From Chrysophaeum taylorii (taxonomy: Eukaryota > Sar > Pelagophyceae > Pelagomonadales > Pelagomonadaceae): 64,000 nucleotides of DNA. Below are positions 1 through 64,000 of this stretch, one piece after another. The notes beneath the pieces are model-generated. The model saw only the letters and a list, made by a program, of their open reading frames with translations, did no database searches and was not told the DNA's origin. The stretch covers positions 62,001 to 126,000 of the forward strand of contig JAQMWT010000553.1 in the NCBI GenBank assembly GCA_029834535.1. The letters are read 5' to 3'. The stretch's first letter is position 1. Each line of letters opens with the position of its first letter. The position numbers were made by a program, and so were the translations under genes.

Positions 1-743
1 AGACGACGCCTCGCTCTTTACAGTAGAGTTTTCGACTCCCTGACAACCAACGGCATGCTGACTTTGATCGCGAGCTTAAAGTCTTCGCAACCTCGACCCG
101 TCGCACGGCCACTGCAACGGTACCAGATACATGATCGATCGTGTCGTGTCACCGAGGCTCCTCCAACCTGTATCCCTTAAGGCCCGCCGATGCCAAACGA
201 TCAACAAGAGCCAGGGCCAGACGCCCCGCGAGGTCGGCGTCCTCTTGGCGAAGCCCGTCTTCTGCCACGTCCAGCTCTACGTGGCTCTCTGTCGATCGGC
301 AACCCCGAGGATATCCTCTTCTAAGTCGACGACTCCACCCTACCCCACGCGTGCTGCGCAATACCGATAAGCCCCCTCCCGGCGTCTACACGCGCACTGT
401 AGGTGAACTTACTGGGTCCAGGTGAACTTGCTGGGGTTTGAGATTGGGACTAGGTGAACTTAGTGACCAGGTGAACTTACTGGGACCAAGTGAACTTACT
501 GGGGTTTTTAGAGTGAACGCAAAGGCTAGCGGCGTGTACGGATCAAAGCAGCTTAGATTGGCGGAGGTGAGAGCGACGAGCTCGAAGGAGAGTGGGGTGA
601 GTGGGTGTGAGCACGAGTGGGCTTACGCCGAACTTACTGGGGTTAGAGATTGGGACTAGGTGAACTTACTGTGACCAGGTTAACTTACTAGGGTTAGAGA
701 TTGGGACTAGGTGAACTTACTGGCCTGCACTTGTAATAATAAT
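1..743 (+). mobile_element. Helitron 3' part (helicase C-terminus plus iterated 3' end), left arm of a tail-to-tail pair
   Basis: The left edge is cut by the window. Positions 80-370 translate, with interruptions, to the C-terminus of a Helitron Pif1-like helicase: LRNLDP, CNGTR, INKSQGQT, VGVLL and HVQLYVALCR are visible in order. From about 400 to 743 the sequence is non-coding and iterates the motif GGTGAACTTACTGG many times, ending CCTGCACTTGT. The same arrangement recurs at 744-1718 in the opposite direction and three times at 34-37 kb. No Rep domain or 5' end is present, so this is a degraded 3' part. Helitron assignment rests on the helicase motifs; the exact 3' terminus is not resolved. 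Confidence 0.75.
131..370 (+). pseudogene. Helitron Pif1-like helicase, C-terminal fragment
   Basis: This is a 79-codon open stretch carrying the last conserved helicase motifs, INKSQGQT and PVFCHVQLYVALCR. Upstream residues (LRNLDP, CNGTR) lie in the same domain but the continuous frame is interrupted by stops. It is a relic, not an expressed gene. Parallel fragments lie on the minus strand at 1105-1350, 34329-34646, 35385-35681 and 36476-36739. Confidence 0.7.
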
Positions 744-1718
744 AATAACAACTTCAGCCCACAGTAAGTTCACCTATCTCTAACCCCAGTAAGTTCAGGT
801 CTGGTCCCAGTAAGTTCACCTAGTCCAAATCTCTAACCCCAGTAAGTTCGGCGTAAACCCACTCGTGCTCACGCCCACTCCTTCGAGCTCGTCGCTCTCA
901 CACCCGCCAATCCAAGCTGCTTTGATCCGCACGCGCCGCCAACCTTTGAGTTTGAGTTGCAAAAAACTCCAGTAAGCTCACCTGGCATACCCCAGTAAGT
1001 TCACCTGGTCACTATATTCACCTAGTCCCAATCTCAAACCCCAGTAAGTTCACCTGGTCCCAGTAAGTTCACTTACAGTGCGCGTGTAGACGCCGGGAGG
1101 GGGCTTATCGGTATTGCGGAGGTGCACGTGTGGAGTAGGGTGGAGTCGTCGACCCAGAAGAGCATACATATCCTCGGGGTTGCCGATCAACAGAGAGCCA
1201 CGTAGAGCTGGACGTGGCAGAAGACGGGCTTGTGGGCAAGAGGACGCCGACCTCGCGGGGCGTCTGGCCCTGGCTCTTGTTGATCGTTTGGCGTAGGCGG
1301 GCCTTAAGGGATACAGGTTGGAGGAGCCTCGGCGACAACGATACGATCAATGATGTATCTGGTAACGTTGCAGTGGCCGTGCGACGGGTCGAGGTTGCGA
1401 ATAGATTAAGCTCGCGATCAAAGTCAGCATCCCGTTGGTTGTTAGGGAGTTGAAAACTCTACTGTAAAGAGCGAGGCGTCGTCTTCCGACCCAGCCTAGT
1501 CAGCCGAAAAGAACTCCGACGCCTCGTCTCCGGGAAAAAAAGGCCGCGGTCATGCGCGCGTTGTCAGCATCGACAACATCGTTTCGACGGGGCGTGAGAA
1601 TGGCGCGCTGAAAGAGCCGCCGCGGCTCGTGGAAATAGTCTGCGAGGTCGCCGTAGACGGCTTGGAGGATCACTGTGTGGCTCGCGGGCCTACATGATCC
1701 TTGCCCTAAATTGGGGGA
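744..1718 (-). mobile_element. Helitron 3' part, right arm of the tail-to-tail pair
   Basis: This is an inverted copy of 1-743, joined through an (AAT)n-like spacer at 735-752. It reads on the minus strand from about 1718 (a TGATCCTTGCCCTAAATT flank) through helicase residues (RAILTPR, FFSAD, LRNLDP-like, INKSQGQT at about 1260-1290) into the GGTGAACTTACTGG repeats. The two arms make a palindrome of about 1.5 kb around position 745. The 1684-1718 end matches the left flank of the LINE target site seen elsewhere in the window. Confidence 0.7.
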
Positions 1719-1926
1719 CGCCTCGGCGATGACCCCGCCTAGGTCCCGCGTACTTATCTCCGCCCGTCAGGCACATACTCCCCACAAACCCACCCACATC
1801 CTTCATGCCCCACACCCCTCTAGCAGTCGACATTTAAAGACACCCCACACACCCCCTCTTAGCAGTCGACATTTAAAGACACCACACACCCCCTCTGGCA
1901 GTCGACATTTAAAGACAAACAAACAA
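1719..1926 (+). mobile_element. LINE 3' end with two further minimal 3' ends stacked on it
   Basis: 1719-1842 matches the last codons and 3' UTR of the LINEs at 10.6 and 20.2 kb (GCCTCGGCGATGACC to CAGTCGACATTTAAAGACA). It is followed by two copies of only the last 35-45 bp (1843-1881 and 1882-1926), each again ending GTCGACATTTAAAGACA. The right flank, 1927-1950, contains CTGTCGATTAGTAGTTAGG, which recurs at every empty site at 35-37 kb. The picture is a 5'-truncated insertion followed by extremely truncated insertions into the tail. Confidence 0.75.
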
Positions 1927-2000
1927 ACATCTGTCGATTAGTAGTTAGGACTGTCCGTTGACCCCCCCCCAAAAGCAAAATTAAGTAATGCCCCCAATAC

Positions 2001-2072
2001 TGTGAGGAAGCTATGACACTTACCCCTGCACCACGTCCCCATTATAGTTTCTCATCCCTTTTCAGTTCTCCA
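2001..2072 (+). repeat. 5' LTR of Copia copy 1
   Basis: A short terminal repeat opening TGTGAGGAAGCTATGACAC, matched at 5373-5447. A TGG-starting stretch follows directly, where a tRNA primer-binding site is expected. Confidence 0.8.
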
Positions 2073-5000
2073 TGGTAGCAGGTGTTCGTTTTTGTTTTTA
2101 GCTCCCATTGCACAGGCGCCTCGTTCTGTATTTTCCGCTATTCGTTGCTCCACCCCTCGTCCTGTATTTTCCCCTCGTCGTTGCTCCTCTCCTCGTTCTG
2201 TCTTTTCACCTCGTCGTTGCTCCCCTCCTCGTTCTGTATTTCGCCTATTCGTTGCTCCACTCCCCGTTGTGCATTTTCAGCTATTCGTTGATCCACTCCC
2301 CGTTGTGCATTTTCACCTATTCGTTGATCCACTCCTCGTTGTGCTTGTCGGTTTTGGTAAAACCAGCGAATCACGTTCCATCGCTCATTTCACCTGCCAC
2401 AACTAAGCTGTGCCTGTCAATTTTTCGCGTGCGCAGTTTTCGTGCTTCCTATGTGGTTGGATCGCCCATCTTCGGGATCCTAGACAGACGCTTCTTTGCT
2501 GTGTGATTTGTGGTTCTCCTTCACGCACTTTTTCGCCGCTTTTCTGACCTTTAAAATTCGGTTTTGCTATCGACGTGACTTCCGTGCTCAGCACCCGCGA
2601 CGCTATCTGCAATGTTCTTACGTGCCACTGCGACGCTATCTGCAAGCTATCTGCAACGTTCTTACGTGCCACAACTGTTTTGCCACTGTCGCCAACTTCT
2701 ACCGCAGCCTATTCGAGTATGACGAGCGAAGCTCGCCGCTTGCTCCTCCAACGTTGGCTCATATTAATTTCGTTCTTGCGACAGCGAAAACGGGCCACTT
2801 TCTTATGTGTCACAGCAGGCTGGCATACAGCAGCCTGGTCTACCTGTGTTCGTTCCTTACACCGCTGGCGCGTCCGAAGTCTTCTATCTTCGCGTACAGG
2901 ACGCGGTCGTGCCCATGGCAACTTGCTCGCGCCACAACAACCAAACACTCACGTTCGCATCAAACCTGTTTACGCTTGTTTTGGATTCTGTCGACTACGA
3001 CCATCGTCATACCCTGGTCACTATGCAGCATATTTACCAAAGGCCATCGTCATACCCGGTCACCATGCAGCATATTTGCCCAAAGGCCATTTCTCATCAG
3101 ACGTCTGGTACACGCCATCATATGTCCAGCCTGTGTTTCCGCTATCTTTGCCCCGCTGCGACAATCGTCTAACGCACGTCATCCCAGGCACTTTTGTCGC
3201 TATTGTTCTTCAGACCTCGATTTTGCTGACAGTTTCACTTACCCGATTTCCTGCAATGTCAATAGGGTCGGATAAGAAAACGAGACTAGCCCGCGCCGCA
3301 ACGACGGGTCCTACAACGCGTGGGCTTTTTCCTTTTTTTGCGTGAGGGGACGAAAGGATGCCGACTTCACTATGGGGACTAGTTCCATCGCGACGATCTC
3401 GCGGCGTGGCGGCACATACTGCTTGAGTACAAATGAACATAGCTCAGCGATCCGTTGAGTATGTCTTAGTACAAACTGAAACATAGTTAACGGCTCGTAC
3501 GAACTTTCTTATCCGACCCTAATGTCAACCACCGAAGGAACTTCAACGTTGTTCTGACTTTCTCGAATCACGCTTCCAAGCTCTCGTCTATTGTTCCCCC
3601 ATTGTCCGCTGTTCTTCCGCTGTTGCCCCCTTGTCCGCTGTTGCCCCCTTGCCCCCTGTGTTTGATGAGAATGCGCCGGTTTTACTGGGACTGATCACCC
3701 CATCACGTGAACCGACCATTCTACGAGCTCGAGAGAAAAGTACAAAAGAGCACCAAAGAGAGAAAACAACAGAAAGTGCAAAACAAAGTCGCGCCAAACG
3801 GAGCCGACCGCGCAAAGTCGACCAATGCGCGTTACAACAACCAACAAACTTTTTTTTACGGGCCATTCTGTTTCATCCTGTCACAATGTTGATACGGGCC
3901 ATTCCAATGTTGATACGGGCCATTCTGATGTCGATACGGGCCATTCTGTTTCCTCCTGTCACGATGTTGATTCTGTTTCCTCTGTCGCTTCTGTTTCCCC
4001 CTGTAACTCTTTGTATGTCTCTTCTGTTAGCTTTCGTTTGTTAGTTCATTAGGTCTTCCTTTCCCTTTGTTTAGCTAACACCCTTGTTGATCCTCATGCA
4101 CACGTTTATTACTCTGCTTCCGAAGAACTGTCGCAATATTCCGACCTTGACGAATACACTATCACTTCCACCCATCTACGTGAAGCTTTAGCTCCGACCA
4201 ATCCTGAGCGCCCTGGCTGGTTGCAAGCCATCGCTAAAGAATACAGCTCTCTTGGTCAGCTTGGTTGCTGGGATGTTATGCGCCTTCCTTCGACGTTTTC
4301 TGGCAACATTTGTACCCTCAAGTGGATCCTCCGCAAGAAGTATGACTCTGGCCGCTTCAAATCGTACAAGGCTCGCCTCGTTGTCCGCGGTTACACCCAG
4401 GTTCACGGCATTGCTTACCACGACACGTGCCGTCCTGTAGATGTCATCTCTGCTTTCACACAAGCCCCTGTCTGGCGTTGCTGTTCATGACTGGGATTTG
4501 CATAAGTTGGATGTCAACTCCGCTTTTATCCAAGCTCTCATTGACGAAGACATCTATGTCTGGCCACCCGAAGGCTATGCTCCTCGCCAACCCACCGATG
4601 GTTCCAAAATCGTTTACAAGCTCCGTCGCTCTTGGTATGGTTGCAAACAAGCTTGTCGCAATTGGTGGCTTTATTTGGAACGCTTCCTTCTCAATGATTG
4701 TGGCTTCGTCCGCGGATCTGGTGACACTTGCCATTACAAGCTCGTGCTCAATTCTACCGTGGTCCTCCGTCTCGTTTTAGTCTTTGATGATCTTCTTGTG
4801 GCGCACCCTCGTCATTGCATTGGCCATTACCAAGCCTTTTTCCTCCATATCCGCGCTTTCACTGACGTCAATGAACTTGATCTCACCTCTTACGTTGGCT
4901 TTTGAAGCTGAATTGCTCGCTCTTTACGCCGCTACTGCTGAGCTCTATTGGCTTCTCCAACTTTTTGATGACTTTGATCTCCATCGTCACACGGTACCAA

Positions 5001-5372
5001 TGTATGTCGATAATAGCACCACCGTCACCCAAGTCCGTCTCCAATGTCTCCCGCGGCGCACCCGCCATATTGATATTCGCTTTTACCGCCGAATATCATC
5101 GCAACCACATCATTGACCTCCAACATAGCGATATCTTCACCCGCAGTACGGAAGCTCCTTCCTTCCTCCGGCTTCGTGCTCGTTACCTCACCTCGCGACT
5201 TCGCCCTGATATCTCCTGTCTCTTTCTGCCACACTGCCTCTCCTGACGTCTTCCTTCAAGCTTCTCCTCTGTGAGTGTCTCACTTACCCCTTTTCCTTTT
5301 CTTTCTTTTCCAGCACCTGTGTGAGGATCTCACTTACAGCTTTTTATCCTTTTCTTTCTTTTCCAGCACCTG

Positions 5373-5447
5373 TGTGAGGAAGCTATGACACTTACCCCTG
5401 CACCACGTCCCCATTATAGTTCTCTCATCCCCTTTTCAGTTCTCACA
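5373..5447 (+). repeat. 3' LTR of Copia copy 1
   Basis: A 75-bp repeat beginning TG and ending CA, followed by AATAC, which duplicates the five bases before the 5' LTR. Confidence 0.85.
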
Positions 5448-5625
5448 AATACATTAAGAATCCCCAACGTTGTACTCCCCCTAATAGCTAGCTAGCTAGC
5501 TATATCGCGCCCAACATCTTCGGCAGATGCCAGCGCCGTTTTCCAGCAGGTTCGACGCTAAACGGATTGCCGACCATCAACAGCCCCCAGCGCCAGCCCT
5601 TCTTTAAAATGTAGCGCTCCTCAGC

Positions 5626-6384
5626 TTATCTGCTTCTTTCTCTCGCGCAGGCTGGCTGCGGTTTTCTGGGTGGTATGGACACCCGGAACTTCGCTGATTT
5701 GAACACGTAGAAGATGGCGAACGGGACGTCCTCGGAGAACGAGCGTGGCAAGTCCACAACGATCTCTTCTCCGAAGGGCACTTCCTGCTTGTGGACGTAG
5801 CCAGATAGTGCGGCGTAAACATTCGCGTAGAAGTATTCAGCGACAGCCTGTGTTTCGTTCTTTGCGTTTATCCACCCAGGCATCTGCTTCACTCGCTTTG
5901 CGATCTTCGTTTCGTTCATCATCTTCGACACCAGCGTGTTGTTCTTGGCGAAGAAGGTGTTTATCTTATCCTTGTACGTCCTACCGCGGCAGTCGAGGAT
6001 GATGGTCTCGATGACGTTTCGCAGCTCAAGTTCTTTTAATTCACTCAAAAACGCGCCTCTCTGCAGCAAGAGTGCGTCCCGTTCAGACGTCAACACCCTC
6101 AATTCTTCCGACAGGTCCTTGGCTTCGAGAGCCACCTTCGCCACCTGGGCGGCCGCGTCGGCCACTTGGTCCTTGGCTTCGAGAGCCACCTTCGCCACTT
6201 TCGCCACTTGGTCCTTGGCTTCGACCAACTCTTCCAAGCTCTCGTAATACTTTTCTTTCCATTCTCGTTCGACCGTCGCCCGGGGAGAGAGGACACGGCA
6301 ACTGTGGACTTGACGTGCCGGCGCTTGAAACGCACATGCGAGATAATCGCCGGCGAGAAGAAGATTGGCACACACAAAGAACAT
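5626..6384 (-). CDS. Predicted plastid-targeted coiled-coil protein, paralogue 1
   Basis: 252 residues from an ATG at 6384. The N-terminus is hydrophobic (about residues 1-18) and followed by CAFQAPARQ. In heterokont algae a signal peptide with an ASAFAP-like motif and a Phe at the cleavage site sends proteins to the secondary plastid, so plastid import is inferred. Residues about 45-110 are a coiled coil built from repeats of an 11-residue unit (VALEAKDQVA type). The C-terminal 130 residues (from about NVIETIILDC to FRVSIPP) form a conserved globular part that I do not recognise. The three copies diverge after KPQPAC, so the true C-terminus may lie in another exon. It points away from the small ORF at 6518, with a short shared upstream region. 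Confidence 0.6.
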   Translation of the reverse strand: MFFVCANLLLAGDYLACAFQAPARQVHSCRVLSPRATVEREWKEKYYESLEELVEAKDQVAKVAKVALEAKDQVADAAAQVAKVALEAKDLSEELRVLTSERDALLLQRGAFLSELKELELRNVIETIILDCRGRTYKDKINTFFAKNNTLVSKMMNETKIAKRVKQMPGWINAKNETQAVAEYFYANVYAALSGYVHKQEVPFGEEIVVDLPRSFSEDVPFAIFYVFKSAKFRVSIPPRKPQPACARERSR

Positions 6385-6517
6385 CGTCGCCTGAGCTCCG
6401 AAGTACCGTTTTGTTCAGAGGAGCGAGAGGTTGTTAAAGTCTAACAGTCCGTTGAGTCGCGCCAAAAGCAATAAATGTCTCGCACTTCGAGGTCTGTCGC
6501 CCGCCTTTGACTGGCGA

Positions 6518-6772
6518 ATGCAGGTCGGTGAGGGCGGCGTGCGGCGGCGGCAGGTCGAGAACGAGCCGCCCGAGTTCGAGAAGCGCGCCGAGAAGCCCAT
6601 CACGGAAGAGGAGGCTCTGGCGAGGTTGTCCAGTTTCATAGCCACGGCCGCAAACGGCGGTCCGTTCGCGCCGCGAGACGACGTCCTCGCGCGGCTCCAC
6701 ATGATCCACAAAGCAATGAGTCGCGAAGCACCATCGCAGCCCAAGAAGCAGCGCAGAGAGTCGGCGCCCTGA
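6518..6772 (+). CDS. Small hypothetical ORF, divergent from the plastid-targeted gene
   Basis: 84 residues from the first ATG of the frame; the frame is open further upstream to 6431 but without an ATG. The sequence is charged (EEEALARLSSF, DDVLARLHMIHKAM) and ends in a basic KKQRR stretch that could be a nuclear signal. I recognise no family. A CAG/GT-like context at the ATG means it could equally be the last exon of a gene broken by the transposons. An identical copy lies at 16117-16371; the third unit is truncated before it. Confidence 0.3.
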   Translation: MQVGEGGVRRRQVENEPPEFEKRAEKPITEEEALARLSSFIATAANGGPFAPRDDVLARLHMIHKAMSREAPSQPKKQRRESAP

Positions 6773-6901
6773 ACGAAGGTATGCACACGCAGAAAGGAGG
6801 TTTTGCTCCGAAGACAAACGACGGAGACGTCCACCGGCTGCCTGAAATACATAGTGTGCGGATTGGACTCGCGGAGTGGTGGCTCCACCCTCGCATTACG
6901 C

Positions 6902-6921
6902 CCGCCATCGATGGCGGGCTC
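6902..6921. repeat. Perfect 20-bp palindrome
   Basis: GCCCGCCATCGATGGCGGGC is its own reverse complement. It could form a cruciform or an RNA hairpin in the 0.45 kb between the small ORF and the LINE. The same palindrome lies at 16504-16523. Confidence 0.6.
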
Positions 6922-7219
6922 TTGTATGTTTGGTGAAACCCTTGGCACCGAGTTCCAGAAGAATCAAATAGGGAGGGTTTTGTAACAGTGATTTGAATTG
7001 GGGTGTTATTATTAGTCCGTCGACGCTGAGGTTGGATGGAAGGCGAGCAGCAGGAGGAGCGGCTTGTCGATGCAGAAGTTGCCGAGCAGCAGCGGAAGGG
7101 CGGCGACACCGTCGTTGGCCCAGCCGTGGGAAATTTTAGCGTTCAATACGCGGGCCTACGTGATTACGCGGGCCTACGTGATCCTTACCCTAAATCGAGG
7201 GACAGACAGACAGTCACGT

Positions 7220-8851
7220 GACCTGAGCGATTTGCGCTCTGCGATCGACGAGGTCTCCATCAAAGACCTCATTATATCGCCGTGCTCTTGCATTCGCACC
7301 ATTCCCGCCCAATTCCGCGAGGCATGGGCGAGCGCAATGGCTGAAGTGTGTTCATGGTTTGAAGACGCCACTTCCGATAACGCTCGTGACCGTGCCCTCC
7401 TTTGGTACATGAGCCTTCACAGCCTACTTCTTCGGCGAGCACCACGAGGCGGCGCCCGTCGGCCCGACGTGCTCACTGACCGCTTTACAGCCTTCGCCGC
7501 AGGGCGTTACGACCTCCTCATTGACGGCTACCTCCACGACGTGACTCGCGTGCGCTCCCATGTACGCTCACGGGCGGCCCCGACGATGACGCGGACGCAC
7601 TTCGTGCATTGCGACTCGCTGAATCTGGCGACCTCTCTCGGGCGTGCCGTATTCTCACCAGCCTGGGCATCGCCGACCCCTGCCACCCAGACGTCATGCG
7701 CCAACTCGTGTCCAAACATCCTGCTCGCAAGGAGGACCTTCACACTTTCCCCAACCACCCGCAAGGGCTCGCCACACTCTCGGTCGCCCTGCGTGAAACT
7801 TACCGCACGCTCCGGCCGAAGGCTGGTGTGGGCCCCGACCAGTGCCGCAATGAATTCCTCTCCGTTTTCGCCCAGCCCTTCCCGAGCAACGTCAAGGCAC
7901 GCTCGGCGATGGACAAAATCGACAACCTTGAGACCTTGTTCGTTCGGGGGAGCTCTTCCTGACTGGTATTACTTCATCACCACCACGGTAACCCTCATTC
8001 CGTTGGTAAAACGACGCGCCGCTGACGCTAACCAAGCACCTGACGTTCGACCTATCGGCATTGGCACCGTCCGCCGCCGTGCCACTGGACGGTGCCTTGT
8101 GCGTAGCCTCCACTCCGAGCTCTCTGAGGCACTGTACCCGATCAACGTTGCCGTCGGGGTCAAGGGCGGCCCCTCGCGCCTCGTCTTTGGCGTCCGCATC
8201 CACGCGGAGCAGTACCCCGACCAGGTCATCATCAAGCTGGACAAACGCAACGCCTTCAACGAGCTCAAGCGCCGGACCGTCGTGGACAAACTCGCAAACC
8301 ACGCCAACGCTAAGCTGCGTGCCTTTGGCCACTTTATGTTCAAGCAATTGCGGCCGGCATCCTGGGTGGCCCTCCACGGCCCCACCGGCCTCGATCGTGC
8401 CCCCGACTCTCAAGAAGGCGGCCAGCAAGGCGACCCCACCTATCCACCGGCGTACTGTCTGGCAACGCATGACGCCGCTCAGGCCCTTGACACCCGCTTA
8501 CGTTCATGTGCCGGCTACGCCCGATTTGGCATGGACGACGGCGTCATCTCTGGTTCCCCTCGTGAAGTTGTCGACGCCCTCCTGCAGTACGCCCGCGACA
8601 TCCAAGCTAGCGGCGAGGAGCTCCGCCTCGACAAGTGCGAGGCGTTCTGTCCGGCACTTGGCATGGGGCTTCTCGACCACCCCGATGTTCACGACCACGT
8701 CCAAGTTGCGCCTGACGGCACGCGTACTCTTGCTGGTATCCCCGTTGTCGCCGACGGCCTCGTAATCTACGGTGTGCCCATCGGCTCCCCGGCCACGCCG
8801 GAGATGCCTATGTCGAAGCTACCTTGCAACGCGAGGTTGACGCTCAGGTGA
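7220..8851 (+). pseudogene. LINE ORF, reverse-transcriptase half (copy 1)
   Basis: Three overlapping open stretches. 7220-7580 is an N-terminal region with many Trp and Arg. 7609-7962 includes the family motif AESGDLSRACRILTSLGIAD and a GVGPDQCRNEFL block matching the GPSG-type finger motif of these RTs. 8000-8851 carries the palm with NAFN, QQGDP and the catalytic pair in FGMDDG. The frame is not continuous, so this copy is not expected to be active. Confidence 0.75.
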
Positions 8852-10638
8852 GCTACATGAGCCGTATTCGCACCAAGCTCCAGAACGTCTCCCTCCACTG
8901 CATGTACTCGTTGGGCCGCTACTGCATCGCCCCGCGCATGGACTACATCGCGCAACACTGCTACCCCGCCAATGCCTTGAGCGCGCTCCGCCGCTTCGAC
9001 GTTGCCGCCCTCAGCTTCGTCGCCACAGCACTTGGCGCAGATCCGCGTCAGGTTTTTGACTCCAACGGCATCGTCCTCCAACGCCTCCGTCTTCCTGCTC
9101 GAAGTGGGGGTGGCGGCATTCGCTCCTGCGCCGACCTCAGCCCCGCCGCCTTTGTTGGCACGGCGGCCCAGGCCCTCCCACACCTCGTCGACCTTCGCGA
9201 TCCTACGGGTGCCTTGGAGGTCCCTGGCTACCTCCCCCGCCTCGCCTCGGTCCTGGGTGCCACTTCTTTTCGCACAGTTAACGAGTTGCACCGTTGGCAC
9301 CACCTCCTCGCATCCGGTTGCCGCCTGGGGCGGGCACTCGAGACTGCGTGGGACGGACTTCGGGCTGATCTCCGTACCACGCTGGCTTCCCACGGCGGCG
9401 CTGGTTCCGGCGACCCCGCCAACGTTCATCTCGTCGACGGTCCTCTCTCCCACGAATTCGTCTCCATGGGCGTCCTCGTCGACCCCACCATCTCGACACC
9501 CGTGCTCATACCCCAACTCCAGCGTGCTCTAACCTCCCAGCGCGAGACAGCTCGGGCCACTGCACTCCAGCGCCTTGCGGCCACCCTTCCCATCACCGAA
9601 GCACTTCGAGTAGCGGCGTCCTCATGGGATCGCTTCTCGACCACGTTCATCAGCTCGTGGCCCAGCTCTGGCCTTCAAATCCCCAACCGCTGCTGGGCTG
9701 AGATGTGTGCCCAGTACTTTGGCTACCCCTCTCCAGCTTGTTTGGGCCTCGTGGGCACTCGCATTCTGGGCACTGACGTCGTTCTCGACGCTCACGGCAA
9801 GGTGCTTCTCACGCAGGCCAACCTTGTCAACCGCGGAGGAGCGCGGACCACCTGGCATGACGGCCAGCTCGACTGCGTCCACGGCAGCGTCAAAGAGGCC
9901 GGCATCCCAGCCCTGTCCGAGGTTTTCGGCATCTTTGCTGACGTCGTCGCCCCTACCATTCGCACGCGCCTCTACGGCCGGTACCGAGGCAATCTCGCCC
10001 GACGTCAAGTCGTCCCAGACATCCTCACCACGCTCGACAACAAGGAGCAACTCTACGACATCAAAACCCTCGCTTGGGGTTCGTTGTACACCGCCCACGC
10101 CCTCCATCCCTCCCACCCGTCGCCTGTCGATCGGCGCGCAGCGCAAGTCCACTCCGAATACCTCGCTCACGCCCGCGGCATCGACGCCATCATCCCCCAG
10201 CCGGGTACAGCACCACCGCCTGGCTTCTTGGGCCCTGTCGAACAGCGGCTACGTAGCTACGGCACCGTCGCCGGCCTCGTCTTTGGTGCCTTCGGTGAGG
10301 CCAGCGCGGCGTGCCAGGCTCTCGCCCAAACATGCGCAGAGCGCATCGCTGCGCGAACCTGGGTGACAAGCGGCTGCGCCAACTTCACAGAGGCAAAGGC
10401 GGCCCAAACTCGCCGCATCTACCGTGAGTGGGGGATCGCCAACGCATTAGGCCGGGCTCGCTGTGCCCTCACCGCCCTCACCCATGTCGCCGCCTCGGGG
10501 AACCCCGCCCAGGCCGCCCGATCCCAGCAGGACGTCACCCTTCGTCGCACATACGTCCGGCGGCAGCATGCGTACGACCTACGGGCGGGGCCCGTCCTCT
10601 CTTCGCCTGCCCCACGCCTCGGCGATGACCCCGACTAG
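8824..10638 (+). pseudogene. LINE ORF, C-terminal half with a PD-X12-DIK nuclease-like motif (copy 1)
   Basis: An open frame of about 600 codons. The first 150 residues follow the RT thumb of this LINE family. Further on, RRQVVPD (PD at 10015-10020), then 12 residues, then DIK (10057-10065) fit the PD-(D/E)XK pattern of restriction-like endonucleases. In R2-type LINEs such a domain follows the RT and makes the target-site nick. Motif spacing supports the call; the fold is not proven. The frame opens with a non-ATG codon because it is the downstream side of a frameshift, not an independent gene. Confidence 0.65.
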
Positions 10639-10771
10639 GTCCCGCGTACTTATCTCCGCCCGTCAGGCACATCCCTCATACCCCACAAACCCACCCACAT
10701 CCTTCATGCTCCCCACACACACCCCCCTCTTAGCAGTCGACATTTAAAGACAGACAGACACAAACCCACCC

Positions 10772-13700
10772 TGTGAGGAAGCTATGACACTTACCCCTGC
10801 ACCACGTCCCCATTATAGTTCTCTCATCCCCATTTCAGTTCTCACATGGCAGTAGGTGTTCTCCACGGTTGAGCCTCTGCTTGACTTCGTGGCGACACCT
10901 CCTCGGCTTCAGTTCATTGCTACTTGTTCGATTCGTTGTCGTCTATCATGTCCTCGATCGAAATTCAAGCTAGCAAGCTTTCGCACAAACTTGATGCCTT
11001 CAGCGGTGAGCGACATTTTTTTTTCCCACCAATGGCACGTCGTCTTGAGAACATGATCATCTCCACCGGCGATCACATTATCTCGACCAACGATCCTTGG
11101 ACAAGCATCTCAGCATCTCGCTGCTCTGCAGAAGCATCTCGCTGCTCTGAAGGCGAATTTCGCGTCAAGCAACGACGTTGATATCCATGAAAACCGCGAC
11201 ATGAACTTCACGCGACTTTACAAGCGCATTACCGATGTCTACATGGGCCGTGGGGATCGCGTAGCGAACTTCCTCAACAAGTTTATCATCGGAGTATACA
11301 AGTTGCTTGGCATTGTACCTATCACCGGCGTTCAAGTTGCTCGGCACTGTACCAATCACCGGAGTTCAAGTTGCTCGACATTCTACCTGATCTGACGCAC
11401 CCTCGAGTGGGTTCTCGCATTTGACTACGTGCATCGTGCTTCAAGCCTTACCGGCTTTGTTTTATCGTCTCGCGTTTCGTACCGATGAATGTGGTTGTAC
11501 CCTTGAGAAGTTCAACACCAATCAATTTAGATGGCATGCACAACCACTTCCGCCGCGCTATCCGCCGCGTCGTCAGCCACGACTTCAGACTCTTCCAACT
11601 GACCTACCCTAGACGCTCCCCTTTCCCAACAACCTGGCTTTACTCGATTCCGACGCACTACCCGATGTCCTTTTAGCGGCTGCAAGGATCACTTTAAGGG
11701 GGACTGCCGCAAGTTTCAAAGTTCCTAGCTATTCCACGACAACGCGCTACCCACCATCGCCCTTCTTCTCAACAGCGCAACACTCCCAATGACTCCAAAA
11801 ACACCCAACAACACCAACCCAAACCCACCACCACTAACACTGCCTTTTCTGCTCCTATGCCTACTCCCACCTTGACTGATTCTAGTTCCACTCCGCCGCG
11901 TTTCTTAATACCACCATCTATTCCACCCCCTTCACCGCCTTAAACGGCCACACCCACCGTCTCACATACCCCTCCCGTCTCATGCCAATCAAGATAATTC
12001 CAAGTCAGCGTGTGTACCGCCGAATGTCTGATGCAAGCACATCGACAACCCCATCCCACGGAAGCCCCTCGTTTTTGTTTTTAGCTCCCATTGCACAGGC
12101 GCCTCGTTCTGTATTTTCCCCTCGTCGTTGCTCCTCTCCTCGTTCTGTCTTTTCACCCCGTCGTTGCTCCCCTCCTCGTTCTGTATTTCGCCTATTCGTT
12201 GCTCCAATCCCCGTTGTGCATTTTCACCTATTCGTTGATCCACTCCTCGTTGTGCTTGTCGGTTTTGGTAAAACCAGCGAATCACGTTCCATCGCGCATT
12301 TCACCTGCCACAACTAAGCTGTGCCTGTCAATTTTTCGCGTGCGCAGTTTTCGTGCTTCCTATGTGGTTGGATCGCTCATCTTCGGGATCCTGGACAGAC
12401 GCTTCTTTGCTGTGTGTTCTCCTTCACGCACTTTTTCGCCGCTTTTCTGACCTTTAAAATTCGGTTTTGCTATCGACGTGAATCACCCGCGACGCTATCT
12501 GCAATGTTCTTACGTGCCACTGCGACGCTATCTGCAAGGCGAGCGAAGCTCGCCGCTTGCTCCTCCAACGTTGGCCCATATGGCAGCTTCGTTCTTCCGA
12601 ATGCGAAAACGGGCCACTTTCTTATCTTCCACAGCAGGCTGGCATACAGCAGCCTGGTCTACCTGTGTTCGTTCCTTACACCGCAGGCGCGTCCGAAGTC
12701 TTCCATTTTCGCGTACAGGACGCGGTCGTGCCCATGGCAACTTGCTCGCACCACAACAACCAAACACCCACGTTCGTATCAAACCTGCTTACGCCTGTTT
12801 TTGCTTCTGTCGACTCCGACCATCGTCATAACCTGGTCACCATGCACCATGCATCCTATCTGCCCAAAGGCCACGTTCTCATCAGACGTCTGGTACACCG
12901 CCATCATATGTACCAGCTTGTGTTTCCGCTATCTTTGCCCCGCTGCGATTCTCAGTGGCACCAATCGTCTAACGCACGTCATCCCAGGCACTTTTGTCGC
13001 TATTGTTCTTCAGACCTCGATTTTGCTGACAGTTTCACTTACCCGATTTCCTGCAATGTCAACCACCGAAGGAACTTCAACGTTGTTCTGACTTTCTCGA
13101 ATCACGCTTCCAAGCTCTCGTCTATTGTTGCCCCATTGTCACCTGTTCCTGCTGTTGCCCGATTGTCACCTGTTCTTCCGCTGTTCTTCCGCTGTTGCCC
13201 CCTTGTCCGCTGTTGCCCCCTTGCCCCTTGTTTGATGAGAATGCGCCGGTTTCACTGGGACTGATCACCCCATCACGTGAACCGACCATTCTACGAGCTC
13301 GAGAGAAAATAACAGAAAGTGCAAAAGAGAGAAAACAACAGAAAGTGCAAAACAAAGTCGCGCCAAACGGAGCCGACCGCGCAAAGTCGACCAACGCGCG
13401 TTACAACAACCAACAAACTTTTTTTACGGGCCATTCTGTTTCATCCTGTCACAATGTCGATACGGGCCATTCTGATGTTGATACGGGCCATTCTGATGTC
13501 GATACGGGCCATTCTGTTTCCTCCTGTCACGATGTTGATTCTGTTTCCTCTGTCGCTTCTGTTTCCCCCTGTAACTCTTTGTATGTCTCTTCTGTTAGCT
13601 TTCGTTTGTTAGTTCATTAGGTCTTCCTTCCCCTTTGTTTAGCTAACACCCTTGTTGATCCCCATGCACACGTTTATTACTCTGCTTCCGAAGAACTGTC

Positions 13701-15015
13701 GCAATATTCCGACCTTGACGAATACACTATCACTTCCACCCATCTACGTGAAGCTTTAGCTCCGACCAATCCTGAGCGTCCTGGCTGGTTGCAAGCCATC
13801 GCTAAAGAATGCAGCTCTCTTGGTCAGCTTGGTTGCTGGGATGTTCTGCGCCTTCCTTCGACGTTTTCTGGCAACATTTGTACCCTCAAGTGGATCCTCC
13901 GCAAGAAGTATGACTCTGGCCGCTTCAAATCGTACAAGGCTCGCCTCGTTGTCCGCGGTTACACCCAGGTTCACGGCATTGCTTACCACGACACGTGCCG
14001 TCCTGTAGATGTCATCTCTGCTTTCATACAAGCCCCTGTCTGGCGTTGCTGTTCATGACTGGGATTTGCATAAGTTGGATGTCAACTCCGCTTTTATCCA
14101 AGCTCTCATTGACGAAGACATCTATGTCTGGCCACCCCAAGGCTATGCTCCTCGCCAACCCACCGATCGTTCCGAAATCGTTTACAAGCTCCGTCGCTCT
14201 TGGTATGGTTGCAAACAAGCTTGTCGCAATTGGTGGCTTTATTTGGAACGCTTCCTTCTCAATGATTGTGGCTTCGTCCGCGGATCTCGTGACACTTGCC
14301 ATTACAAGCTCGTGCTCAATTCTACCGTGGTCCTCCGTCTCGTTTTAGTCTTTGATGATCTTCTTGTGGCGCACCCTCGTCATTGCATTGGCCATTACCA
14401 AGCCTTTTTCCTCCATATCCGCGCTTTCACTGACGTCAATGAACTTGATCTCACCTCTTACGTTGGCTTTTGAAGCTGAATTGCTCGCTCTTTACGCCGC
14501 TACTGCTGAGCTCTATTGGCTTCTCCAACTTTTTGATGACTTTGATCTCCATCGTCACACGGTACCAATGTATGTCGATAATAGCACCACCGTCACCCAA
14601 GTCCGTCTCCAATGTCTCCCGCGGCGCACCCGCCATATTGATATTCGCTTTTACCGCCGAATATCATCGCAACCACATCATTGACCTCCAACATAGCGAT
14701 ATCTTCACCCGCAGTACGGAAGCTCCTTCCTTCCTCCGGCTTCGTGCTCGTTACCTCACCTCGCGACTTCGCCCTGATATCTCCTGTCTCTTTCTGCCAC
14801 ACTGCCTCTCCTGACGTCTTCCTTCAAGCTTCTCCTCTGTGAGTGTCTCACTTACCCCTTTTCCTTTTCTTTCTTTTCCAGCACCTGTGTGAGGATCTCA
14901 CTTACAGCTTTTTATCCTTTTCTTTCTTTTCCAGCACCTGTGTGAGGAAGCTATGACACTTACCCCTGCACCACGTCCCCATTATAGTTCTCTCATCCCC
15001 TTTTCAGTTCTCACA
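10772..15015 (+). mobile_element. Ty1/Copia LTR retrotransposon fossil, copy 2
   Basis: LTRs of 75 bp at 10772-10846 and 14941-15015 start TGTGAGG, end CTCACA and are nearly identical. The internal part includes a gag-like region (about 10.9-12.0 kb, with a zinc-knuckle-like stretch) and Copia RT and RNase H stretches (about 13.7-14.7 kb). It is broken, with several interruptions. The left flank is a LINE tail and no target duplication is seen, consistent with arrival by segmental duplication. It is the longer form, 4.2 kb. Confidence 0.85.
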
Positions 15016-15188
15016 AATACATTAAGAATCCCCAACGTTGTACTCCCCCTAATAGCTAGCTAGCTAGCTATATCGCGCCCAACATCTTCGGCAGATGCCA
15101 GCGCCGTTTTCCAGCAGGTTCGACGCTAAACGGATTGCCGACCATCAACAGCCCCCAGCGCCAGCCCTTCTTTAAAATGTAGCGCTCC

Positions 15189-15983
15189 TCAGCTTATCTG
15201 CTTCTTTCTCTCGCAGGCTGGCTGCGGTTTTCTGGGTGGTATGGACACCCGGAACTTCGCTGATTTGAACACGTAGAAGATGGCGAACGGGACGTCCTCG
15301 GAGAACGAGCGTGGCAAGTCCACAACGATCTCTTCTCCGAAGGGCACTTCCTGCTTGTGGACGTAGCCAGATAGTGCGGCGTAAACATTCGCGTAGAAGT
15401 ATTCAGCGACAGCCTGTGTTTCGTTCTTTGCGTTTATCCACCCAGGCATCTGCTTCACTCGCTTTGCGATCTTCGTTTCGTTCATCATCTTCGACACCAG
15501 CGTGTTGTTCTTGGCGAAGAAGGTGTTTATCTTATCCTTGTACGTCCTACCGCGGCAGTCGAGGATGATGGTCTCGATGACGTTTCGCAGCTCAAGTTCT
15601 TTTAATTCACTCAAAAACGCGCCTCTCTGCAGCAAGAGTGCGTCCCGTTCAGACGTCAACACCCTCAATTCTTCCGACAGGTCCTTGGCTTCGAGAGCCA
15701 CCTTCGCCACCTGGGCGGTCGCGTCGGCCACTTGGTCCTTGGCTTCGAGAGCCACCGCTGCCACTTGGTCCTTGGCTTCGAGAGCCACCTTCGCCACTTT
15801 CGCCACTTGGTCCTTGGCTTCGACCAACTCTTGCAAGCTCTCGTAATACTTTTCTTTCCATTCTCGTTCGACCGTCGCCCGGGGAGAGAGGACACGGCAA
15901 CTGTGGACTTGACGTGCCGGCGCTTGAAACGCACATGCGAGATAATCGCCGGCGAGAAGAAGATTGGCACACACAAAGAACAT
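15189..15983 (-). CDS. Predicted plastid-targeted coiled-coil protein, paralogue 2
   Basis: 264 residues from an ATG at 15983. It is near-identical to the protein at 5626-6384, with the same hydrophobic start and CAFQAP motif. The coiled coil is longer: one additional VALEAKDQVAA unit is inserted. The C-terminal domain is unchanged up to KPQPAC, after which the tail differs (ERKKQIS) because of a 2-bp length difference in a CT/GC-rich stretch. That stretch may mark the end of real coding sequence or a splice site. Function unknown. Confidence 0.6.
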   Translation of the reverse strand: MFFVCANLLLAGDYLACAFQAPARQVHSCRVLSPRATVEREWKEKYYESLQELVEAKDQVAKVAKVALEAKDQVAAVALEAKDQVADATAQVAKVALEAKDLSEELRVLTSERDALLLQRGAFLSELKELELRNVIETIILDCRGRTYKDKINTFFAKNNTLVSKMMNETKIAKRVKQMPGWINAKNETQAVAEYFYANVYAALSGYVHKQEVPFGEEIVVDLPRSFSEDVPFAIFYVFKSAKFRVSIPPRKPQPACERKKQIS

Positions 15984-16116
15984 CGTCGCCTGAGCTCCGA
16001 AGTACCGTTTTGTTCAGAGGAGCGAGAGGTTGTTAAAGTCTAACAGTCCGTTGAGTCGCGCCAAAAGCAATAAATGTCTCGCACTTCGAGGTCTGTCGCC
16101 CGCCTTTGACTGGCGA

Positions 16117-16371
16117 ATGCAGGTCGGTGAGGGCGGCGTGCGGCGGCGGCAGGTCGAGAACGAGCCGCCCGAGTTCGAGAAGCGCGCCGAGAAGCCCATC
16201 ACGGAAGAGGAGGCTCTGGCGAGGTTGTCCAGTTTCATAGCCACGGCCGCAAACGGCGGTCCGTTCGCGCCGCGAGACGACGTCCTCGCGCGGCTCCACA
16301 TGATCCACAAAGCAATGAGTCGCGAAGCACCATCGCAGCCCAAGAAGCAGCGCAGAGAGTCGGCGCCCTGA
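16117..16371 (+). CDS. Small hypothetical ORF, second copy
   Basis: Identical in protein sequence to 6518-6772 (84 residues, basic C-terminal KKQRR). It was duplicated with the surrounding unit. No recognised domain. The identity reflects recent duplication and is not evidence of selection. Confidence 0.3.
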   Translation: MQVGEGGVRRRQVENEPPEFEKRAEKPITEEEALARLSSFIATAANGGPFAPRDDVLARLHMIHKAMSREAPSQPKKQRRESAP

Positions 16372-16820
16372 ACGAAGGTATGCACACGCAGAAAGGAGGT
16401 TTTGCTCCGAAGACAAACGACGGAGACGTCCACCGGCTGCCTGAAATACATAGTGTGCGGATTGGACTCCTCGCGGAGTGAGTGGCTCCACCCCTCGCAT
16501 TACGCCCGCCATCGATGGCGGGCTCTTGTATGTTTGGTGAAACCCTTGGCACCGAGTTCCAGAAGAATCAAATAGGGAGGGTTTTGTATGAACAGTGATT
16601 TGAATTGGGGTGTTATTATTAGTCCGTCGACGCTGAGGTTGGATGGAAGGCGAGCAGCAGGAGGAGCGGCTTGTCGATGCAGAAGTTGCCGAGCAGCAGC
16701 GGAAGGGCGGCGACACCGTCGTTGGCCCAGCCGTGGGAAATTTTAGCGTTCAATACGCGGGCCTACGTGATTACGCGGGCCTACGTGATCCTTACCCTAA
16801 ATCGAGGGACAGACAGACAG

Positions 16821-19800
16821 TCACGTGACCTGAGCGATTTGCGCTCTGCGATCGACGAGGTCTCCATCAAAGACCTCATTATATCGCCGTGCTCTTGCAT
16901 TCGCACCATTCCCGCCCAATTCCGCGAGGCATGGGCGAGCGCAATGGCTGAAGTGTGTTCATGGTTTGAAGACGCCACTTCCGATAACGCTCGTGACCGT
17001 GCCCTCCTTTGGTACATGAGCCTTCACAGCCTACTTCTTCGGCGAGCACCACGAGGCGGCGCCCGTCGGCCCGACGTGCTCACTGACCGCTTTACAGCCT
17101 TCGCCGCAGGGCGTTACGACCTCCTCATTGACGGCTACCTCCACGACGTGACTCGCGTGCGCTCCCATGTACGCTCACGGGCGGCCCCCGACGATGACGC
17201 GGACGCACTTCGTGCATTGCGACTCGCTGAATCTGGCGACCTCTCTCGGGCGTGCCGTATTCTCACCAGCCTGGGCATCGCCGACCCCTGCCACCCAGAC
17301 GTCATGCGCCAACTCGTGTCCAAACATCCTACTCGCAAGGAGGACCTTCACACTTTCCCCAACCACCCGCAAGGGCTCGCCACACTCTCGGTCGCCCTGC
17401 GTGAAACTTACCGCACGCTCCGGCCGAAGGCTGGTGTGGGCCCCGACCAGTGCCGCAATGAATTCCTCTCCGTTTTCGCCCAGCCCTTCCCGAGCAACGT
17501 CAAGGCACGCTCGGCGATGGACAAAATCGACAACCTTGAGACCTTGTTCGTTCGTGGGAGCTCTTCCTGACTGGTTATTACTTCATCACCACCACGGTAA
17601 CCCTCATTCCGTTGGTAAAACGACGCGCCGCTGACGCTAACCAAGCACCTGACGTTCGACCTATCGGCATTGGCACCGTCCGCCGCCGTGCCACTGGACG
17701 GTGCCTTGTGCGTAGCCTCCACTCCGAGCTCTCTGAGGCACTGTACCCGATCAACGTTGCCGTCGGGGTCAAGGGCGGCCCCTCGCGCCTCGTCTTTGGC
17801 GTCCGCATCCACGCGGAGCAGTACCCCGACCAGGTCATCATCAAGCTGGACAAACGCAACGCCTTCAACGAGCTCAAGCGCCGGACCGTCGTGGACAAAC
17901 TCGCAAACCACGCCAACGCTAAGCTGCGTGCCTTTGGCCACTTTATGTTCAAGCAATTGCGGCCGGCATCCTGGGTGGCCCTCCACGGCCCCACCGGCCT
18001 CGATCGTGCCCCCTTCGACTCTCAAGAAGGCGGCCAGCAAGGCGACCCCACCTATCCACCGGCGTACTGTCTGGCAACGCATGACGCCGCTCAGGCCCTT
18101 GACACCCGCTTACGTTCATGTGCCGGCTACGCCCGATTTGGCATGGACGACGGCGTCATCTCTGGTTCCCCTCGTGAAGTTGTCGACGCCCTCCTGCAGT
18201 ACGCCCGCGACATCCAAGCTAGCGGCGAGGAGCTCCGCCTCGACAAGTGCGAGGCGTTCTGTCCGGCACTTGGCATGGGGCTTCTCGACCACCCCGATGT
18301 TCACGACCACGTCCAAGTTGCGCCTGACGGCACGCGTACTCTTGCTGGTATCCCCGTTGTCGCCGACGGCCTCGTAATCTACGGTGTGCCCATCGGCTCC
18401 CCGGCCACGCCGGAGATGCCTATGTCGAAGCTACCTTGCAACGCGAGGTTGACGCTCAGGTGAGCTACATGAGCCGTATTCGCACCAAGCTCCAGAACGT
18501 CTCCCTCCACTGCATGTACTCGTTGGGCCGCTACTGCATCGCCCCGCGCATGGACTACATCGCGCAACACTGCTACCCCGCCAATGCCTTGAGCGCGCTC
18601 CGCCGCTTCGACGTTGCCGCCCTCAGCTTCGTCGCCACAGCACTTGGCGCAGATCCGCGTCAGGTTTTTGACTCCAACGGCATCGTCCTCCAACGCCTCC
18701 GTCTTCCTGCTCGAAGTGGGGGTGGCGGCATTCGCTCCTGCGCCGACCTCAGCCCCGCCGCCTTTGTTGGCACGGCGGCCCAGGCCCTCCCACACCTCGT
18801 CGACCTTCGCGATCCTACGGGTGCCTTGGAGGTCCCTGGCTACCTCCCCCCTCGCCTCGGTCCTGGGTGCCACTTCTTTTCGCACAGTTAACGAGTTGCA
18901 CCGTTGGCACCACCTCCTCGCATCCGGTTGCCGCCTGGGGCGGGCACTCGAGACTGCGTGGGACGGACTTCGGGCTGATCTCCGTACCACGCTGGCTTCC
19001 CACGGCGGCGCTGGTTCCGGCGACCCCGCCAACGTTCATCTCGTCGACGGTCCTCTCTCCCACGAATTCGTCTCCATGGGCGTCCTCGTCGACCCCACCA
19101 TCTCGACACCCGTGCTCATACCCCAACTCCAGCGTGCTCTAACCTCCCAGCGCGAGACAGCTCGGGCCACTGCACTCCAGCGCCTTGCGGCCACCCTTCC
19201 CATCACCGAAGCACTTCGAGTAGCGGCGTCCTCATGGGATCGCTTCTCGACCACGTTCATCAGCTCGTGGCCCAGCTCTGGCCTTCAAATCCCCAACCGC
19301 TGCTGGGCTGAGATGTGTGCCCAGTACTTTGGCTACCCCTCTCCAGCTTGTTTGGGCCTCGTGGGCACTCGCATTCTGGGCACTGACGTCGTTCTCGACG
19401 CTCACGGCAAGGTGCTTCTCACGCAGGCCAACCTTGTCAACCGCGGAGGAGCGCGGACCACCTGGCATGACGGCCAGCTCGACTGCGTCCACGGCAGCGT
19501 CAAAGAGGCCGGCATCCCAGCCCTGTCCGAGGTTTTCGGCATCTTTGCTGACGTCGTCGCCCCTACCATTCGCACGCGCCTCTACGGCCGGTACCGAGGC
19601 AATCTCGCCCGACGTCAAGTCGTCCCAGACATCCTCACCACGCTCGACAACAAGGAGCAACTCTACGACATCAAAACCCTCGCTTGGGGTTCGTTGTACA
19701 CCGCCCACGCCCTCCATCCCTCCCACCCGTCGCCTGTCGATCGGCGCGCAGCGCAAGTCCACTCCGAATACCTCGCTCACGCCCGCGGCATCGACGCCAT

Positions 19801-20386
19801 CATCCCCCAGCCGGGTACAGCACCACCGCCTGGCTTCTTGGGCCCTGTCGAACAGCGGCTACGTAGCTACGGCACCGTCGCCGGCCTCGTCTTTGGTGCC
19901 TTCGGTGAGGCCAGCGCGGCGTGCCAGGCTCTCGCCCAAACATGCGCAGAGCGCATCGCTGCGCGAACCTGGGTGACAAGCGGCTGCGCCAACTTCACAG
20001 AGGCAAAGGCGGCCCAAACTCGCCGCATCTACCGTGAGTGGGGGATCGCCAACGCATTAGGCCGGGCTCGCTGTGCCCTCACCGCCCTCACCCATGTCGC
20101 CGCCTCGGGGAACCCCGCCCAGGCCGCCCGATCCCAGCAGGACGTCACCCTTCGTCGCACATACGTCCGGCGGCAGCATGCGTACGACCTACGGGCGGGG
20201 CCCGTCCTCTCTTCGCCTGCCCCACGCCTCGGCGATGACCCCGACTAGGTCCCGCGTACTTATCTCCGCCCGTCAGGCACATCCCTCATACCCCACAAAC
20301 CCACCCACATCCTTCATGCTCCCCACACACACCCCCTCTTAGCAGTCGACATTTAAAGACAGACAGACAGTTAAAGACAGACAGGC
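16821..20386 (+). mobile_element. RLE-type-like LINE, copy 2, 5'-truncated
   Basis: The duplicate of copy 1, with the same left flank (CCTTACCCTAAATCGAGG plus GACA repeats) and the same 5' truncation point. It keeps the frame at about 17.19 kb that copy 1 lost (RSRAAPDDDADALRALRL is continuous) but has its own 1-bp change near 18.85 kb. RT motifs NAFN, EGGQQGDP and FGMDDG and the PD-X12-DIK motif are present. The C-terminal frame runs to a stop at 20248. The 3' tail runs into the tandem array at 20387. Confidence 0.85.
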
Positions 20387-22578
20387 GCAACTCTACGACA
20401 TCAAAACCCTCGCTTGGGGTTCGTTGTACACCGCCCACGCCCTCCATCCCTCCCACCCGTCGCCTGTCGATCGGCGCGCAGCGCAAGTCCACTCCGAATA
20501 CCTCGCTCACGCCCGCGGCATCGACGCCATCATCCCCCAGCCGGGTACAGCACCACCGCCTGGCTTCTTGGGCCCTGTCGAACAGCGGCTACGTAGCTAC
20601 GGCACCGTCGCCGGCCTCGTCTTTGGTGCCTTCGGTGAGGCCAGCGCGGCGTGCCAGGCTCTCGCCCAAACATGCGCAGAGCGCATCGCTGCGCGAACCT
20701 GGGTGACAAGCGGCTGCGCCAACTTCACAGAGGCAAAGGCGGCCCAAACTCGCCGCATCTACCGTGAGTGGGGGATCGCCAACGCATTAGGCCGGGCTCG
20801 CTGTGCCCTCACCGCCCTCACCCATGTCGCCGCCTCGGGGAACCCCGCCCAGGCCGCCCGATCCCAGCAGGACGTCACCCTTCGTCGCACATACGTCCGG
20901 CGGCAGCATGCGTACGACCTACGGGCGGGGCCCGTCCTCTCTTCGCCTGCCCCACGCCTCGGCGATGACCCCGACTAGGTCCCGCGTACTTATCTCCGCC
21001 CGTCAGGCACATCCCTCATACCCCACAAACCCACCCACATCCTTCATGCTCCCCACACACACCCCCCCCTCTTAGCAGTCGACATTTAAAGACAGACAGA
21101 CAGTTAAAGACAGACAGGCGCAACTCTACGACATCAAAACCCTCGCTTGGGGTTCGTTGTACACCGCCCACGCCCTCCATCCCTCCCACCCGTCGCCTGT
21201 CGATCGGCGCGCAGCGCAAGTCCACTCCGAATACCTCGCTCACGCCCGCGGCATCGACGCCATCATCCCCCAGCCGGGTACAGCACCACCGCCTGGCTTC
21301 TTGGGCCCTGTCGAACAGCGGCTACGTAGCTACGGCACCGTCGCCGGCCTCGTCTTTGGTGCCTTCGGTGAGGCCAGCGCGGCGTGCCAGGCTCTCGCCC
21401 AAACATGCGCAGAGCGCATCGCTGCGCGAACCTGGGTGACAAGCGGCTGCGCCAACTTCACAGAGGCAAAGGCGGCCCAAACTCGCCGCATCTACCGTGA
21501 GTGGGGGATCGCCAACGCATTAGGCCGGGCTCGCTGTGCCCTCACCGCCCTCACCCATGTCGCCGCCTCGGGGAACCCCGCCCAGGCCGCCCGATCCCAG
21601 CAGGACGTCACCCTTCGTCGCACATACGTCCGGCGGCAGCATGCGTACGACCTACGGGCGGGGCCCGTCCTCTCTTCGCCTGCCCCACGCCTCGGCGATG
21701 ACCCCGACTAGGTCCCGCGTACTTATCTCCGCCCGTCAGGCACATCCCTCATACCCCACAAACCCACCCACATCCTTCATGCTCCCCACACACACCCCCC
21801 CTCTTAGCAGTCGACATTTAAAGACAGACAGACAGTTAAAGACAGACAGGCGCAACTCTACGACATCAAAACCCTCGCTTGGGGTTCGTTGTACACCGCC
21901 CACGCCCTCCATCCCTCCCACCCGTCGCCTGTCGATCGGCGCGCAGCGCAAGTCCACTCCGAATACCTCGCTCACGCCCGCGGCATCGACGCCATCATCC
22001 CCCAGCCGGGTACAGCACCACCGCCTGGCTTCTTGGGCCCTGTCGAACAGCGGCTACGTAGCTACGGCACCGTCGCCGGCCTCGTCTTTGGTGCCTTCGG
22101 TGAGGCCAGCGCGGCGTGCCAGGCTCTCGCCCAAACATGCGCAGAGCGCATCGCTGCGCGAACCTGGGTGACAAGCGGCTGCGCCAACTTCACAGAGGCA
22201 AAGGCGGCCCAAACTCGCCGCATCTACCGTGAGTGGGGGATCGCCAACGCATTAGGCCGGGCTCGCTGTGCCCTCACCGCCCTCACCCATGTCGCCGCCT
22301 CGGGGAACCCCGCCCAGGCCGCCCGATCCCAGCAGGACGTCACCCTTCGTCGCACATACGTCCGGCGGCAGCATGCGTACGACCTACGGGCGGGGCCCGT
22401 CCTCTCTTCGCCTGCCCCACGCCTCGGCGATGACCCCGACTAGGTCCCGCGTACTTATCTCCGCCCGTCAGGCACATCCCTCATACCCCACAAACCCACC
22501 CACATCCTTCATGCTCCCCACACACACCCCCCCCTCTTAGCAGTCGACATTTAAAGGCAGACAGACACAAACCCACCC
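20387..22578 (+). repeat. Tandem array of the LINE 3' end, three extra about 730-bp units
   Basis: Units are 20387-21119, 21120-21851 and 21852-22578. They repeat the last 730 bp of LINE copy 2 (from GCAACTCTACGACATC at 19657). Each runs from just before the DIK motif to the GACA tail and each keeps an open frame of 184 codons from an in-frame ATG (20424-20978, 21157-21711, 21889-22443). The joints read GACAGACAGGCGCAACTC, so each unit starts immediately after a tail. The units are almost identical, indicating recent amplification. Confidence 0.85.
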
Positions 22579-25500
22579 TGTGAGGAAGCTATGACACTTA
22601 CCCCTGCACCACGTCCCCATTATAGTTCTCTCATCCCCATTTCAGTTCTCACATGGCAGTAGGTGTTCTCCACGGTTGAGCCTCTGCTTGACTTCGTGGC
22701 GACACCTCCTCGGCTTCAGTTCATTGCTACTTGTTCGATTCGTTGTCGTCTATCATGTCCTCGATCGAAATTCAAGCTAGCAAGCTTTCGCACAAACTTG
22801 ATGCCTTCAGCGGTGAGCGACATTTTTTTTTCCCACCAATGGCACGTCGTCTTGAGAACATGATCATCTCCACCGGCGATCACATTATCTCGACCAACGA
22901 TCCTTGGACAAGCATCTCAGCATCTCGCTGCTCTGCAGAAGCATCTCGCTGCTCTGAAGGCGAATTTCGCGTCAAGCAACGACGTTGATATCCATGAAAA
23001 CCGCGACATGAACTTCACGCGACTTTACAAGCGCATTACCGATGTCTACATGGGCCGTGGGGATCGCGTAGCGAACTTCCTCAACAAGTTTATCATCGGA
23101 GTATACAAGTTGCTTGGCATTGTACCTATCACCGGCGTTCAAGTTGCTCGGCACTGTACCAATCACCGGAGTTCAAGTTGCTCGACATTCTACCTGATCT
23201 GACGCACCCTCGAGTGGGTTCTCGCATTTGACTACGTGCATCGTGCTTCAAGCCTTACCGGCTTTGTTTTATCGTCTCGCGTTTCGTACCGATGAATGTG
23301 GTTGTACCCTTGAGAAGTTCAACACCAATCAATTTAGATGGCATGCACAACCACTTCCGCCGCGCTATCCGCCGCGTCGTCAGCCACGACTTCAGACTCT
23401 TCCAACTGACCTACCCTAGACGCTCCCCTTTCCCAACAACCTGGCTTTACTCGATTCCGACGCACTACCCGATGTCCTTTTAGCGGCTGCAAGGATCACT
23501 TTAAGGGGGACTGCCGCAAGTTTCAAAGTTCCTAGCTATTCCACGACAACGCGCTACCCACCATCGCCCTTCTTCTCAACAGCGCAACACTCCCAATGAC
23601 TCCAAAAACACCCAACAACACCAACCCAAACCCACCACCACTAACACTGCCTTTTCTGCTCCTATGCCTACTCCCACCTTGACTGATTCTAGTTCCACTC
23701 CGCCGCGTTTCTTAATACCACCATCTATTCCACCCCCTTCACCGCCTTAAACGGCCACACCCACCGTCTCACATACCCCTCCCGATACTCTGTCTCATGC
23801 CAATCAAGATAATTCCAAGTCAGCGTGTGTACCGCCGAATGTCTGATGCAAGCACATCGACAACCCCATCCCACGGAAGCCCCTCGTTTTTGTTTTTAGC
23901 TCCCATTGCACAGGCGCCTCGTTCTGTATTTTCCCCTCGTCGTTGCTCCTCTCCTCGTTCTGTCTTTTCACCCCGTCGTTGCTCCCCTCCTCGTTCTGTA
24001 TTTCGCCTATTCGTTGCTCCAATCCCCGTTGTGCATTTTCACCTATTCGTTGATCCACTCCTCGTTGTGCTTGTCGGTTTTGGTAAAACCAGCGAATCAC
24101 GTTCCATCGCGCATTTCACCTGCCACAACTAAGCTGTGCCTGTCAATTTTTCGCGTGCGCAGTTTTCGTGCTTCCTATGTGGTTGGATCGCTCATCTTCG
24201 GGATCCTGGACAGACGCTTCTTTGCTGTGTGTTCTCCTTCACGCACTTTTTCGCCGCTTTTCTGACCTTTAAAATTCGGTTTTGCTATCGACGTGAATCA
24301 CCCGCGACGCTATCTGCAATGTTCTTACGTGCCACTGCGACGCTATCTGCAAGGCGAGCGAAGCTCGCCGCTTGCTCCTCCAACGTTGGCCCATATGGCA
24401 GCTTCGTTCTTCCGAATGCGAAAACGGGCCACTTTCTTATCTTCCACAGCAGGCTGGCATACAGCAGCCTGGTCTACCTGTGTTCGTTCCTTACACCGCA
24501 GGCGCGTCCGAAGTCTTCCATTTTCGCGTACAGGACGCGGTCGTGCCCATGGCAACTTGCTCGCACCACAACAACCAAACACCCACGTTCGTATCAAACC
24601 TGCTTACGCCTGTTTTTGCTTCTGTCGACTCCGACCATCGTCATAACCTGGTCACCATGCACCATGCATCCTATCTGCCCAAAGGCCACGTTCTCATCAG
24701 ACGTCTGGTACACCGCCATCATATGTACCAGCTTGTGTTTCCGCTATCTTTGCCCCGCTGCGATTCTCAGTGGCACCAATCGTCTAACGCACGTCATCCC
24801 AGGCACTTTTGTCGCTATTGTTCTTCAGACCTCGATTTTGCTGACAGTTTCACTTACCCGATTTCCTGCAATGTCAACCACCGAAGGAACTTCAACGTTG
24901 TTCTGACTTTCTCGAATCACGCTTCCAAGCTCTCGTCTATTGTTGCCCCATTGTCACCTGTTCCTGCTGTTGCCCGATTGTCACCTGTTCTTCCGCTGTT
25001 CTTCCGCTGTTGCCCCCTTGTCCGCTGTTGCCCCCTTGCCCCTTGTTTGATGAGAATGCGCCGGTTTCACTGGGACTGATCACCCCATCACGTGAACCGA
25101 CCATTCTACGAGCTCGAGAGAAAATAACAGAAAGTGCAAAAGAGAGAAAACAACAGAAAGTGCAAAACAAAGTCGCGCCAAACGGAGCCGACCGCGCAAA
25201 GTCGACCAACGCGCGTTACAACAACCAACAAACTTTTTTTACGGGCCATTCTGTTTCATCCTGTCACAATGTCGATACGGGCCATTCTGATGTTGATACG
25301 GGCCATTCTGATGTCGATACGGGCCATTCTGTTTCCTCCTGTCACGATGTTGATTCTGTTTCCTCTGTCGCTTCTGTTTCCCCCTGTAACTCTTTGTATG
25401 TCTCTTCTGTTAGCTTTCGTTTGTTAGTTCATTAGGTCTTCCTTCCCCTTTGTTTAGCTAACACCCTTGTTGATCCCCATGCACACGTTTATTACTCTGC

Positions 25501-26830
25501 TTCCGAAGAACTGTCGCAATATTCCGACCTTGACGAATACACTATCACTTCCACCCATCTACGTGAAGCTTTAGCTCCGACCAATCCTGAGCGTCCTGGC
25601 TGGTTGCAAGCCATCGCTAAAGAATGCAGCTCTCTTGGTCAGCTTGGTTGCTGGGATGTTCTGCGCCTTCCTTCGACGTTTTCTGGCAACATTTGTACCC
25701 TCAAGTGGATCCTCCGCAAGAAGTATGACTCTGGCCGCTTCAAATCGTACAAGGCTCGCCTCGTTGTCCGCGGTTACACCCAGGTTCACGGCATTGCTTA
25801 CCACGACACGTGCCGTCCTGTAGATGTCATCTCTGCTTTCATACAAGCCCCTGTCTGGCGTTGCTGTTCATGACTGGGATTTGCATAAGTTGGATGTCAA
25901 CTCCGCTTTTATCCAAGCTCTCATTGACGAAGACATCTATGTCTGGCCACCCCAAGGCTATGCTCCTCGCCAACCCACCGATCGTTCCGAAATCGTTTAC
26001 AAGCTCCGTCGCTCTTGGTATGGTTGCAAACAAGCTTGTCGCAATTGGTGGCTTTATTTGGAACGCTTCCTTCTCAATGATTGTGGCTTCGTCCGCGGAT
26101 CTCGTGACACTTGCCATTACAAGCTCGTGCTCAATTCTACCGTGGTCCTCCGTCTCGTTTTAGTCTTTGATGATCTTCTTGTGGCGCACCCTCGTCATTG
26201 CATTGGCCATTACCAAGCCTTTTTCCTCCATATCCGCGCTTTCACTGACGTCAATGAACTTGATCTCACCTCTTACGTTGGCTTTTGAAGCTGAATTGCT
26301 CGCTCTTTACGCCGCTACTGCTGAGCTCTATTGGCTTCTCCAACTTTTTGATGACTTTGATCTCCATCGTCACACGGTACCAATGTATGTCGATAATAGC
26401 ACCACCGTCACCCAAGTCCGTCTCCAATGTCTCCCGCGGCGCACCCGCCATATTGATATTCGCTTTTACCGCCGAATATCATCGCAACCACATCATTGAC
26501 CTCCAACATAGCGATATCTTCACCCGCAGTACGGAAGCTCCTTCCTTCCTCCGGCTTCGTGCTCGTTACCTCACCTCGCGACTTCGCCCTGATATCTCCT
26601 GTCTCTTTCTGCCACACTGCCTCTCCTGACGTCTTCCTTCAAGCTTCTCCTCTGTGAGTGTCTCACTTACCCCTTTTCCTTTTCTTTCTTTTCCAGCACC
26701 TGTGTGAGGATCTCACTTACAGCTTTTTATCCTTTTCTTTCTTTTCCAGCACCTGTGTGAGGAAGCTATGACACTTACCCCTGCACCACGTCCCCATTAT
26801 AGTTCTCTCATCCCCTTTTCAGTTCTCACA
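22579..26830 (+). mobile_element. Ty1/Copia LTR retrotransposon fossil, copy 3
   Basis: LTRs of 75 bp lie at 22579-22653 and 26756-26830. The element is nearly identical to copy 2 over its whole length and shares its left joint with the LINE tail, so it is the product of a recent segmental duplication. Gag-like, RT and RNase H stretches are present. It is broken, with several interruptions. Confidence 0.85.
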
Positions 26831-26985
26831 AATACATTAAGAATCCCCAACGTTGTACTCCCCTAATAGCTAGCTAGCTAGCTATATCGCGCCCAACATC
26901 TTCGGCAGATGCCAGCGCCGTTTTCCAGCAGGTTCGACGCTAAACGGATTGCCGACCATCAACAGCCCCCAGCGCCAGCCCTTCT

Positions 26986-27744
26986 TTAAAATGTAGCGCT
27001 CCTCTTTCTCTCGCAGGCTGGCTGCGGTTTTCTGGGTGGTATGGACACCCGGAACTTCGCTGATTTGAACACGTAGAAGATGGCGAACGGGACGTCCTCG
27101 GAGAACGAGCGTGGCAAGTCCACAACGATCTCTTCTCCGAAGGGCACTTCCTGCTTGTGGACGTAGCCAGATAGTGCGGCGTAAACATTCGCGTAGAAGT
27201 ATTCAGCGACAGCCTGTGTTTCGTTCTTTGCGTTTATCCACCCAGGCATCTGCTTCACTCGCTTTGCGATCTTCGTTTCGTTCATCATCTTCGACACCAG
27301 CGTGTTGTTCTTGGCGAAGAAGGTGTTTATCTTATCCTTGTACGTCCTACCGCGGCAGTCGAGGATGATGGTCTCGATGACGTTTCGCAGCTCAAGTTCT
27401 TTTAATTCACTCAAAAACGCGCCTCTCTGCAGCAAGAGTGCGTCCCGTTCAGACGTCAACACCCTCAATTCTTCCGACAGGTCCTTGGCTTCGAGAGCCA
27501 CCTTCGCCACCTGGGCGGCCGCGTCGGCCACTTGGTCCTTGGCTTCGAGAGCCACCTTCGCCACTTGCTCCTTGGCTTCGACCAACTCTTCCAAGCTTTC
27601 GTAATACTTTTCTTTCCATTCTCGTTCGACCGTCGCCCCGGGAGAGAGGACACGGCAACTGTGGACTCGACGTGCCGGCGCTTGAAACGCACATGCGAGA
27701 TAATCGCCGGCGAGAAGAAGATTGGCACACACAAAGAACATCAT
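26986..27744 (-). CDS. Predicted plastid-targeted coiled-coil protein, paralogue 3
   Basis: 252 residues from an ATG at 27744 (a second ATG follows at once). Same hydrophobic start, CAFQAP motif and C-terminal domain as the other two. The coiled coil is the shortest in its first repeat block (EAKEQVAKVALEAKDQ), lacking one VAK step. The C-terminal tail differs (ERKRSATF) because about 12 bp are missing near 27005. Three copies that differ mainly in repeat number suggest slippage in the coiled coil after duplication. Function unknown. Confidence 0.6.
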   Translation of the reverse strand: MMFFVCANLLLAGDYLACAFQAPARRVHSCRVLSPGATVEREWKEKYYESLEELVEAKEQVAKVALEAKDQVADAAAQVAKVALEAKDLSEELRVLTSERDALLLQRGAFLSELKELELRNVIETIILDCRGRTYKDKINTFFAKNNTLVSKMMNETKIAKRVKQMPGWINAKNETQAVAEYFYANVYAALSGYVHKQEVPFGEEIVVDLPRSFSEDVPFAIFYVFKSAKFRVSIPPRKPQPACERKRSATF

Positions 27745-27882
27745 CGTCGCCTGAGCTGCGAAGTGCCGTTTTGTTCAGAGGAGCACATCACTGCCGCGAG
27801 AGGTTATCATTGCTGCGAGAGGTTATTATTTAAAGTCCAAAACAGTCCGTTGAGTCCCGCCAAAAGCAATAAATGTCTCTAA

Positions 27883-27914
27883 ATGTCGACTGCTAAGAGG
27901 GGGGGGTGTGTGTA
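27883..27914 (-). mobile_element. Minimal LINE 3' end at the break of the third unit
   Basis: AAATGTCGACTGCTAAGAGG followed by a G/TG run is the reverse complement of the last 30 bp of the LINE. It lies exactly where unit 3 of the triplication stops and 56 bp before the ETF-beta start codon, so it is now part of that gene's upstream region. Confidence 0.65.
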
Positions 27915-27969
27915 AATAAATGTCTCACCTGTAGTATGAGGGTAAGTAAGGGGTGATCGCTGGTTGAGC

Positions 27970-28749
27970 ATGTCCAAGTCGTTCCGTGTGCTCGTCGGGG
28001 TGAAGCGCGTCGTGGACTACGCTGTGCGCGTACGCGTCGAGCCCGACGGCTCGGGTGTGAGTCTCGCCAACGTAAAAATGTCAATGAATCCGTTCTGCGA
28101 GATCGCGTGCGAAGAGGCCATTCGCCTCAAGGAGGCCGGCATCGCCGGGGAAGTCGTGGCGGTCAGCATCGGCCCAAAGCAAGCGACGGAGACCCTTCGC
28201 TCAGCGCTGGCGATGGGCGCGGACCGTGCGGTTCACGTGTCGACCGACCTCCGCCTTGACCAGGAACTCCAGCCGCTCGCGACGGCCAAGATCCTTAAGC
28301 AGGTCGTCGACAAGGAAAAGCCCGACCTCGTCATCGTCGGGAAGCAGTCGATCGACGGCGACAACGCGACGACGGGACCAATGCTCGCCGAGCTCCTTGA
28401 CTGGCCACAAGTCACCTTTGCGTCCAAGCTCGAGATGATCGACGGCAATACCGCTGCCGTCGTCGAGCGAGAGACGGACACGGGCACGGAGACGGTTCAG
28501 GTGCCGCTCCCCGCGCTCATTTCGGCTGACCTCCGCCTTAACACCCCGCGTTACCCCAAGCTCCCAAACATCATGAAGGCGAAGAAGAAGCCCGTCGACA
28601 CGCTCGATGCGGCCGACCTCGGCGTCGATCTCGAACAGAAGAATCTTGTGCTTTCCGTCGCCACCCCGCCGCCGCGACCGCCCGGTATCACCGTCGCCAG
28701 CGTGGATGATCTCGTCGACAAGCTCAAGAACGAGGCCAACGTGATATAG
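27970..28749 (+). CDS. ETFB: Electron transfer flavoprotein beta subunit
   Basis: 259 residues from the ATG at 27970, the usual family length, without introns. ETF-beta pairs with ETF-alpha in the mitochondrial matrix and passes electrons from acyl-CoA and other dehydrogenases to ETF:ubiquinone oxidoreductase. Visible family features are the N-terminal [17 protein letters not shown] strand, [13 protein letters not shown], the nucleotide-binding loop [20 protein letters not shown], and the signature region [20 protein letters not shown] (about residues 187-206). No clear cleavable presequence is seen, as in many ETF-beta proteins. A transposon fragment sits directly upstream, so the promoter must be very short or include it. 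Confidence 0.93.
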
Positions 28750-28934
28750 GGCCGGCCCGCTGGCTTTTTGAAATGTAACCACCACGTAGCTACTAGATCC
28801 CTGGCGCATTTTATAGCTTCTTCGTCTAGTCTAGGTCGCTCTCTTTTCTCTTGCACGCGTGCTTCGCCACATCGTGGTTCCTCAAACCCCCCTTCGAAAC
28901 GAATTTGGCCTTGGGGCGGCGGTTTATTCTCTCA

Positions 28935-28996
28935 CCCCCCCTCTTAACAGACGACATTACAAAACCCCATTATGGGGGTTTTGAAAGTCGACTTTA
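28935..28996 (+). other. Degenerate LINE-tail motif with a hairpin downstream of ETFB
   Basis: CCCCCTCTTAACAG followed by CGACATTA resembles the LINE 3' end with several changes. It runs into AAAACCCCATTATGGGGGTTTT-type arms (28961-28982), a strong 8-9-bp stem with a 5-base loop, and then a run of nine A. It may help end ETFB transcripts, but that is inference. Confidence 0.4.
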
Positions 28997-29105
28997 AAAA
29001 AAAAGGTGTCGGGAGCGGTGTGTTCGTAGTAGTTTGGGAAGGTGTGAGTGCTTAGTCAGTCAAGGCACCCATTTTGGCACCTAGAACGCGGATGTACCCC
29101 GAAGC

Positions 29106-29355
29106 CTAATCAGGGCCATCGCCTAGCCGCGAGGCATGCGAAGAAAAGAGGGGGGGTGCCCGCAGGTCGTGCGCGTTCTGCCGCCGGACGACGGAGTGTA
29201 ACGTCCTGCTTTGCGCGAGGGCCTGGGCTGGGCTGCCCGAGGCGGCGGCGTGGTTGAAGCGGTGAGGGCGCAGCGTGCCCGGCCCAATGCATTGGCGATC
29301 CCCCGACTCGCAGAAGATGCGGCGATCTTGTATCGCCTGGCATTGGTGAATTTGG
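29106..29355 (-). mobile_element. Old, diverged LINE 3' fragment
   Basis: The minus strand reads PHRFNHAAASGSPAQALAQS, then RRQNAHDLRAPPLF and SRLGDGPD, clearly related to the C-terminus of the LINEs (ALTHVAASGNPAQAARS, RRQHAYDLRAGP, RLGDDPD) but with many substitutions. It is older than the copies at 7-22 kb and sits between ETFB and the protease gene. Confidence 0.7.
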
Positions 29356-29523
29356 CAAAAAAAAAAGCCACCACTTTCTACACAACCCGTGCGGGTTTTT
29401 AATGGTCGGCTGGCTATAGGAGGGAGGGGGGCGGGTTTCATTCGCGAAATCATTCATTTGAACTGCCGAAATTGAGTTTCGCTCGGAAATTCCACTTTCC
29501 GAATCCCAACGCAGAACCCAGCC

Positions 29524-30735
29524 ATGATGGACGAGGCGAGGCCGCTGAGGCAGACGAGGCGAGATGGGCTGAAACTGATGGCGGGCCTTGTTGCTCTGTT
29601 TCTGAGTGGCGCTGCCGTGCGACACCGTAGCAGGAACGATCCGACGACGACGACCCCGACGCTGAGGCGACGATACAGCCGAGATGAAGACGCGGCGTGG
29701 TCAGCCTTCAAGAAACAGTTCGCCAGGTCGTACGCATCGGTCGATGAAGAAGAGGAGCGTCGGTCCTACTTTCACCAAAGAATGCGAGAGCTCGACGCGC
29801 TCAACGAGAAAAACGGGGAACCGGTGTTCGGAATCAACCGTTGGGCCGATCGCAATCCCGGGACGCACGCCTACGCGCGCGGCCGCGAGGGCATGGGCTA
29901 CGTGCCGGACGAGTACAAAGTCCTGGACCTCGACGCTTGGAAGGCGCAGCGACGAACGCTGCTCGGCGCGAACTTCTCGAACGGAGTCGTCGACTGGCGG
30001 CGGGTGAATGGCGTGTTGACACCGGTGAAAAACCAGGGACAGTGCGGGAGTTGCTGGGCATTTTCGACCGCGGAGCAAATCGAATCGCAGCTCGTCCTCG
30101 CCGGGGCGGCAACGGTCGACCTCAGCGCGCAGCAGATCAACAGCTGCACGAACGTCCGAGGATGTTGCGACGGCTGCGGCGGCGGCGATACGGTCGCGGC
30201 CTACGAGTACCTCACCTCTGTCGTCGGCCTGGCCCCCGACGCTTACTGGCCTTACATCCAAGGCCTCACGCCAGAGTTTGAATGTACCTCCTCGGGATGC
30301 ACCGCGCCCTGCGCGACCAAGCTCGTCGACCTCGTCAGAGACTACGTTTACATCGGACCGTATGCCAAGGTCACGGATTATGCCTACTCCATCGCGCCCT
30401 GCTTTGACGACTGTCGCCACCAGAGCCTCTCCACTCTTGCCGCGGCCGTCGAGAACATGCCCGTCTCCGTGTGCCTCAACGCCGCCAATTGGGACGACTA
30501 CGTCGGCGGCGTCATGACCGTCGAGACGTGTGGCGGCTACGCGTACGATGACCTCGATCACTGCGTCCAGCTCGTTGGCTACAACAACGCCACCGACTCG
30601 GCCTACTGGATCGTGCGGAATTCCTGGAGCACCGACTGGGGCGAGGACGGCTACATCCGCCTCGCGTTTGACGCGAACACCTGCGGCCTCGCGAACGAAC
30701 CGACGGTCGCTGTGGTCGAGGTTGGTGGACCTTAG
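29524..30735 (+). CDS. Papain-family (C1A) cysteine protease precursor
   Basis: 403 residues. Residues 16-32 are a hydrophobic signal or signal-anchor segment behind a basic start. Residues about 58-115 are the I29 inhibitor propeptide (WSAFKKQFARSY, ERRSYFHQRMRELDALN, FGINRWAD). The mature protease starts near VVDWRRVNGVLTPVKNQ. The catalytic set is complete: Gln171 of the oxyanion hole, Cys177 in GQCGSCWAFS, His346 in DHCVQLVGY and Asn366 in NSWSTDWGEDGY. Extra cysteines (GCCDGCGGG; ECTSSGCTAPC) suggest additional disulphides. A secretory or lysosome/vacuole role is inferred. No introns. Upstream lies an old LINE fragment and downstream repeat-rich DNA. Confidence 0.93.
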   Translation: MMDEARPLRQTRRDGLKLMAGLVALFLSGAAVRHRSRNDPTTTTPTLRRRYSRDEDAAWSAFKKQFARSYASVDEEEERRSYFHQRMRELDALNEKNGEPVFGINRWADRNPGTHAYARGREGMGYVPDEYKVLDLDAWKAQRRTLLGANFSNGVVDWRRVNGVLTPVKNQGQCGSCWAFSTAEQIESQLVLAGAATVDLSAQQINSCTNVRGCCDGCGGGDTVAAYEYLTSVVGLAPDAYWPYIQGLTPEFECTSSGCTAPCATKLVDLVRDYVYIGPYAKVTDYAYSIAPCFDDCRHQSLSTLAAAVENMPVSVCLNAANWDDYVGGVMTVETCGGYAYDDLDHCVQLVGYNNATDSAYWIVRNSWSTDWGEDGYIRLAFDANTCGLANEPTVAVVEVGGP

Positions 30736-31273
30736 ACCATATACTATTCGGTCTGCTGCTCTTTGCCTCTGCTGCCTTAAAGGCCTCCCGACATCAAAGA
30801 GCTTATTTTATTGCGCAAACTTATTAATTAAGACGGGCCGGGCAATGGCCGGATCTCGACAACTTACGGTGCCGCTATTCACGGACAGAGGCTTTTCTTC
30901 GGATGTCCACATACCGCCCCCGGCCTGGTGCGATTGGTGGTTTCGCTGAAGTCCTCGTGGCCATATGGACGACGGCGGAGGCTAATGTCGAAGGAAGAAC
31001 ATCCACCCTAAGCCGGGTACGTCGTCTCCTTTTTTCGATACGAGGGCGTCAAAACTACTGCTCGGAATGTGAGCGACTAGATGCTGGGAGCACCCGAACG
31101 AACGAACGAACGAACGAACGAACGAACGAACGAACGAACGAACGAACGAACGAACGAACGAACACCGGAGCAGCAAAGTTGAGAAGCAGGATCCGTATGC
31201 AATAACGACGAGTTTTGGAGACCATGTAATGGGGTCGTCCTCAATGACGTCAAGGTGGGCGAACAGCCTTGTT
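30736..31273. other. Intergenic, no gene seen
   Basis: 3' flank of the protease gene. It includes an (AACG)n microsatellite at about 31095-31162 that creates long meaningless reading frames. No conserved coding signal was found. Confidence 0.5.
31095..31162 (+). repeat. (AACG)n microsatellite
   Basis: About 17 uninterrupted AACG units; the reading frames through it give only repeated NER or RSF residues. Confidence 0.9.
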
Positions 31274-31417
31274 GTTGTCTTTAAATGTCGACTGCTAAGA
31301 GGGGGGTGTGTGTGGGGAGCCTTGTTGTTGTCTTTAAATGTCGACTTCTAAGAGGGGGGGGCGCGTGTGGGGAGCATGAAGGATTGTTGTTGTCTTTAAA
31401 TGTCGACTGTTGTTGTC
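31274..31417 (-). mobile_element. Stack of three minimal LINE 3' ends
   Basis: Three copies of the motif AAATGTCGACTnCTAAGAGG (reverse-complement sense) at about 31282, 31335 and 31398. Each is preceded by TTGTTGTTGTCTTT and the first two are followed by a G-run and TGTGTGG or CGTGTGG. Each keeps only 20-70 bp of the LINE 3' end. The flanking TTGTTGTTGTC differs from the TGTC tails elsewhere. Confidence 0.65.
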
Positions 31418-32519
31418 TTCCTCCTCTTCGTATTTCTGGCGCTCTGCCTTGCATTTCTTCGTTTTCGATTTCTAATCACCGAATTGGGGGAAACACTTAA
31501 GCTCGCTGGCCATATGCCGGTTCGATGACGCCAGGCTCGAGGTCATCATACTAACACCTGCACTCGCAGCGCTTCCAGACAGCAAAGACGCGCTGCTTGC
31601 GCGGCGCTCTTCTGCGTTTTTTTTTGGCACTCGTCCTCCTCTTTATCTTTCGCTGCGAGCTCCGACTCCTTCTCGGGGTTTGCCTCGAGCAGATTCGACT
31701 GCGTAGTCGGGTCGTATCCATCGGTATTGCGGCGGCAGCAGTTCACGCAGCAAATAGTCTAGCACATCATAACATTGTTGCATTCAAAAAACACTTCTCG
31801 ACCGCAACAGCTACGTATCGTCCATGTCCGTCGTCAAATAATAATTCGCGGCTCGCGTTGTTGTTTTTTTGTCGAAGTAGTCGAAGAAAAATAGTCCTCG
31901 AGTTTCAAGGTGTGACGCAAGTCATAGATCACTCGCGAATGATACCTGCATCGACCTCATCCTTGCGCACACCAGGGTAGATGCCCTTTTCGGCTTTTCT
32001 AGGTTCCGAGGCAACCCCCGGGCGCGACATTTGCGTCGGACGATCTCTCGAAGCCTTTTTATTCTCTGGTCACGGGCGCGTTCTTCTTCCTTTTGAGGCT
32101 CATCTTCCGCACCATTCCCGACGAGGCTTTTATTTGGAACCAACGGCTCAGAGGTGGGAGCTGAGAAGAGTTTTTTAATGTTGACTGCTACGAGGGTTGA
32201 GGGGGGGCGAAAGCGAGGACGCAGGTGCGTGGAGGGAGCAGAGGTGGGTTTTTGAGAGCCGGTCAAGGCTTCGTGTCCGCAATCAACACTTCCAAGCCCG
32301 ACCATCCTACGTACTGCGATATCATGATGCGGCGGTGGCTCCTTATGGCGCTTTACGGCAGGGAGCCTGCCACCGCTAAGGTGTCCCTTCCTTCGGTCCT
32401 TCCTTCCTTCTATAGCAAATGGCTCGTATACGAGCCTGTCGATTCAATCTGTCGTGTTACTCGCTGCTGCGTCCGGGAACTCGAACATTCCTCCACAATA
32501 CCCTATCATGACGAACTTC
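31418..32519. other. 1.1 kb without a recognisable gene
   Basis: Open frames of up to 127 codons exist on both strands (31597-31980 plus; 31922-32305 minus), but neither shows a domain, a convincing composition or similarity to anything else in the window. I would not call them genes. Confidence 0.4.
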
Positions 32520-32816
32520 TTTTGTTGTTGGTCTTTAAATGTCGACTGCTAAGAGGGGGGGTGTGTGTGGGTTTGTTGTTGGTCTTCCTCAATGTCCTAA
32601 CTACTAATCGACAGATGTTTGTCTGTCTATTTGTCTGTCTGTCTGTCTGTCTTTAAATGTCGACTGCTAAGAGGGGGGGGTGTGTGTGGGGAGCATGAAG
32701 GGTGTGGGTCTGTCTGTCTGTCTTTAAATGTCGACTGCTAAGAGGGGGGGGTGTGTGTGGGGAGCATGAAGGATGTGGGTGGGTGGTGTCTGTCTGTCTG
32801 TCTTTAAATGTCGACT
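32520..32816 (-). mobile_element. Ladder of minimal LINE 3' ends
   Basis: In minus sense, at least three pieces of the LINE 3' end (about 45-75 bp each, at about 32720-32790, 32636-32710 and 32530-32575) follow the tail of the longer fragment at 32817-33932. Each ends GTCGACATTTAAAGAC plus (GACA)n or a CAACAACAAA variant. Between the last two lies the flank containing CCTAACTACTAATCGACAG (32594-32620), the right side of the LINE target site. Confidence 0.75.
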
Positions 32817-33932
32817 GCTAAGAGGGGGGGGTGTGTGTGGGGAGCATGAAGGATGTGGGTGGGTTTGTGGGGTATGAGGGATGTGCCTGACGGGCGGAGA
32901 TAAGTACGCGGGACCTAGTCGGGGTCATCGCCGAGGCGTGGGGCAGGCGAAGAGAGGACGGGCCCCGCCCGTAGGTCGTACGCATGCTGCCGCCTGACGT
33001 ATGTGCGACGAAGGGCGACGTCCTGCTGGGATCGGGCGGCCTGGGCGGGGTTCCCCGAGGCGGCGACATGGGTGAGGGCGGTGAGGGCACAGCGAGCCCG
33101 GCCTAATGCGTTGGCGATCCCCCACTCACGGTAGATGCGGCGAGTTTGGGCCGCCTTTGCCTCTGTGAAGTTGGCGCAGCCGCTTGTCACCCAGGTTCGC
33201 GCAGCGATGCGCTCTGCGCATGTTTGGGCGAGAGCGTGGCACGCCGCGCTGGCCTCACCGAAGGCACCAAAGACGAGGCCGGCGACGGTGCCGTAGCTAC
33301 GTAGCCGCTGTTCGACAGGGCCCAAGAAGCCAGGCGGTGGTGCTGTACCCGGCTGGGGGATGATGGCGTCGATGCCGCGGGCGTGAGCGAGGTATTCGGA
33401 GTGGAATTGCGCTGCGCGCCGATCGACAGGCGACGGGTGGGAGGGATGGAGGGCGTGGGCGGTGTACAACGAACCCCAAGCGAGGGTTTTGATGTCGTAG
33501 AGTTGCTCCTTGTTGTCGAGCGTGGTGAGGATGTCTGGGACGACTTGACGTCGGGCGAGATTGCCTCGGTACCGGCCGTAGAGGCGCGTGCGAATGGTAG
33601 GGGCGACGACGTCAGCAAAGATGCCGAAAACCTCGGACAGGGCTGGGAAGCCGGCCTCTTTGACGCTGCCGTGGACGCAGTCGAGCTGGCCGTCATGCCA
33701 GGTGGTCCGCGCTCCTCCGCGGTTGACAAGGTTGGCCTGCGTGAGAAGCACCTTGCCGTGAGCGTCGAGAACGACGTCAGTGCCCAGAATGCGAGTGCCC
33801 ACGAGGCCCAAACAAGCTGGAGAGGGGTAGCCAAAGTACTGGGCACACATCTCAGCCCAGCAGCGGTTGGGGATTTGAAGGCCAGAGCTGGGCCACGAGC
33901 TGATGAACGTGGTCGAGAAGCGATCCCATGAG
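32817..33932 (-). mobile_element. LINE 3' fragment, 1.1 kb, 5'-truncated
   Basis: It covers the last 311 codons and the 3' UTR of the LINE. The left flank in its own sense (33933-33975) is CCTTACCCTAAATCGAGG plus GACA units; the right flank is at 32594-32620. Both flanks match the empty site inside the Helitron units. The sequence is close to copies 1 and 2, so the insertion is fairly recent. Confidence 0.85.
32915..33850 (-). pseudogene. LINE ORF fragment with the nuclease-like motif
   Basis: 311 codons remain open from the in-frame MCAQYFGYPSP to the normal stop. The PD-X12-DIK pair and its spacing are intact. Only a few residues differ from the other copies (for example Phe for Ile in EAGFPALSEV). 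It has no promoter or RT domain and is a by-product of 5' truncation. Confidence 0.7.
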
Positions 33933-36900
33933 GAAGCCGTCTGTCTGTCCCTCGATTTAGGGTAAGGATCAGGTAGGCCCGAGAGTAAGGATCAGGTAGG
34001 CGCGAGAGCCAGACAGTGATCGTCCAAGCCGTCTACGGCGCCAGTAAGTTCACCTAGTCCCAATCTCTAACCCCAGTAAGTTCACCTAATCCCAGTAAGT
34101 TTCATATAAGTTCACCTGGTCAGTAAGTTCACCTAGCTCTAACCAACTCCTTTGAGCTCGTCGCTCTCGCCTCCGCCAATCTAAGCTGCTTTGATCCGCA
34201 CGCGCCGCCAATCTTTTTTTTTTACTCTAAAAACCCTTTACTCTAAAACCCCCAGTAAGTTCACCTGGTCCCAGTAAGTTCACCTGGTCACTCAGTTCAC
34301 CTAGTCCCAATCTCAAACCCCAGTAAGTTCACCTCGTCCCAGTAAGTTCACCTATCGTCCCAGTAAGTTCACCTATAGTGCGCGTGTAGACGCCGGGAGG
34401 GGGCTTATCGGTATTGCGCAGCACGTGTGGGGTAGGGTGGAGTCGTCGACCCAGATGAGTATATCCTCGGGGATGCCGATCGACAGAGAGCCACGTAGAG
34501 CTGGACGTGACAGAAGACGGGCTTGTGGGCAAGAGGATGCGGACCTCGCGGGGCGTCTGGTCCTGGCTCTTGTTGATCGTTTGGCGTAGGCGGGCCTTAA
34601 GGGGTACAGGGTGGAGGAGCCTCGGTGACACGACACGATCGATCATGTATCTGGTACCGTTGCAGTGGCCGTGCGACGGGTCGAGGTTGCGAAGACTTTA
34701 AGCTCGCGATCAAAGTCAGCATGCCGTTGGTTGTCAGGGAGTTGAAAACTCTACTGTAAAGAGCGAGGCGTCGTCTTCCGACCCAGCCTAGTCAGCCGAA
34801 AAGAACTCCGACGCCTCGTCTCCGGGAAAAAAGGGCCGCGGTCATGCGCGCGTTGTCAGCATCGACAACATCGTTTCGACGGGGCGTGAGAATGGCGCGC
34901 TGAAAGAGCCGCCGCGGGTCGTGGAAACAGTCTGCGAGGTCGCCGTAGACGGCTTGGAGGATCAATGCCTTGGCTCGCGGGCCTACCTGATCCTTACTCT
35001 CGCGCCTTTCTGATCCTTACCCTAAATCGAGGGACAAACAGACAGACAGACAAACATCTGTCGATTAGTAGTTAGGACTTACAAGTGCAGGCCAGTAAGT
35101 TCACCTAGCCCCAATCTCTAACCCCAGCATTTTCACCCCATTAAGTTCACCTAGTCCCAATCTCTAACCCCAGTAAATTCGGCGTAAGCCCACTCGTGCT
35201 CACACCCACTCACCCCACTCTCCTTCGAGCTCGTCGCTCTCACCTCGGCCAATCTAAGCTGCTTCGATCCGCACACGCCGCTAGCCTTTGCGTTCACTCT
35301 AAAAACCCCAGTAAGTTCACCTGGTCTCAGTAAGTTCACCTGGTCACTATATTCACCTAGTCCCAATCTCAAACCCCAGTAAGTTCACCTGGTCCCAGTA
35401 AGTTCACCTACAGTGCGCGTGTAGACGCCGGGAGGGGGCTTATCGGTATTGCGCAGCACGTGTGGGGTAGGGTGGAGTCGTCGACCCAGATGAGTATATC
35501 CTCGGGGATGCCGATCGACAGAGAGCCACGTAGAGCTGGACGTGACAGAAGACGGGCTTGTGGGCAAGAGGATGCGGACCTCGCGGGGCGTCTGGTCCTG
35601 GCTCTTGTTGATCGTTTGGCGTAGGCGGGCCTTAAGGGGTACAGGGTGGAGGAGCCTCGGTGACACGACACGATCGATCATGTATCTGGTACCGTTGCAG
35701 TGGCCGTGCGACGGGTCGAGATTGCGAAGACATTAAGCTCGCGATCAAAGTCAGCATGCCGTTGGTTGTCAGGGAGTTGAAAACTCTACTGTAAAGAGCG
35801 AGGCGTCGTCTTCCGACCCAGCCTAGTCAGCCGAACTCCGAACTCCGACGCCTCGTCTCCGGGAAAAAAGGGCCGCGGTCATGCGCGCGTTGTCAGCATC
35901 GACAACATCGTTTCGACGGGGCGTGAGAATGGCGCGCTGAAAGAGCCGCCGCGGGTCGTGGAAATAGTCTGCGAGGTCGCCGTAGACGGCTTGGAGGATC
36001 ACTGTCTGGCTCTCGCGCCTGCCTGATCCTTACTCTCGCGCCTACCTGATCCTTACCCTAAATCGAGGGACAAACAGACAGACAGACAAACAAACAGACA
36101 GACAGACAGACAAACATCTGTCGATTAGTAGTTAGGACAAGTGCAGGCCAGTAAGTTCGCCAGTAAGTTCACCTGGTCCCAATCTCTAACCCCAGTAAGT
36201 TCACCTGGTCCCAGTAAGTTCACCTAGTCCCAATCTCTAACCCCAGTAAGTTCGGCGTAAGCCCACTCGTGCTCACATCCACTCACCCCACTCTCCTTCG
36301 AGCTCGTCGCTCTCGCCTCCGCCAATCTAAGGCGCTTTGATCCGCACACGCCGCTAACCTTTGAGTTTACTCTTAAACCCCCAGTAAGTTCACCTGATCC
36401 CAGTAAGTTCACCTGGTCACTAAGTTCACCTAGTCCCAATCTCAAACCCCAGTAAGTTGGTCCCAGTAAGTTCACCTACAGTGCGCGTGTAGACGCCGGG
36501 AGGGGCTTATCGGTATTGCGCAGCACGTGTGGGGTAGGGTGGAGTCGTCGACCCAGATGAGTATATCTCCTCGGGGTTGCCGATCGACAGAGAGCCACGT
36601 AGAGCTGGACGTGGCAGAAGACGGGCTTGGGAAAGAGGACGCCGACCTCGCGGGGCGTCTGGCCCTGGCTCTTGGTGATCGTTTGGCGTCGGCGGGCCTT
36701 ACGGGATACAGGTTGGAGGAGCCTCGGTGACAACGACACGATCGATCATGTATCTGGTACCGTTGCAGTGGCCGTGCGACGGGTCGAGGTTGCGAAGACA
36801 TTAAGCTCGCGATCAAAGTCAGCATGCCGTTGGTTGTCAGGGAGTTGAAAACTCTACTGTAAAGAGCGAGGCGTCGTCTTCCGACCCAGCCTAGTCAGCC

Positions 36901-37139
36901 GAAAAGAACTCCGACGCCTCGTCTCCGGGAAAAAAGGGCCGCGGTCATGCGCGCGTTGTCAGCATCGACAACATCGTTTCGACGGGGCGTGAGAATGGCG
37001 CGCTGAAAGAGCCGCCGCGGGTCGTGGAAATAGTCTGCGAGGTCGCCGTAGACGGCTTGGAGGATCACTTTCTGGCTCTCGCGCCTACCTGATGCTTACT
37101 CTCGCGCCTACATGATCCTTACCCTAAATCGAGGGACAA

Positions 37140-37170
<31 letters not shown>

Positions 37171-37195
37171 AACATCTGTCGATTAGTAGTTAAGA
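33933..37195 (-). mobile_element. Tandem array of three Helitron 3' parts
   Basis: Three units of about 1.03-1.07 kb lie head to tail on the minus strand (the same landmark AGTGCGCGTGTAGACGCC is at 34377, 35412 and 36480). Each unit reads, in its own sense: the flank with (TGTC)n and CCTCGATTTAGGGTAAGG; a helicase C-terminus (VYGDLADYF, RAILTPR, FFSAD, LRNLDP, CNGTR, INKSQGQT, QLYVAL); then a 3' region iterating GGTGAACTTACTGG. No unit has a Rep domain. Between units lies CTGTCGATTAGTAGTTAGG. Tandem 3' parts fit rolling-circle replication past the terminator or later unequal crossing-over. Confidence 0.75.
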
Positions 37196-37272
37196 AGACT
37201 GGGATTAGGTGAACTTACTGGGGTTAGAGATTGGGAGTAGGTGAACTTACTGGCCTGCACTTGTATTACTAA
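37196..37272 (+). mobile_element. Helitron 3' end fragment in the opposite direction
   Basis: GGTGAACTTACTGG repeats ending CCTGCACTTGT, as at 1-743, but placed against the minus-strand array. The right end of the array therefore also has an inverted arrangement. The sequence after CACTTGT (ending ACTTCAG) resembles that at 745-757. Confidence 0.6.
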
Positions 37273-37680
37273 CTAACTAGACTAACTTCAGACCTCTCCC
37301 AAGCATGGGAGCCAGGCCGGACCGACTGGAGCCGGTACGGGATCTCAGAGCGAAATGACGCAGTAGGGGTAGAGACGAGGGGCGAGGAGTGTTGATGGCG
37401 GACCGCCACTGCACACGGTCTTGTGCGAGGTCGTGCAAAAACGCCGCATGGCGCGAACGTGTTGGTCCACGAACAATCGACCTGTCCGTCGCGTTCTGCT
37501 CAACCGCGCGGACCCCATCCCAGCGCGGACTTTCCGGTTGCTAACCGGCCAGCCCGTGAGGCGAGCAGGCACCGTCTCACTCCGGGACGGCCGGGGCCGC
37601 CGCAGGGAGCAAGCGTGTCAGGCGCCGTCCTCCATCGCAACCATATGGTTAGCGATCGCAGTATGTATTACGTCATATTC

Positions 37681-37744
37681 AAAAGGTAAGGGTAGGAATG
37701 CCGGTCCTGGCGTGTGCGAGTGCCCGGGGCTATATATACCCCTG
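37681..37744 (+). repeat. 64-bp direct repeat, first copy
   Basis: Identical to 37901-37964. It contains GGGGCTATATATACCCC, a TATA-like core inside short inverted G/C arms. Confidence 0.85.
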
Positions 37745-37900
37745 CCCAGATGAGGGGGGTCTAGTGTTTGTGCTAGACGATGGGGCTCCAGCAGTTGGCG
37801 ATGGCAACTGGTTCGAAGGCACTCACACACTCCTTGCGGCGCAGCGGTGGGGCGGATTCGAACGCGCGATCCACCTCGAGCGCTTTAAGGGCCCATAACC

Positions 37901-37964
37901 AAAAGGTAAGGGTAGGAATGCCGGTCCTGGCGTGTGCGAGTGCCCGGGGCTATATATACCCCTG
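37901..37964 (+). promoter_or_regulatory. 64-bp direct repeat, second copy, possible core promoter
   Basis: Carries CTATATATA about 280 bp upstream of the ATG at 38233. A promoter role is plausible only if the 5' UTR is long. It could instead be a repeat-element terminus. Confidence 0.3.
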
Positions 37965-38232
37965 TGATATTATCTTTCTCTTCCGAAGAAGGAGGGGTTC
38001 GAACAATCGTTGAGTTCAACTGTTTTTTGTATGTTTATGAAGCGTAAAGAGTGCCGCTGGAAGGTCAGGATTCCTACTAATGCGCTATGTTGCAGTTTGA
38101 GTACGAAAACATGCTATACCACGAATGTCGCATCCCTTGCATTCCTCCAACGGTATAAGATTCGAGAAGCACCGTTGGCATTCCGAGATCTAAATCTGTT
38201 CTCCAGAGCACCTCGTCGCAAGCTGTCGCACA

Positions 38233-39432
38233 ATGACCAAGATTGCCATCGTCCTTTTGGTTGTGTCTGCCGAAGCCAAGCTCCGCGGCGTCGTCAGCAA
38301 GGCCGACGCCAAGGAGGAGCTCGAAGCGTCGCTGGCCCGTGGGCGAGCGTTACTGGAGAGCGATGCAGACGCTGATTGCATTCCGCGTAACGTTGAGGTG
38401 ACGGAGTGCACCGGAGCGGCAATCATCAAGAAGGTCGAAGAGCTCTCACCTGGCTGCGACCTGCTCGTGGACCGCGAGGAGGAGCTCGACCAAGTGTGCC
38501 AAGACGCCAAGGCTGCCGTCGACTCGACGCAGACGCGCAACTTTGTTGTGGAAAAGGAGCTTATTTCCAACTGGGACGCGCACGACCTCAAGACATACTT
38601 TGACGGCGGCGGCGATTGGAACGAGGAAACGGACAGCGACGACAGCAAACTCAAGGACCAGGCGGCAAGAGTCAATCAAGTCTACGAGACGGTAGCCCAG
38701 GGTACGCGCATTGCGGTTCCGCTGATCTACAATTTCCAGCAAGACGACAGTGCGGAAGACGAAGACACGGCCCCACTGAACTGCGAGCTCAATGCCATGA
38801 TGTGTTGCTGGTCGCGCGACCGACAGGCCAACGACGGCAACGGCAACTGTGCAGAGCCATACGACGAGAACTGCGTCGACGCCGACCCGGCCGATAACAC
38901 CGACATCTGCTATGCTGACGCCTCGCGCGCGCCGGAGTCGGTTCACGTCGAAAACGGCTTCTCCTGGTACGGCGAAAACTTCGAAGAAGGCGATACGCAC
39001 TGCCACGGGCTGGCTTGGGCTGACGACGCCTCGTCCGACTCGTATCGCTTCGCTGGCAACGTCCTCTTCTTCGTCAGCATGTACGACCACATGTACCAAC
39101 GCGGCTATGTCGAGAATATCCCGGGCGCACCCATGTGCAGCTGCCTCGAAAAGATGCCCACGGTGTCGCGCTCGGACTGCACGCAAGCCGATGTTCAGGA
39201 AACTTGGAAGCTAACTTTCAAATGCGCGAGCGTCACGGGCATCCGCCGCGAGTCTCTCACGATCGCGTTCAACGCGTGCGACGGCGCTACTGCAAACGAC
39301 CTCTATAGCGAGCTCGAGCAGATCTACGGCGAAGGCAACCTTAGCGCGTACGAGAAATACCTCGTCGGGCCTTCGAACAACGATGACGGCTCGAGCTGCC
39401 CCACCGACATCGCTGAAGTCATCGCCAACTAG
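38233..39432 (+). CDS. Secreted cysteine-rich protein of an uncharacterised algal family
   Basis: 399 residues from the ATG at 38233. Residues 1-15 form a signal peptide with a likely cut after SAEA. Residues 40-180 are acidic with spaced cysteines. The core, about 184-316, is the conserved part: CCWSRDRQANDGNGNC, YDENCVDADPADNTDICY, EEGDTHCHGLAW, YDHMYQRGYV, PGAPMCSCLEKMP and SRSDC. From memory, similar unnamed secreted proteins occur in diatoms and other stramenopiles. I know of no assigned function. The HCH and paired Cys could bind metal or form disulphides. No introns. Confidence 0.8.
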   Translation: MTKIAIVLLVVSAEAKLRGVVSKADAKEELEASLARGRALLESDADADCIPRNVEVTECTGAAIIKKVEELSPGCDLLVDREEELDQVCQDAKAAVDSTQTRNFVVEKELISNWDAHDLKTYFDGGGDWNEETDSDDSKLKDQAARVNQVYETVAQGTRIAVPLIYNFQQDDSAEDEDTAPLNCELNAMMCCWSRDRQANDGNGNCAEPYDENCVDADPADNTDICYADASRAPESVHVENGFSWYGENFEEGDTHCHGLAWADDASSDSYRFAGNVLFFVSMYDHMYQRGYVENIPGAPMCSCLEKMPTVSRSDCTQADVQETWKLTFKCASVTGIRRESLTIAFNACDGATANDLYSELEQIYGEGNLSAYEKYLVGPSNNDDGSSCPTDIAEVIAN

Positions 39433-39938
39433 ACGCTGCTCTGGACGTGCGAGAAGATACACATGCATCCACTCTCTTGTCTACCGATATCAACAGATTT
39501 CGACACGACCGCACCCCAACACCCTCCTCCGCTGTTGCTGTCGCACGCTGCTGCCGTATTAGGAGTATCACGATTCTGAGACGACGACCGCGGCCCGAGT
39601 CCTCCTCCATACTTTGACGAGGATATTCGAATATCACACGCCTTTCAATGGCCGCTGCTTCTGACCGCCGTGTCTATCTTTCGCGCGCCGCTTGGTGCGT
39701 CGCACTTTCCCCTCCATGGAAACAAACACCACCGCGGGCAGCATCATGCACTACCGCTGACCGCGTGTCGTCATCAGACAGCGTGCGTTGATCCATCCTT
39801 CCTTCCCAAACACCGGGAGGCGGCGTAATCGCTAGTGTTAACAAGCTGCCCCGCCGTTGAAAGTACACTGGGAGGACGCTCACACCCTCCGAAAAGCCAA
39901 AGCTCCTAGAGCTCGCGAGCAAGACGGATAGCGTTCGA
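39433..39938. other. Intergenic between convergent genes
   Basis: Holds the 3' ends of the secreted-protein gene (plus) and the PLP-enzyme gene (minus). No additional gene seen. Confidence 0.5.
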
Positions 39939-41111
39939 TCACGGTACAGTGTATGCCGGCGCATGGCCAGGAATAAGCGTTGTGATCTTCGGGTCACGAA
40001 GAAGATCGTGCGCGCGGGCGTTAATGTTGACGACGGAGAAGGAGTCGCCGTCGTTGTCCACGAGAAGCGCGTTCTCGGCGAGATTGACGGTCGGGCAGAC
40101 GTGTCGCGGAACCAAGTAGAGCGGGTGGCCACGGTGAGGTCGGGCGTCGGTGGGTACGCGGATAGGGAGGTGCTCTTCGGACGGTTTGAGAGGGACCCAC
40201 TCGGGGTGACCGACCACACATGCCATCGGATGTCCGGCATCCGCGGCGAGCGCCTTAACCCCCGCGTCGGCGGTGACGACGTCTTCCGTTGGTCTCGAAA
40301 TGACTCGGCTAAAGACGAGCGCGGCGGGTTCGAGGCCGAGCTCGGGAAGCTGTTCCTCGCAATTCATATCGGAAAGGACCACAGTCCCGGGCGAGACAGT
40401 ATGGTCGTCGAGGCTTCGCAAGCCCGGGTGCGCGAGCGACGACAGCATCGCTGGCGTGCCGGCGGTCACGACCTCGTCGCCGGGCTCGACGAGCCGAAGC
40501 AGATCGTCGTAGACCTTGAAGAGCTCGGGTTCCCACTCGCTGCGCGAGTTTCCGAGTCTTGTCGCATGGCCGTCGTAGCAATGCACGCCGCGGAACCTCG
40601 GACCGGTCGCGCGGCGGACGTCGGCCAGGACGTCGGCGGCTATCGAGAGTGGGGCGCCCGAGCGGTCCATGCCCGGGTTCACGTCAAAGAAGACATCGAG
40701 CGACGTCGGCGTCGCGTCCTCGACCAACACGCTCAGGCGCACCGAGGTTGCCTTCCTGATCTCCTCGAGCGTCGCGAGGTTTGGCCCGACGTGTGGGAAC
40801 GCCACGAGTACGTCTCCATCGACAACGCCGCGCGCATCGAGCGCCGCACACAGCGTGCGCGCTTCGCGCGGCGTCGCGCACTTGAACCGCCGCACGCCGG
40901 CGTCCAACAACATGCCAAACACCGCGTCGCACTTGACCGTCTTGATGTGCGGTCGCCATCGCCCGCCGCTGGCGGCAAGCACCTTGTCGATGTTGCGCCG
41001 AATCTTTGTTGCGTATAGCACGAGCGCTGGCGAGCACAACGCCTCCTGCACCTCGAGGGGCAGCGCATAGTCCTGCGTCGCGAGGCGATGGACGACACCA
41101 CGTCGAAGCAT
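39939..41111 (-). CDS. D-threonine aldolase / D-serine dehydratase-family PLP enzyme
   Basis: 390 residues from the ATG at 41111; the frame is open to 41162 but without an earlier ATG. It has the fold-type III alanine-racemase-like barrel: RWRPHIKTVKC with the PLP lysine at residue 57, FFDVNPGMDRSG, GVHCYDGHAT and VTAGTPA. The C-terminal beta domain has EHLPI and RHVCPTVNL. The family binds a metal through a His-x-(Cys/Asp) pair near the C-terminus. Eukaryotic D-serine dehydratase uses His and Cys with zinc, D-threonine aldolase His and Asp, so HVC leans towards D-serine dehydratase chemistry, though many bacterial aldolase-like proteins share it. Probably cytosolic D-amino-acid breakdown. 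No introns seen. Confidence 0.85.
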   Translation of the reverse strand: MLRRGVVHRLATQDYALPLEVQEALCSPALVLYATKIRRNIDKVLAASGGRWRPHIKTVKCDAVFGMLLDAGVRRFKCATPREARTLCAALDARGVVDGDVLVAFPHVGPNLATLEEIRKATSVRLSVLVEDATPTSLDVFFDVNPGMDRSGAPLSIAADVLADVRRATGPRFRGVHCYDGHATRLGNSRSEWEPELFKVYDDLLRLVEPGDEVVTAGTPAMLSSLAHPGLRSLDDHTVSPGTVVLSDMNCEEQLPELGLEPAALVFSRVISRPTEDVVTADAGVKALAADAGHPMACVVGHPEWVPLKPSEEHLPIRVPTDARPHRGHPLYLVPRHVCPTVNLAENALLVDNDGDSFSVVNINARAHDLLRDPKITTLIPGHAPAYTVP

Positions 41112-41494
41112 CTCGCGCACGCTTACCCGCCCCGAAGATCTTTGGACCACCAGTGGCGACAATGCCGCGACATCCAGTTGCGCGAAGCCTCATGCCCGAC
41201 GTGGTTTGATGATGCCGCTTCTGACGACGCTCTACTTTCTTTGGTGGCACACCTCAGTTCCTCCTTCGGCGGCCGCCACGGGGTGCCGCCGTGCTCTATG
41301 ACTTCCCCTTCTTCCTCATTTTCTTTTTCCACAACGTTGCACGCGCGTGCCCCCGCCCGCGGGCTGCTGCTCTCCAATCGGTAGCACTTCTTGCGCCAGG
41401 GGTCGCGAAATCTGGTGGCGACATCTCGGGTGTACCATATTCTCTTCGGCGAGTGCAGGCCCACACCCAGTGCCGCGACGAATCTCTCTCCTTT

Positions 41495-42530
41495 CTCACG
41501 CCGCCATTCCCGAGCAACGTCTAGGCGCGTCGGTGATGGTCAAAATCGAAAACGTTGAGACTTTGTTTGTGGCATTGCCCGATTCGTACTCCATCGTCGC
41601 CACCTCGTGCGACTGGTAAAACACCCCGCCGCCGACGCTACGTCGCGCGCCCTTAGGGCGTGGACACTCTTTGCGCCATTGGACGGTGCCTCGTGCGTAA
41701 CCTCCGCCCGAGGAGTTCTTCTCAATGAAGCGTCGTATCCTAGCAGTATCCTGACCAAGCTCGAAAAACGCGATGTATGTCTTCAACGAAGGCGGACGGT
41801 CGTGGACGAGCTGACCGCGCCTATGCCAAGTGCCCCATTGCGGGACATTGGTGGCCATTTCATGCTTTTCGGGCAACTTCGGCCAACGTCCTCCAACTGC
41901 TTGGGTAACACATGGCGCCGTATAGGTCATCGATGCCCTTCGTTCGAGCACGCGCGGCGGCTGCGCGCGTTTTTTCGTGGGCGATGACGTCGCCTCCGTG
42001 TCCCCTCGCGAGGTTGTCGAGGCTCTCCTGCAGTACGCCGATAACATCGAAGCTAGTAGCGAAGAGCTCCGCCTGGACAACAACAAAAGTTTCGCGGCGT
42101 TCTGACCGGCGATTAACCGTCGGGTCTCCCGGAACATCCCGACACCTCATCATCCAAGTAGCGCAAGCCAATGCTTCGGCACCCGAGCCCTCCCGCACCT
42201 CGCCGACCGCTGCAAATCGGGGCGCGCCTTCGATGTCCCTGGATTATTATTATTATTTACTCCTCCGGCTCAACTCGGTCCTGGGCGCCGACTCCTTCAG
42301 CGCTCGCCGGCGAGAGATGTTAGTGCTAGCTTCTTGTCTACGGATGCCACCCGAGGCGAGCCCTCGAGGAGCGCGAGGCTGGCTCCACACCGAACTCCGT
42401 ACGATGATGGTCTCCCACGGTATCGCCACCATCCAGCTTGTCGGCGGTCCCCTTGCGCGCGGGTTCGTTCGTGTCCACGGGCGTCCCTCTCGCCGCCCCC
42501 CCCCCCGAAGGCTGCCCTTCCCCCAACTCT
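41495..42530 (+). mobile_element. Old degenerate LINE copy
   Basis: Stretches align in order with the LINE at 7.2-9.5 kb: TTCCCGAGCAACGTC near 41507; the AAGCTCGAAAAACGCGATG block matching the RT block A region near 41757; GCGATGACGTCGCCTCCGTG near 41981 matching the catalytic region; and GCGGTCCCCTTGCGCGCGGG near 42443. It carries many substitutions, deletions and stops. It lies in the shared upstream region of the PLP-enzyme gene and the dihydrouridine synthase gene, and ends about 25 bp before the latter's ATG. Confidence 0.7.
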
Positions 42531-42553
42531 TCCCACCTTGTTGTATACACACG

Positions 42554-43756
42554 ATGCGAAGTGCGATGTTCGTCGTCGCCGCGACGACACATGTGGGTCG
42601 GGCGGTAACCACGTCGGTTCGGGGTCGCTCGTTCGAGGTGGCGCCGATGATGGACTACACCGACCGCCACTTCAGGTACATGTTCCGGTTGCTGTCGCGG
42701 GAGGCGACGCTGTACACGGAGATGATCGCCGCCAACGCATTGGTGGACCCCCGCGGGTCGCGGCGGCCCGAATTGTGCGCGTCGCGGCTCGAGGGGTTCT
42801 ACGGGTACGACGACCCATACGGGCGCACGGTCCTTCAACTCGGCGGCGCGTGTCCCACGCAGCTGGGCGCGGCGGCCGAGCTCGCCGCGCCGTTTGGCTA
42901 CGCGGCGATCAACCTCAACTGCGGGTGCCCGTCAGATCGCGTGGCGGGATCGGGGTGCTTTGGGGCCGCGTTGATGAACGACGCGCCGCGGGTCGCGGCG
43001 TGCTGCGAGGCAATCGCGAGCGCGGGCGTCCCCGCGACGGTCAAGTGTAGGGTTGGTGCCGTCGACGCGGTGCGCGACCTCGACGGATACCCGTACGAGC
43101 GGCTGCGCGACTTCGTGGGCGAGGTCGCCCGCGTCGGCGTCCGACGCTTCCAGGTCCACGCGCGGCTCGCCGTGCTCTCGGGCTTGTCCCCCGACAAGAA
43201 CCGAAAGGTGCCCCCGCTCCGTCCCGACCTCGTCGCGCGCCTCGTCGCCGACTTTCCCGACCTCGAGTTCGTCTTCAATGGCCAAGTCGACTCGTTCGAC
43301 GTCGCGAGACACCGACTCGACCTCTACGACGGGGTTATGGTCGGCCGCGATGCCTGCAAGCGACCCTGGTACTGGACCTCCCTCGACGCGGACCTCTTCG
43401 GCCGACCGACCCCGGTCGACTGCCGCCGAGAGCTCCTTCGCGCCTACGCCGACTACGGCACGCGCGTCGAGAGACGAGACGAGGGTGGTGGACGTCGGAA
43501 AAAAAAGACCCCGCGCCGCGCCCTCCTCAAACCCCTCCTCAACCTCTTCCACGGCGACCCCGGCGCTGCCGCCTTCAAGCGCCGCGTCGACGCCCTCGCA
43601 AAAGAGGGCCCTTCGCTCGAGTTTGGTGACCTCCTGGCTCGCGCCGCCGACGTCCTCCCGGACCACGTCCTCGATGCCCCGCCCGTCCGCCACCCCCCTG
43701 TCCTCGCCGACGCGTCCCGATCATCATCCTCCTCGGAGATGATAATGATGATGTAG
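42554..43756 (+). CDS. tRNA-dihydrouridine synthase (DusA-like)
   Basis: 400 residues from the ATG at 42554. The frame runs further upstream only through LINE debris, so this is the sensible start. An FMN-dependent TIM-barrel enzyme that reduces uridines in the tRNA D-loop. Visible motifs: FEVAPMMDYTDRHFR (FMN site), EMIAANAL, QLGG, INLNCGCPSDRV with the catalytic acid Cys125, CRVGAVDAV, FQVHAR, KNRKVPPLR, FVFNGQVD and DGVMVGRDA. The Arg in the LSPDKNR loop and the length fit the DusA type better than eukaryotic Dus1-4. The first 27 residues could be an organelle presequence. The tail ends in Ser and Met runs made by simple repeats. Its stop is 20 bp from the stop of the convergent methyltransferase gene. 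Confidence 0.9.
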   Translation: MRSAMFVVAATTHVGRAVTTSVRGRSFEVAPMMDYTDRHFRYMFRLLSREATLYTEMIAANALVDPRGSRRPELCASRLEGFYGYDDPYGRTVLQLGGACPTQLGAAAELAAPFGYAAINLNCGCPSDRVAGSGCFGAALMNDAPRVAACCEAIASAGVPATVKCRVGAVDAVRDLDGYPYERLRDFVGEVARVGVRRFQVHARLAVLSGLSPDKNRKVPPLRPDLVARLVADFPDLEFVFNGQVDSFDVARHRLDLYDGVMVGRDACKRPWYWTSLDADLFGRPTPVDCRRELLRAYADYGTRVERRDEGGGRRKKKTPRRALLKPLLNLFHGDPGAAAFKRRVDALAKEGPSLEFGDLLARAADVLPDHVLDAPPVRHPPVLADASRSSSSSEMIMMM

Positions 43757-43776
43757 GGGACTCGTCACTAAGACTA

Positions 43777-44523
43777 TCACGTCACTCCCCGTCGGCGCGC
43801 GTCGAGGCGGTAGAGTCGGTACACTTGGCGGCGTTCGGTCGGTCCCTCAGGCCTTACGACGCGTTCGACGAGGACTCTGAGGTCGAATCGCTTACGACAG
43901 GCCGCGAAGAACTTCTCGTCGCGGCGCCATCGCTTGGCGTGCGCGACGATCGCCGTCGCCCCGTAGTCCTCGAGCAACACTCGGAGCGTGCGACGGAGCG
44001 GCTCGTGAAGTTTTTCCCAGTACACGACGTCGGCGGCAAGGACGACGTCCACGCCGCCGCACGGAACGGCGGCGGCTTCGACGTTTTGGCCCCAAGGCAA
44101 CGGCCGAACGTCGCAGCAACCTCCGTTCATCGAGGTCGCCCGGCGACTCGCGTCGAGCACTTCCGGGAGGTCTGTCATCACGACAGAGCATCCAAACCGC
44201 TTCGCGGCAAAGATTCCGCACAACCCGACCCCGCACCCCAGCTCGATCGCGCGCTTTCCTCCGGGCCAGTGCTCGGCGAGCTCCTCGCACAGAAATCGCG
44301 CCGCGGGCCACAACTGGAACCCTATGCCGCGTCGCTTCTGTTGCGGCAGTCGAACGGCCGGCGCGCCCTCGATGGCGACCACGACAATCTCCTCCTCAAC
44401 GTTATCCTCCTCGTCGCTCGCACTACAATAATCCCCGAAGAAAAGATGGCCCTCTTCCATAATGTTTGTTTGGGACCCTTTGCTTTCAATAATACATCGT
44501 TTCAATAAATACATCGCCCTCAT
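43777..44523 (-). CDS. METTL21-type class I methyltransferase
   Basis: 248 residues if the ATG at 44523 is used; in-frame ATGs at 44514 and 44460 (MEEGHLFF) are alternatives and the last fits the family better. Features, numbered from 44523: GIGFQLWPAARFLCEEL at about 66-82, the hallmark of lysine methyltransferases of the METTL21/FAM86 group; the SAM motif AIELGCGVGLCGIFA at 92-106; a DLPEVL acidic loop; LPWGQ; and LAADVVYWEKLHEPL. Such enzymes methylate lysines of chaperones or elongation factors; the substrate here is unknown. The ATG at 44523 overlaps the stop of the upstream gene (TAATG). Confidence 0.85.
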   Translation of the reverse strand: MRAMYLLKRCIIESKGSQTNIMEEGHLFFGDYCSASDEEDNVEEEIVVVAIEGAPAVRLPQQKRRGIGFQLWPAARFLCEELAEHWPGGKRAIELGCGVGLCGIFAAKRFGCSVVMTDLPEVLDASRRATSMNGGCCDVRPLPWGQNVEAAAVPCGGVDVVLAADVVYWEKLHEPLRRTLRVLLEDYGATAIVAHAKRWRRDEKFFAACRKRFDLRVLVERVVRPEGPTERRQVYRLYRLDARRRGVT

Positions 44524-45402
44524 TACACCCGCCGACGACTCCTGACGAACTGGGCAAAGGACGACGACGACGACCTCGCGGACGCGGGGGTCGACTGGCG
44601 CTTCGTCGCGCAGACACGGCGATCGTCGTAGGGGTCTTCCTCCTCGTCGTCATCATCACCCTCGTCGCGTTCGGACAACCACGCCGCGATATTGGTGTGC
44701 TCCTTTTTCGTCGGCCAGCCGAGGGGAGTGTTGCGCCCCCCGACAAACGCCGAAAAGGAAGCGGGCACTGTTGGCGCCGCGTCGGCGACTTTGTCGAGGC
44801 GGTCGAAGAGGTACCGCGGACCCGGCTCTTCTTCTTCTTCCCGTCGAGGGGTGACGGCGGGCTCGCACCGCACGAGAGCGCGCGAGGGCTCCGCGCGCGC
44901 GACCGGACTGTCGACGCGGTCGTCGTCGCCGTGGTCGTCGTCGTCCAGGTCTCGCGCGTATTCGCGGTCGTCGTCGTCGTCGTCGAGGGGAATCGCGACG
45001 ACAAGACCGAACTGCGCGGCGTGCGCGAGCTCGGAGAAGTCGTCGGCGAAGAGCGCCCGATAGAGGGCCGTCGGGTCGTCGAGGCGCTCGACGGCGCGGT
45101 TCAAGACGTCGTCGCGCGCCAGGCTCTTGAGCCACTCGCGCTCCGGCAAGAGGTGGCGGCGCGAGAGAACGACGGGCGCGAAGAGCGACCGGCACTTGAG
45201 GAGTGTCTCGTCCTCCTCTGTCGAGGTCACGCGCTTGGCGACGCGGCTCGAGCGCGGCGCGTGAGCTAGAGCGCAAAAGAAATCGTCGTCGCCGACGTCC
45301 TTCAAGCAGGGGAGCACCGCGAGGCGCCGGGTGAAAACCGGCATCGCGACGAGCTCGCGCCACCGAGGCTGCGTCGTAGAATTCGGGCGCGCCCTCCAGC
45401 TT

Positions 45403-45434
<32 letters not shown>

Positions 45435-46493
45435 TACCAAAAGATCTGGATGAACTTTGTAGACGGAGGGCGCGACGGCGTCGAGGACGCACAAGTCGAC
45501 CTCGCGGGCGTCGTCGACGCGCGAGAAGAAATGGCGACAGTCGGCGCGCTCTGAGCTCTTTGGAAAGTGGAGGGCGTCGTGGATGTCGAGGCAGAGCAAC
45601 CAATCGAGATCCGTCGAGCGCTCGAGGCGGTCGAGCGCGACGGCCCGGCGCGCGGCAGGATCTCCGGCCTCGGCGCGCCGAATGACTTGGCGCGCCTCGC
45701 GTCCGCGGAGCGGGTCGGCGGCCGCGAGGTGCAGGCGATTGAACCTCGCCTCGGCGACCCACCAGTCCGCCTCGTAGCACGCCTGCAGCACGAGCCCCGG
45801 AACGTTCTCCGAAGACACCTCGCGACCCTCCGGGCAGTCTAAGAAGACCACGACGCGTTCGCACCCGAGGCGCAAATGGTACGCGCCGAAGCGCTCGACG
45901 CAATCCTGGAGCCGGCGGGCCGACAACCCGCCCGAAACAAAGGCGCACGCCCAAACCCGCGCTGGCGACGCGGGGCCCCCCGGCACCTCGACCTCCTCGG
46001 CCTTGGCGGAAAAAGCCAGCCTACAGAGCGCCGCGGTCTCGCCCCGCGCCTCGTCGTCGGCGCACCACGCGCGCAGCCATGGAAGCCGTCGGCTCGAGGT
46101 CGACACCGCGGGCCGGAAGACGAGGTGCGTCCGGCGGTCGTCGCGCCAGGTCGCGCCCGCCTCCGCGACCCGCGCGAGCGACGACGCGTACGACCACCGC
46201 GCCGAGGGATGCCTCGCGCGTTCGATCAGACGTCCGAGCTGCGGCTTGCCAACGCTCGCGCCGTCGACGCAACAATACGCCGCTTCGCTCGACACCCGCA
46301 TCGCCGCGAGTTCCGCCGGCGCAAGTTGCACCCACGCCGCCGACGATTCGCTGGCGAGCGTCGCGAATACCTCGCCCGGGCCCTTGCTGGCGAGAATTCG
46401 CCCCGAACGCGACGGCGTCGCCCGAATCACCACCTTGGTCCTCCCGACCTTCCAGAGCTCGCACTCGGCGGACACTTGCTCGACCAACTCCAT
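44523..46493 (-). CDS. SH3-like plus GT92-like glycosyltransferase-domain protein
   Basis: 656 residues from the ATG at 46493. The frame is open further upstream to 46787, but that stretch overlaps the divergent gene and looks non-coding. Residues about 14-85 resemble a bacterial-type SH3 domain (VVIRATPSRSGRILASKGPG, WVQLAP, YCCVDG). Residues about 180-345 resemble a GT-A fold of the GT92/DUF23 kind: AYHLRLGCERVVVFLDCPE, then DWLLCLDIHDALHF, where LDIHD could be the metal-binding DxD. Poly-Asp runs, from (GTC)n repeats, split the rest, which I do not recognise. No signal peptide seen. The assignment is by pattern only. It shares a 75-bp promoter gap with the gene at 46569. Confidence 0.55.
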
Positions 46494-46568
46494 GACGACG
46501 ACGACGACGCCGAACAAAGAGTGATTATTAATTAGGCTAAATAAATAAGGTTTGTCCCAAACCCTCCT
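46494..46568. promoter_or_regulatory. 75-bp bidirectional promoter region
   Basis: The only DNA between two divergent start codons (46493 minus, 46569 plus). It is AT-rich against GC-rich surroundings and contains TTATTAATTAGG and AAATAAATAAGG. Confidence 0.45.
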
Positions 46569-47477
46569 ATGCGACGACGCCTCCCAGTTCGCCGCCTTGG
46601 TATTATCGGTCGTGAACTCGACGAAACGAAGCTTGCGGACGAGTGGGCCCGCGCGAATCCAACCACGGCGCGGCGCGTCCTCGCGTCGCCGCCGCCAGCC
46701 AGCAAGCCGCCCTGCCTCGAGAGCCTCGAAAGGTATTCGCGGGCTCGCGGTTTTGCGATTCCTGAGGATGAGCCGGCGCGCATGCACAGCTTACGGCTGT
46801 TGTCTCACGCGCTCTCCTACCCCCTCACGCTGGCCGCCTACGCGAAGAAGAGCAGCATCGCGCGCGAGGGAGCTTTGCTGCGCGTGGCAATCGTCGGAGC
46901 GCGCGCAGAAAGTTCCCTGCCGATGAGCGCGTGGGCAGAGCTCGCGCACGCCTTGCCGCGCGTTTTTCGTTGGAACATTTTCCTGCTCGGATCGCAAGTC
47001 GTTCCGACGCGTCGGCTCGCAGGCGTCGCGAATGTCGCGAACGTCGCGGTGACCTGCCGACGCGCGGAGCTCGCAGCTCGCGACGAACTGGCCGCGTTGT
47101 GCGCGCAAGCTTTCGACGAAGAGGAGAACGATGGAATTGACATCGTGGCTCTTTTTAACCCTGGTCTCGGTCACCACAGACTCGAAGCTGGTTGGCGCGG
47201 CGCGCTTCGGTCTGTTTATCGAGCGCGACCGAGGGCACTCCTAGTCACCAGTTTTTCTCAGAGCGACCAGGACAGCGACATTTCCGGCCTCTTTCGAATA
47301 TGCCGCACGAACGGCGCCGCTGAGCCGGATTTCTTGATCCCGCCCGAGCGTAATCCGTTCAGTTCGCGCCGACATTTCCTCGATCCTTGCGACCCCCGAC
47401 ATCTTACGGCGGCAAACGAACGTGCCTTCGTCGTCTGCTTGCCGTCCTCGTCGTCGTCGTCAAAACCCACGACCTAG
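46569..47477 (+). CDS. MSS51 C-terminal-like domain protein
   Basis: 302 residues from the ATG at 46569. Residues about 70-300 follow the pattern of the C-terminal domain shared by MSS51 and MYND-zinc-finger proteins: SHALSYPLTLAAYA, LLRVAIVGARAESSLP, WNIFLLGSQ, IVALFNPGLGHHRLEAGWRG and ALLVTSFSQSDQDSD. In fungi MSS51 helps make and assemble Cox1; other members are uncharacterised. No MYND finger is present here, so a mitochondrial role is only a possibility. The Ser run near the C-terminus comes from a (TCG)n repeat. No introns. Confidence 0.6.
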   Translation: MRRRLPVRRLGIIGRELDETKLADEWARANPTTARRVLASPPPASKPPCLESLERYSRARGFAIPEDEPARMHSLRLLSHALSYPLTLAAYAKKSSIAREGALLRVAIVGARAESSLPMSAWAELAHALPRVFRWNIFLLGSQVVPTRRLAGVANVANVAVTCRRAELAARDELAALCAQAFDEEENDGIDIVALFNPGLGHHRLEAGWRGALRSVYRARPRALLVTSFSQSDQDSDISGLFRICRTNGAAEPDFLIPPERNPFSSRRHFLDPCDPRHLTAANERAFVVCLPSSSSSSKPTT

Positions 47478-47857
47478 ATATAGAAGAAGTTTGTCGTGCA
47501 GTGGTGCGTCATCTTTTACGTATTTCGCTAGGAGCACATAGCGCCGCGATCTCTAAGAGCGCAAACACACTCACTAGTACTTACTTACTCGGGACGCGCG
47601 AACTACGCCATCAATCAGTCACGTAAAGCGATAGCGCGCGCGCGCTTAAGGAGGTGGAGGTGCGATGCGGACGACGAGGGTGTTCAAGTTTTTTAAGCGC
47701 ATACGACGCGTCGTCGTCGTCACACGGTCGGCCACATCTCGCCGTCCGGCCCACATACGTGCTCACTCATCCTCGAAAACGACGACGACGATGTCAACCA
47801 ACCAACCAACCAACCAACCAATTTTCGCGCTGCCGAGTCGCGAGCCACATCTGCGCG
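47478..47857. other. Intergenic between convergent genes
   Basis: No gene seen. It contains a CGCGCGCG stretch and a (CAAC)n run at about 47799-47820. Confidence 0.5.
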
Positions 47858-50800
47858 TCAGCAGAAGACGAAGTACGTGCGCTTCGGGGAGATCGACCCG
47901 AAAACGTCGGCAGCGACGGCGACAGGACCGTTCCTTTTAGACGGCGCCGCCGCATCGTCGGTGCTCCCAAGATGATGGTCGGTCGTAATGTGGTCATCTT
48001 TGCGTTGGATATTTTGTTTCAACAGCCAGGAGCACCGTTCTTTGACGTGCTCGCTGCTGGGGCCAAGGACGACGGCGATGACGCCGCGTACGATATCGCC
48101 GCCTCGCATTGGGACGGGCGCCAAGAGACGAGAATAGTACCAGAGGCAGTTGTAGAAGAGGGTTGGCGAGTCTCGCAGGACGACGTCCATTTCGAGAGCT
48201 TTTTCTCCGTGCGAGGAAATGCGTTTCTCGACGGCGCGGCGGAGCGCCTTGGGCGAGTGGTAGTCGACGCGCAGACAGGTCTCGTCGTCGCGCGAGGTGA
48301 GGCGCGCGCGGAAGACAGCGAGGTGAGGCGTACACTCTCTACCGCAGGTGCAGACGAGGCGGTCGTTGGCAACAAGGGCGGCCAAGATCTCGTGGTCATC
48401 CCCGAGAGACGTGCCACAGACACTGCAGATCGCTTCGGGCGACATCCCGACGAGCGGGAGCGATCCGACGTGATCGTCACTCCAGCTAGGGCACTTGCTG
48501 TCGTCGCGATCTAAGAGGGGGTAATCGACTTTGTTCTCTTGACAGAAGGCGCGGCCCGCGTGCTCGAGCCAGGAGACGCCCGACGACGCGATAGCCGCAA
48601 ATCGCTCGAACTCGTCTTCTTCCAACCGCGGGCGGGCACCGAAATTGCCAGAGAGCAACCTACCGGAATGCTCGCTCCGGAAGACGGTCGCGTCGAGGCC
48701 GCGGCGGAAGTCGGTGTCGAGAGCAACGGCCGCGGCGTAGATCGCGAAAGTCGTGGCTTGCGGGCTGATGCCGGCGTCGCGCATTGATTTGAAGAGGCAC
48801 TTGGCGACGACCATCGCGAACGCCCGGATGTCGCGGCCGGCGGCAAGCGCGCGAAGCTGTGCGGTTCCAAGGAGCAGCGCGCGAAAGACGACCTCGTCGA
48901 GCGGCGCGCTCGGGGTCACGCTCGCGTTTGCGTGGAACAAGAGGCCCAGCGCGCGCACGAGGACCAACACGAGCTCGTCGTCGTCCACGTCGGCGCCGAA
49001 CGCGCGCCGGCGGACGAGCCGGGGGACGCAGACAAAGTACGCGCTGTAGATCTCGACGAGCGCGCGACACGTCGCCGAGCACGCGCTCTCCTCCGCGCGT
49101 GCGCCGTAGGCACCGTCCGGCAAAGAGTCGGGCGTCGATACGAGATCTTCGTTCCCAAAACCGAAGAACGTGGCGGGCCGCCAAGAGTAAGACGACGACG
49201 ACGTCGCTGCCTTCGCGCCCCGCGGCGATGGTCGTGCGATGTGCCTGTACGAGTGGCCGCGCACCAGCAGCGACCGTCGGTAAGCCACGCTGTGACTGTC
49301 GGCGTCGGACAAGCGTCGCACTTTTGTCCGAAGCTCGGAAAGCGATTCTCGAATTGTCTGTTCTGCTGCGCGCACGTCCCTCGTCACGGCGTCGCGGTCT
49401 CCGAAAAGGGCCGCGAAGACGCCGTAGCGCCCGGGAGGAACCGTCGCGGCGCGAGCATCCGCGGACGCGTCGCTGCTTAGGAGTGGCACGCGCAGTGTCG
49501 CAGGTTCCAATTTCTCGCCCTCGTCCGCGAGCAGCATGGCTTCGAGGTCGACGGACGCCGCGGCGTACGCCTCAAAGAAGACGAGCCCGCGGTCGCCGGC
49601 GTCGACCTCCACAAAGCGTTGAGCCAAGTGAGCGAACTGCTGCGTATTTGTTAGCGCGACCATAAATTCGCGACCGTCGGGAAGTCGCTTGAGCGTCGCG
49701 TCCACGAAGGCCGCCTCGTCAAAGCAGGCGCGGAAGCCGTCGGCGAAGAAGTTCGCGCCGTCCTTTGGCTCGAGCACGGCTCCGCGAGCGTCGCCGAGCA
49801 AGGTGGCCATGAACCGCAACACGGCGTCGCGCAGCGCGACGCCTTCGACCAAGTCTTCTTCTTCGTCGTCATCGTTGGCGACGTCGTCATCCTCCTCGTC
49901 GCGGCTCTCGCGCCTCAAGGCTCGGATGCGCTGGACGAGATGTGCTCTGGGTCCAGCCGGCGCGGTGGGCTCTTGGACATCGCCGTCCCCGCCAAAATCA
50001 ACCTCGCCGTCGTCGAGATCCACCACGCACACCGACTGGCCGACGCCACCCGGGACGACGCGGTCGCGCATCTTGCGTCGCGTGCGGACGACGTCGTCCA
50101 AATCATTGTCGTCATCGTAATTCGAATCGTCGTCTTTGTGGTCGTCGTCGCTTTCCGAGTCGTCGCCCACGACGCACCCGGCGAGCATTGGGACGACGCT
50201 GTCGGTCAACAGGTCCCTCGCGAGGCTCGCGGGGAGGCGCTCGACAAAGGGCAGCGCGTATTGGAGCGGAAAAAGGAGGGCTTTGATGGCGTCCAAAAAC
50301 AAGGACGGCTTGGCGGCCGACCGCGAACACGCGACGACAGAACGCTCGAGGAGCACGTACTCGAGCAGGCGGACGATCGCCTCGGCGTCCAAGTCGAAGA
50401 TGAATTGCCACGCTTCGCGAGAGCCGACGAGCTCGAGGCCGGCGCGCTCGAGACGGCTCGCACGCGCAATAATCGGCGCGAGCTGGGGCAACGTCTGTCC
50501 GGCCTCGTCGGTCATGACCGCGCGGATCTCGATGCGCGTGTACGGCGGCGGCAGCGGCAACCCTTTCATCGCGGCGGCCATAACGCGGAGCGCAGATTTC
50601 GGTTGCCCCGAGAGGGCGAGTCGGTACAGGGCGGTGGCGAACGCTCGCGTCATCGCGTGCGAGCCGCGCCGCCGCCAGAACACGCACACGACAGTCGGCG
50701 CGTGTAGTGACGTAGATGACGACGAATCGTTGTTCAAGTCATCGGCATGGTCGTCGCTTTGGGTCATGTCGTCGTCGTCGTCGTCGGTGCCGTCGCCATC

Positions 50801-51640
50801 CCAGCGTTTGCGCCAGTCGCGAGCGTCGCGCTCGGCGGCGAGGCGCTTCCTGAGCCGGTTGCCGATATCGTCGTCCAGGCGCTCGTCGAACGCGAACGCA
50901 GTCACAAACGAACGCTCGCCCGTGCTCTCGGCGAGCGAAAAACAGAAGAACTGCGGCGCGGGCACCGAGTCACGCCGGTACAGCCGCAGGCTCGCGCGGT
51001 CGCCGTCGAACACGAAGAGCGGGAGCGCTCGGGGAATGACAAATCCCTCGTCCTCGCCGAGCTCTGCGAGCGTCGACGGATCGTAGGTTCCGTGCGCTCG
51101 CGCCGCCGTTGGCGGCCAAGCGTCGAGCACGGCGACGCGACGGCGGACGCCTGCGACGCCGAGGGGCGGCGACATGGTGCACCTCAGTTCCCGGCCGCCC
51201 CGCCGGTCCGTCTGCCATCGCAACCCGACGACCCCCCGCGGCATGGCGAGCCGTGTCGGACTGTCGGGGGTTCGCCGAACCCACACGTACGTCCATCGCC
51301 AAGTGAGGGCGACGCCTTTGGTGAGATTCGCGTCGCGGCCGCCGACTGACTTTTCGACGCGACTCCACGAGTCGCAGCCGTCGGGCTTCGCCTCCGCGAC
51401 GACGACGCGCGACACGTAGCTCTTTGGTGGTGGATTATATGCTGCGCGCCTCTTGAGCACGGCGAGGCGCGAAGGCCTGATTCCCAGACCTGGTGTCAGG
51501 GTGCCCTCGCACACCTCCCAGCCGTCGGGACACTCTTCGCTCGGAAAGACCACCCCGACGTCCACGACGAGGCCCATCCAGTCCTGATCCTCGGTGACTT
51601 CGAAAGATTCGTGGAGACCCAAGATCGCCATGGCCTCCAT
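47858..51640 (-). CDS. MABP-DENN domain protein, DENND4/Crag type (Rab GEF)
   Basis: 1260 residues, one exon, ATG at 51640 (another in-frame ATG is 4 codons on). Residues about 20-160 look like the MABP domain (GLVVDVGVVFPSEECPDGWEV, DANLTKG, YVWVRR). uDENN is at about 228-360 (PQFFCFSLAESTGERSFVTA) and cDENN at about 375-490 (LLEYVLLERSVVACSRS, AIKALLFPLQYALPFVERLP, MLAGC); dDENN follows with VCVVDLDDGEVDF. Near residues 1070-1110 a CxxC/CxC pair (CSVCG, CTCGREC) and later LFYNCLWYYSRLLAPVP match the conserved C-terminus of DENND4 proteins. These proteins are guanine-exchange factors for Rab10-like GTPases in membrane traffic. Acidic linkers come from (GTC)n repeats. Confidence 0.85.
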   Translation of the reverse strand: MEAMAILGLHESFEVTEDQDWMGLVVDVGVVFPSEECPDGWEVCEGTLTPGLGIRPSRLAVLKRRAAYNPPPKSYVSRVVVAEAKPDGCDSWSRVEKSVGGRDANLTKGVALTWRWTYVWVRRTPDSPTRLAMPRGVVGLRWQTDRRGGRELRCTMSPPLGVAGVRRRVAVLDAWPPTAARAHGTYDPSTLAELGEDEGFVIPRALPLFVFDGDRASLRLYRRDSVPAPQFFCFSLAESTGERSFVTAFAFDERLDDDIGNRLRKRLAAERDARDWRKRWDGDGTDDDDDDMTQSDDHADDLNNDSSSSTSLHAPTVVCVFWRRRGSHAMTRAFATALYRLALSGQPKSALRVMAAAMKGLPLPPPYTRIEIRAVMTDEAGQTLPQLAPIIARASRLERAGLELVGSREAWQFIFDLDAEAIVRLLEYVLLERSVVACSRSAAKPSLFLDAIKALLFPLQYALPFVERLPASLARDLLTDSVVPMLAGCVVGDDSESDDDHKDDDSNYDDDNDLDDVVRTRRKMRDRVVPGGVGQSVCVVDLDDGEVDFGGDGDVQEPTAPAGPRAHLVQRIRALRRESRDEEDDDVANDDDEEEDLVEGVALRDAVLRFMATLLGDARGAVLEPKDGANFFADGFRACFDEAAFVDATLKRLPDGREFMVALTNTQQFAHLAQRFVEVDAGDRGLVFFEAYAAASVDLEAMLLADEGEKLEPATLRVPLLSSDASADARAATVPPGRYGVFAALFGDRDAVTRDVRAAEQTIRESLSELRTKVRRLSDADSHSVAYRRSLLVRGHSYRHIARPSPRGAKAATSSSSYSWRPATFFGFGNEDLVSTPDSLPDGAYGARAEESACSATCRALVEIYSAYFVCVPRLVRRRAFGADVDDDELVLVLVRALGLLFHANASVTPSAPLDEVVFRALLLGTAQLRALAAGRDIRAFAMVVAKCLFKSMRDAGISPQATTFAIYAAAVALDTDFRRGLDATVFRSEHSGRLLSGNFGARPRLEEDEFERFAAIASSGVSWLEHAGRAFCQENKVDYPLLDRDDSKCPSWSDDHVGSLPLVGMSPEAICSVCGTSLGDDHEILAALVANDRLVCTCGRECTPHLAVFRARLTSRDDETCLRVDYHSPKALRRAVEKRISSHGEKALEMDVVLRDSPTLFYNCLWYYSRLLAPVPMRGGDIVRGVIAVVLGPSSEHVKERCSWLLKQNIQRKDDHITTDHHLGSTDDAAAPSKRNGPVAVAADVFGSISPKRTYFVFC

Positions 51641-51892
51641 GGTTGGTGGTTGTTCTCTGCTACTGCTCCGTCTACCCTGCTCCTATCGCCACCATCACCA
51701 TCATCACTGTCTCGCTTCTTCGTCGCTTCGTAATTTTTTTCCAAGTTTACCCTAGCTTAATTATTATTAGGATTCAAAAAAACCCTGCTGTATTGTACTT
51801 GTAGTTGTATCCGAAAGTTTCCTTTCATCTTCCTTGATGTTGACCTTGAGTTGGCCTTCTTGCTTGCTTGTGCTTTTCGACTACTACAAAGC

Positions 51893-53341
51893 ATGTTCAT
51901 TGCGAGACGTCGCTTCATGGCGAGAACGAGAAATGCGGCCAATGCGGTTGACGTCGTCATCGTTGGTTCGGGCTTTGCCGGCTTGGCTGCCGCCATCGAG
52001 TCCGGCGAAAAAGCGTCGTCGGTGCTCATCCTTGAGAAGATGCGCGAGTTTGGCGGGAACTCGATCATGAACGCCGGCCAGGTCGCCGCGGTTCATACGC
52101 AGCACCAGCAAAAGGCGGGCATCGACGACTCTCCCGAGCTGATGATCGGCGACATGCTCAGGGCTGGACGCAACCTCAATCATCGGCACCTGCTCGAAAA
52201 GCTGGTCGCCGAGTCGAACGCGACGGCCGAGTGGTTAACCGAGTCGCTCGGCGTGGAGTTCCGAGAACGCTTGACGCATATGGGCGGACATTCCGTGCCG
52301 AGGACCCTGTGTACTTTGAACACGACAGGCCGCGACATCATCGACCCTATGCTCCGGAAGATCGCGGCGATGCCCAACGTCGAACTGCGCGCCGACTCGC
52401 CCGTCGATGCCCTCGTAATCTCACCGGAGGGTCGCGTCGCGGGCGTCCGTCTCGCCAGCGGTGGCATCATCCCCGCGCGGAGGGGCGTCGTCATGGCGGC
52501 CGGAGGCTTCGGCGCCGATGTCGCCTTCCGGAAGATACATCGTCCCGAATACGACGAGAACGTCATGTCGACGAATCACGCGGGCGCGACTTCCGAGACG
52601 CTGCGCTCGGTGCTAAAACTCGGCGCCAGCGCTGTTCATCTTCACGAGATCCAGCTAGGGCCGTGGACGTCTCCGGACGAAGCCGGCTTCGGCAGGGTGC
52701 CAATGTTTTGCATCGGGGCTGGTTTTCCGTACGGCGTTCTCGTCGACCCCGAGACGGGAACTCGATTCGTCAACGAAATGGGAAACCGCGACGAACGATC
52801 GCAGGCGATTTTAGGACGCGGACATCCTGCCGTCCTTGTCGCGGATGCCGTTGGCGCGCAACACAGTCTCGACAAAGACCTAGCCAGCCTCGCACCCGCG
52901 GTGCGCGCGTTCGACAATCTCGACGCGCTCGCCGACGCCTACAACATGGATATAACAATGCTTCGCGACACGATCGACGAATATAATAGGGGCGTTGCCA
53001 AGCGCGACGACAGATTTGGCAAGGCGCTCCGCGACGACGTTGCCCCCATCGCCCAGGCACCTTTTTACGCCTCGCGGGTGTGGCCAAAAGTCCACCACAG
53101 CTGCGGCGGCGTTCATATCAACACGGAAGCTCAAGTCATGCACGTTGACGGTTTTGCGATCCCGGGTCTCTACGCCGCCGGCGAATTCGTTGGGGGCATC
53201 CACGGTGCAGACCGCCTAGGGAGCTGTGCCACAACCGACTGCCTCGTCTTTGGGCGCGTCGCCGGCCGCAACGCGGCAGCCGAGAGCCTACTCAAGTTGG
53301 ACGACTGCTTCGGACGACGCTACCACGAGCACGCTGCTTGA
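51893..53341 (+). CDS. FAD-dependent oxidoreductase, fumarate-reductase/succinate-dehydrogenase flavoprotein family
   Basis: 482 residues from the first ATG. Features: Rossmann FAD motif VVIVGSGFAGLAAA at 21-34; EKMREFGGNSIMNAGQ, the second FAD contact; HMGGHSVPRT at the substrate-binding loop; VMAAGGFGAD; HHSCGGVHI and GEFVGGIHGADRLGSCATTD, the C-terminal FAD and active-site motifs of soluble fumarate reductases (OSM1/flavocytochrome c type). The soluble members reduce fumarate with FADH2 or related donors to regenerate oxidised flavin. The frame continues 5' of the ATG as a hydrophobic stretch ending LACAFRLLQS without an ATG, so an upstream exon with a targeting sequence is possible. Confidence 0.88.
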   Translation: MFIARRRFMARTRNAANAVDVVIVGSGFAGLAAAIESGEKASSVLILEKMREFGGNSIMNAGQVAAVHTQHQQKAGIDDSPELMIGDMLRAGRNLNHRHLLEKLVAESNATAEWLTESLGVEFRERLTHMGGHSVPRTLCTLNTTGRDIIDPMLRKIAAMPNVELRADSPVDALVISPEGRVAGVRLASGGIIPARRGVVMAAGGFGADVAFRKIHRPEYDENVMSTNHAGATSETLRSVLKLGASAVHLHEIQLGPWTSPDEAGFGRVPMFCIGAGFPYGVLVDPETGTRFVNEMGNRDERSQAILGRGHPAVLVADAVGAQHSLDKDLASLAPAVRAFDNLDALADAYNMDITMLRDTIDEYNRGVAKRDDRFGKALRDDVAPIAQAPFYASRVWPKVHHSCGGVHINTEAQVMHVDGFAIPGLYAAGEFVGGIHGADRLGSCATTDCLVFGRVAGRNAAAESLLKLDDCFGRRYHEHAA

Positions 53342-53480
53342 GACGAGACCAACCACCCCTATCATATGAGACGCGTTCTGTGCACGTACAACCTCACTGG
53401 CGGAAGGGGCCTCATTATTTCTTCTTCTTCTTCTTCTTCTTCTTCTTCTGAAAGTGTATTATACGTAGTTTGCCATCTCA

Positions 53481-56400
53481 TCACGCTGGCAATACCAGCG
53501 GCTTGCAGGTCGGCGCCGCCTTGGGAAGACTAGTAGTACTGAGGGACGCGAGAAGGTCGTGGAGTTTGCGTTTGTCGGCTCGAGGGCGACGGCACCCTTG
53601 GACGTCCAGATGACCCTCTGGGGTCAGCGCCCGCTCGCGCCTCCTGGCTTGGAGCTGGCCGTCGAGATACTCGCGGAGCCGGCGTCGGGCGTCGTCTTTT
53701 TCGGCCTGAACCCGCGACTTTTCGTCGACGATCTTGTAATTGCGATGCTGGGCTTCTTGGAGCTCGAAGAGGTCCCAGAGCTTGGCCTGGAGGACATCGC
53801 TCCCGGGGAGCGTGCGCGGCTTATCGTTGAGGTGCGTGATGACGCGGGTCGCGTCTGGAAACTTTTCGAGGAGAAGGTTGCTGTTGATAAACACCTGGAT
53901 GACGTCGGTGATGGATTCGTGGAGACCATGAAACAGCACAGCGTGCGCTCGTTCGCGGTTGAGCCCGTATCGAAAGACTGGCACCGTCCCGGGGCTCGGG
54001 ATCTTGGTGCCGTCGTCGGCATGCTTGAGTTTTGAGTCGCCCACGTCGAACGCGATGAGCCCGGTTTCCGTCGGGAGGTACATAACTGCCGTCTGGTTGA
54101 TGCCAAAAGGACTGTTTGAGCGGAAAAGGTGGTGCAAGTGGTCGACGGTGTCCGTCGTTTCCACGCGTACGCGCACGATTTCGCCACACGGCATTGTCTT
54201 GATGAGCACGTCGGCGGCATTAGTTCGTCGGCAGCGGTGGTACACAATAGCCGTTCTCGTCGTGAGGTCTGTATGCAAAGCCGGGAGTTTCTTGTCGTCG
54301 AATTTGGGTCGCCGCGTCCGATTCTTTTCTTCGTCGTCGGGAAGGTACTCGAAATCCTTGGGCTCGAAGCCCTCGGGAAACTCAAAGCAAAACGGGCACC
54401 CCAGGCGCCCACCGAGACAAATGTGGCACGCTTCGGCATCCTCGTCGAACCCCCCGGCAACGCCGAGCAGCGCGTCCTTGGCACCGCCGCCAGCTGGCAA
54501 TCGTCGTACGGGCGGTGCCTTGTAGGGGATGCCGTGGCGAAACGTCGGGTCGCTGGCCGTTTGGCACTCGAGCGCATAGCCGAGGACGACAGGCGACACG
54601 ACGGTCGGGTCTTGAAGAATGGAGCGCGGCGCCACCGCCGACCCCCAAAAAGCGGGATGGATGATCTCCGACCTGTCGTGCGCGGTCGCGAGCTCGCGAT
54701 ATCGATGTCGCGCGAGGCCGCGATTGAGCGGAGGCGCGTAAAATGCCCGCCATCGGTTCTTGCAACAACAAGGTTGCTGCAATAATAGCGTCTGCGCCAC
54801 ATACAACCTGAATTCGTTGCTGACGGGCTTGTGGGCTTTGATCGTCACCCTCGCCAACCCACAAAACGCCGGATGCGTGGCGTCGAAAGCGCGCGGTCGG
54901 AAAGCATGCCCCGCGAGAGCCGGATGGTACTGGTCGTGGCGCTCGCGCTGCCCGCTCACACTAGCGGCGGCGCCATCTCGCGAGAACACGTTTAAGAATC
55001 CTAGGTCTGTCAGATGGTTCGCGTGCTGGCGGCGCCGCCGTTCGGCGACCTCGGCCGCTCGGCGCCTGGCTCGAGTCTCAGCTTCGGCCTCCCTTTGCAG
55101 CCGCGCGTCGCGGCGCGTCAGCTGCAACCGCCGCTCGAGGTTCCGTCTCTGCTTTCGCGTCAACGGGCGGTCGTCCTCGTGGTGTCGTTGTTCCTCGACG
55201 ACGACGACACTCGCGTCGGCGCGATCGTCCCGGCGCCGCTCCGCGACGTCGTCCCCGTCGCCTTCGTTAAGAATGCCGAGTTGTGCTGCAACACGGTCGT
55301 AGTGGCGTCGGCGCATTTGGTGATCACAGTCACGGTACATCTCGGCCTCCATGCGCTGTTTTTGCTGGTCGCGAATTTTGCGGTTGCGGTCGCGTCTTTC
55401 CTCGAGGTTTTTCCGAAACGTCTCGCGCCGTCGGCGATGCTCCTCTTGCTCCGCGAGCAGCCGGAGCTCCTCGTCGGAGCGAAAGCGGACCTTGACGCGC
55501 TCTCGGAGCGCTTCGACTGCCGCCGCAGAATGAAGGTGCGTCTTGTACAATAACCTGAACTCGTCGAACTCGAGCCAATTGTTCTGATTGCTGTCGAACT
55601 CGATCAAGAGCTCGTCGGTAAACGTGCGGACGTGTGCGCTCTCGCGGAATCCGAGCCGCAGACACGCAAGTCGCCGCGAGGCGCTTGTTTGGGTGGGCTT
55701 GGCGGCTTGAGGCTCGTTGGGAAATCCAAGGTGGCGATGGACGGACGCAAAGCGCGACGGCCCCGCGGTCGCCATCACCCGGATGTTGGCACAGTTCTTC
55801 GTCGCGATCGTCAACGTCTGCTCCTTGGCGTCGATCGAAACTGCTGTTTCGGGATTGAAATAAACAGGTGCCGCCTCAAACAAAGCCTCCCCGATTGCGA
55901 GCTCGACGTCGATTGGCTCGGCGTACGCGCGCGACGCGAGGCGTGCCGTCGCTACGACCGCGCCCGTCGAAATCGTCGCGGCGCTGCTAGTGCCCGAGCT
56001 GCGACCTCCCCCCAAAAAAAGAAGCGGCCGCTTCTGAGAGGTACGATGGAAGTGGCTAAACAGCGCGTGCTTCCGCGAGTACGCCGAGTCCGTCTCGTCG
56101 TCGCCGGCCTGCGGCTCGATTTCGACGTCGAGGAGATTCGCAAAGTCGTGCGTAATGAGCCAGGGCTCGTAGAACTCGAGGGTCGTCGGCTCGTGGACGT
56201 GAAACTGTTGCCACAATCGCCGCACGGCCTTGGCACCCCCTGGTGCGGGGTCCTGCCCGTTCGCCGTCGCGAGCGCGAGGCCAACCGATACGTCGGGGTG
56301 TTCTGCCGCCGGCGAGCCGGGCTCGATGGCGCTCACCACGACGCGCCCGTCCGGGCCGTCCCCCCACGAGATCCCCGTGTCGGCCGTCGGGAACTCGACG

Positions 56401-56624
56401 ATGAACGAGTGCTTCAAGTCGTCGCCCGCCAAGAATCGTGCGAGCTCGCGCTTCGACACTCGCCCGCTCGCGTCGACGTCGAGCTGCATGAACTTCTCGA
56501 AGAGCTCCTCGGTGGTCACGGAGGAGGAGGAGGAGAAGACCTTCTCCGCCGCCAATTTCTCCTCGGCCGCCTTCTTCTCCTCCAGCTGGCGCCTTTTTTG
56601 GCGCCGAGAAGTAGAGACGGCCAT
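53481..56624 (-). CDS. EF-hand / PDZ / coiled-coil protein
   Basis: 1047 residues, one exon. The start is basic and charged (SRRQKRRQLEEKKAAEEK). EF-hand 1 loop is residues 49-60 (DVDASGRVSKRE). Residues about 73-153 look like a PDZ domain (GPDGRVVVSAIEPGSPAAEH, GLALATANGQ). A second EF-like loop, DSNQNNWLEFDEF, follows at about residue 345. Residues about 375-575 are a highly charged coiled coil rich in Arg and Glu. The second half is unrecognised, with CHICLGGRLGCPFC (C-x2-C-x6-C-x2-C), which could bind zinc. A cytoskeletal or flagellar scaffold responsive to calcium is a guess from this layout. It is divergent from the MORN-CAP gene. Confidence 0.7.
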   Translation of the reverse strand: MAVSTSRRQKRRQLEEKKAAEEKLAAEKVFSSSSSVTTEELFEKFMQLDVDASGRVSKRELARFLAGDDLKHSFIVEFPTADTGISWGDGPDGRVVVSAIEPGSPAAEHPDVSVGLALATANGQDPAPGGAKAVRRLWQQFHVHEPTTLEFYEPWLITHDFANLLDVEIEPQAGDDETDSAYSRKHALFSHFHRTSQKRPLLFLGGGRSSGTSSAATISTGAVVATARLASRAYAEPIDVELAIGEALFEAAPVYFNPETAVSIDAKEQTLTIATKNCANIRVMATAGPSRFASVHRHLGFPNEPQAAKPTQTSASRRLACLRLGFRESAHVRTFTDELLIEFDSNQNNWLEFDEFRLLYKTHLHSAAAVEALRERVKVRFRSDEELRLLAEQEEHRRRRETFRKNLEERRDRNRKIRDQQKQRMEAEMYRDCDHQMRRRHYDRVAAQLGILNEGDGDDVAERRRDDRADASVVVVEEQRHHEDDRPLTRKQRRNLERRLQLTRRDARLQREAEAETRARRRAAEVAERRRRQHANHLTDLGFLNVFSRDGAAASVSGQRERHDQYHPALAGHAFRPRAFDATHPAFCGLARVTIKAHKPVSNEFRLYVAQTLLLQQPCCCKNRWRAFYAPPLNRGLARHRYRELATAHDRSEIIHPAFWGSAVAPRSILQDPTVVSPVVLGYALECQTASDPTFRHGIPYKAPPVRRLPAGGGAKDALLGVAGGFDEDAEACHICLGGRLGCPFCFEFPEGFEPKDFEYLPDDEEKNRTRRPKFDDKKLPALHTDLTTRTAIVYHRCRRTNAADVLIKTMPCGEIVRVRVETTDTVDHLHHLFRSNSPFGINQTAVMYLPTETGLIAFDVGDSKLKHADDGTKIPSPGTVPVFRYGLNRERAHAVLFHGLHESITDVIQVFINSNLLLEKFPDATRVITHLNDKPRTLPGSDVLQAKLWDLFELQEAQHRNYKIVDEKSRVQAEKDDARRRLREYLDGQLQARRRERALTPEGHLDVQGCRRPRADKRKLHDLLASLSTTSLPKAAPTCKPLVLPA

Positions 56625-56659
56625 GCGATGTGTGATGACGTGGTAGGATACGGTCGGAT

Positions 56660-56735
56660 GTTGTTTGTCTTTAAATGTCGACTGCTAAGAGGGTGTGTGT
56701 GTGTGGATGTTGTTTGTCTTTACGACTACTAAGAG
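56660..56735 (-). mobile_element. Two minimal LINE 3' ends between divergent genes
   Basis: GTCTTTAAATGTCGACTGCT followed by AAGAGGGTGTG at about 56666-56700, and a decayed second copy (GTCTTTACGACTACTAAGAG) at about 56714-56735. They occupy the 228-bp gap between the starts of the EF-hand/PDZ gene and the MORN-CAP gene. Confidence 0.65.
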
Positions 56736-56852
56736 TGAGGTAGCGCAGTGTGGGTGGGGTAAGAGGGATACAAGGGATGCGTAGTTTGCCAGAGAGAAAG
56801 AGGGTAAGCGTTGCGTCCGAAAAAATCACGTTACGAGGTCTGAGGCAAAAGT

Positions 56853-58898
56853 ATGTGGCTGTCGCGCGTGCAAAGTCTGGCGCCGGCGCCCCCCGAAACG
56901 CCGGGCAATGACGACGACTTCGAGGAGGATGGGAGCTCGAACGACGACGCATACTCGCGGCTGGACAAGCACGACTCGCCGGCGGCCGTGGAGGCGACGC
57001 CGGCGAGGGCGAGCCTCGAGGTGTATTACGAGGAGGGGAAACAGGCCCCGCAGGGGAAATTGATGTTTCCCGACGGCAGCCGGTACGACGGCGGGTTCGA
57101 AAATGGAAAAATGCACGGAGCGGGGACTTTATTTTTCGCGAGCTCGGACGTCTACGAAGGCGAGTGGCGAGAGGGTAAATTCCACGGATTTGGTACGTCG
57201 TCTCCCGAGAGACGCGGGAAACCCTCGTACCGTAGGGAAGCTGACGTACGCGAACGGCGATTCGTACGACGGCGAGTGGTCCGAGGGCCGCAAGAACGGA
57301 CATGGAGTCTTCGCGGGAACGAACGACGCGCGGTACGAAGGAGACTGGGTCGACGACGCGATCTCCGGCCAGGTCGGTGCGGCCCGCGCGAATCATAATT
57401 TTGACTGACGCAGGGGACGATTCGGTACCCCGACGGCCGGACATACACGGGCGGATTCGAAAACTTCGACAAGTCGGGCCACGGCCGCTGTCAATACGCG
57501 AACGGCGCTATCTACGAGGGCGAGTGGCTTCGCAACAAACGTCACGGAAAGGTGTGTCGCGATTTCTTGTTTTTTTGTTGTGAGAAAAGCTCAATCAATC
57601 ACAGGGTCTCGTCGTGTACGCGAGCGGTGCCCAGTACGACGGCATGTGGGACGAGGGCAAGTACGAGGGAACTGGCACCTACGTTTACACGTGCGGAGAC
57701 CTATACGAGGGCGGGTTCCACGACAGCCGCAAGCACGGCATTGGAAAATACACGTGGAACGCCAATGGCCGCGGCCGAGCAGGTACCCCCGCCAAGAGTG
57801 AGCCGGCGTCGGTTCCTCCTCCGTCGGAGGCCACCAGTCCGACGGCGGCCGCGGCGACGCTCGAGCCAGCTCCCTTGGAGGCGTCGTCCAGAGGTAACTC
57901 GGAAGGGGTCGCCACCCCGACGCAACACCGCGCGCCGGCGACGCCGACGACGGCATCGCGATCAGCATCGCCACCGCCGTCGACGCCGGCGTCGGTCGCG
58001 AGCAGCGCCAAAGCTCCGTCGACGATCGACTCGGAGCGCATGCGCCTCTTCAAGAAGGCAGAACTCATACGCAACAACCGCGCCGCCCAGCTCGACGCGC
58101 AAGCGGCCAAATCAAAGGACGCGGCGCACAGGGAGCTCTTTCACCGCGCGGCCGAGGTCGTCGGCGAGGGCACCACGAAGGACATGACCAGTTTCGAGGA
58201 CAAGGTCGTCGACGAGCACAACTTTGCCCGAACCAAACCGGCCAAGTACGCTGCCGAGCGCGTGCGGCCGCTCCTGGCCAAGGCTCGCGGCCGCTCGCTC
58301 GTCATCGGCGGCAAGGAAATGCCGACCAAAGAAGGGCTCTTTGCTGTCAACGATCTCCTCGCGACGCTGGCTAACTCCCCTCCTTGCGCCGCTCTCGAGT
58401 GCGTCGTTTCCCCTTAATTGGTCGCAACGCGCCTTTCTTTGCAGGCTTAACTACGCGATCAGTCGTGCCGCGACGGAGCACGCGCGCGATTTGAGTGAGT
58501 CCGTGGCGCTTCGCGTCGAGCGCTTCACGTCGCACAGGCGAGCGCGGCGTGCTCGACGCGGTCGGCTTCGACGGGGCCAACCTCGCGACGCGAATGAAAC
58601 GTCATGGCAAGTGTTCTGCCTGCGCCGAGGCCTTTGGCACAATGCTCGAGTCGCCGGCCGACATCGTCCTCGCAATGCTCATCGACGACGGTGCGATGCC
58701 GCCTCTGTTTTGCGTAATCGTTATTTCTTCTTCTTCTTCTTCTTCTTCTTCTCAGGCAAGTACGATCGCCGCAACCGCAAGACCATCCTCAATCCAAACT
58801 TCACCACTGTCGGCTGCTCGCCGCTCACGCCGCATCCCAAGTACGACACCTGCATTGTCGTCGACTACGCTGCTGGCTTCGAGCAGCTCAAGGTGTAA
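56853..58898 (+). CDS. MORN-repeat and CAP-domain fusion protein (7 exons)
   Basis: Spliced model: exons 56853-57192, 57236-57372, 57414-57551, 57605-58398, 58445-58494, 58538-58690 and 58756-58898. The introns are 43, 41, 53, 46, 43 and 65 bp, all GT-AG, and the total is 584 codons in frame. Eight MORN repeats (for example GSRYDGGFENGKMHGAG, YEGEWREGKFHGFG, YEGEWLRNKRHGKG) fill about residues 60-245. They are followed by a Thr/Pro/Ala-rich linker and a CAP/SCP domain: VVDEHNFARTKPAKYA, EHARDL, ANLATRMKRHG, CAEAF, LIDDGKYDRRNRKTILNPNF and CIVVDYAAGF. MORN repeats bind lipid or act as scaffolds; CAP domains are usually secreted, and no signal peptide is seen. Splice sites were chosen because they restore both domains. 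Confidence 0.8.
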
Positions 58899-59207
58899 GG
58901 CCGCCCAAGCAAGACCCCACCGCTTTTCGTGCTGTTGCTTTCTGTCACATACGAGGTCATCATCATCGCCACCATCTCGGCTTTCATACATACACACACA
59001 CGCGCGCACACAGAGAGGGCGGCACGCGTCGAGCGTGAGGAATCATAAAGCTACAACAACAACAACAACAAGAACAGCGAGATCTCATCATCGGGACCCG
59101 ACGACGACCTCGAGAAGAAAACGACCTCGACAGTGTGGATAGAGCCGCAGTTTTAAATCAAAACCCACCGCGTGTTGTTGTTCGCTCGTTCCTTTGTACC
59201 TGTAAAG
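58899..59207. other. Intergenic between convergent genes
   Basis: No gene seen. It has an (AC)n-like run at about 58989-59010 and an (AAC)n run at about 59051-59070. Confidence 0.5.
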
Positions 59208-60662
59208 CTAGCAACGCGCTTCGGAGGCGACCCGAATGGCTTGGTCTCGCCAGAGCTGGGCGCAGGAGAGGTCGTAGCCGAGGCGGCGGCCGAGACCGCG
59301 GAGGAGGAGAGAGACGCGGGCGACGAGCATGTAACCCTTGGGAATTGTGAGGAGTTTGTCCTGGGTCTCGAGGGACTGGAGGAATTTATATGGCGAGCAG
59401 TCGACGATATTTCTGTCAAAACACTGCGTGGCGAAGGCGACGATAAAGTCGGGGTCCATGCGTCGCGACTTGAAGCCGAGGTCGGCCATCGCGGCGACGA
59501 TCGCGGGTCGGTCGCTCGCGGCGAGCGCGACGTAGAGCGCAGCGATGCGTCTTCGTTCAATGTCGTCGAAGGTCTTGAAGTTTCCGTAGTCGATGAGGCC
59601 GAGCGCGCCCTTGGGGTGGTTGAGGCAGAGGACGTTACCGGGCTACGATAAACAGCGTCGTCTCGCGACACAAAAACCGAAACTCACGTGGGGGTCCGCG
59701 CTGAAGTGTCCGTCCATGAAGATCATGTCGGCGTTGGCCCGCGCGACGAGGGCGAGGGCTTTTCTTCCCCTAGCGCGGAGGCGGTAGAGGGCCCACGCGC
59801 GCCAGAGCGCGGGCCTTCGGACGGCGCGCTCGTAATCGGCGCGGAGCGCGTCGCGGAGCGAGACGCCGTCGAGCCAGTCCATGACGAGGACGCGCTTCGT
59901 CGCGAGGACGGAGCGCGGCACGACGATGCGCTTTTGATTGGCGAGGTAGGCGGCGACGTGGTCCATGCGGCGCGCCTCGCGAGCGTAGTCGAACTCGCCT
60001 CGCACTCGTTCGCGGAACTCGTCGACCGCCGGCAATAGCGCCGGCTTGACGACGCGGACGACGCGGCGGATGTTGCCGAGGTCGGTCATCATGAGCCGGT
60101 CGACGCCGGGGTACATGATCTTGACGGCGACGGGCCTGCCGCCGTAGACCGCACGGTGGACCTGGCCGACCGACGCGGCCGCGTGCGGTCGCAGGTCGAA
60201 GGCCTCGAACACCGCGTCGACGGGCTGCCCGAGCTCGGCCTCGATCACGCGGCACGTCTCGCGCCACGGCCGCGGCGGCGCGTCGTCGACGAGGGTCTCG
60301 AGGCGCCGAACCCACGCCTCGGGCAGCACCTCGGGAAACGCGGTCGACACGAGCTGCCCGGCCTTGACGTACGCGCCGCCCAGGACCCCCACGAGATCCT
60401 CGATTTGCCGGCTCGTCGCCTCGTGGGTCTCGGCCATCGACCCGCGCACCGCGTAGCACGCCGCGTACTGAGCGAGGATCAACGCGATCCCCGCCTGGAA
60501 CCGCGCCGCTCGACGCGCGGGCTCAGAGGTCGCCACCACGCCGCCCACCCCCACGGCGGCGATCATCCGCGGCCGCTCGCGCGCCCACACCCACACCCGC
60601 CGAGCACCCTTGGACGGCGGCGATGTCAGGCTCCACGCCAACGGCGCCCACACAAACCACAT
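59208..60662 (-). CDS. ADCK/UbiB-family atypical kinase (ABC1K)
   Basis: Two exons, 59688-60662 and 59208-59642, with a 45-bp GT-AG intron; 469 residues. Numbered from the ATG at 60662: KAGQ at 100-103 (the family's KxGQ motif), the Ala-rich loop AAASVGQ at 161-167 in place of a P-loop, VAVK with Lys181, catalytic ADPHPGN at 322-328 split by the intron, and IDYG at 342-345 in the DFG position. Family members support coenzyme Q synthesis or lipid metabolism in mitochondria and plastids. The N-terminus has a Trp-rich hydrophobic patch and a second hydrophobic stretch at about 33-45, so organelle membrane targeting is likely but unproven. Same direction as RRP45, 46 bp apart. Confidence 0.88.
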
Positions 60663-60708
60663 CAACCCTGATGATGATGATGATGATGATGGTGATTCGG
60701 AGGATATA

Positions 60709-61581
60709 TTATTGTGCCCCGAGGCGCTTGATTCGCGCCTCCCGCCAGTGGTGGTCGGCGCGGTCTAGCTCCTGGCGCAGCCGCGCCTCGAGGTCGGCGA
60801 TGCGCGGGGCTGCCATGGCGACGCACTGGAGACAGAGGTCCGCCTCCACCGGCGCCCCGCCCATCTTCTGGAAGGCGCAGATCCGGTGGTGGGGGGTCAT
60901 GGCGACGCAGAAAATCGCAAGGGCGGCGGCGTTTTCGGCCTCGGTCGGGTCGACGACGAGTACGGGGGCCTCGAGGTCGAGGACGGCGAGGGTCGCGTTG
61001 AGCGGCACGTGGAGTAGCGGGAGGCCCTGGGGCTCGGGATCCTCGTCGAGACCGCGCGTCCGCACCGCGCCGTCTTCCAAACGCTCGACGCGACCGCGTC
61101 TGACGTGGCGGAGCGCGGCGACCGCGGCCAGGACGGCAGCATCGGCGGCGTTGCCGCGTTTCGCGAGGATGTGCACGTCGCACCGCACGCTCCAGACCCA
61201 CTCGCCAGCAACGACGCACAGCGCGTCTCGGTCGACGACGTCGCAGTCCCGCACGAGTCGGCTCACGAGCTGTTCGACCTCGACGACCCAGTGCGGTCGT
61301 GGGCCGCCGCTCCCGCCGTCGGTCGCAAGAACCGACGCCTCCACCGACACGCTCACGCGCCCCTCGAGCGGCCGCGCGGCGTCTGGGGCGACGAGCCCGC
61401 AGGTCACGCTGCACACGACGCGACTGCCGCTCTGTAGCGCCACCTCCGCCACCGAAACACCCTCGCCCCGGATCAGCCGCACTTCCACCTCGCCCGCCGT
61501 CGCGACCCCGCGCCCGTCGTGTCGCACGCCGGACGCCGCCGCGGCGCGCACATACTCGCCGTTGAACGCGACATGGCGCAT
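60709..61581 (-). CDS. RRP45: Exosome complex component RRP45 (EXOSC9-like)
   Basis: 290 residues from the ATG at 61581; the frame begins two codons earlier with GTG. RNase PH fold: RHDGRGVATAGEVEVRL near the start, VALQSGSRVVCSVTCGLV, ALCVVAGEWVWSVRCDVHIL (close to the RRP45 version of this segment), LLHVPLNATLAVLD and VDPTEAENAA. RRP45 is a non-catalytic ring subunit that pairs with RRP41 in the RNA exosome for 3'-5' RNA decay and processing. RRP42 is the alternative; the CVVAGE-VWSVR stretch favours RRP45. The C-terminal tail is short, without the long extension of animal EXOSC9. Confidence 0.85.
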   Translation of the reverse strand: MRHVAFNGEYVRAAAASGVRHDGRGVATAGEVEVRLIRGEGVSVAEVALQSGSRVVCSVTCGLVAPDAARPLEGRVSVSVEASVLATDGGSGGPRPHWVVEVEQLVSRLVRDCDVVDRDALCVVAGEWVWSVRCDVHILAKRGNAADAAVLAAVAALRHVRRGRVERLEDGAVRTRGLDEDPEPQGLPLLHVPLNATLAVLDLEAPVLVVDPTEAENAAALAIFCVAMTPHHRICAFQKMGGAPVEADLCLQCVAMAAPRIADLEARLRQELDRADHHWREARIKRLGAQ

Positions 61582-61843
61582 GTGCACGCGCGGGTTATTA
61601 TATTGTTGTTAAGTATGACGTTGATCGAGGGGGTCGTGGTTGTTGACAGAGACAACATCATCATCATCCAAGTTCGAGATCGCCGCCGCGTGGTAGAAAG
61701 AAAAGAGGGCACCCACGAGGTACTTAGCTCGAGCCCCCTCGGGCTAAATAAATAAATAAATAAATAAATCGGTCGATCGGTCGATCGATCTATCTATCTC
61801 TCTCGCGTGGAGTTCATTCGCTCGAGAAACCGAGGTCTCCGAG
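61582..61843. other. Intergenic with simple repeats
   Basis: Contains an (AAAT)n run at about 61745-61770, directly followed by (CGGT)n and (CTAT)n runs. It is upstream of RRP45 and downstream of the acetyltransferase gene. No gene seen. Confidence 0.55.
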
Positions 61844-63151
61844 TCAAGCGACCGGCGGGACGAGCATAGCAGGCTTTGGGGGCTGAGCGAGGTCCTTGGT
61901 GCAGGACTTCCAGGTGGGGCTTGCGGAGTTCTTGCAGATGGCCGTGCAGATGGCGTCGGCGAGGAGGGCGCGCTTACGGGGGCAGGCGCAGCCGGCGCAG
62001 TACTGCTGCGCCTTCTGGGGGAAGTGTTCCTTGAGGTCGTTTTCCGAGACGAGGCCGTCGTTGTCGGCGTCGAGCTGGAAAAAGAGTTCGCCGATGTCCT
62101 TGAGCGGGACGCCGTGCTCGGCGAGGGCCTTCGAAAAGGCGGAAACGCCGATCGCGCGCGCCTGGGGCTTGGCGTGCTTGGAAATTTCCCTCCAGACGCA
62201 GGCGACGTCGTCGTCGTTGCCGCGCTGGGGGATGACGTTGACGAGGCCGTTGTCTGACTCTTCGGCCGGGCGCGCCTCCTTGGCACGGCCGACGATTTTT
62301 GCGGGCGCGCCGACGGCGGTCGCGCCCGAGGGCACGTGGCGGAGGACGACGGCCCCCGAACCGACCTTGGCGCCGTCGCCGACATGGATGTTGCCGAGAA
62401 TGGAGGCCCCCGCGCCGATGAGGACGTACTTGCCGATTTTGGGGTGCCGGTCGCCCCGGTCCTTGCCGGTCGCCCCGAGCGTGACGCCGTGCAAAAGCGT
62501 GCAGCCATCGCCGACGACGGCCGTCTCGCCGATGACGACGCCCGTGCCGTGGTCAAACATGACGCCGCACGAGATCTCGGCCGCCGGGTGAATGTCGATG
62601 CCCGCGACCTCGGAGACGCGCGACTGGAGCCAGAGGGCGAGGTGCTTGTCGTCGTGGTCCCACGCCCAGCGCGCGACTCGGTGCGCCTGGATCGCCGCGT
62701 AGCCCTTGAAGTACAACAAGACGTCGACGTGCGCGTCGCAGGCCGGGTCTCGCTCCATCACGGCGAGGCAGTCGCGCCGAATGCACGTCCCAGCGGGCCA
62801 GCCGTGCTCGCTAAAGTAGGGATCGCTCAGTGCGCGGCGGCACGCCGCGAAGAGGTCGGTCCGCGAGACTCCCTTGCCCGCGAACCTGTTGGCGAGGCAC
62901 GCGGCGACGGCCTCTTCAAACGAAGTCGCTTCCAAGATTCCCCCAAAGAACTTGCTCAATAAGGGCTGTCGTGCCGTCGCAGCTTTGGCTTCGTGCATGG
63001 CGGCCTCGAACATCGGGTCGGCCTTCATCGCGGCGGCCTGCTTCCGCCGCTTCCGCCGTTCGACGAGGGCGATCTGGACCGCGAAGCACCCGACCACCAC
63101 GCCCACGACCACGGCGGCCTCGAACAACTCGAGCTCCGACACGCAATACAT
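61844..63151 (-). CDS. Serine O-acetyltransferase with N-terminal membrane segment and C-terminal EF-hand
   Basis: 435 residues from the ATG at 63151. Residues about 10-30 are a hydrophobic segment followed by RRKRRK, so the protein may be membrane-anchored or have an organelle signal. Residues about 75-285 are a CysE-type serine acetyltransferase: helical domain, then the left-handed beta-helix with Asp186 (GIDIHP) and His201 (FDHGTG), the catalytic pair of the family, and HPKIGKYVLIGAGASILGNI. It makes O-acetylserine for cysteine synthesis. Residues 361-372 form a canonical-looking EF-hand loop, DADNDGLVSEND, preceded by a helix. The tail has six cysteines. The EF-hand suggests calcium control, which is not a usual feature of this enzyme. 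Confidence 0.85.
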   Translation of the reverse strand: MYCVSELELFEAAVVVGVVVGCFAVQIALVERRKRRKQAAAMKADPMFEAAMHEAKAATARQPLLSKFFGGILEATSFEEAVAACLANRFAGKGVSRTDLFAACRRALSDPYFSEHGWPAGTCIRRDCLAVMERDPACDAHVDVLLYFKGYAAIQAHRVARWAWDHDDKHLALWLQSRVSEVAGIDIHPAAEISCGVMFDHGTGVVIGETAVVGDGCTLLHGVTLGATGKDRGDRHPKIGKYVLIGAGASILGNIHVGDGAKVGSGAVVLRHVPSGATAVGAPAKIVGRAKEARPAEESDNGLVNVIPQRGNDDDVACVWREISKHAKPQARAIGVSAFSKALAEHGVPLKDIGELFFQLDADNDGLVSENDLKEHFPQKAQQYCAGCACPRKRALLADAICTAICKNSASPTWKSCTKDLAQPPKPAMLVPPVA

Positions 63152-63447
63152 CCTCCTCCTCACAAATTAGAGAACCATCAACCGAGCGCGCCGCTCTGCG
63201 GTTGCATCATTCGTTCGTACCCTTCCCGCACCAAAAGACCACGACGACGAACCTGCGAGGAGCGTTCCACGTTCCGACGACGACGGCATAAAGTAATTAG
63301 GGTTAGGGTGGGGTGTTTGATCACCCACCCGTCTGCTGCTGCTCGGCACGAAGTGATTTGTTGTTGTTACGAGCGTTGTTCGAGCGAGGACGAAAGCAGT
63401 AGCGCACTCGTTCCCGGTCCGTGTACTCCACTGCGCTACTGCTACGT

Positions 63448-64000
63448 CTACTTGGTCGTCGTCGTCATCGTCGTCGTCGTCGCCATCGGTTTCGCCGATG
63501 ATGACGTTGAGGAGGTCGTCGTCGGCACGCAGCGCGAAACTTTCTGGGCGAACCGCAGCGAACAGAGGGTTTCTCGCTCGTGAATGGTCTCGGGCGCGAC
63601 CTGCGAGGGGGAACTCGAGCTCTAGTCGTCGAAAAAAAGGAACGCACGTTGATGATCGCGAGGGTCTTGGCGTCGCCGCCGAGGAACGGCTGGAGGAGAA
63701 AAGTGAGTTTCGAGTCGCGGTAGGGGACGTGGGATGCGGGGGGCGTTGAGGAGAGGGCGGAAATGACGTTGCCGAGGGCGGCGAGCGAGGAGTTGATGGC
63801 CTGGGCCTCCTTGAGGAGGCGCTTGTCGTCGTTCGAGCCGGAAATCGAGAGCCGCTCGGAGCCCGCGAGGTCGACGAGGTTAAAGACGCCGCTGGAGGTC
63901 TCGACGCCATCGGTACCGTTGAGGCGAAGCGAGAAGATGCAGTGGGAGCGGCTCGAGTTGGCGTTTGACTTGGTCGCGCCGACCTTGCGCCTTTTTTGCG
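63448..64000 (-). CDS. Kinesin motor domain, 3' part (probably kinesin-14)
   Basis: Partial; the gene continues beyond the window. Exons 63648-64000 and 63448-63600 with a 47-bp GT-AG intron. It reads NANSSRSHCIFSLRL (switch I), NLVDLAGSERL (switch II), INSSLAALGNVISAL, HVPYRDSKLTFLLQPFLGG and KTLAIIN, then VAPETIHERETLCSLRFAQKV after the intron. The protein stops about 26 residues after the motor core with a Thr-rich tail. A motor at the very C-terminus is typical of minus-end-directed kinesin-14. The stop is at 63448. Confidence 0.85.

What the first reader, a model, noticed from the sequence alone, without database searches (positions are those of the whole stretch)
1684..37193. The LINE appears to target one specific (GACA)n site carried by the Helitron repeat
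Empty sites with the form CCTTACCCTAAATCGAGG-(GACA)n-CTGTCGATTAGTAGTTAGG lie inside the Helitron array at about 35012-35078, 36048-36138 and 37113-37193. The same two flanks bracket LINE DNA at 1684-1950 and, in reverse, at 32594-33975. The left flank also abuts both long LINE copies (about 7160-7213 and 16770-16820). Five two-sided matches at one microsatellite are hard to explain by chance. Site specificity is the known behaviour of LINEs with a restriction-like endonuclease, and this LINE has a matching motif. A LINE parasitising another transposon would be spread wherever the Helitron goes. The specificity is inference; the flanks are read directly.
Basis: partly seen in the sequence, partly recalled or inferred. 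Interest (0 to 1): 0.8.

Follow-up and report, generated by a model that had tools for sequence, protein, structure and literature searches.

The report
LINE landing in GACA-type repeats
A LINE-type jumping gene has landed several times in a GACA repeat carried by a Helitron transposon, but the same LINE also landed at other GAC-type sequences outside the Helitron, so it seems to follow a short DNA motif and not the Helitron itself.

Summary
The flanks are real. Three empty sites, L-(GACA)n-R, lie in a tandem array of ~1.06 kb Helitron-derived units (helicase remnant matches Helraiser, E = 1.1e-9). LINE DNA begins after L at three sites with different 5' truncation points: A (1718), B (7213), C (33939, minus). 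R follows the LINE at A and C only. The two long copies are one insertion copied by segmental duplication; their right side runs into a copia-like repeat. So the 'five two-sided matches' are three paralogous empty sites plus two filled ones; independent events number about three.

'One specific site' is not supported. The same LINE 3' end occurs at four further loci (27.9, 31.3-31.4, 32.5, 56.7 kb, minus) without L/R, with 12-18 bp direct repeats around the insert; one of them lies ~20 bp outside Helitron C. At 7 of 7 loci the pre-insertion flank reads RRGAC. Best reading: target-primed reverse transcription at short GAC(A)-type sites matching the LINE's own ...AAAGAC end, the Helitron's (GACA)n being a multicopy instance. 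Still open: the only little-diverged pieces over ~100 bp (3 of 3) sit at the Helitron. Microsatellite- and transposon-targeting LINEs are already known. No genome was held, so genome-wide preference is untested.

The parts
1699..1949 (+). Site A: L (3 mismatches) 1699-1716, LINE piece from 1718 with three stacked 3' ends (to ~1916), R 1931-1949
7183..10760 (+). Site B: L 7183-7200, (GACA)3, long LINE copy 7213-10760; no R, tail runs into a copia-like repeat
16790..22567 (+). Segmental duplicate of B (L 16790-16807, LINE to 20369) with three further ~733 bp LINE units sharing one 5' join
32596..33967 (-). Site C: L 33950-33967, LINE piece from 33939 down, three stacked 3' ends, R 32596-32614
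35015..35076 (+). Empty site 1: L-(GACA/AACA)n-R
36051..36136 (+). Empty site 2: L-(GACA/AACA)n-R
37117..37194 (+). Empty site 3: L-(GACA/AACA)n-R (R with 1 mismatch)
34041..37195 (-). Array of Helitron-derived units (about 36138-37195, 35082-36137 and a partial one below 35077), coding sense on minus; the microsatellite is ~23 bp inside the 5' end
   Evidence: boundaries read by eye
80..364 (+). Degenerate Helitron helicase C-terminal remnant in an inverted unit (1-~742)
   Evidence: Helraiser 7lcc E = 1.1e-9 over 35 residues, Pif1 0.016; Pfam Pif1_2B_dom 8.7e-05, 22.6 bits, cut-off 23.9
27875..27912 (-). Locus D: ~35 bp LINE 3' end between two copies of GAGACATTTATT
31277..31420 (-). Locus E: three stacked LINE 3' ends at GACAACAACA; the upstream-most holds only ~13 bp of LINE
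32531..32590 (-). Locus F: ~36 bp LINE 3' end at GACCAACAACAAA, about 20 bp outside the Helitron end of site C
56662..56720 (-). Locus G: ~33 bp LINE 3' end between two copies of TAAAGACAAACAACATCC; sequence just upstream resembles an older LINE tail
8824..10638 (+). LINE C-terminal reading frame with PD-X12-D-x-K (PDILTTLDNKEQLYDIK); RT-like frame lies upstream at 7064-8851

Best explanation
A non-LTR retrotransposon (LINE) with an RT-like domain and a restriction-like PD-(D/E)xK motif inserts by target-primed reverse transcription at short RRGAC sites, mostly followed by AAC- or GACA-type simple sequence, which match its own RNA 3' end (...TTTAAAGAC). The (GACA)n near the 5' end of a non-autonomous Helitron is one multicopy instance and was hit about three times; GAC-type sites outside it were hit at least four times. 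Each LINE tail rebuilds the target, so later copies stack there. Shown: junctions, direct repeats round the inserts, common motif, different truncation points, stacking. Inferred: that the nuclease makes the choice, and that pairing of the RNA end with the target helps.
For: Three truncation points directly after L plus GAC(A). Four loci without L/R with direct repeats of 12, 12, 15 and 18 bp; at 19,935 random points in 38-64 kb 0.33% reach 12 and 0.04% reach 15. RRGAC in the pre-insertion flank at 7 of 7 loci, against 5.9% of random 18-base stretches. Stacked tails at A, C, E and in the duplicate of B. RT-like domain and PD-X12-D-x-K.
Against: The motif was read from the same loci that it explains; A, B and C share one target, so only 5 target sequences are distinct. 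At G the motif may come from an older LINE tail, and F lies beside Helitron C. Part of each direct repeat (the leading A's, GAC) is also in the LINE tail, so true duplications may be 2-4 bp shorter; in the repeat-rich whole window 2.2% of random points reach 12. The copies outside the Helitron are very short (~13-60 bp), and could be another tail-sharing element. RVT_1 is below its cut-off, and PD-x-DxK patterns also occur by chance (27 of 2000 shuffles; once inside the RT frame).
Confidence: 0.72

Rival explanations
1. Helitron-site specialist: the LINE recognises L and/or R around the (GACA)n, and the other loci are rare off-target events.
For: All 3 of 3 little-diverged LINE pieces over ~100 bp (A, B, C) sit at the Helitron site, 0 of 4 other loci hold one.
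Against: 4 of 7 loci with a readable 3' end lack L and R and share only GAC-type sequence.
Confidence: 0.15
2. One insertion copied with the Helitron: A, B and C descend from a single LINE-carrying Helitron, later trimmed.
For: B demonstrably spread by segmental duplication; Helitrons can carry inserts (general knowledge).
Against: LINE starts at positions 3402, 1 and ~2402 at A, B and C, each directly after L plus GAC(A), and stack joins differ between A and C.
Confidence: 0.07
3. Break-driven insertion: the LINE cDNA joins at breaks in simple repeats by microhomology with its AAAGAC end, without site choice by its own nuclease.
For: The common feature is identity between target and RNA 3' end.
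Against: 12-18 bp direct repeats suggest staggered nicks; a nuclease-like motif is present.
Confidence: 0.12

Closest known systems
RLE-encoding LINEs in microsatellites (DongAg, DongBg; Togen in (TG)n; some HERO)
   Same: PD-(D/E)xK-type LINEs inserted into simple repeats (PMC3636483 section 8 read; PMC4640811 passages)
   Different: Target here is GAC(A)-type sequence; clade of this LINE not placed; no CCHC found by one pattern
Crocodilian Utopia (NeSL clade)
   Same: Relaxed specificity: insertions outside the main target at short target-like sequences (PMC4640811 passages)
   Different: Utopia's main target is U2 snRNA genes and duplications are rarely seen there; here direct repeats of 12-18 bp are seen
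LINEs targeting other transposons (e.g. Tx1L in a Xenopus DNA transposon, recalled)
   Same: Another TE serves as target; 'other TEs' are listed as LINE targets in PMC8869645 (passage)
   Different: Tx1L has an apurinic-type nuclease (Tx1 clade, PMC4640811 passage); here the Helitron is not the exclusive target
DINE-1/HINE (Helentron) elements and (GTCY)n-bearing lepidopteran MITEs
   Same: Non-autonomous elements that carry a microsatellite; GTCT repeats are the complement of AGAC repeats (PMC4067079, PMC9659126 passages)
   Different: No subTIR pair found here; no LINE at the microsatellite is mentioned in the passages seen

Membership tests
RLE-type non-LTR retrotransposon (R2 group) | Reverse transcriptase of RVT_1 type | tested here: inconclusive
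   RVT_1 E = 0.013, 15.6 bits against cut-off 29.6; QGDP and MDD motifs read
RLE-type non-LTR retrotransposon (R2 group) | PD-(D/E)xK nuclease C-terminal to the RT | tested here: inconclusive
   PD-X12-D-I-K in the downstream frame, same in the duplicate and in C; similar patterns in 27 (14 with a preceding R/K) of 2000 shuffles; fold prediction unusable, pLDDT 36.6
RLE-type non-LTR retrotransposon (R2 group) | CCHC motif near the nuclease | tested here: not met
   One pattern search of the two frames found none in the C-terminal frame; both long copies are frame-shifted, so a lost motif is possible. Hence filed as a LINE that works like this group, not as a placed member
RLE-type non-LTR retrotransposon (R2 group) | Place in an RT tree | not tested
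   No relatives found to align
Microsatellite-targeting LINE | Repeated independent insertion in one type of simple repeat | tested here: met
   A, B, C in (GACA)n; E, F, G in AAC/GACA-type sequence; D in GAGACATTTATT, which is not a clear repeat
Helitron | RepHel-type helicase | tested here: met
   Degenerate remnant of 95 residues matching Helraiser at E = 1.1e-9; the Rep part was not looked for
Helitron | 5' TC and 3' CTRR ends | tested here: inconclusive
   5' TC at 5 of 5 R contexts; 3' end CTTG, not CTRR, at 4 of 4 places found with that end as query
Helentron (HINE/DINE-1) | subTIRs near both ends | tested here: not met
   Local score 6 for the 5' end against the reversed 3' end; a smaller random comparison had median 6

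The most novel reading that the evidence does not exclude
A two-transposon pair: the LINE's long copies live on a GACA landing pad carried by an amplifying Helitron, which supplies it with new safe sites, while insertions at other GAC(A) sites remain only as tails of a few dozen bases. The Helitron would then set where the LINE can persist.
Probability: 0.17. Interest if true: 0.55.

Novelty: new member of a known kind. Interest (0 to 1): 0.33.

Why it matters
Microsatellite- and transposon-targeting LINEs are known, but here filled sites, empty sites, independent truncations and direct repeats lie together in one stretch, so the rule that chooses the site can be read almost directly. If long copies prove confined to the Helitron, it would be a clear case of one transposon making habitat for another.

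Tried and rejected
Rejected: L and R as imperfect inverted repeats forming a hairpin (local score 7; 500 random pairs gave median 6, 99th percentile 10). Rejected: Helentron-type subTIRs (score 6). Rejected: the flanks as part of the LINE, since L abuts three LINE positions and R is absent from stack joins. Rejected: counting the two long copies as separate events.

Led nowhere: viral-contig scans with the C-terminal frame, the LINE 3' end (19), the L flank (20) and the RT frame (46: 2 pattern hits, none confirmed); genome contigs with the RT frame (47: 9 pattern hits, none confirmed); phage tblastn with the C-terminal frame (50); PDB sequences with either frame (21: none at E up to 1; 22: one chance match, E = 1.3); Rfam and tRNA scans of the window (48, 49: none); single-sequence fold of the nuclease region (34, unusable). 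The host organism was not identified. Paper searches that could have shown a LINE at a Helitron microsatellite listed nothing on point; one search was very restrictive and returned nothing.
Full report
Observation. L is exact at six places and has three mismatches at 1699-1716; R is exact at four places and has one mismatch at 37176-37194. Between L and R the three empty sites carry GACA/AACA repeats. Site A (1699-1949) and site C (32596-33967, minus) have LINE DNA between L and R.

How many events. Self-comparison shows 6161-10760 repeated at 15760-20369 (99.6%) and 10043-15781 at 21848-27581 (99.4%). The two long LINE copies are thus one insertion, B, duplicated with its surroundings. Three further ~733 bp LINE units between 20383 and 22567 share one 5' join and look like tandem amplification. 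The three empty sites are copies of one tandem unit. Independent insertions at the Helitron site are therefore about three: A, B and C. Their LINE sequence begins at LINE positions 3402, 1 and about 2402, each directly after L plus GAC(A). Because L meets three different parts of the LINE, L is target and not LINE.

Why B lacks R. After (GACA)3, B reads CAAACCCACC and then a ~75 bp repeat, TGTGAGG...CTCACA, that recurs ~4.2 kb downstream; the interval holds a copia-type reverse transcriptase fragment (RVT_2, E = 1e-15; only the copy at 14009-14473 was scanned). At 2000-5447 a copy of this element is bounded by AATAC on both sides (read directly); at B left and right flanks do not match, which suggests recombination. 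R is covered or lost there, so B is a one-sided match.

The Helitron. The ~1.06 kb unit carries a degenerate helicase on the strand opposite to the LINE. The stop-free stretch 80-364 matches Helraiser (E = 1.1e-9 over 35 residues), Pif1 helicases at 0.016 and weaker, and Pfam Pif1_2B_dom at 8.7e-05, just below its cut-off. In coding sense the unit starts TC(C/T)TAACTACTAATCGACAG (TC at 5 of 5 R contexts) and ends ...CTGCACTTG (4 of 4 places found with that end as query), beyond which sequences differ. CTTG departs from the canonical CTRR (PMC4067079, passage). The target microsatellite lies ~23 bp inside the 5' end. B keeps only about 54-62 bp of unit-like sequence on its left.

Counter-examples. 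A search for CAGTCGACATTTAAAGAC with up to two edits gives 17 hits: 3 at A, 5 at B and its duplicate, 3 at C, and 6 at four other loci: D 27875-27893 (1), E 31277-31411 (3, stacked), F 32531-32550 (1), G 56667-56686 (1), all minus. In a blastn with the LINE these match over 39-46 bp at 93-100%, with one E piece at 85.5% over 69 bp. Direct repeats around them are GAGACATTTATT (12), AAGACAACAACA (12), AAGACCAACAACAAA (15) and TAAAGACAAACAACATCC (18). At about 20,000 random points in 38-64 kb 0.33% reach 12 and 0.04% reach 15; in the whole, repeat-rich window 2.2% and 1.3%. The leading A's and GAC are also in the LINE tail, so true duplications may be a few bases shorter. The upstream-most copy in E holds only ~13 bp of LINE. 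Flanks of D-G have no match to the Helitron unit better than E = 0.4, while A, B and C give 4e-115, 4e-14 and 8e-24. F, however, starts about 20 bp outside the Helitron end at C, so only D, E and G are truly remote, and the sequence just upstream of G resembles an older LINE tail. A diverged relic at 29094-29356 (75.5% over 274 columns) also lacks L and R (best flank match to the unit 22 bp, E = 0.045); an internal relic lies at 41328-42529.

Common target. The pre-insertion flank reads RRGAC at 7 of 7 loci: GGGAC at A, B and C (one shared target), GAGAC at D, AAGAC at E, F and G. An 18-base random stretch holds RRGAC 5.9% of the time, so 4 of 4 outside L/R is unlikely by chance, though the motif was read from these same loci. 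A narrower form, RRGAC[A/C]AACA with the middle base optional, fits 15 places: 9 at LINE ends or their repeats, 3 at the empty Helitron sites, 3 elsewhere and empty; it does not fit B, D or the left side of C. The LINE's own end is TTTAAAGAC, so target and RNA end match.

Mechanism. The best account is target-primed reverse transcription: a nick beside GAC(A), priming with the LINE RNA end, a second nick roughly 10-18 bp away, heavy 5' truncation, and stacking because each tail rebuilds the target. Junctions, direct repeats, truncations and stacking are shown; the nicking enzyme and RNA-target pairing are inferred. The LINE has an RT-like domain (RVT_1 E = 0.013, below cut-off) and PD-X12-D-x-K downstream (a looser form also occurs once inside the RT frame and in 27 of 2000 shuffles), but no CCHC by one pattern search, and the fold prediction was of no use (pLDDT 36.6). 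Its clade is not placed. Both long copies are frame-shifted.

What is known. RLE LINEs in microsatellites (Dong families: PMC3636483, section 8 read; Togen (TG)n and HERO: PMC4640811, passages) and LINEs targeting other TEs (PMC8869645, passage) are in print. Crocodilian Utopia shows relaxed use of target-like sequences (PMC4640811, passage). Helitron-like elements carrying microsatellites are known (PMC4067079, passages), and (GTCY)n is reported in lepidopteran MITEs (PMC9659126, passages). So this is a new member of a known kind, with a target not met in the papers seen. The claim of one specific Helitron site fails in this window, but preference for the Helitron among longer copies (3 of 3 little-diverged pieces over ~100 bp; diverged relics left out) is not excluded.

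Limits. No genome is held for the window, no relative was found in the viral, prokaryotic or phage collections searched, and the host is unidentified. Seven loci in 64 kb cannot give a genome-wide rate.

Noticed in passing
2000-5447, 10771-15015, 22578-26830: Three copies of a copia-like element with a very short (~75 bp) terminal repeat TGTGAGG...CTCACA; the first has matching AATAC flanks, the other two have mismatched flanks.
   Followed up: partly
1-1484: Large imperfect palindrome (87.7% identity to its own reverse complement): two Helitron units head to head.
   Followed up: partly
41328-42529: Diverged LINE relic that overlaps the first ~205 codons of a 614-residue frame (41912-43756) whose later part is a dihydrouridine synthase (Dus) domain.
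   Followed up: no
37680-37744 and 37900-37964: Exact 65 bp direct repeat that reads into GGGGCTATATATACCCC.
   Followed up: no
6161-27784: Segmental duplication of ~9.6-11.8 kb holding LINE and copia-like elements, with a LINE stack in the second copy.
   Followed up: partly
29094-29356: Older LINE relic (75.5%) beside a papain-family protease gene (29524-30735).
   Followed up: partly
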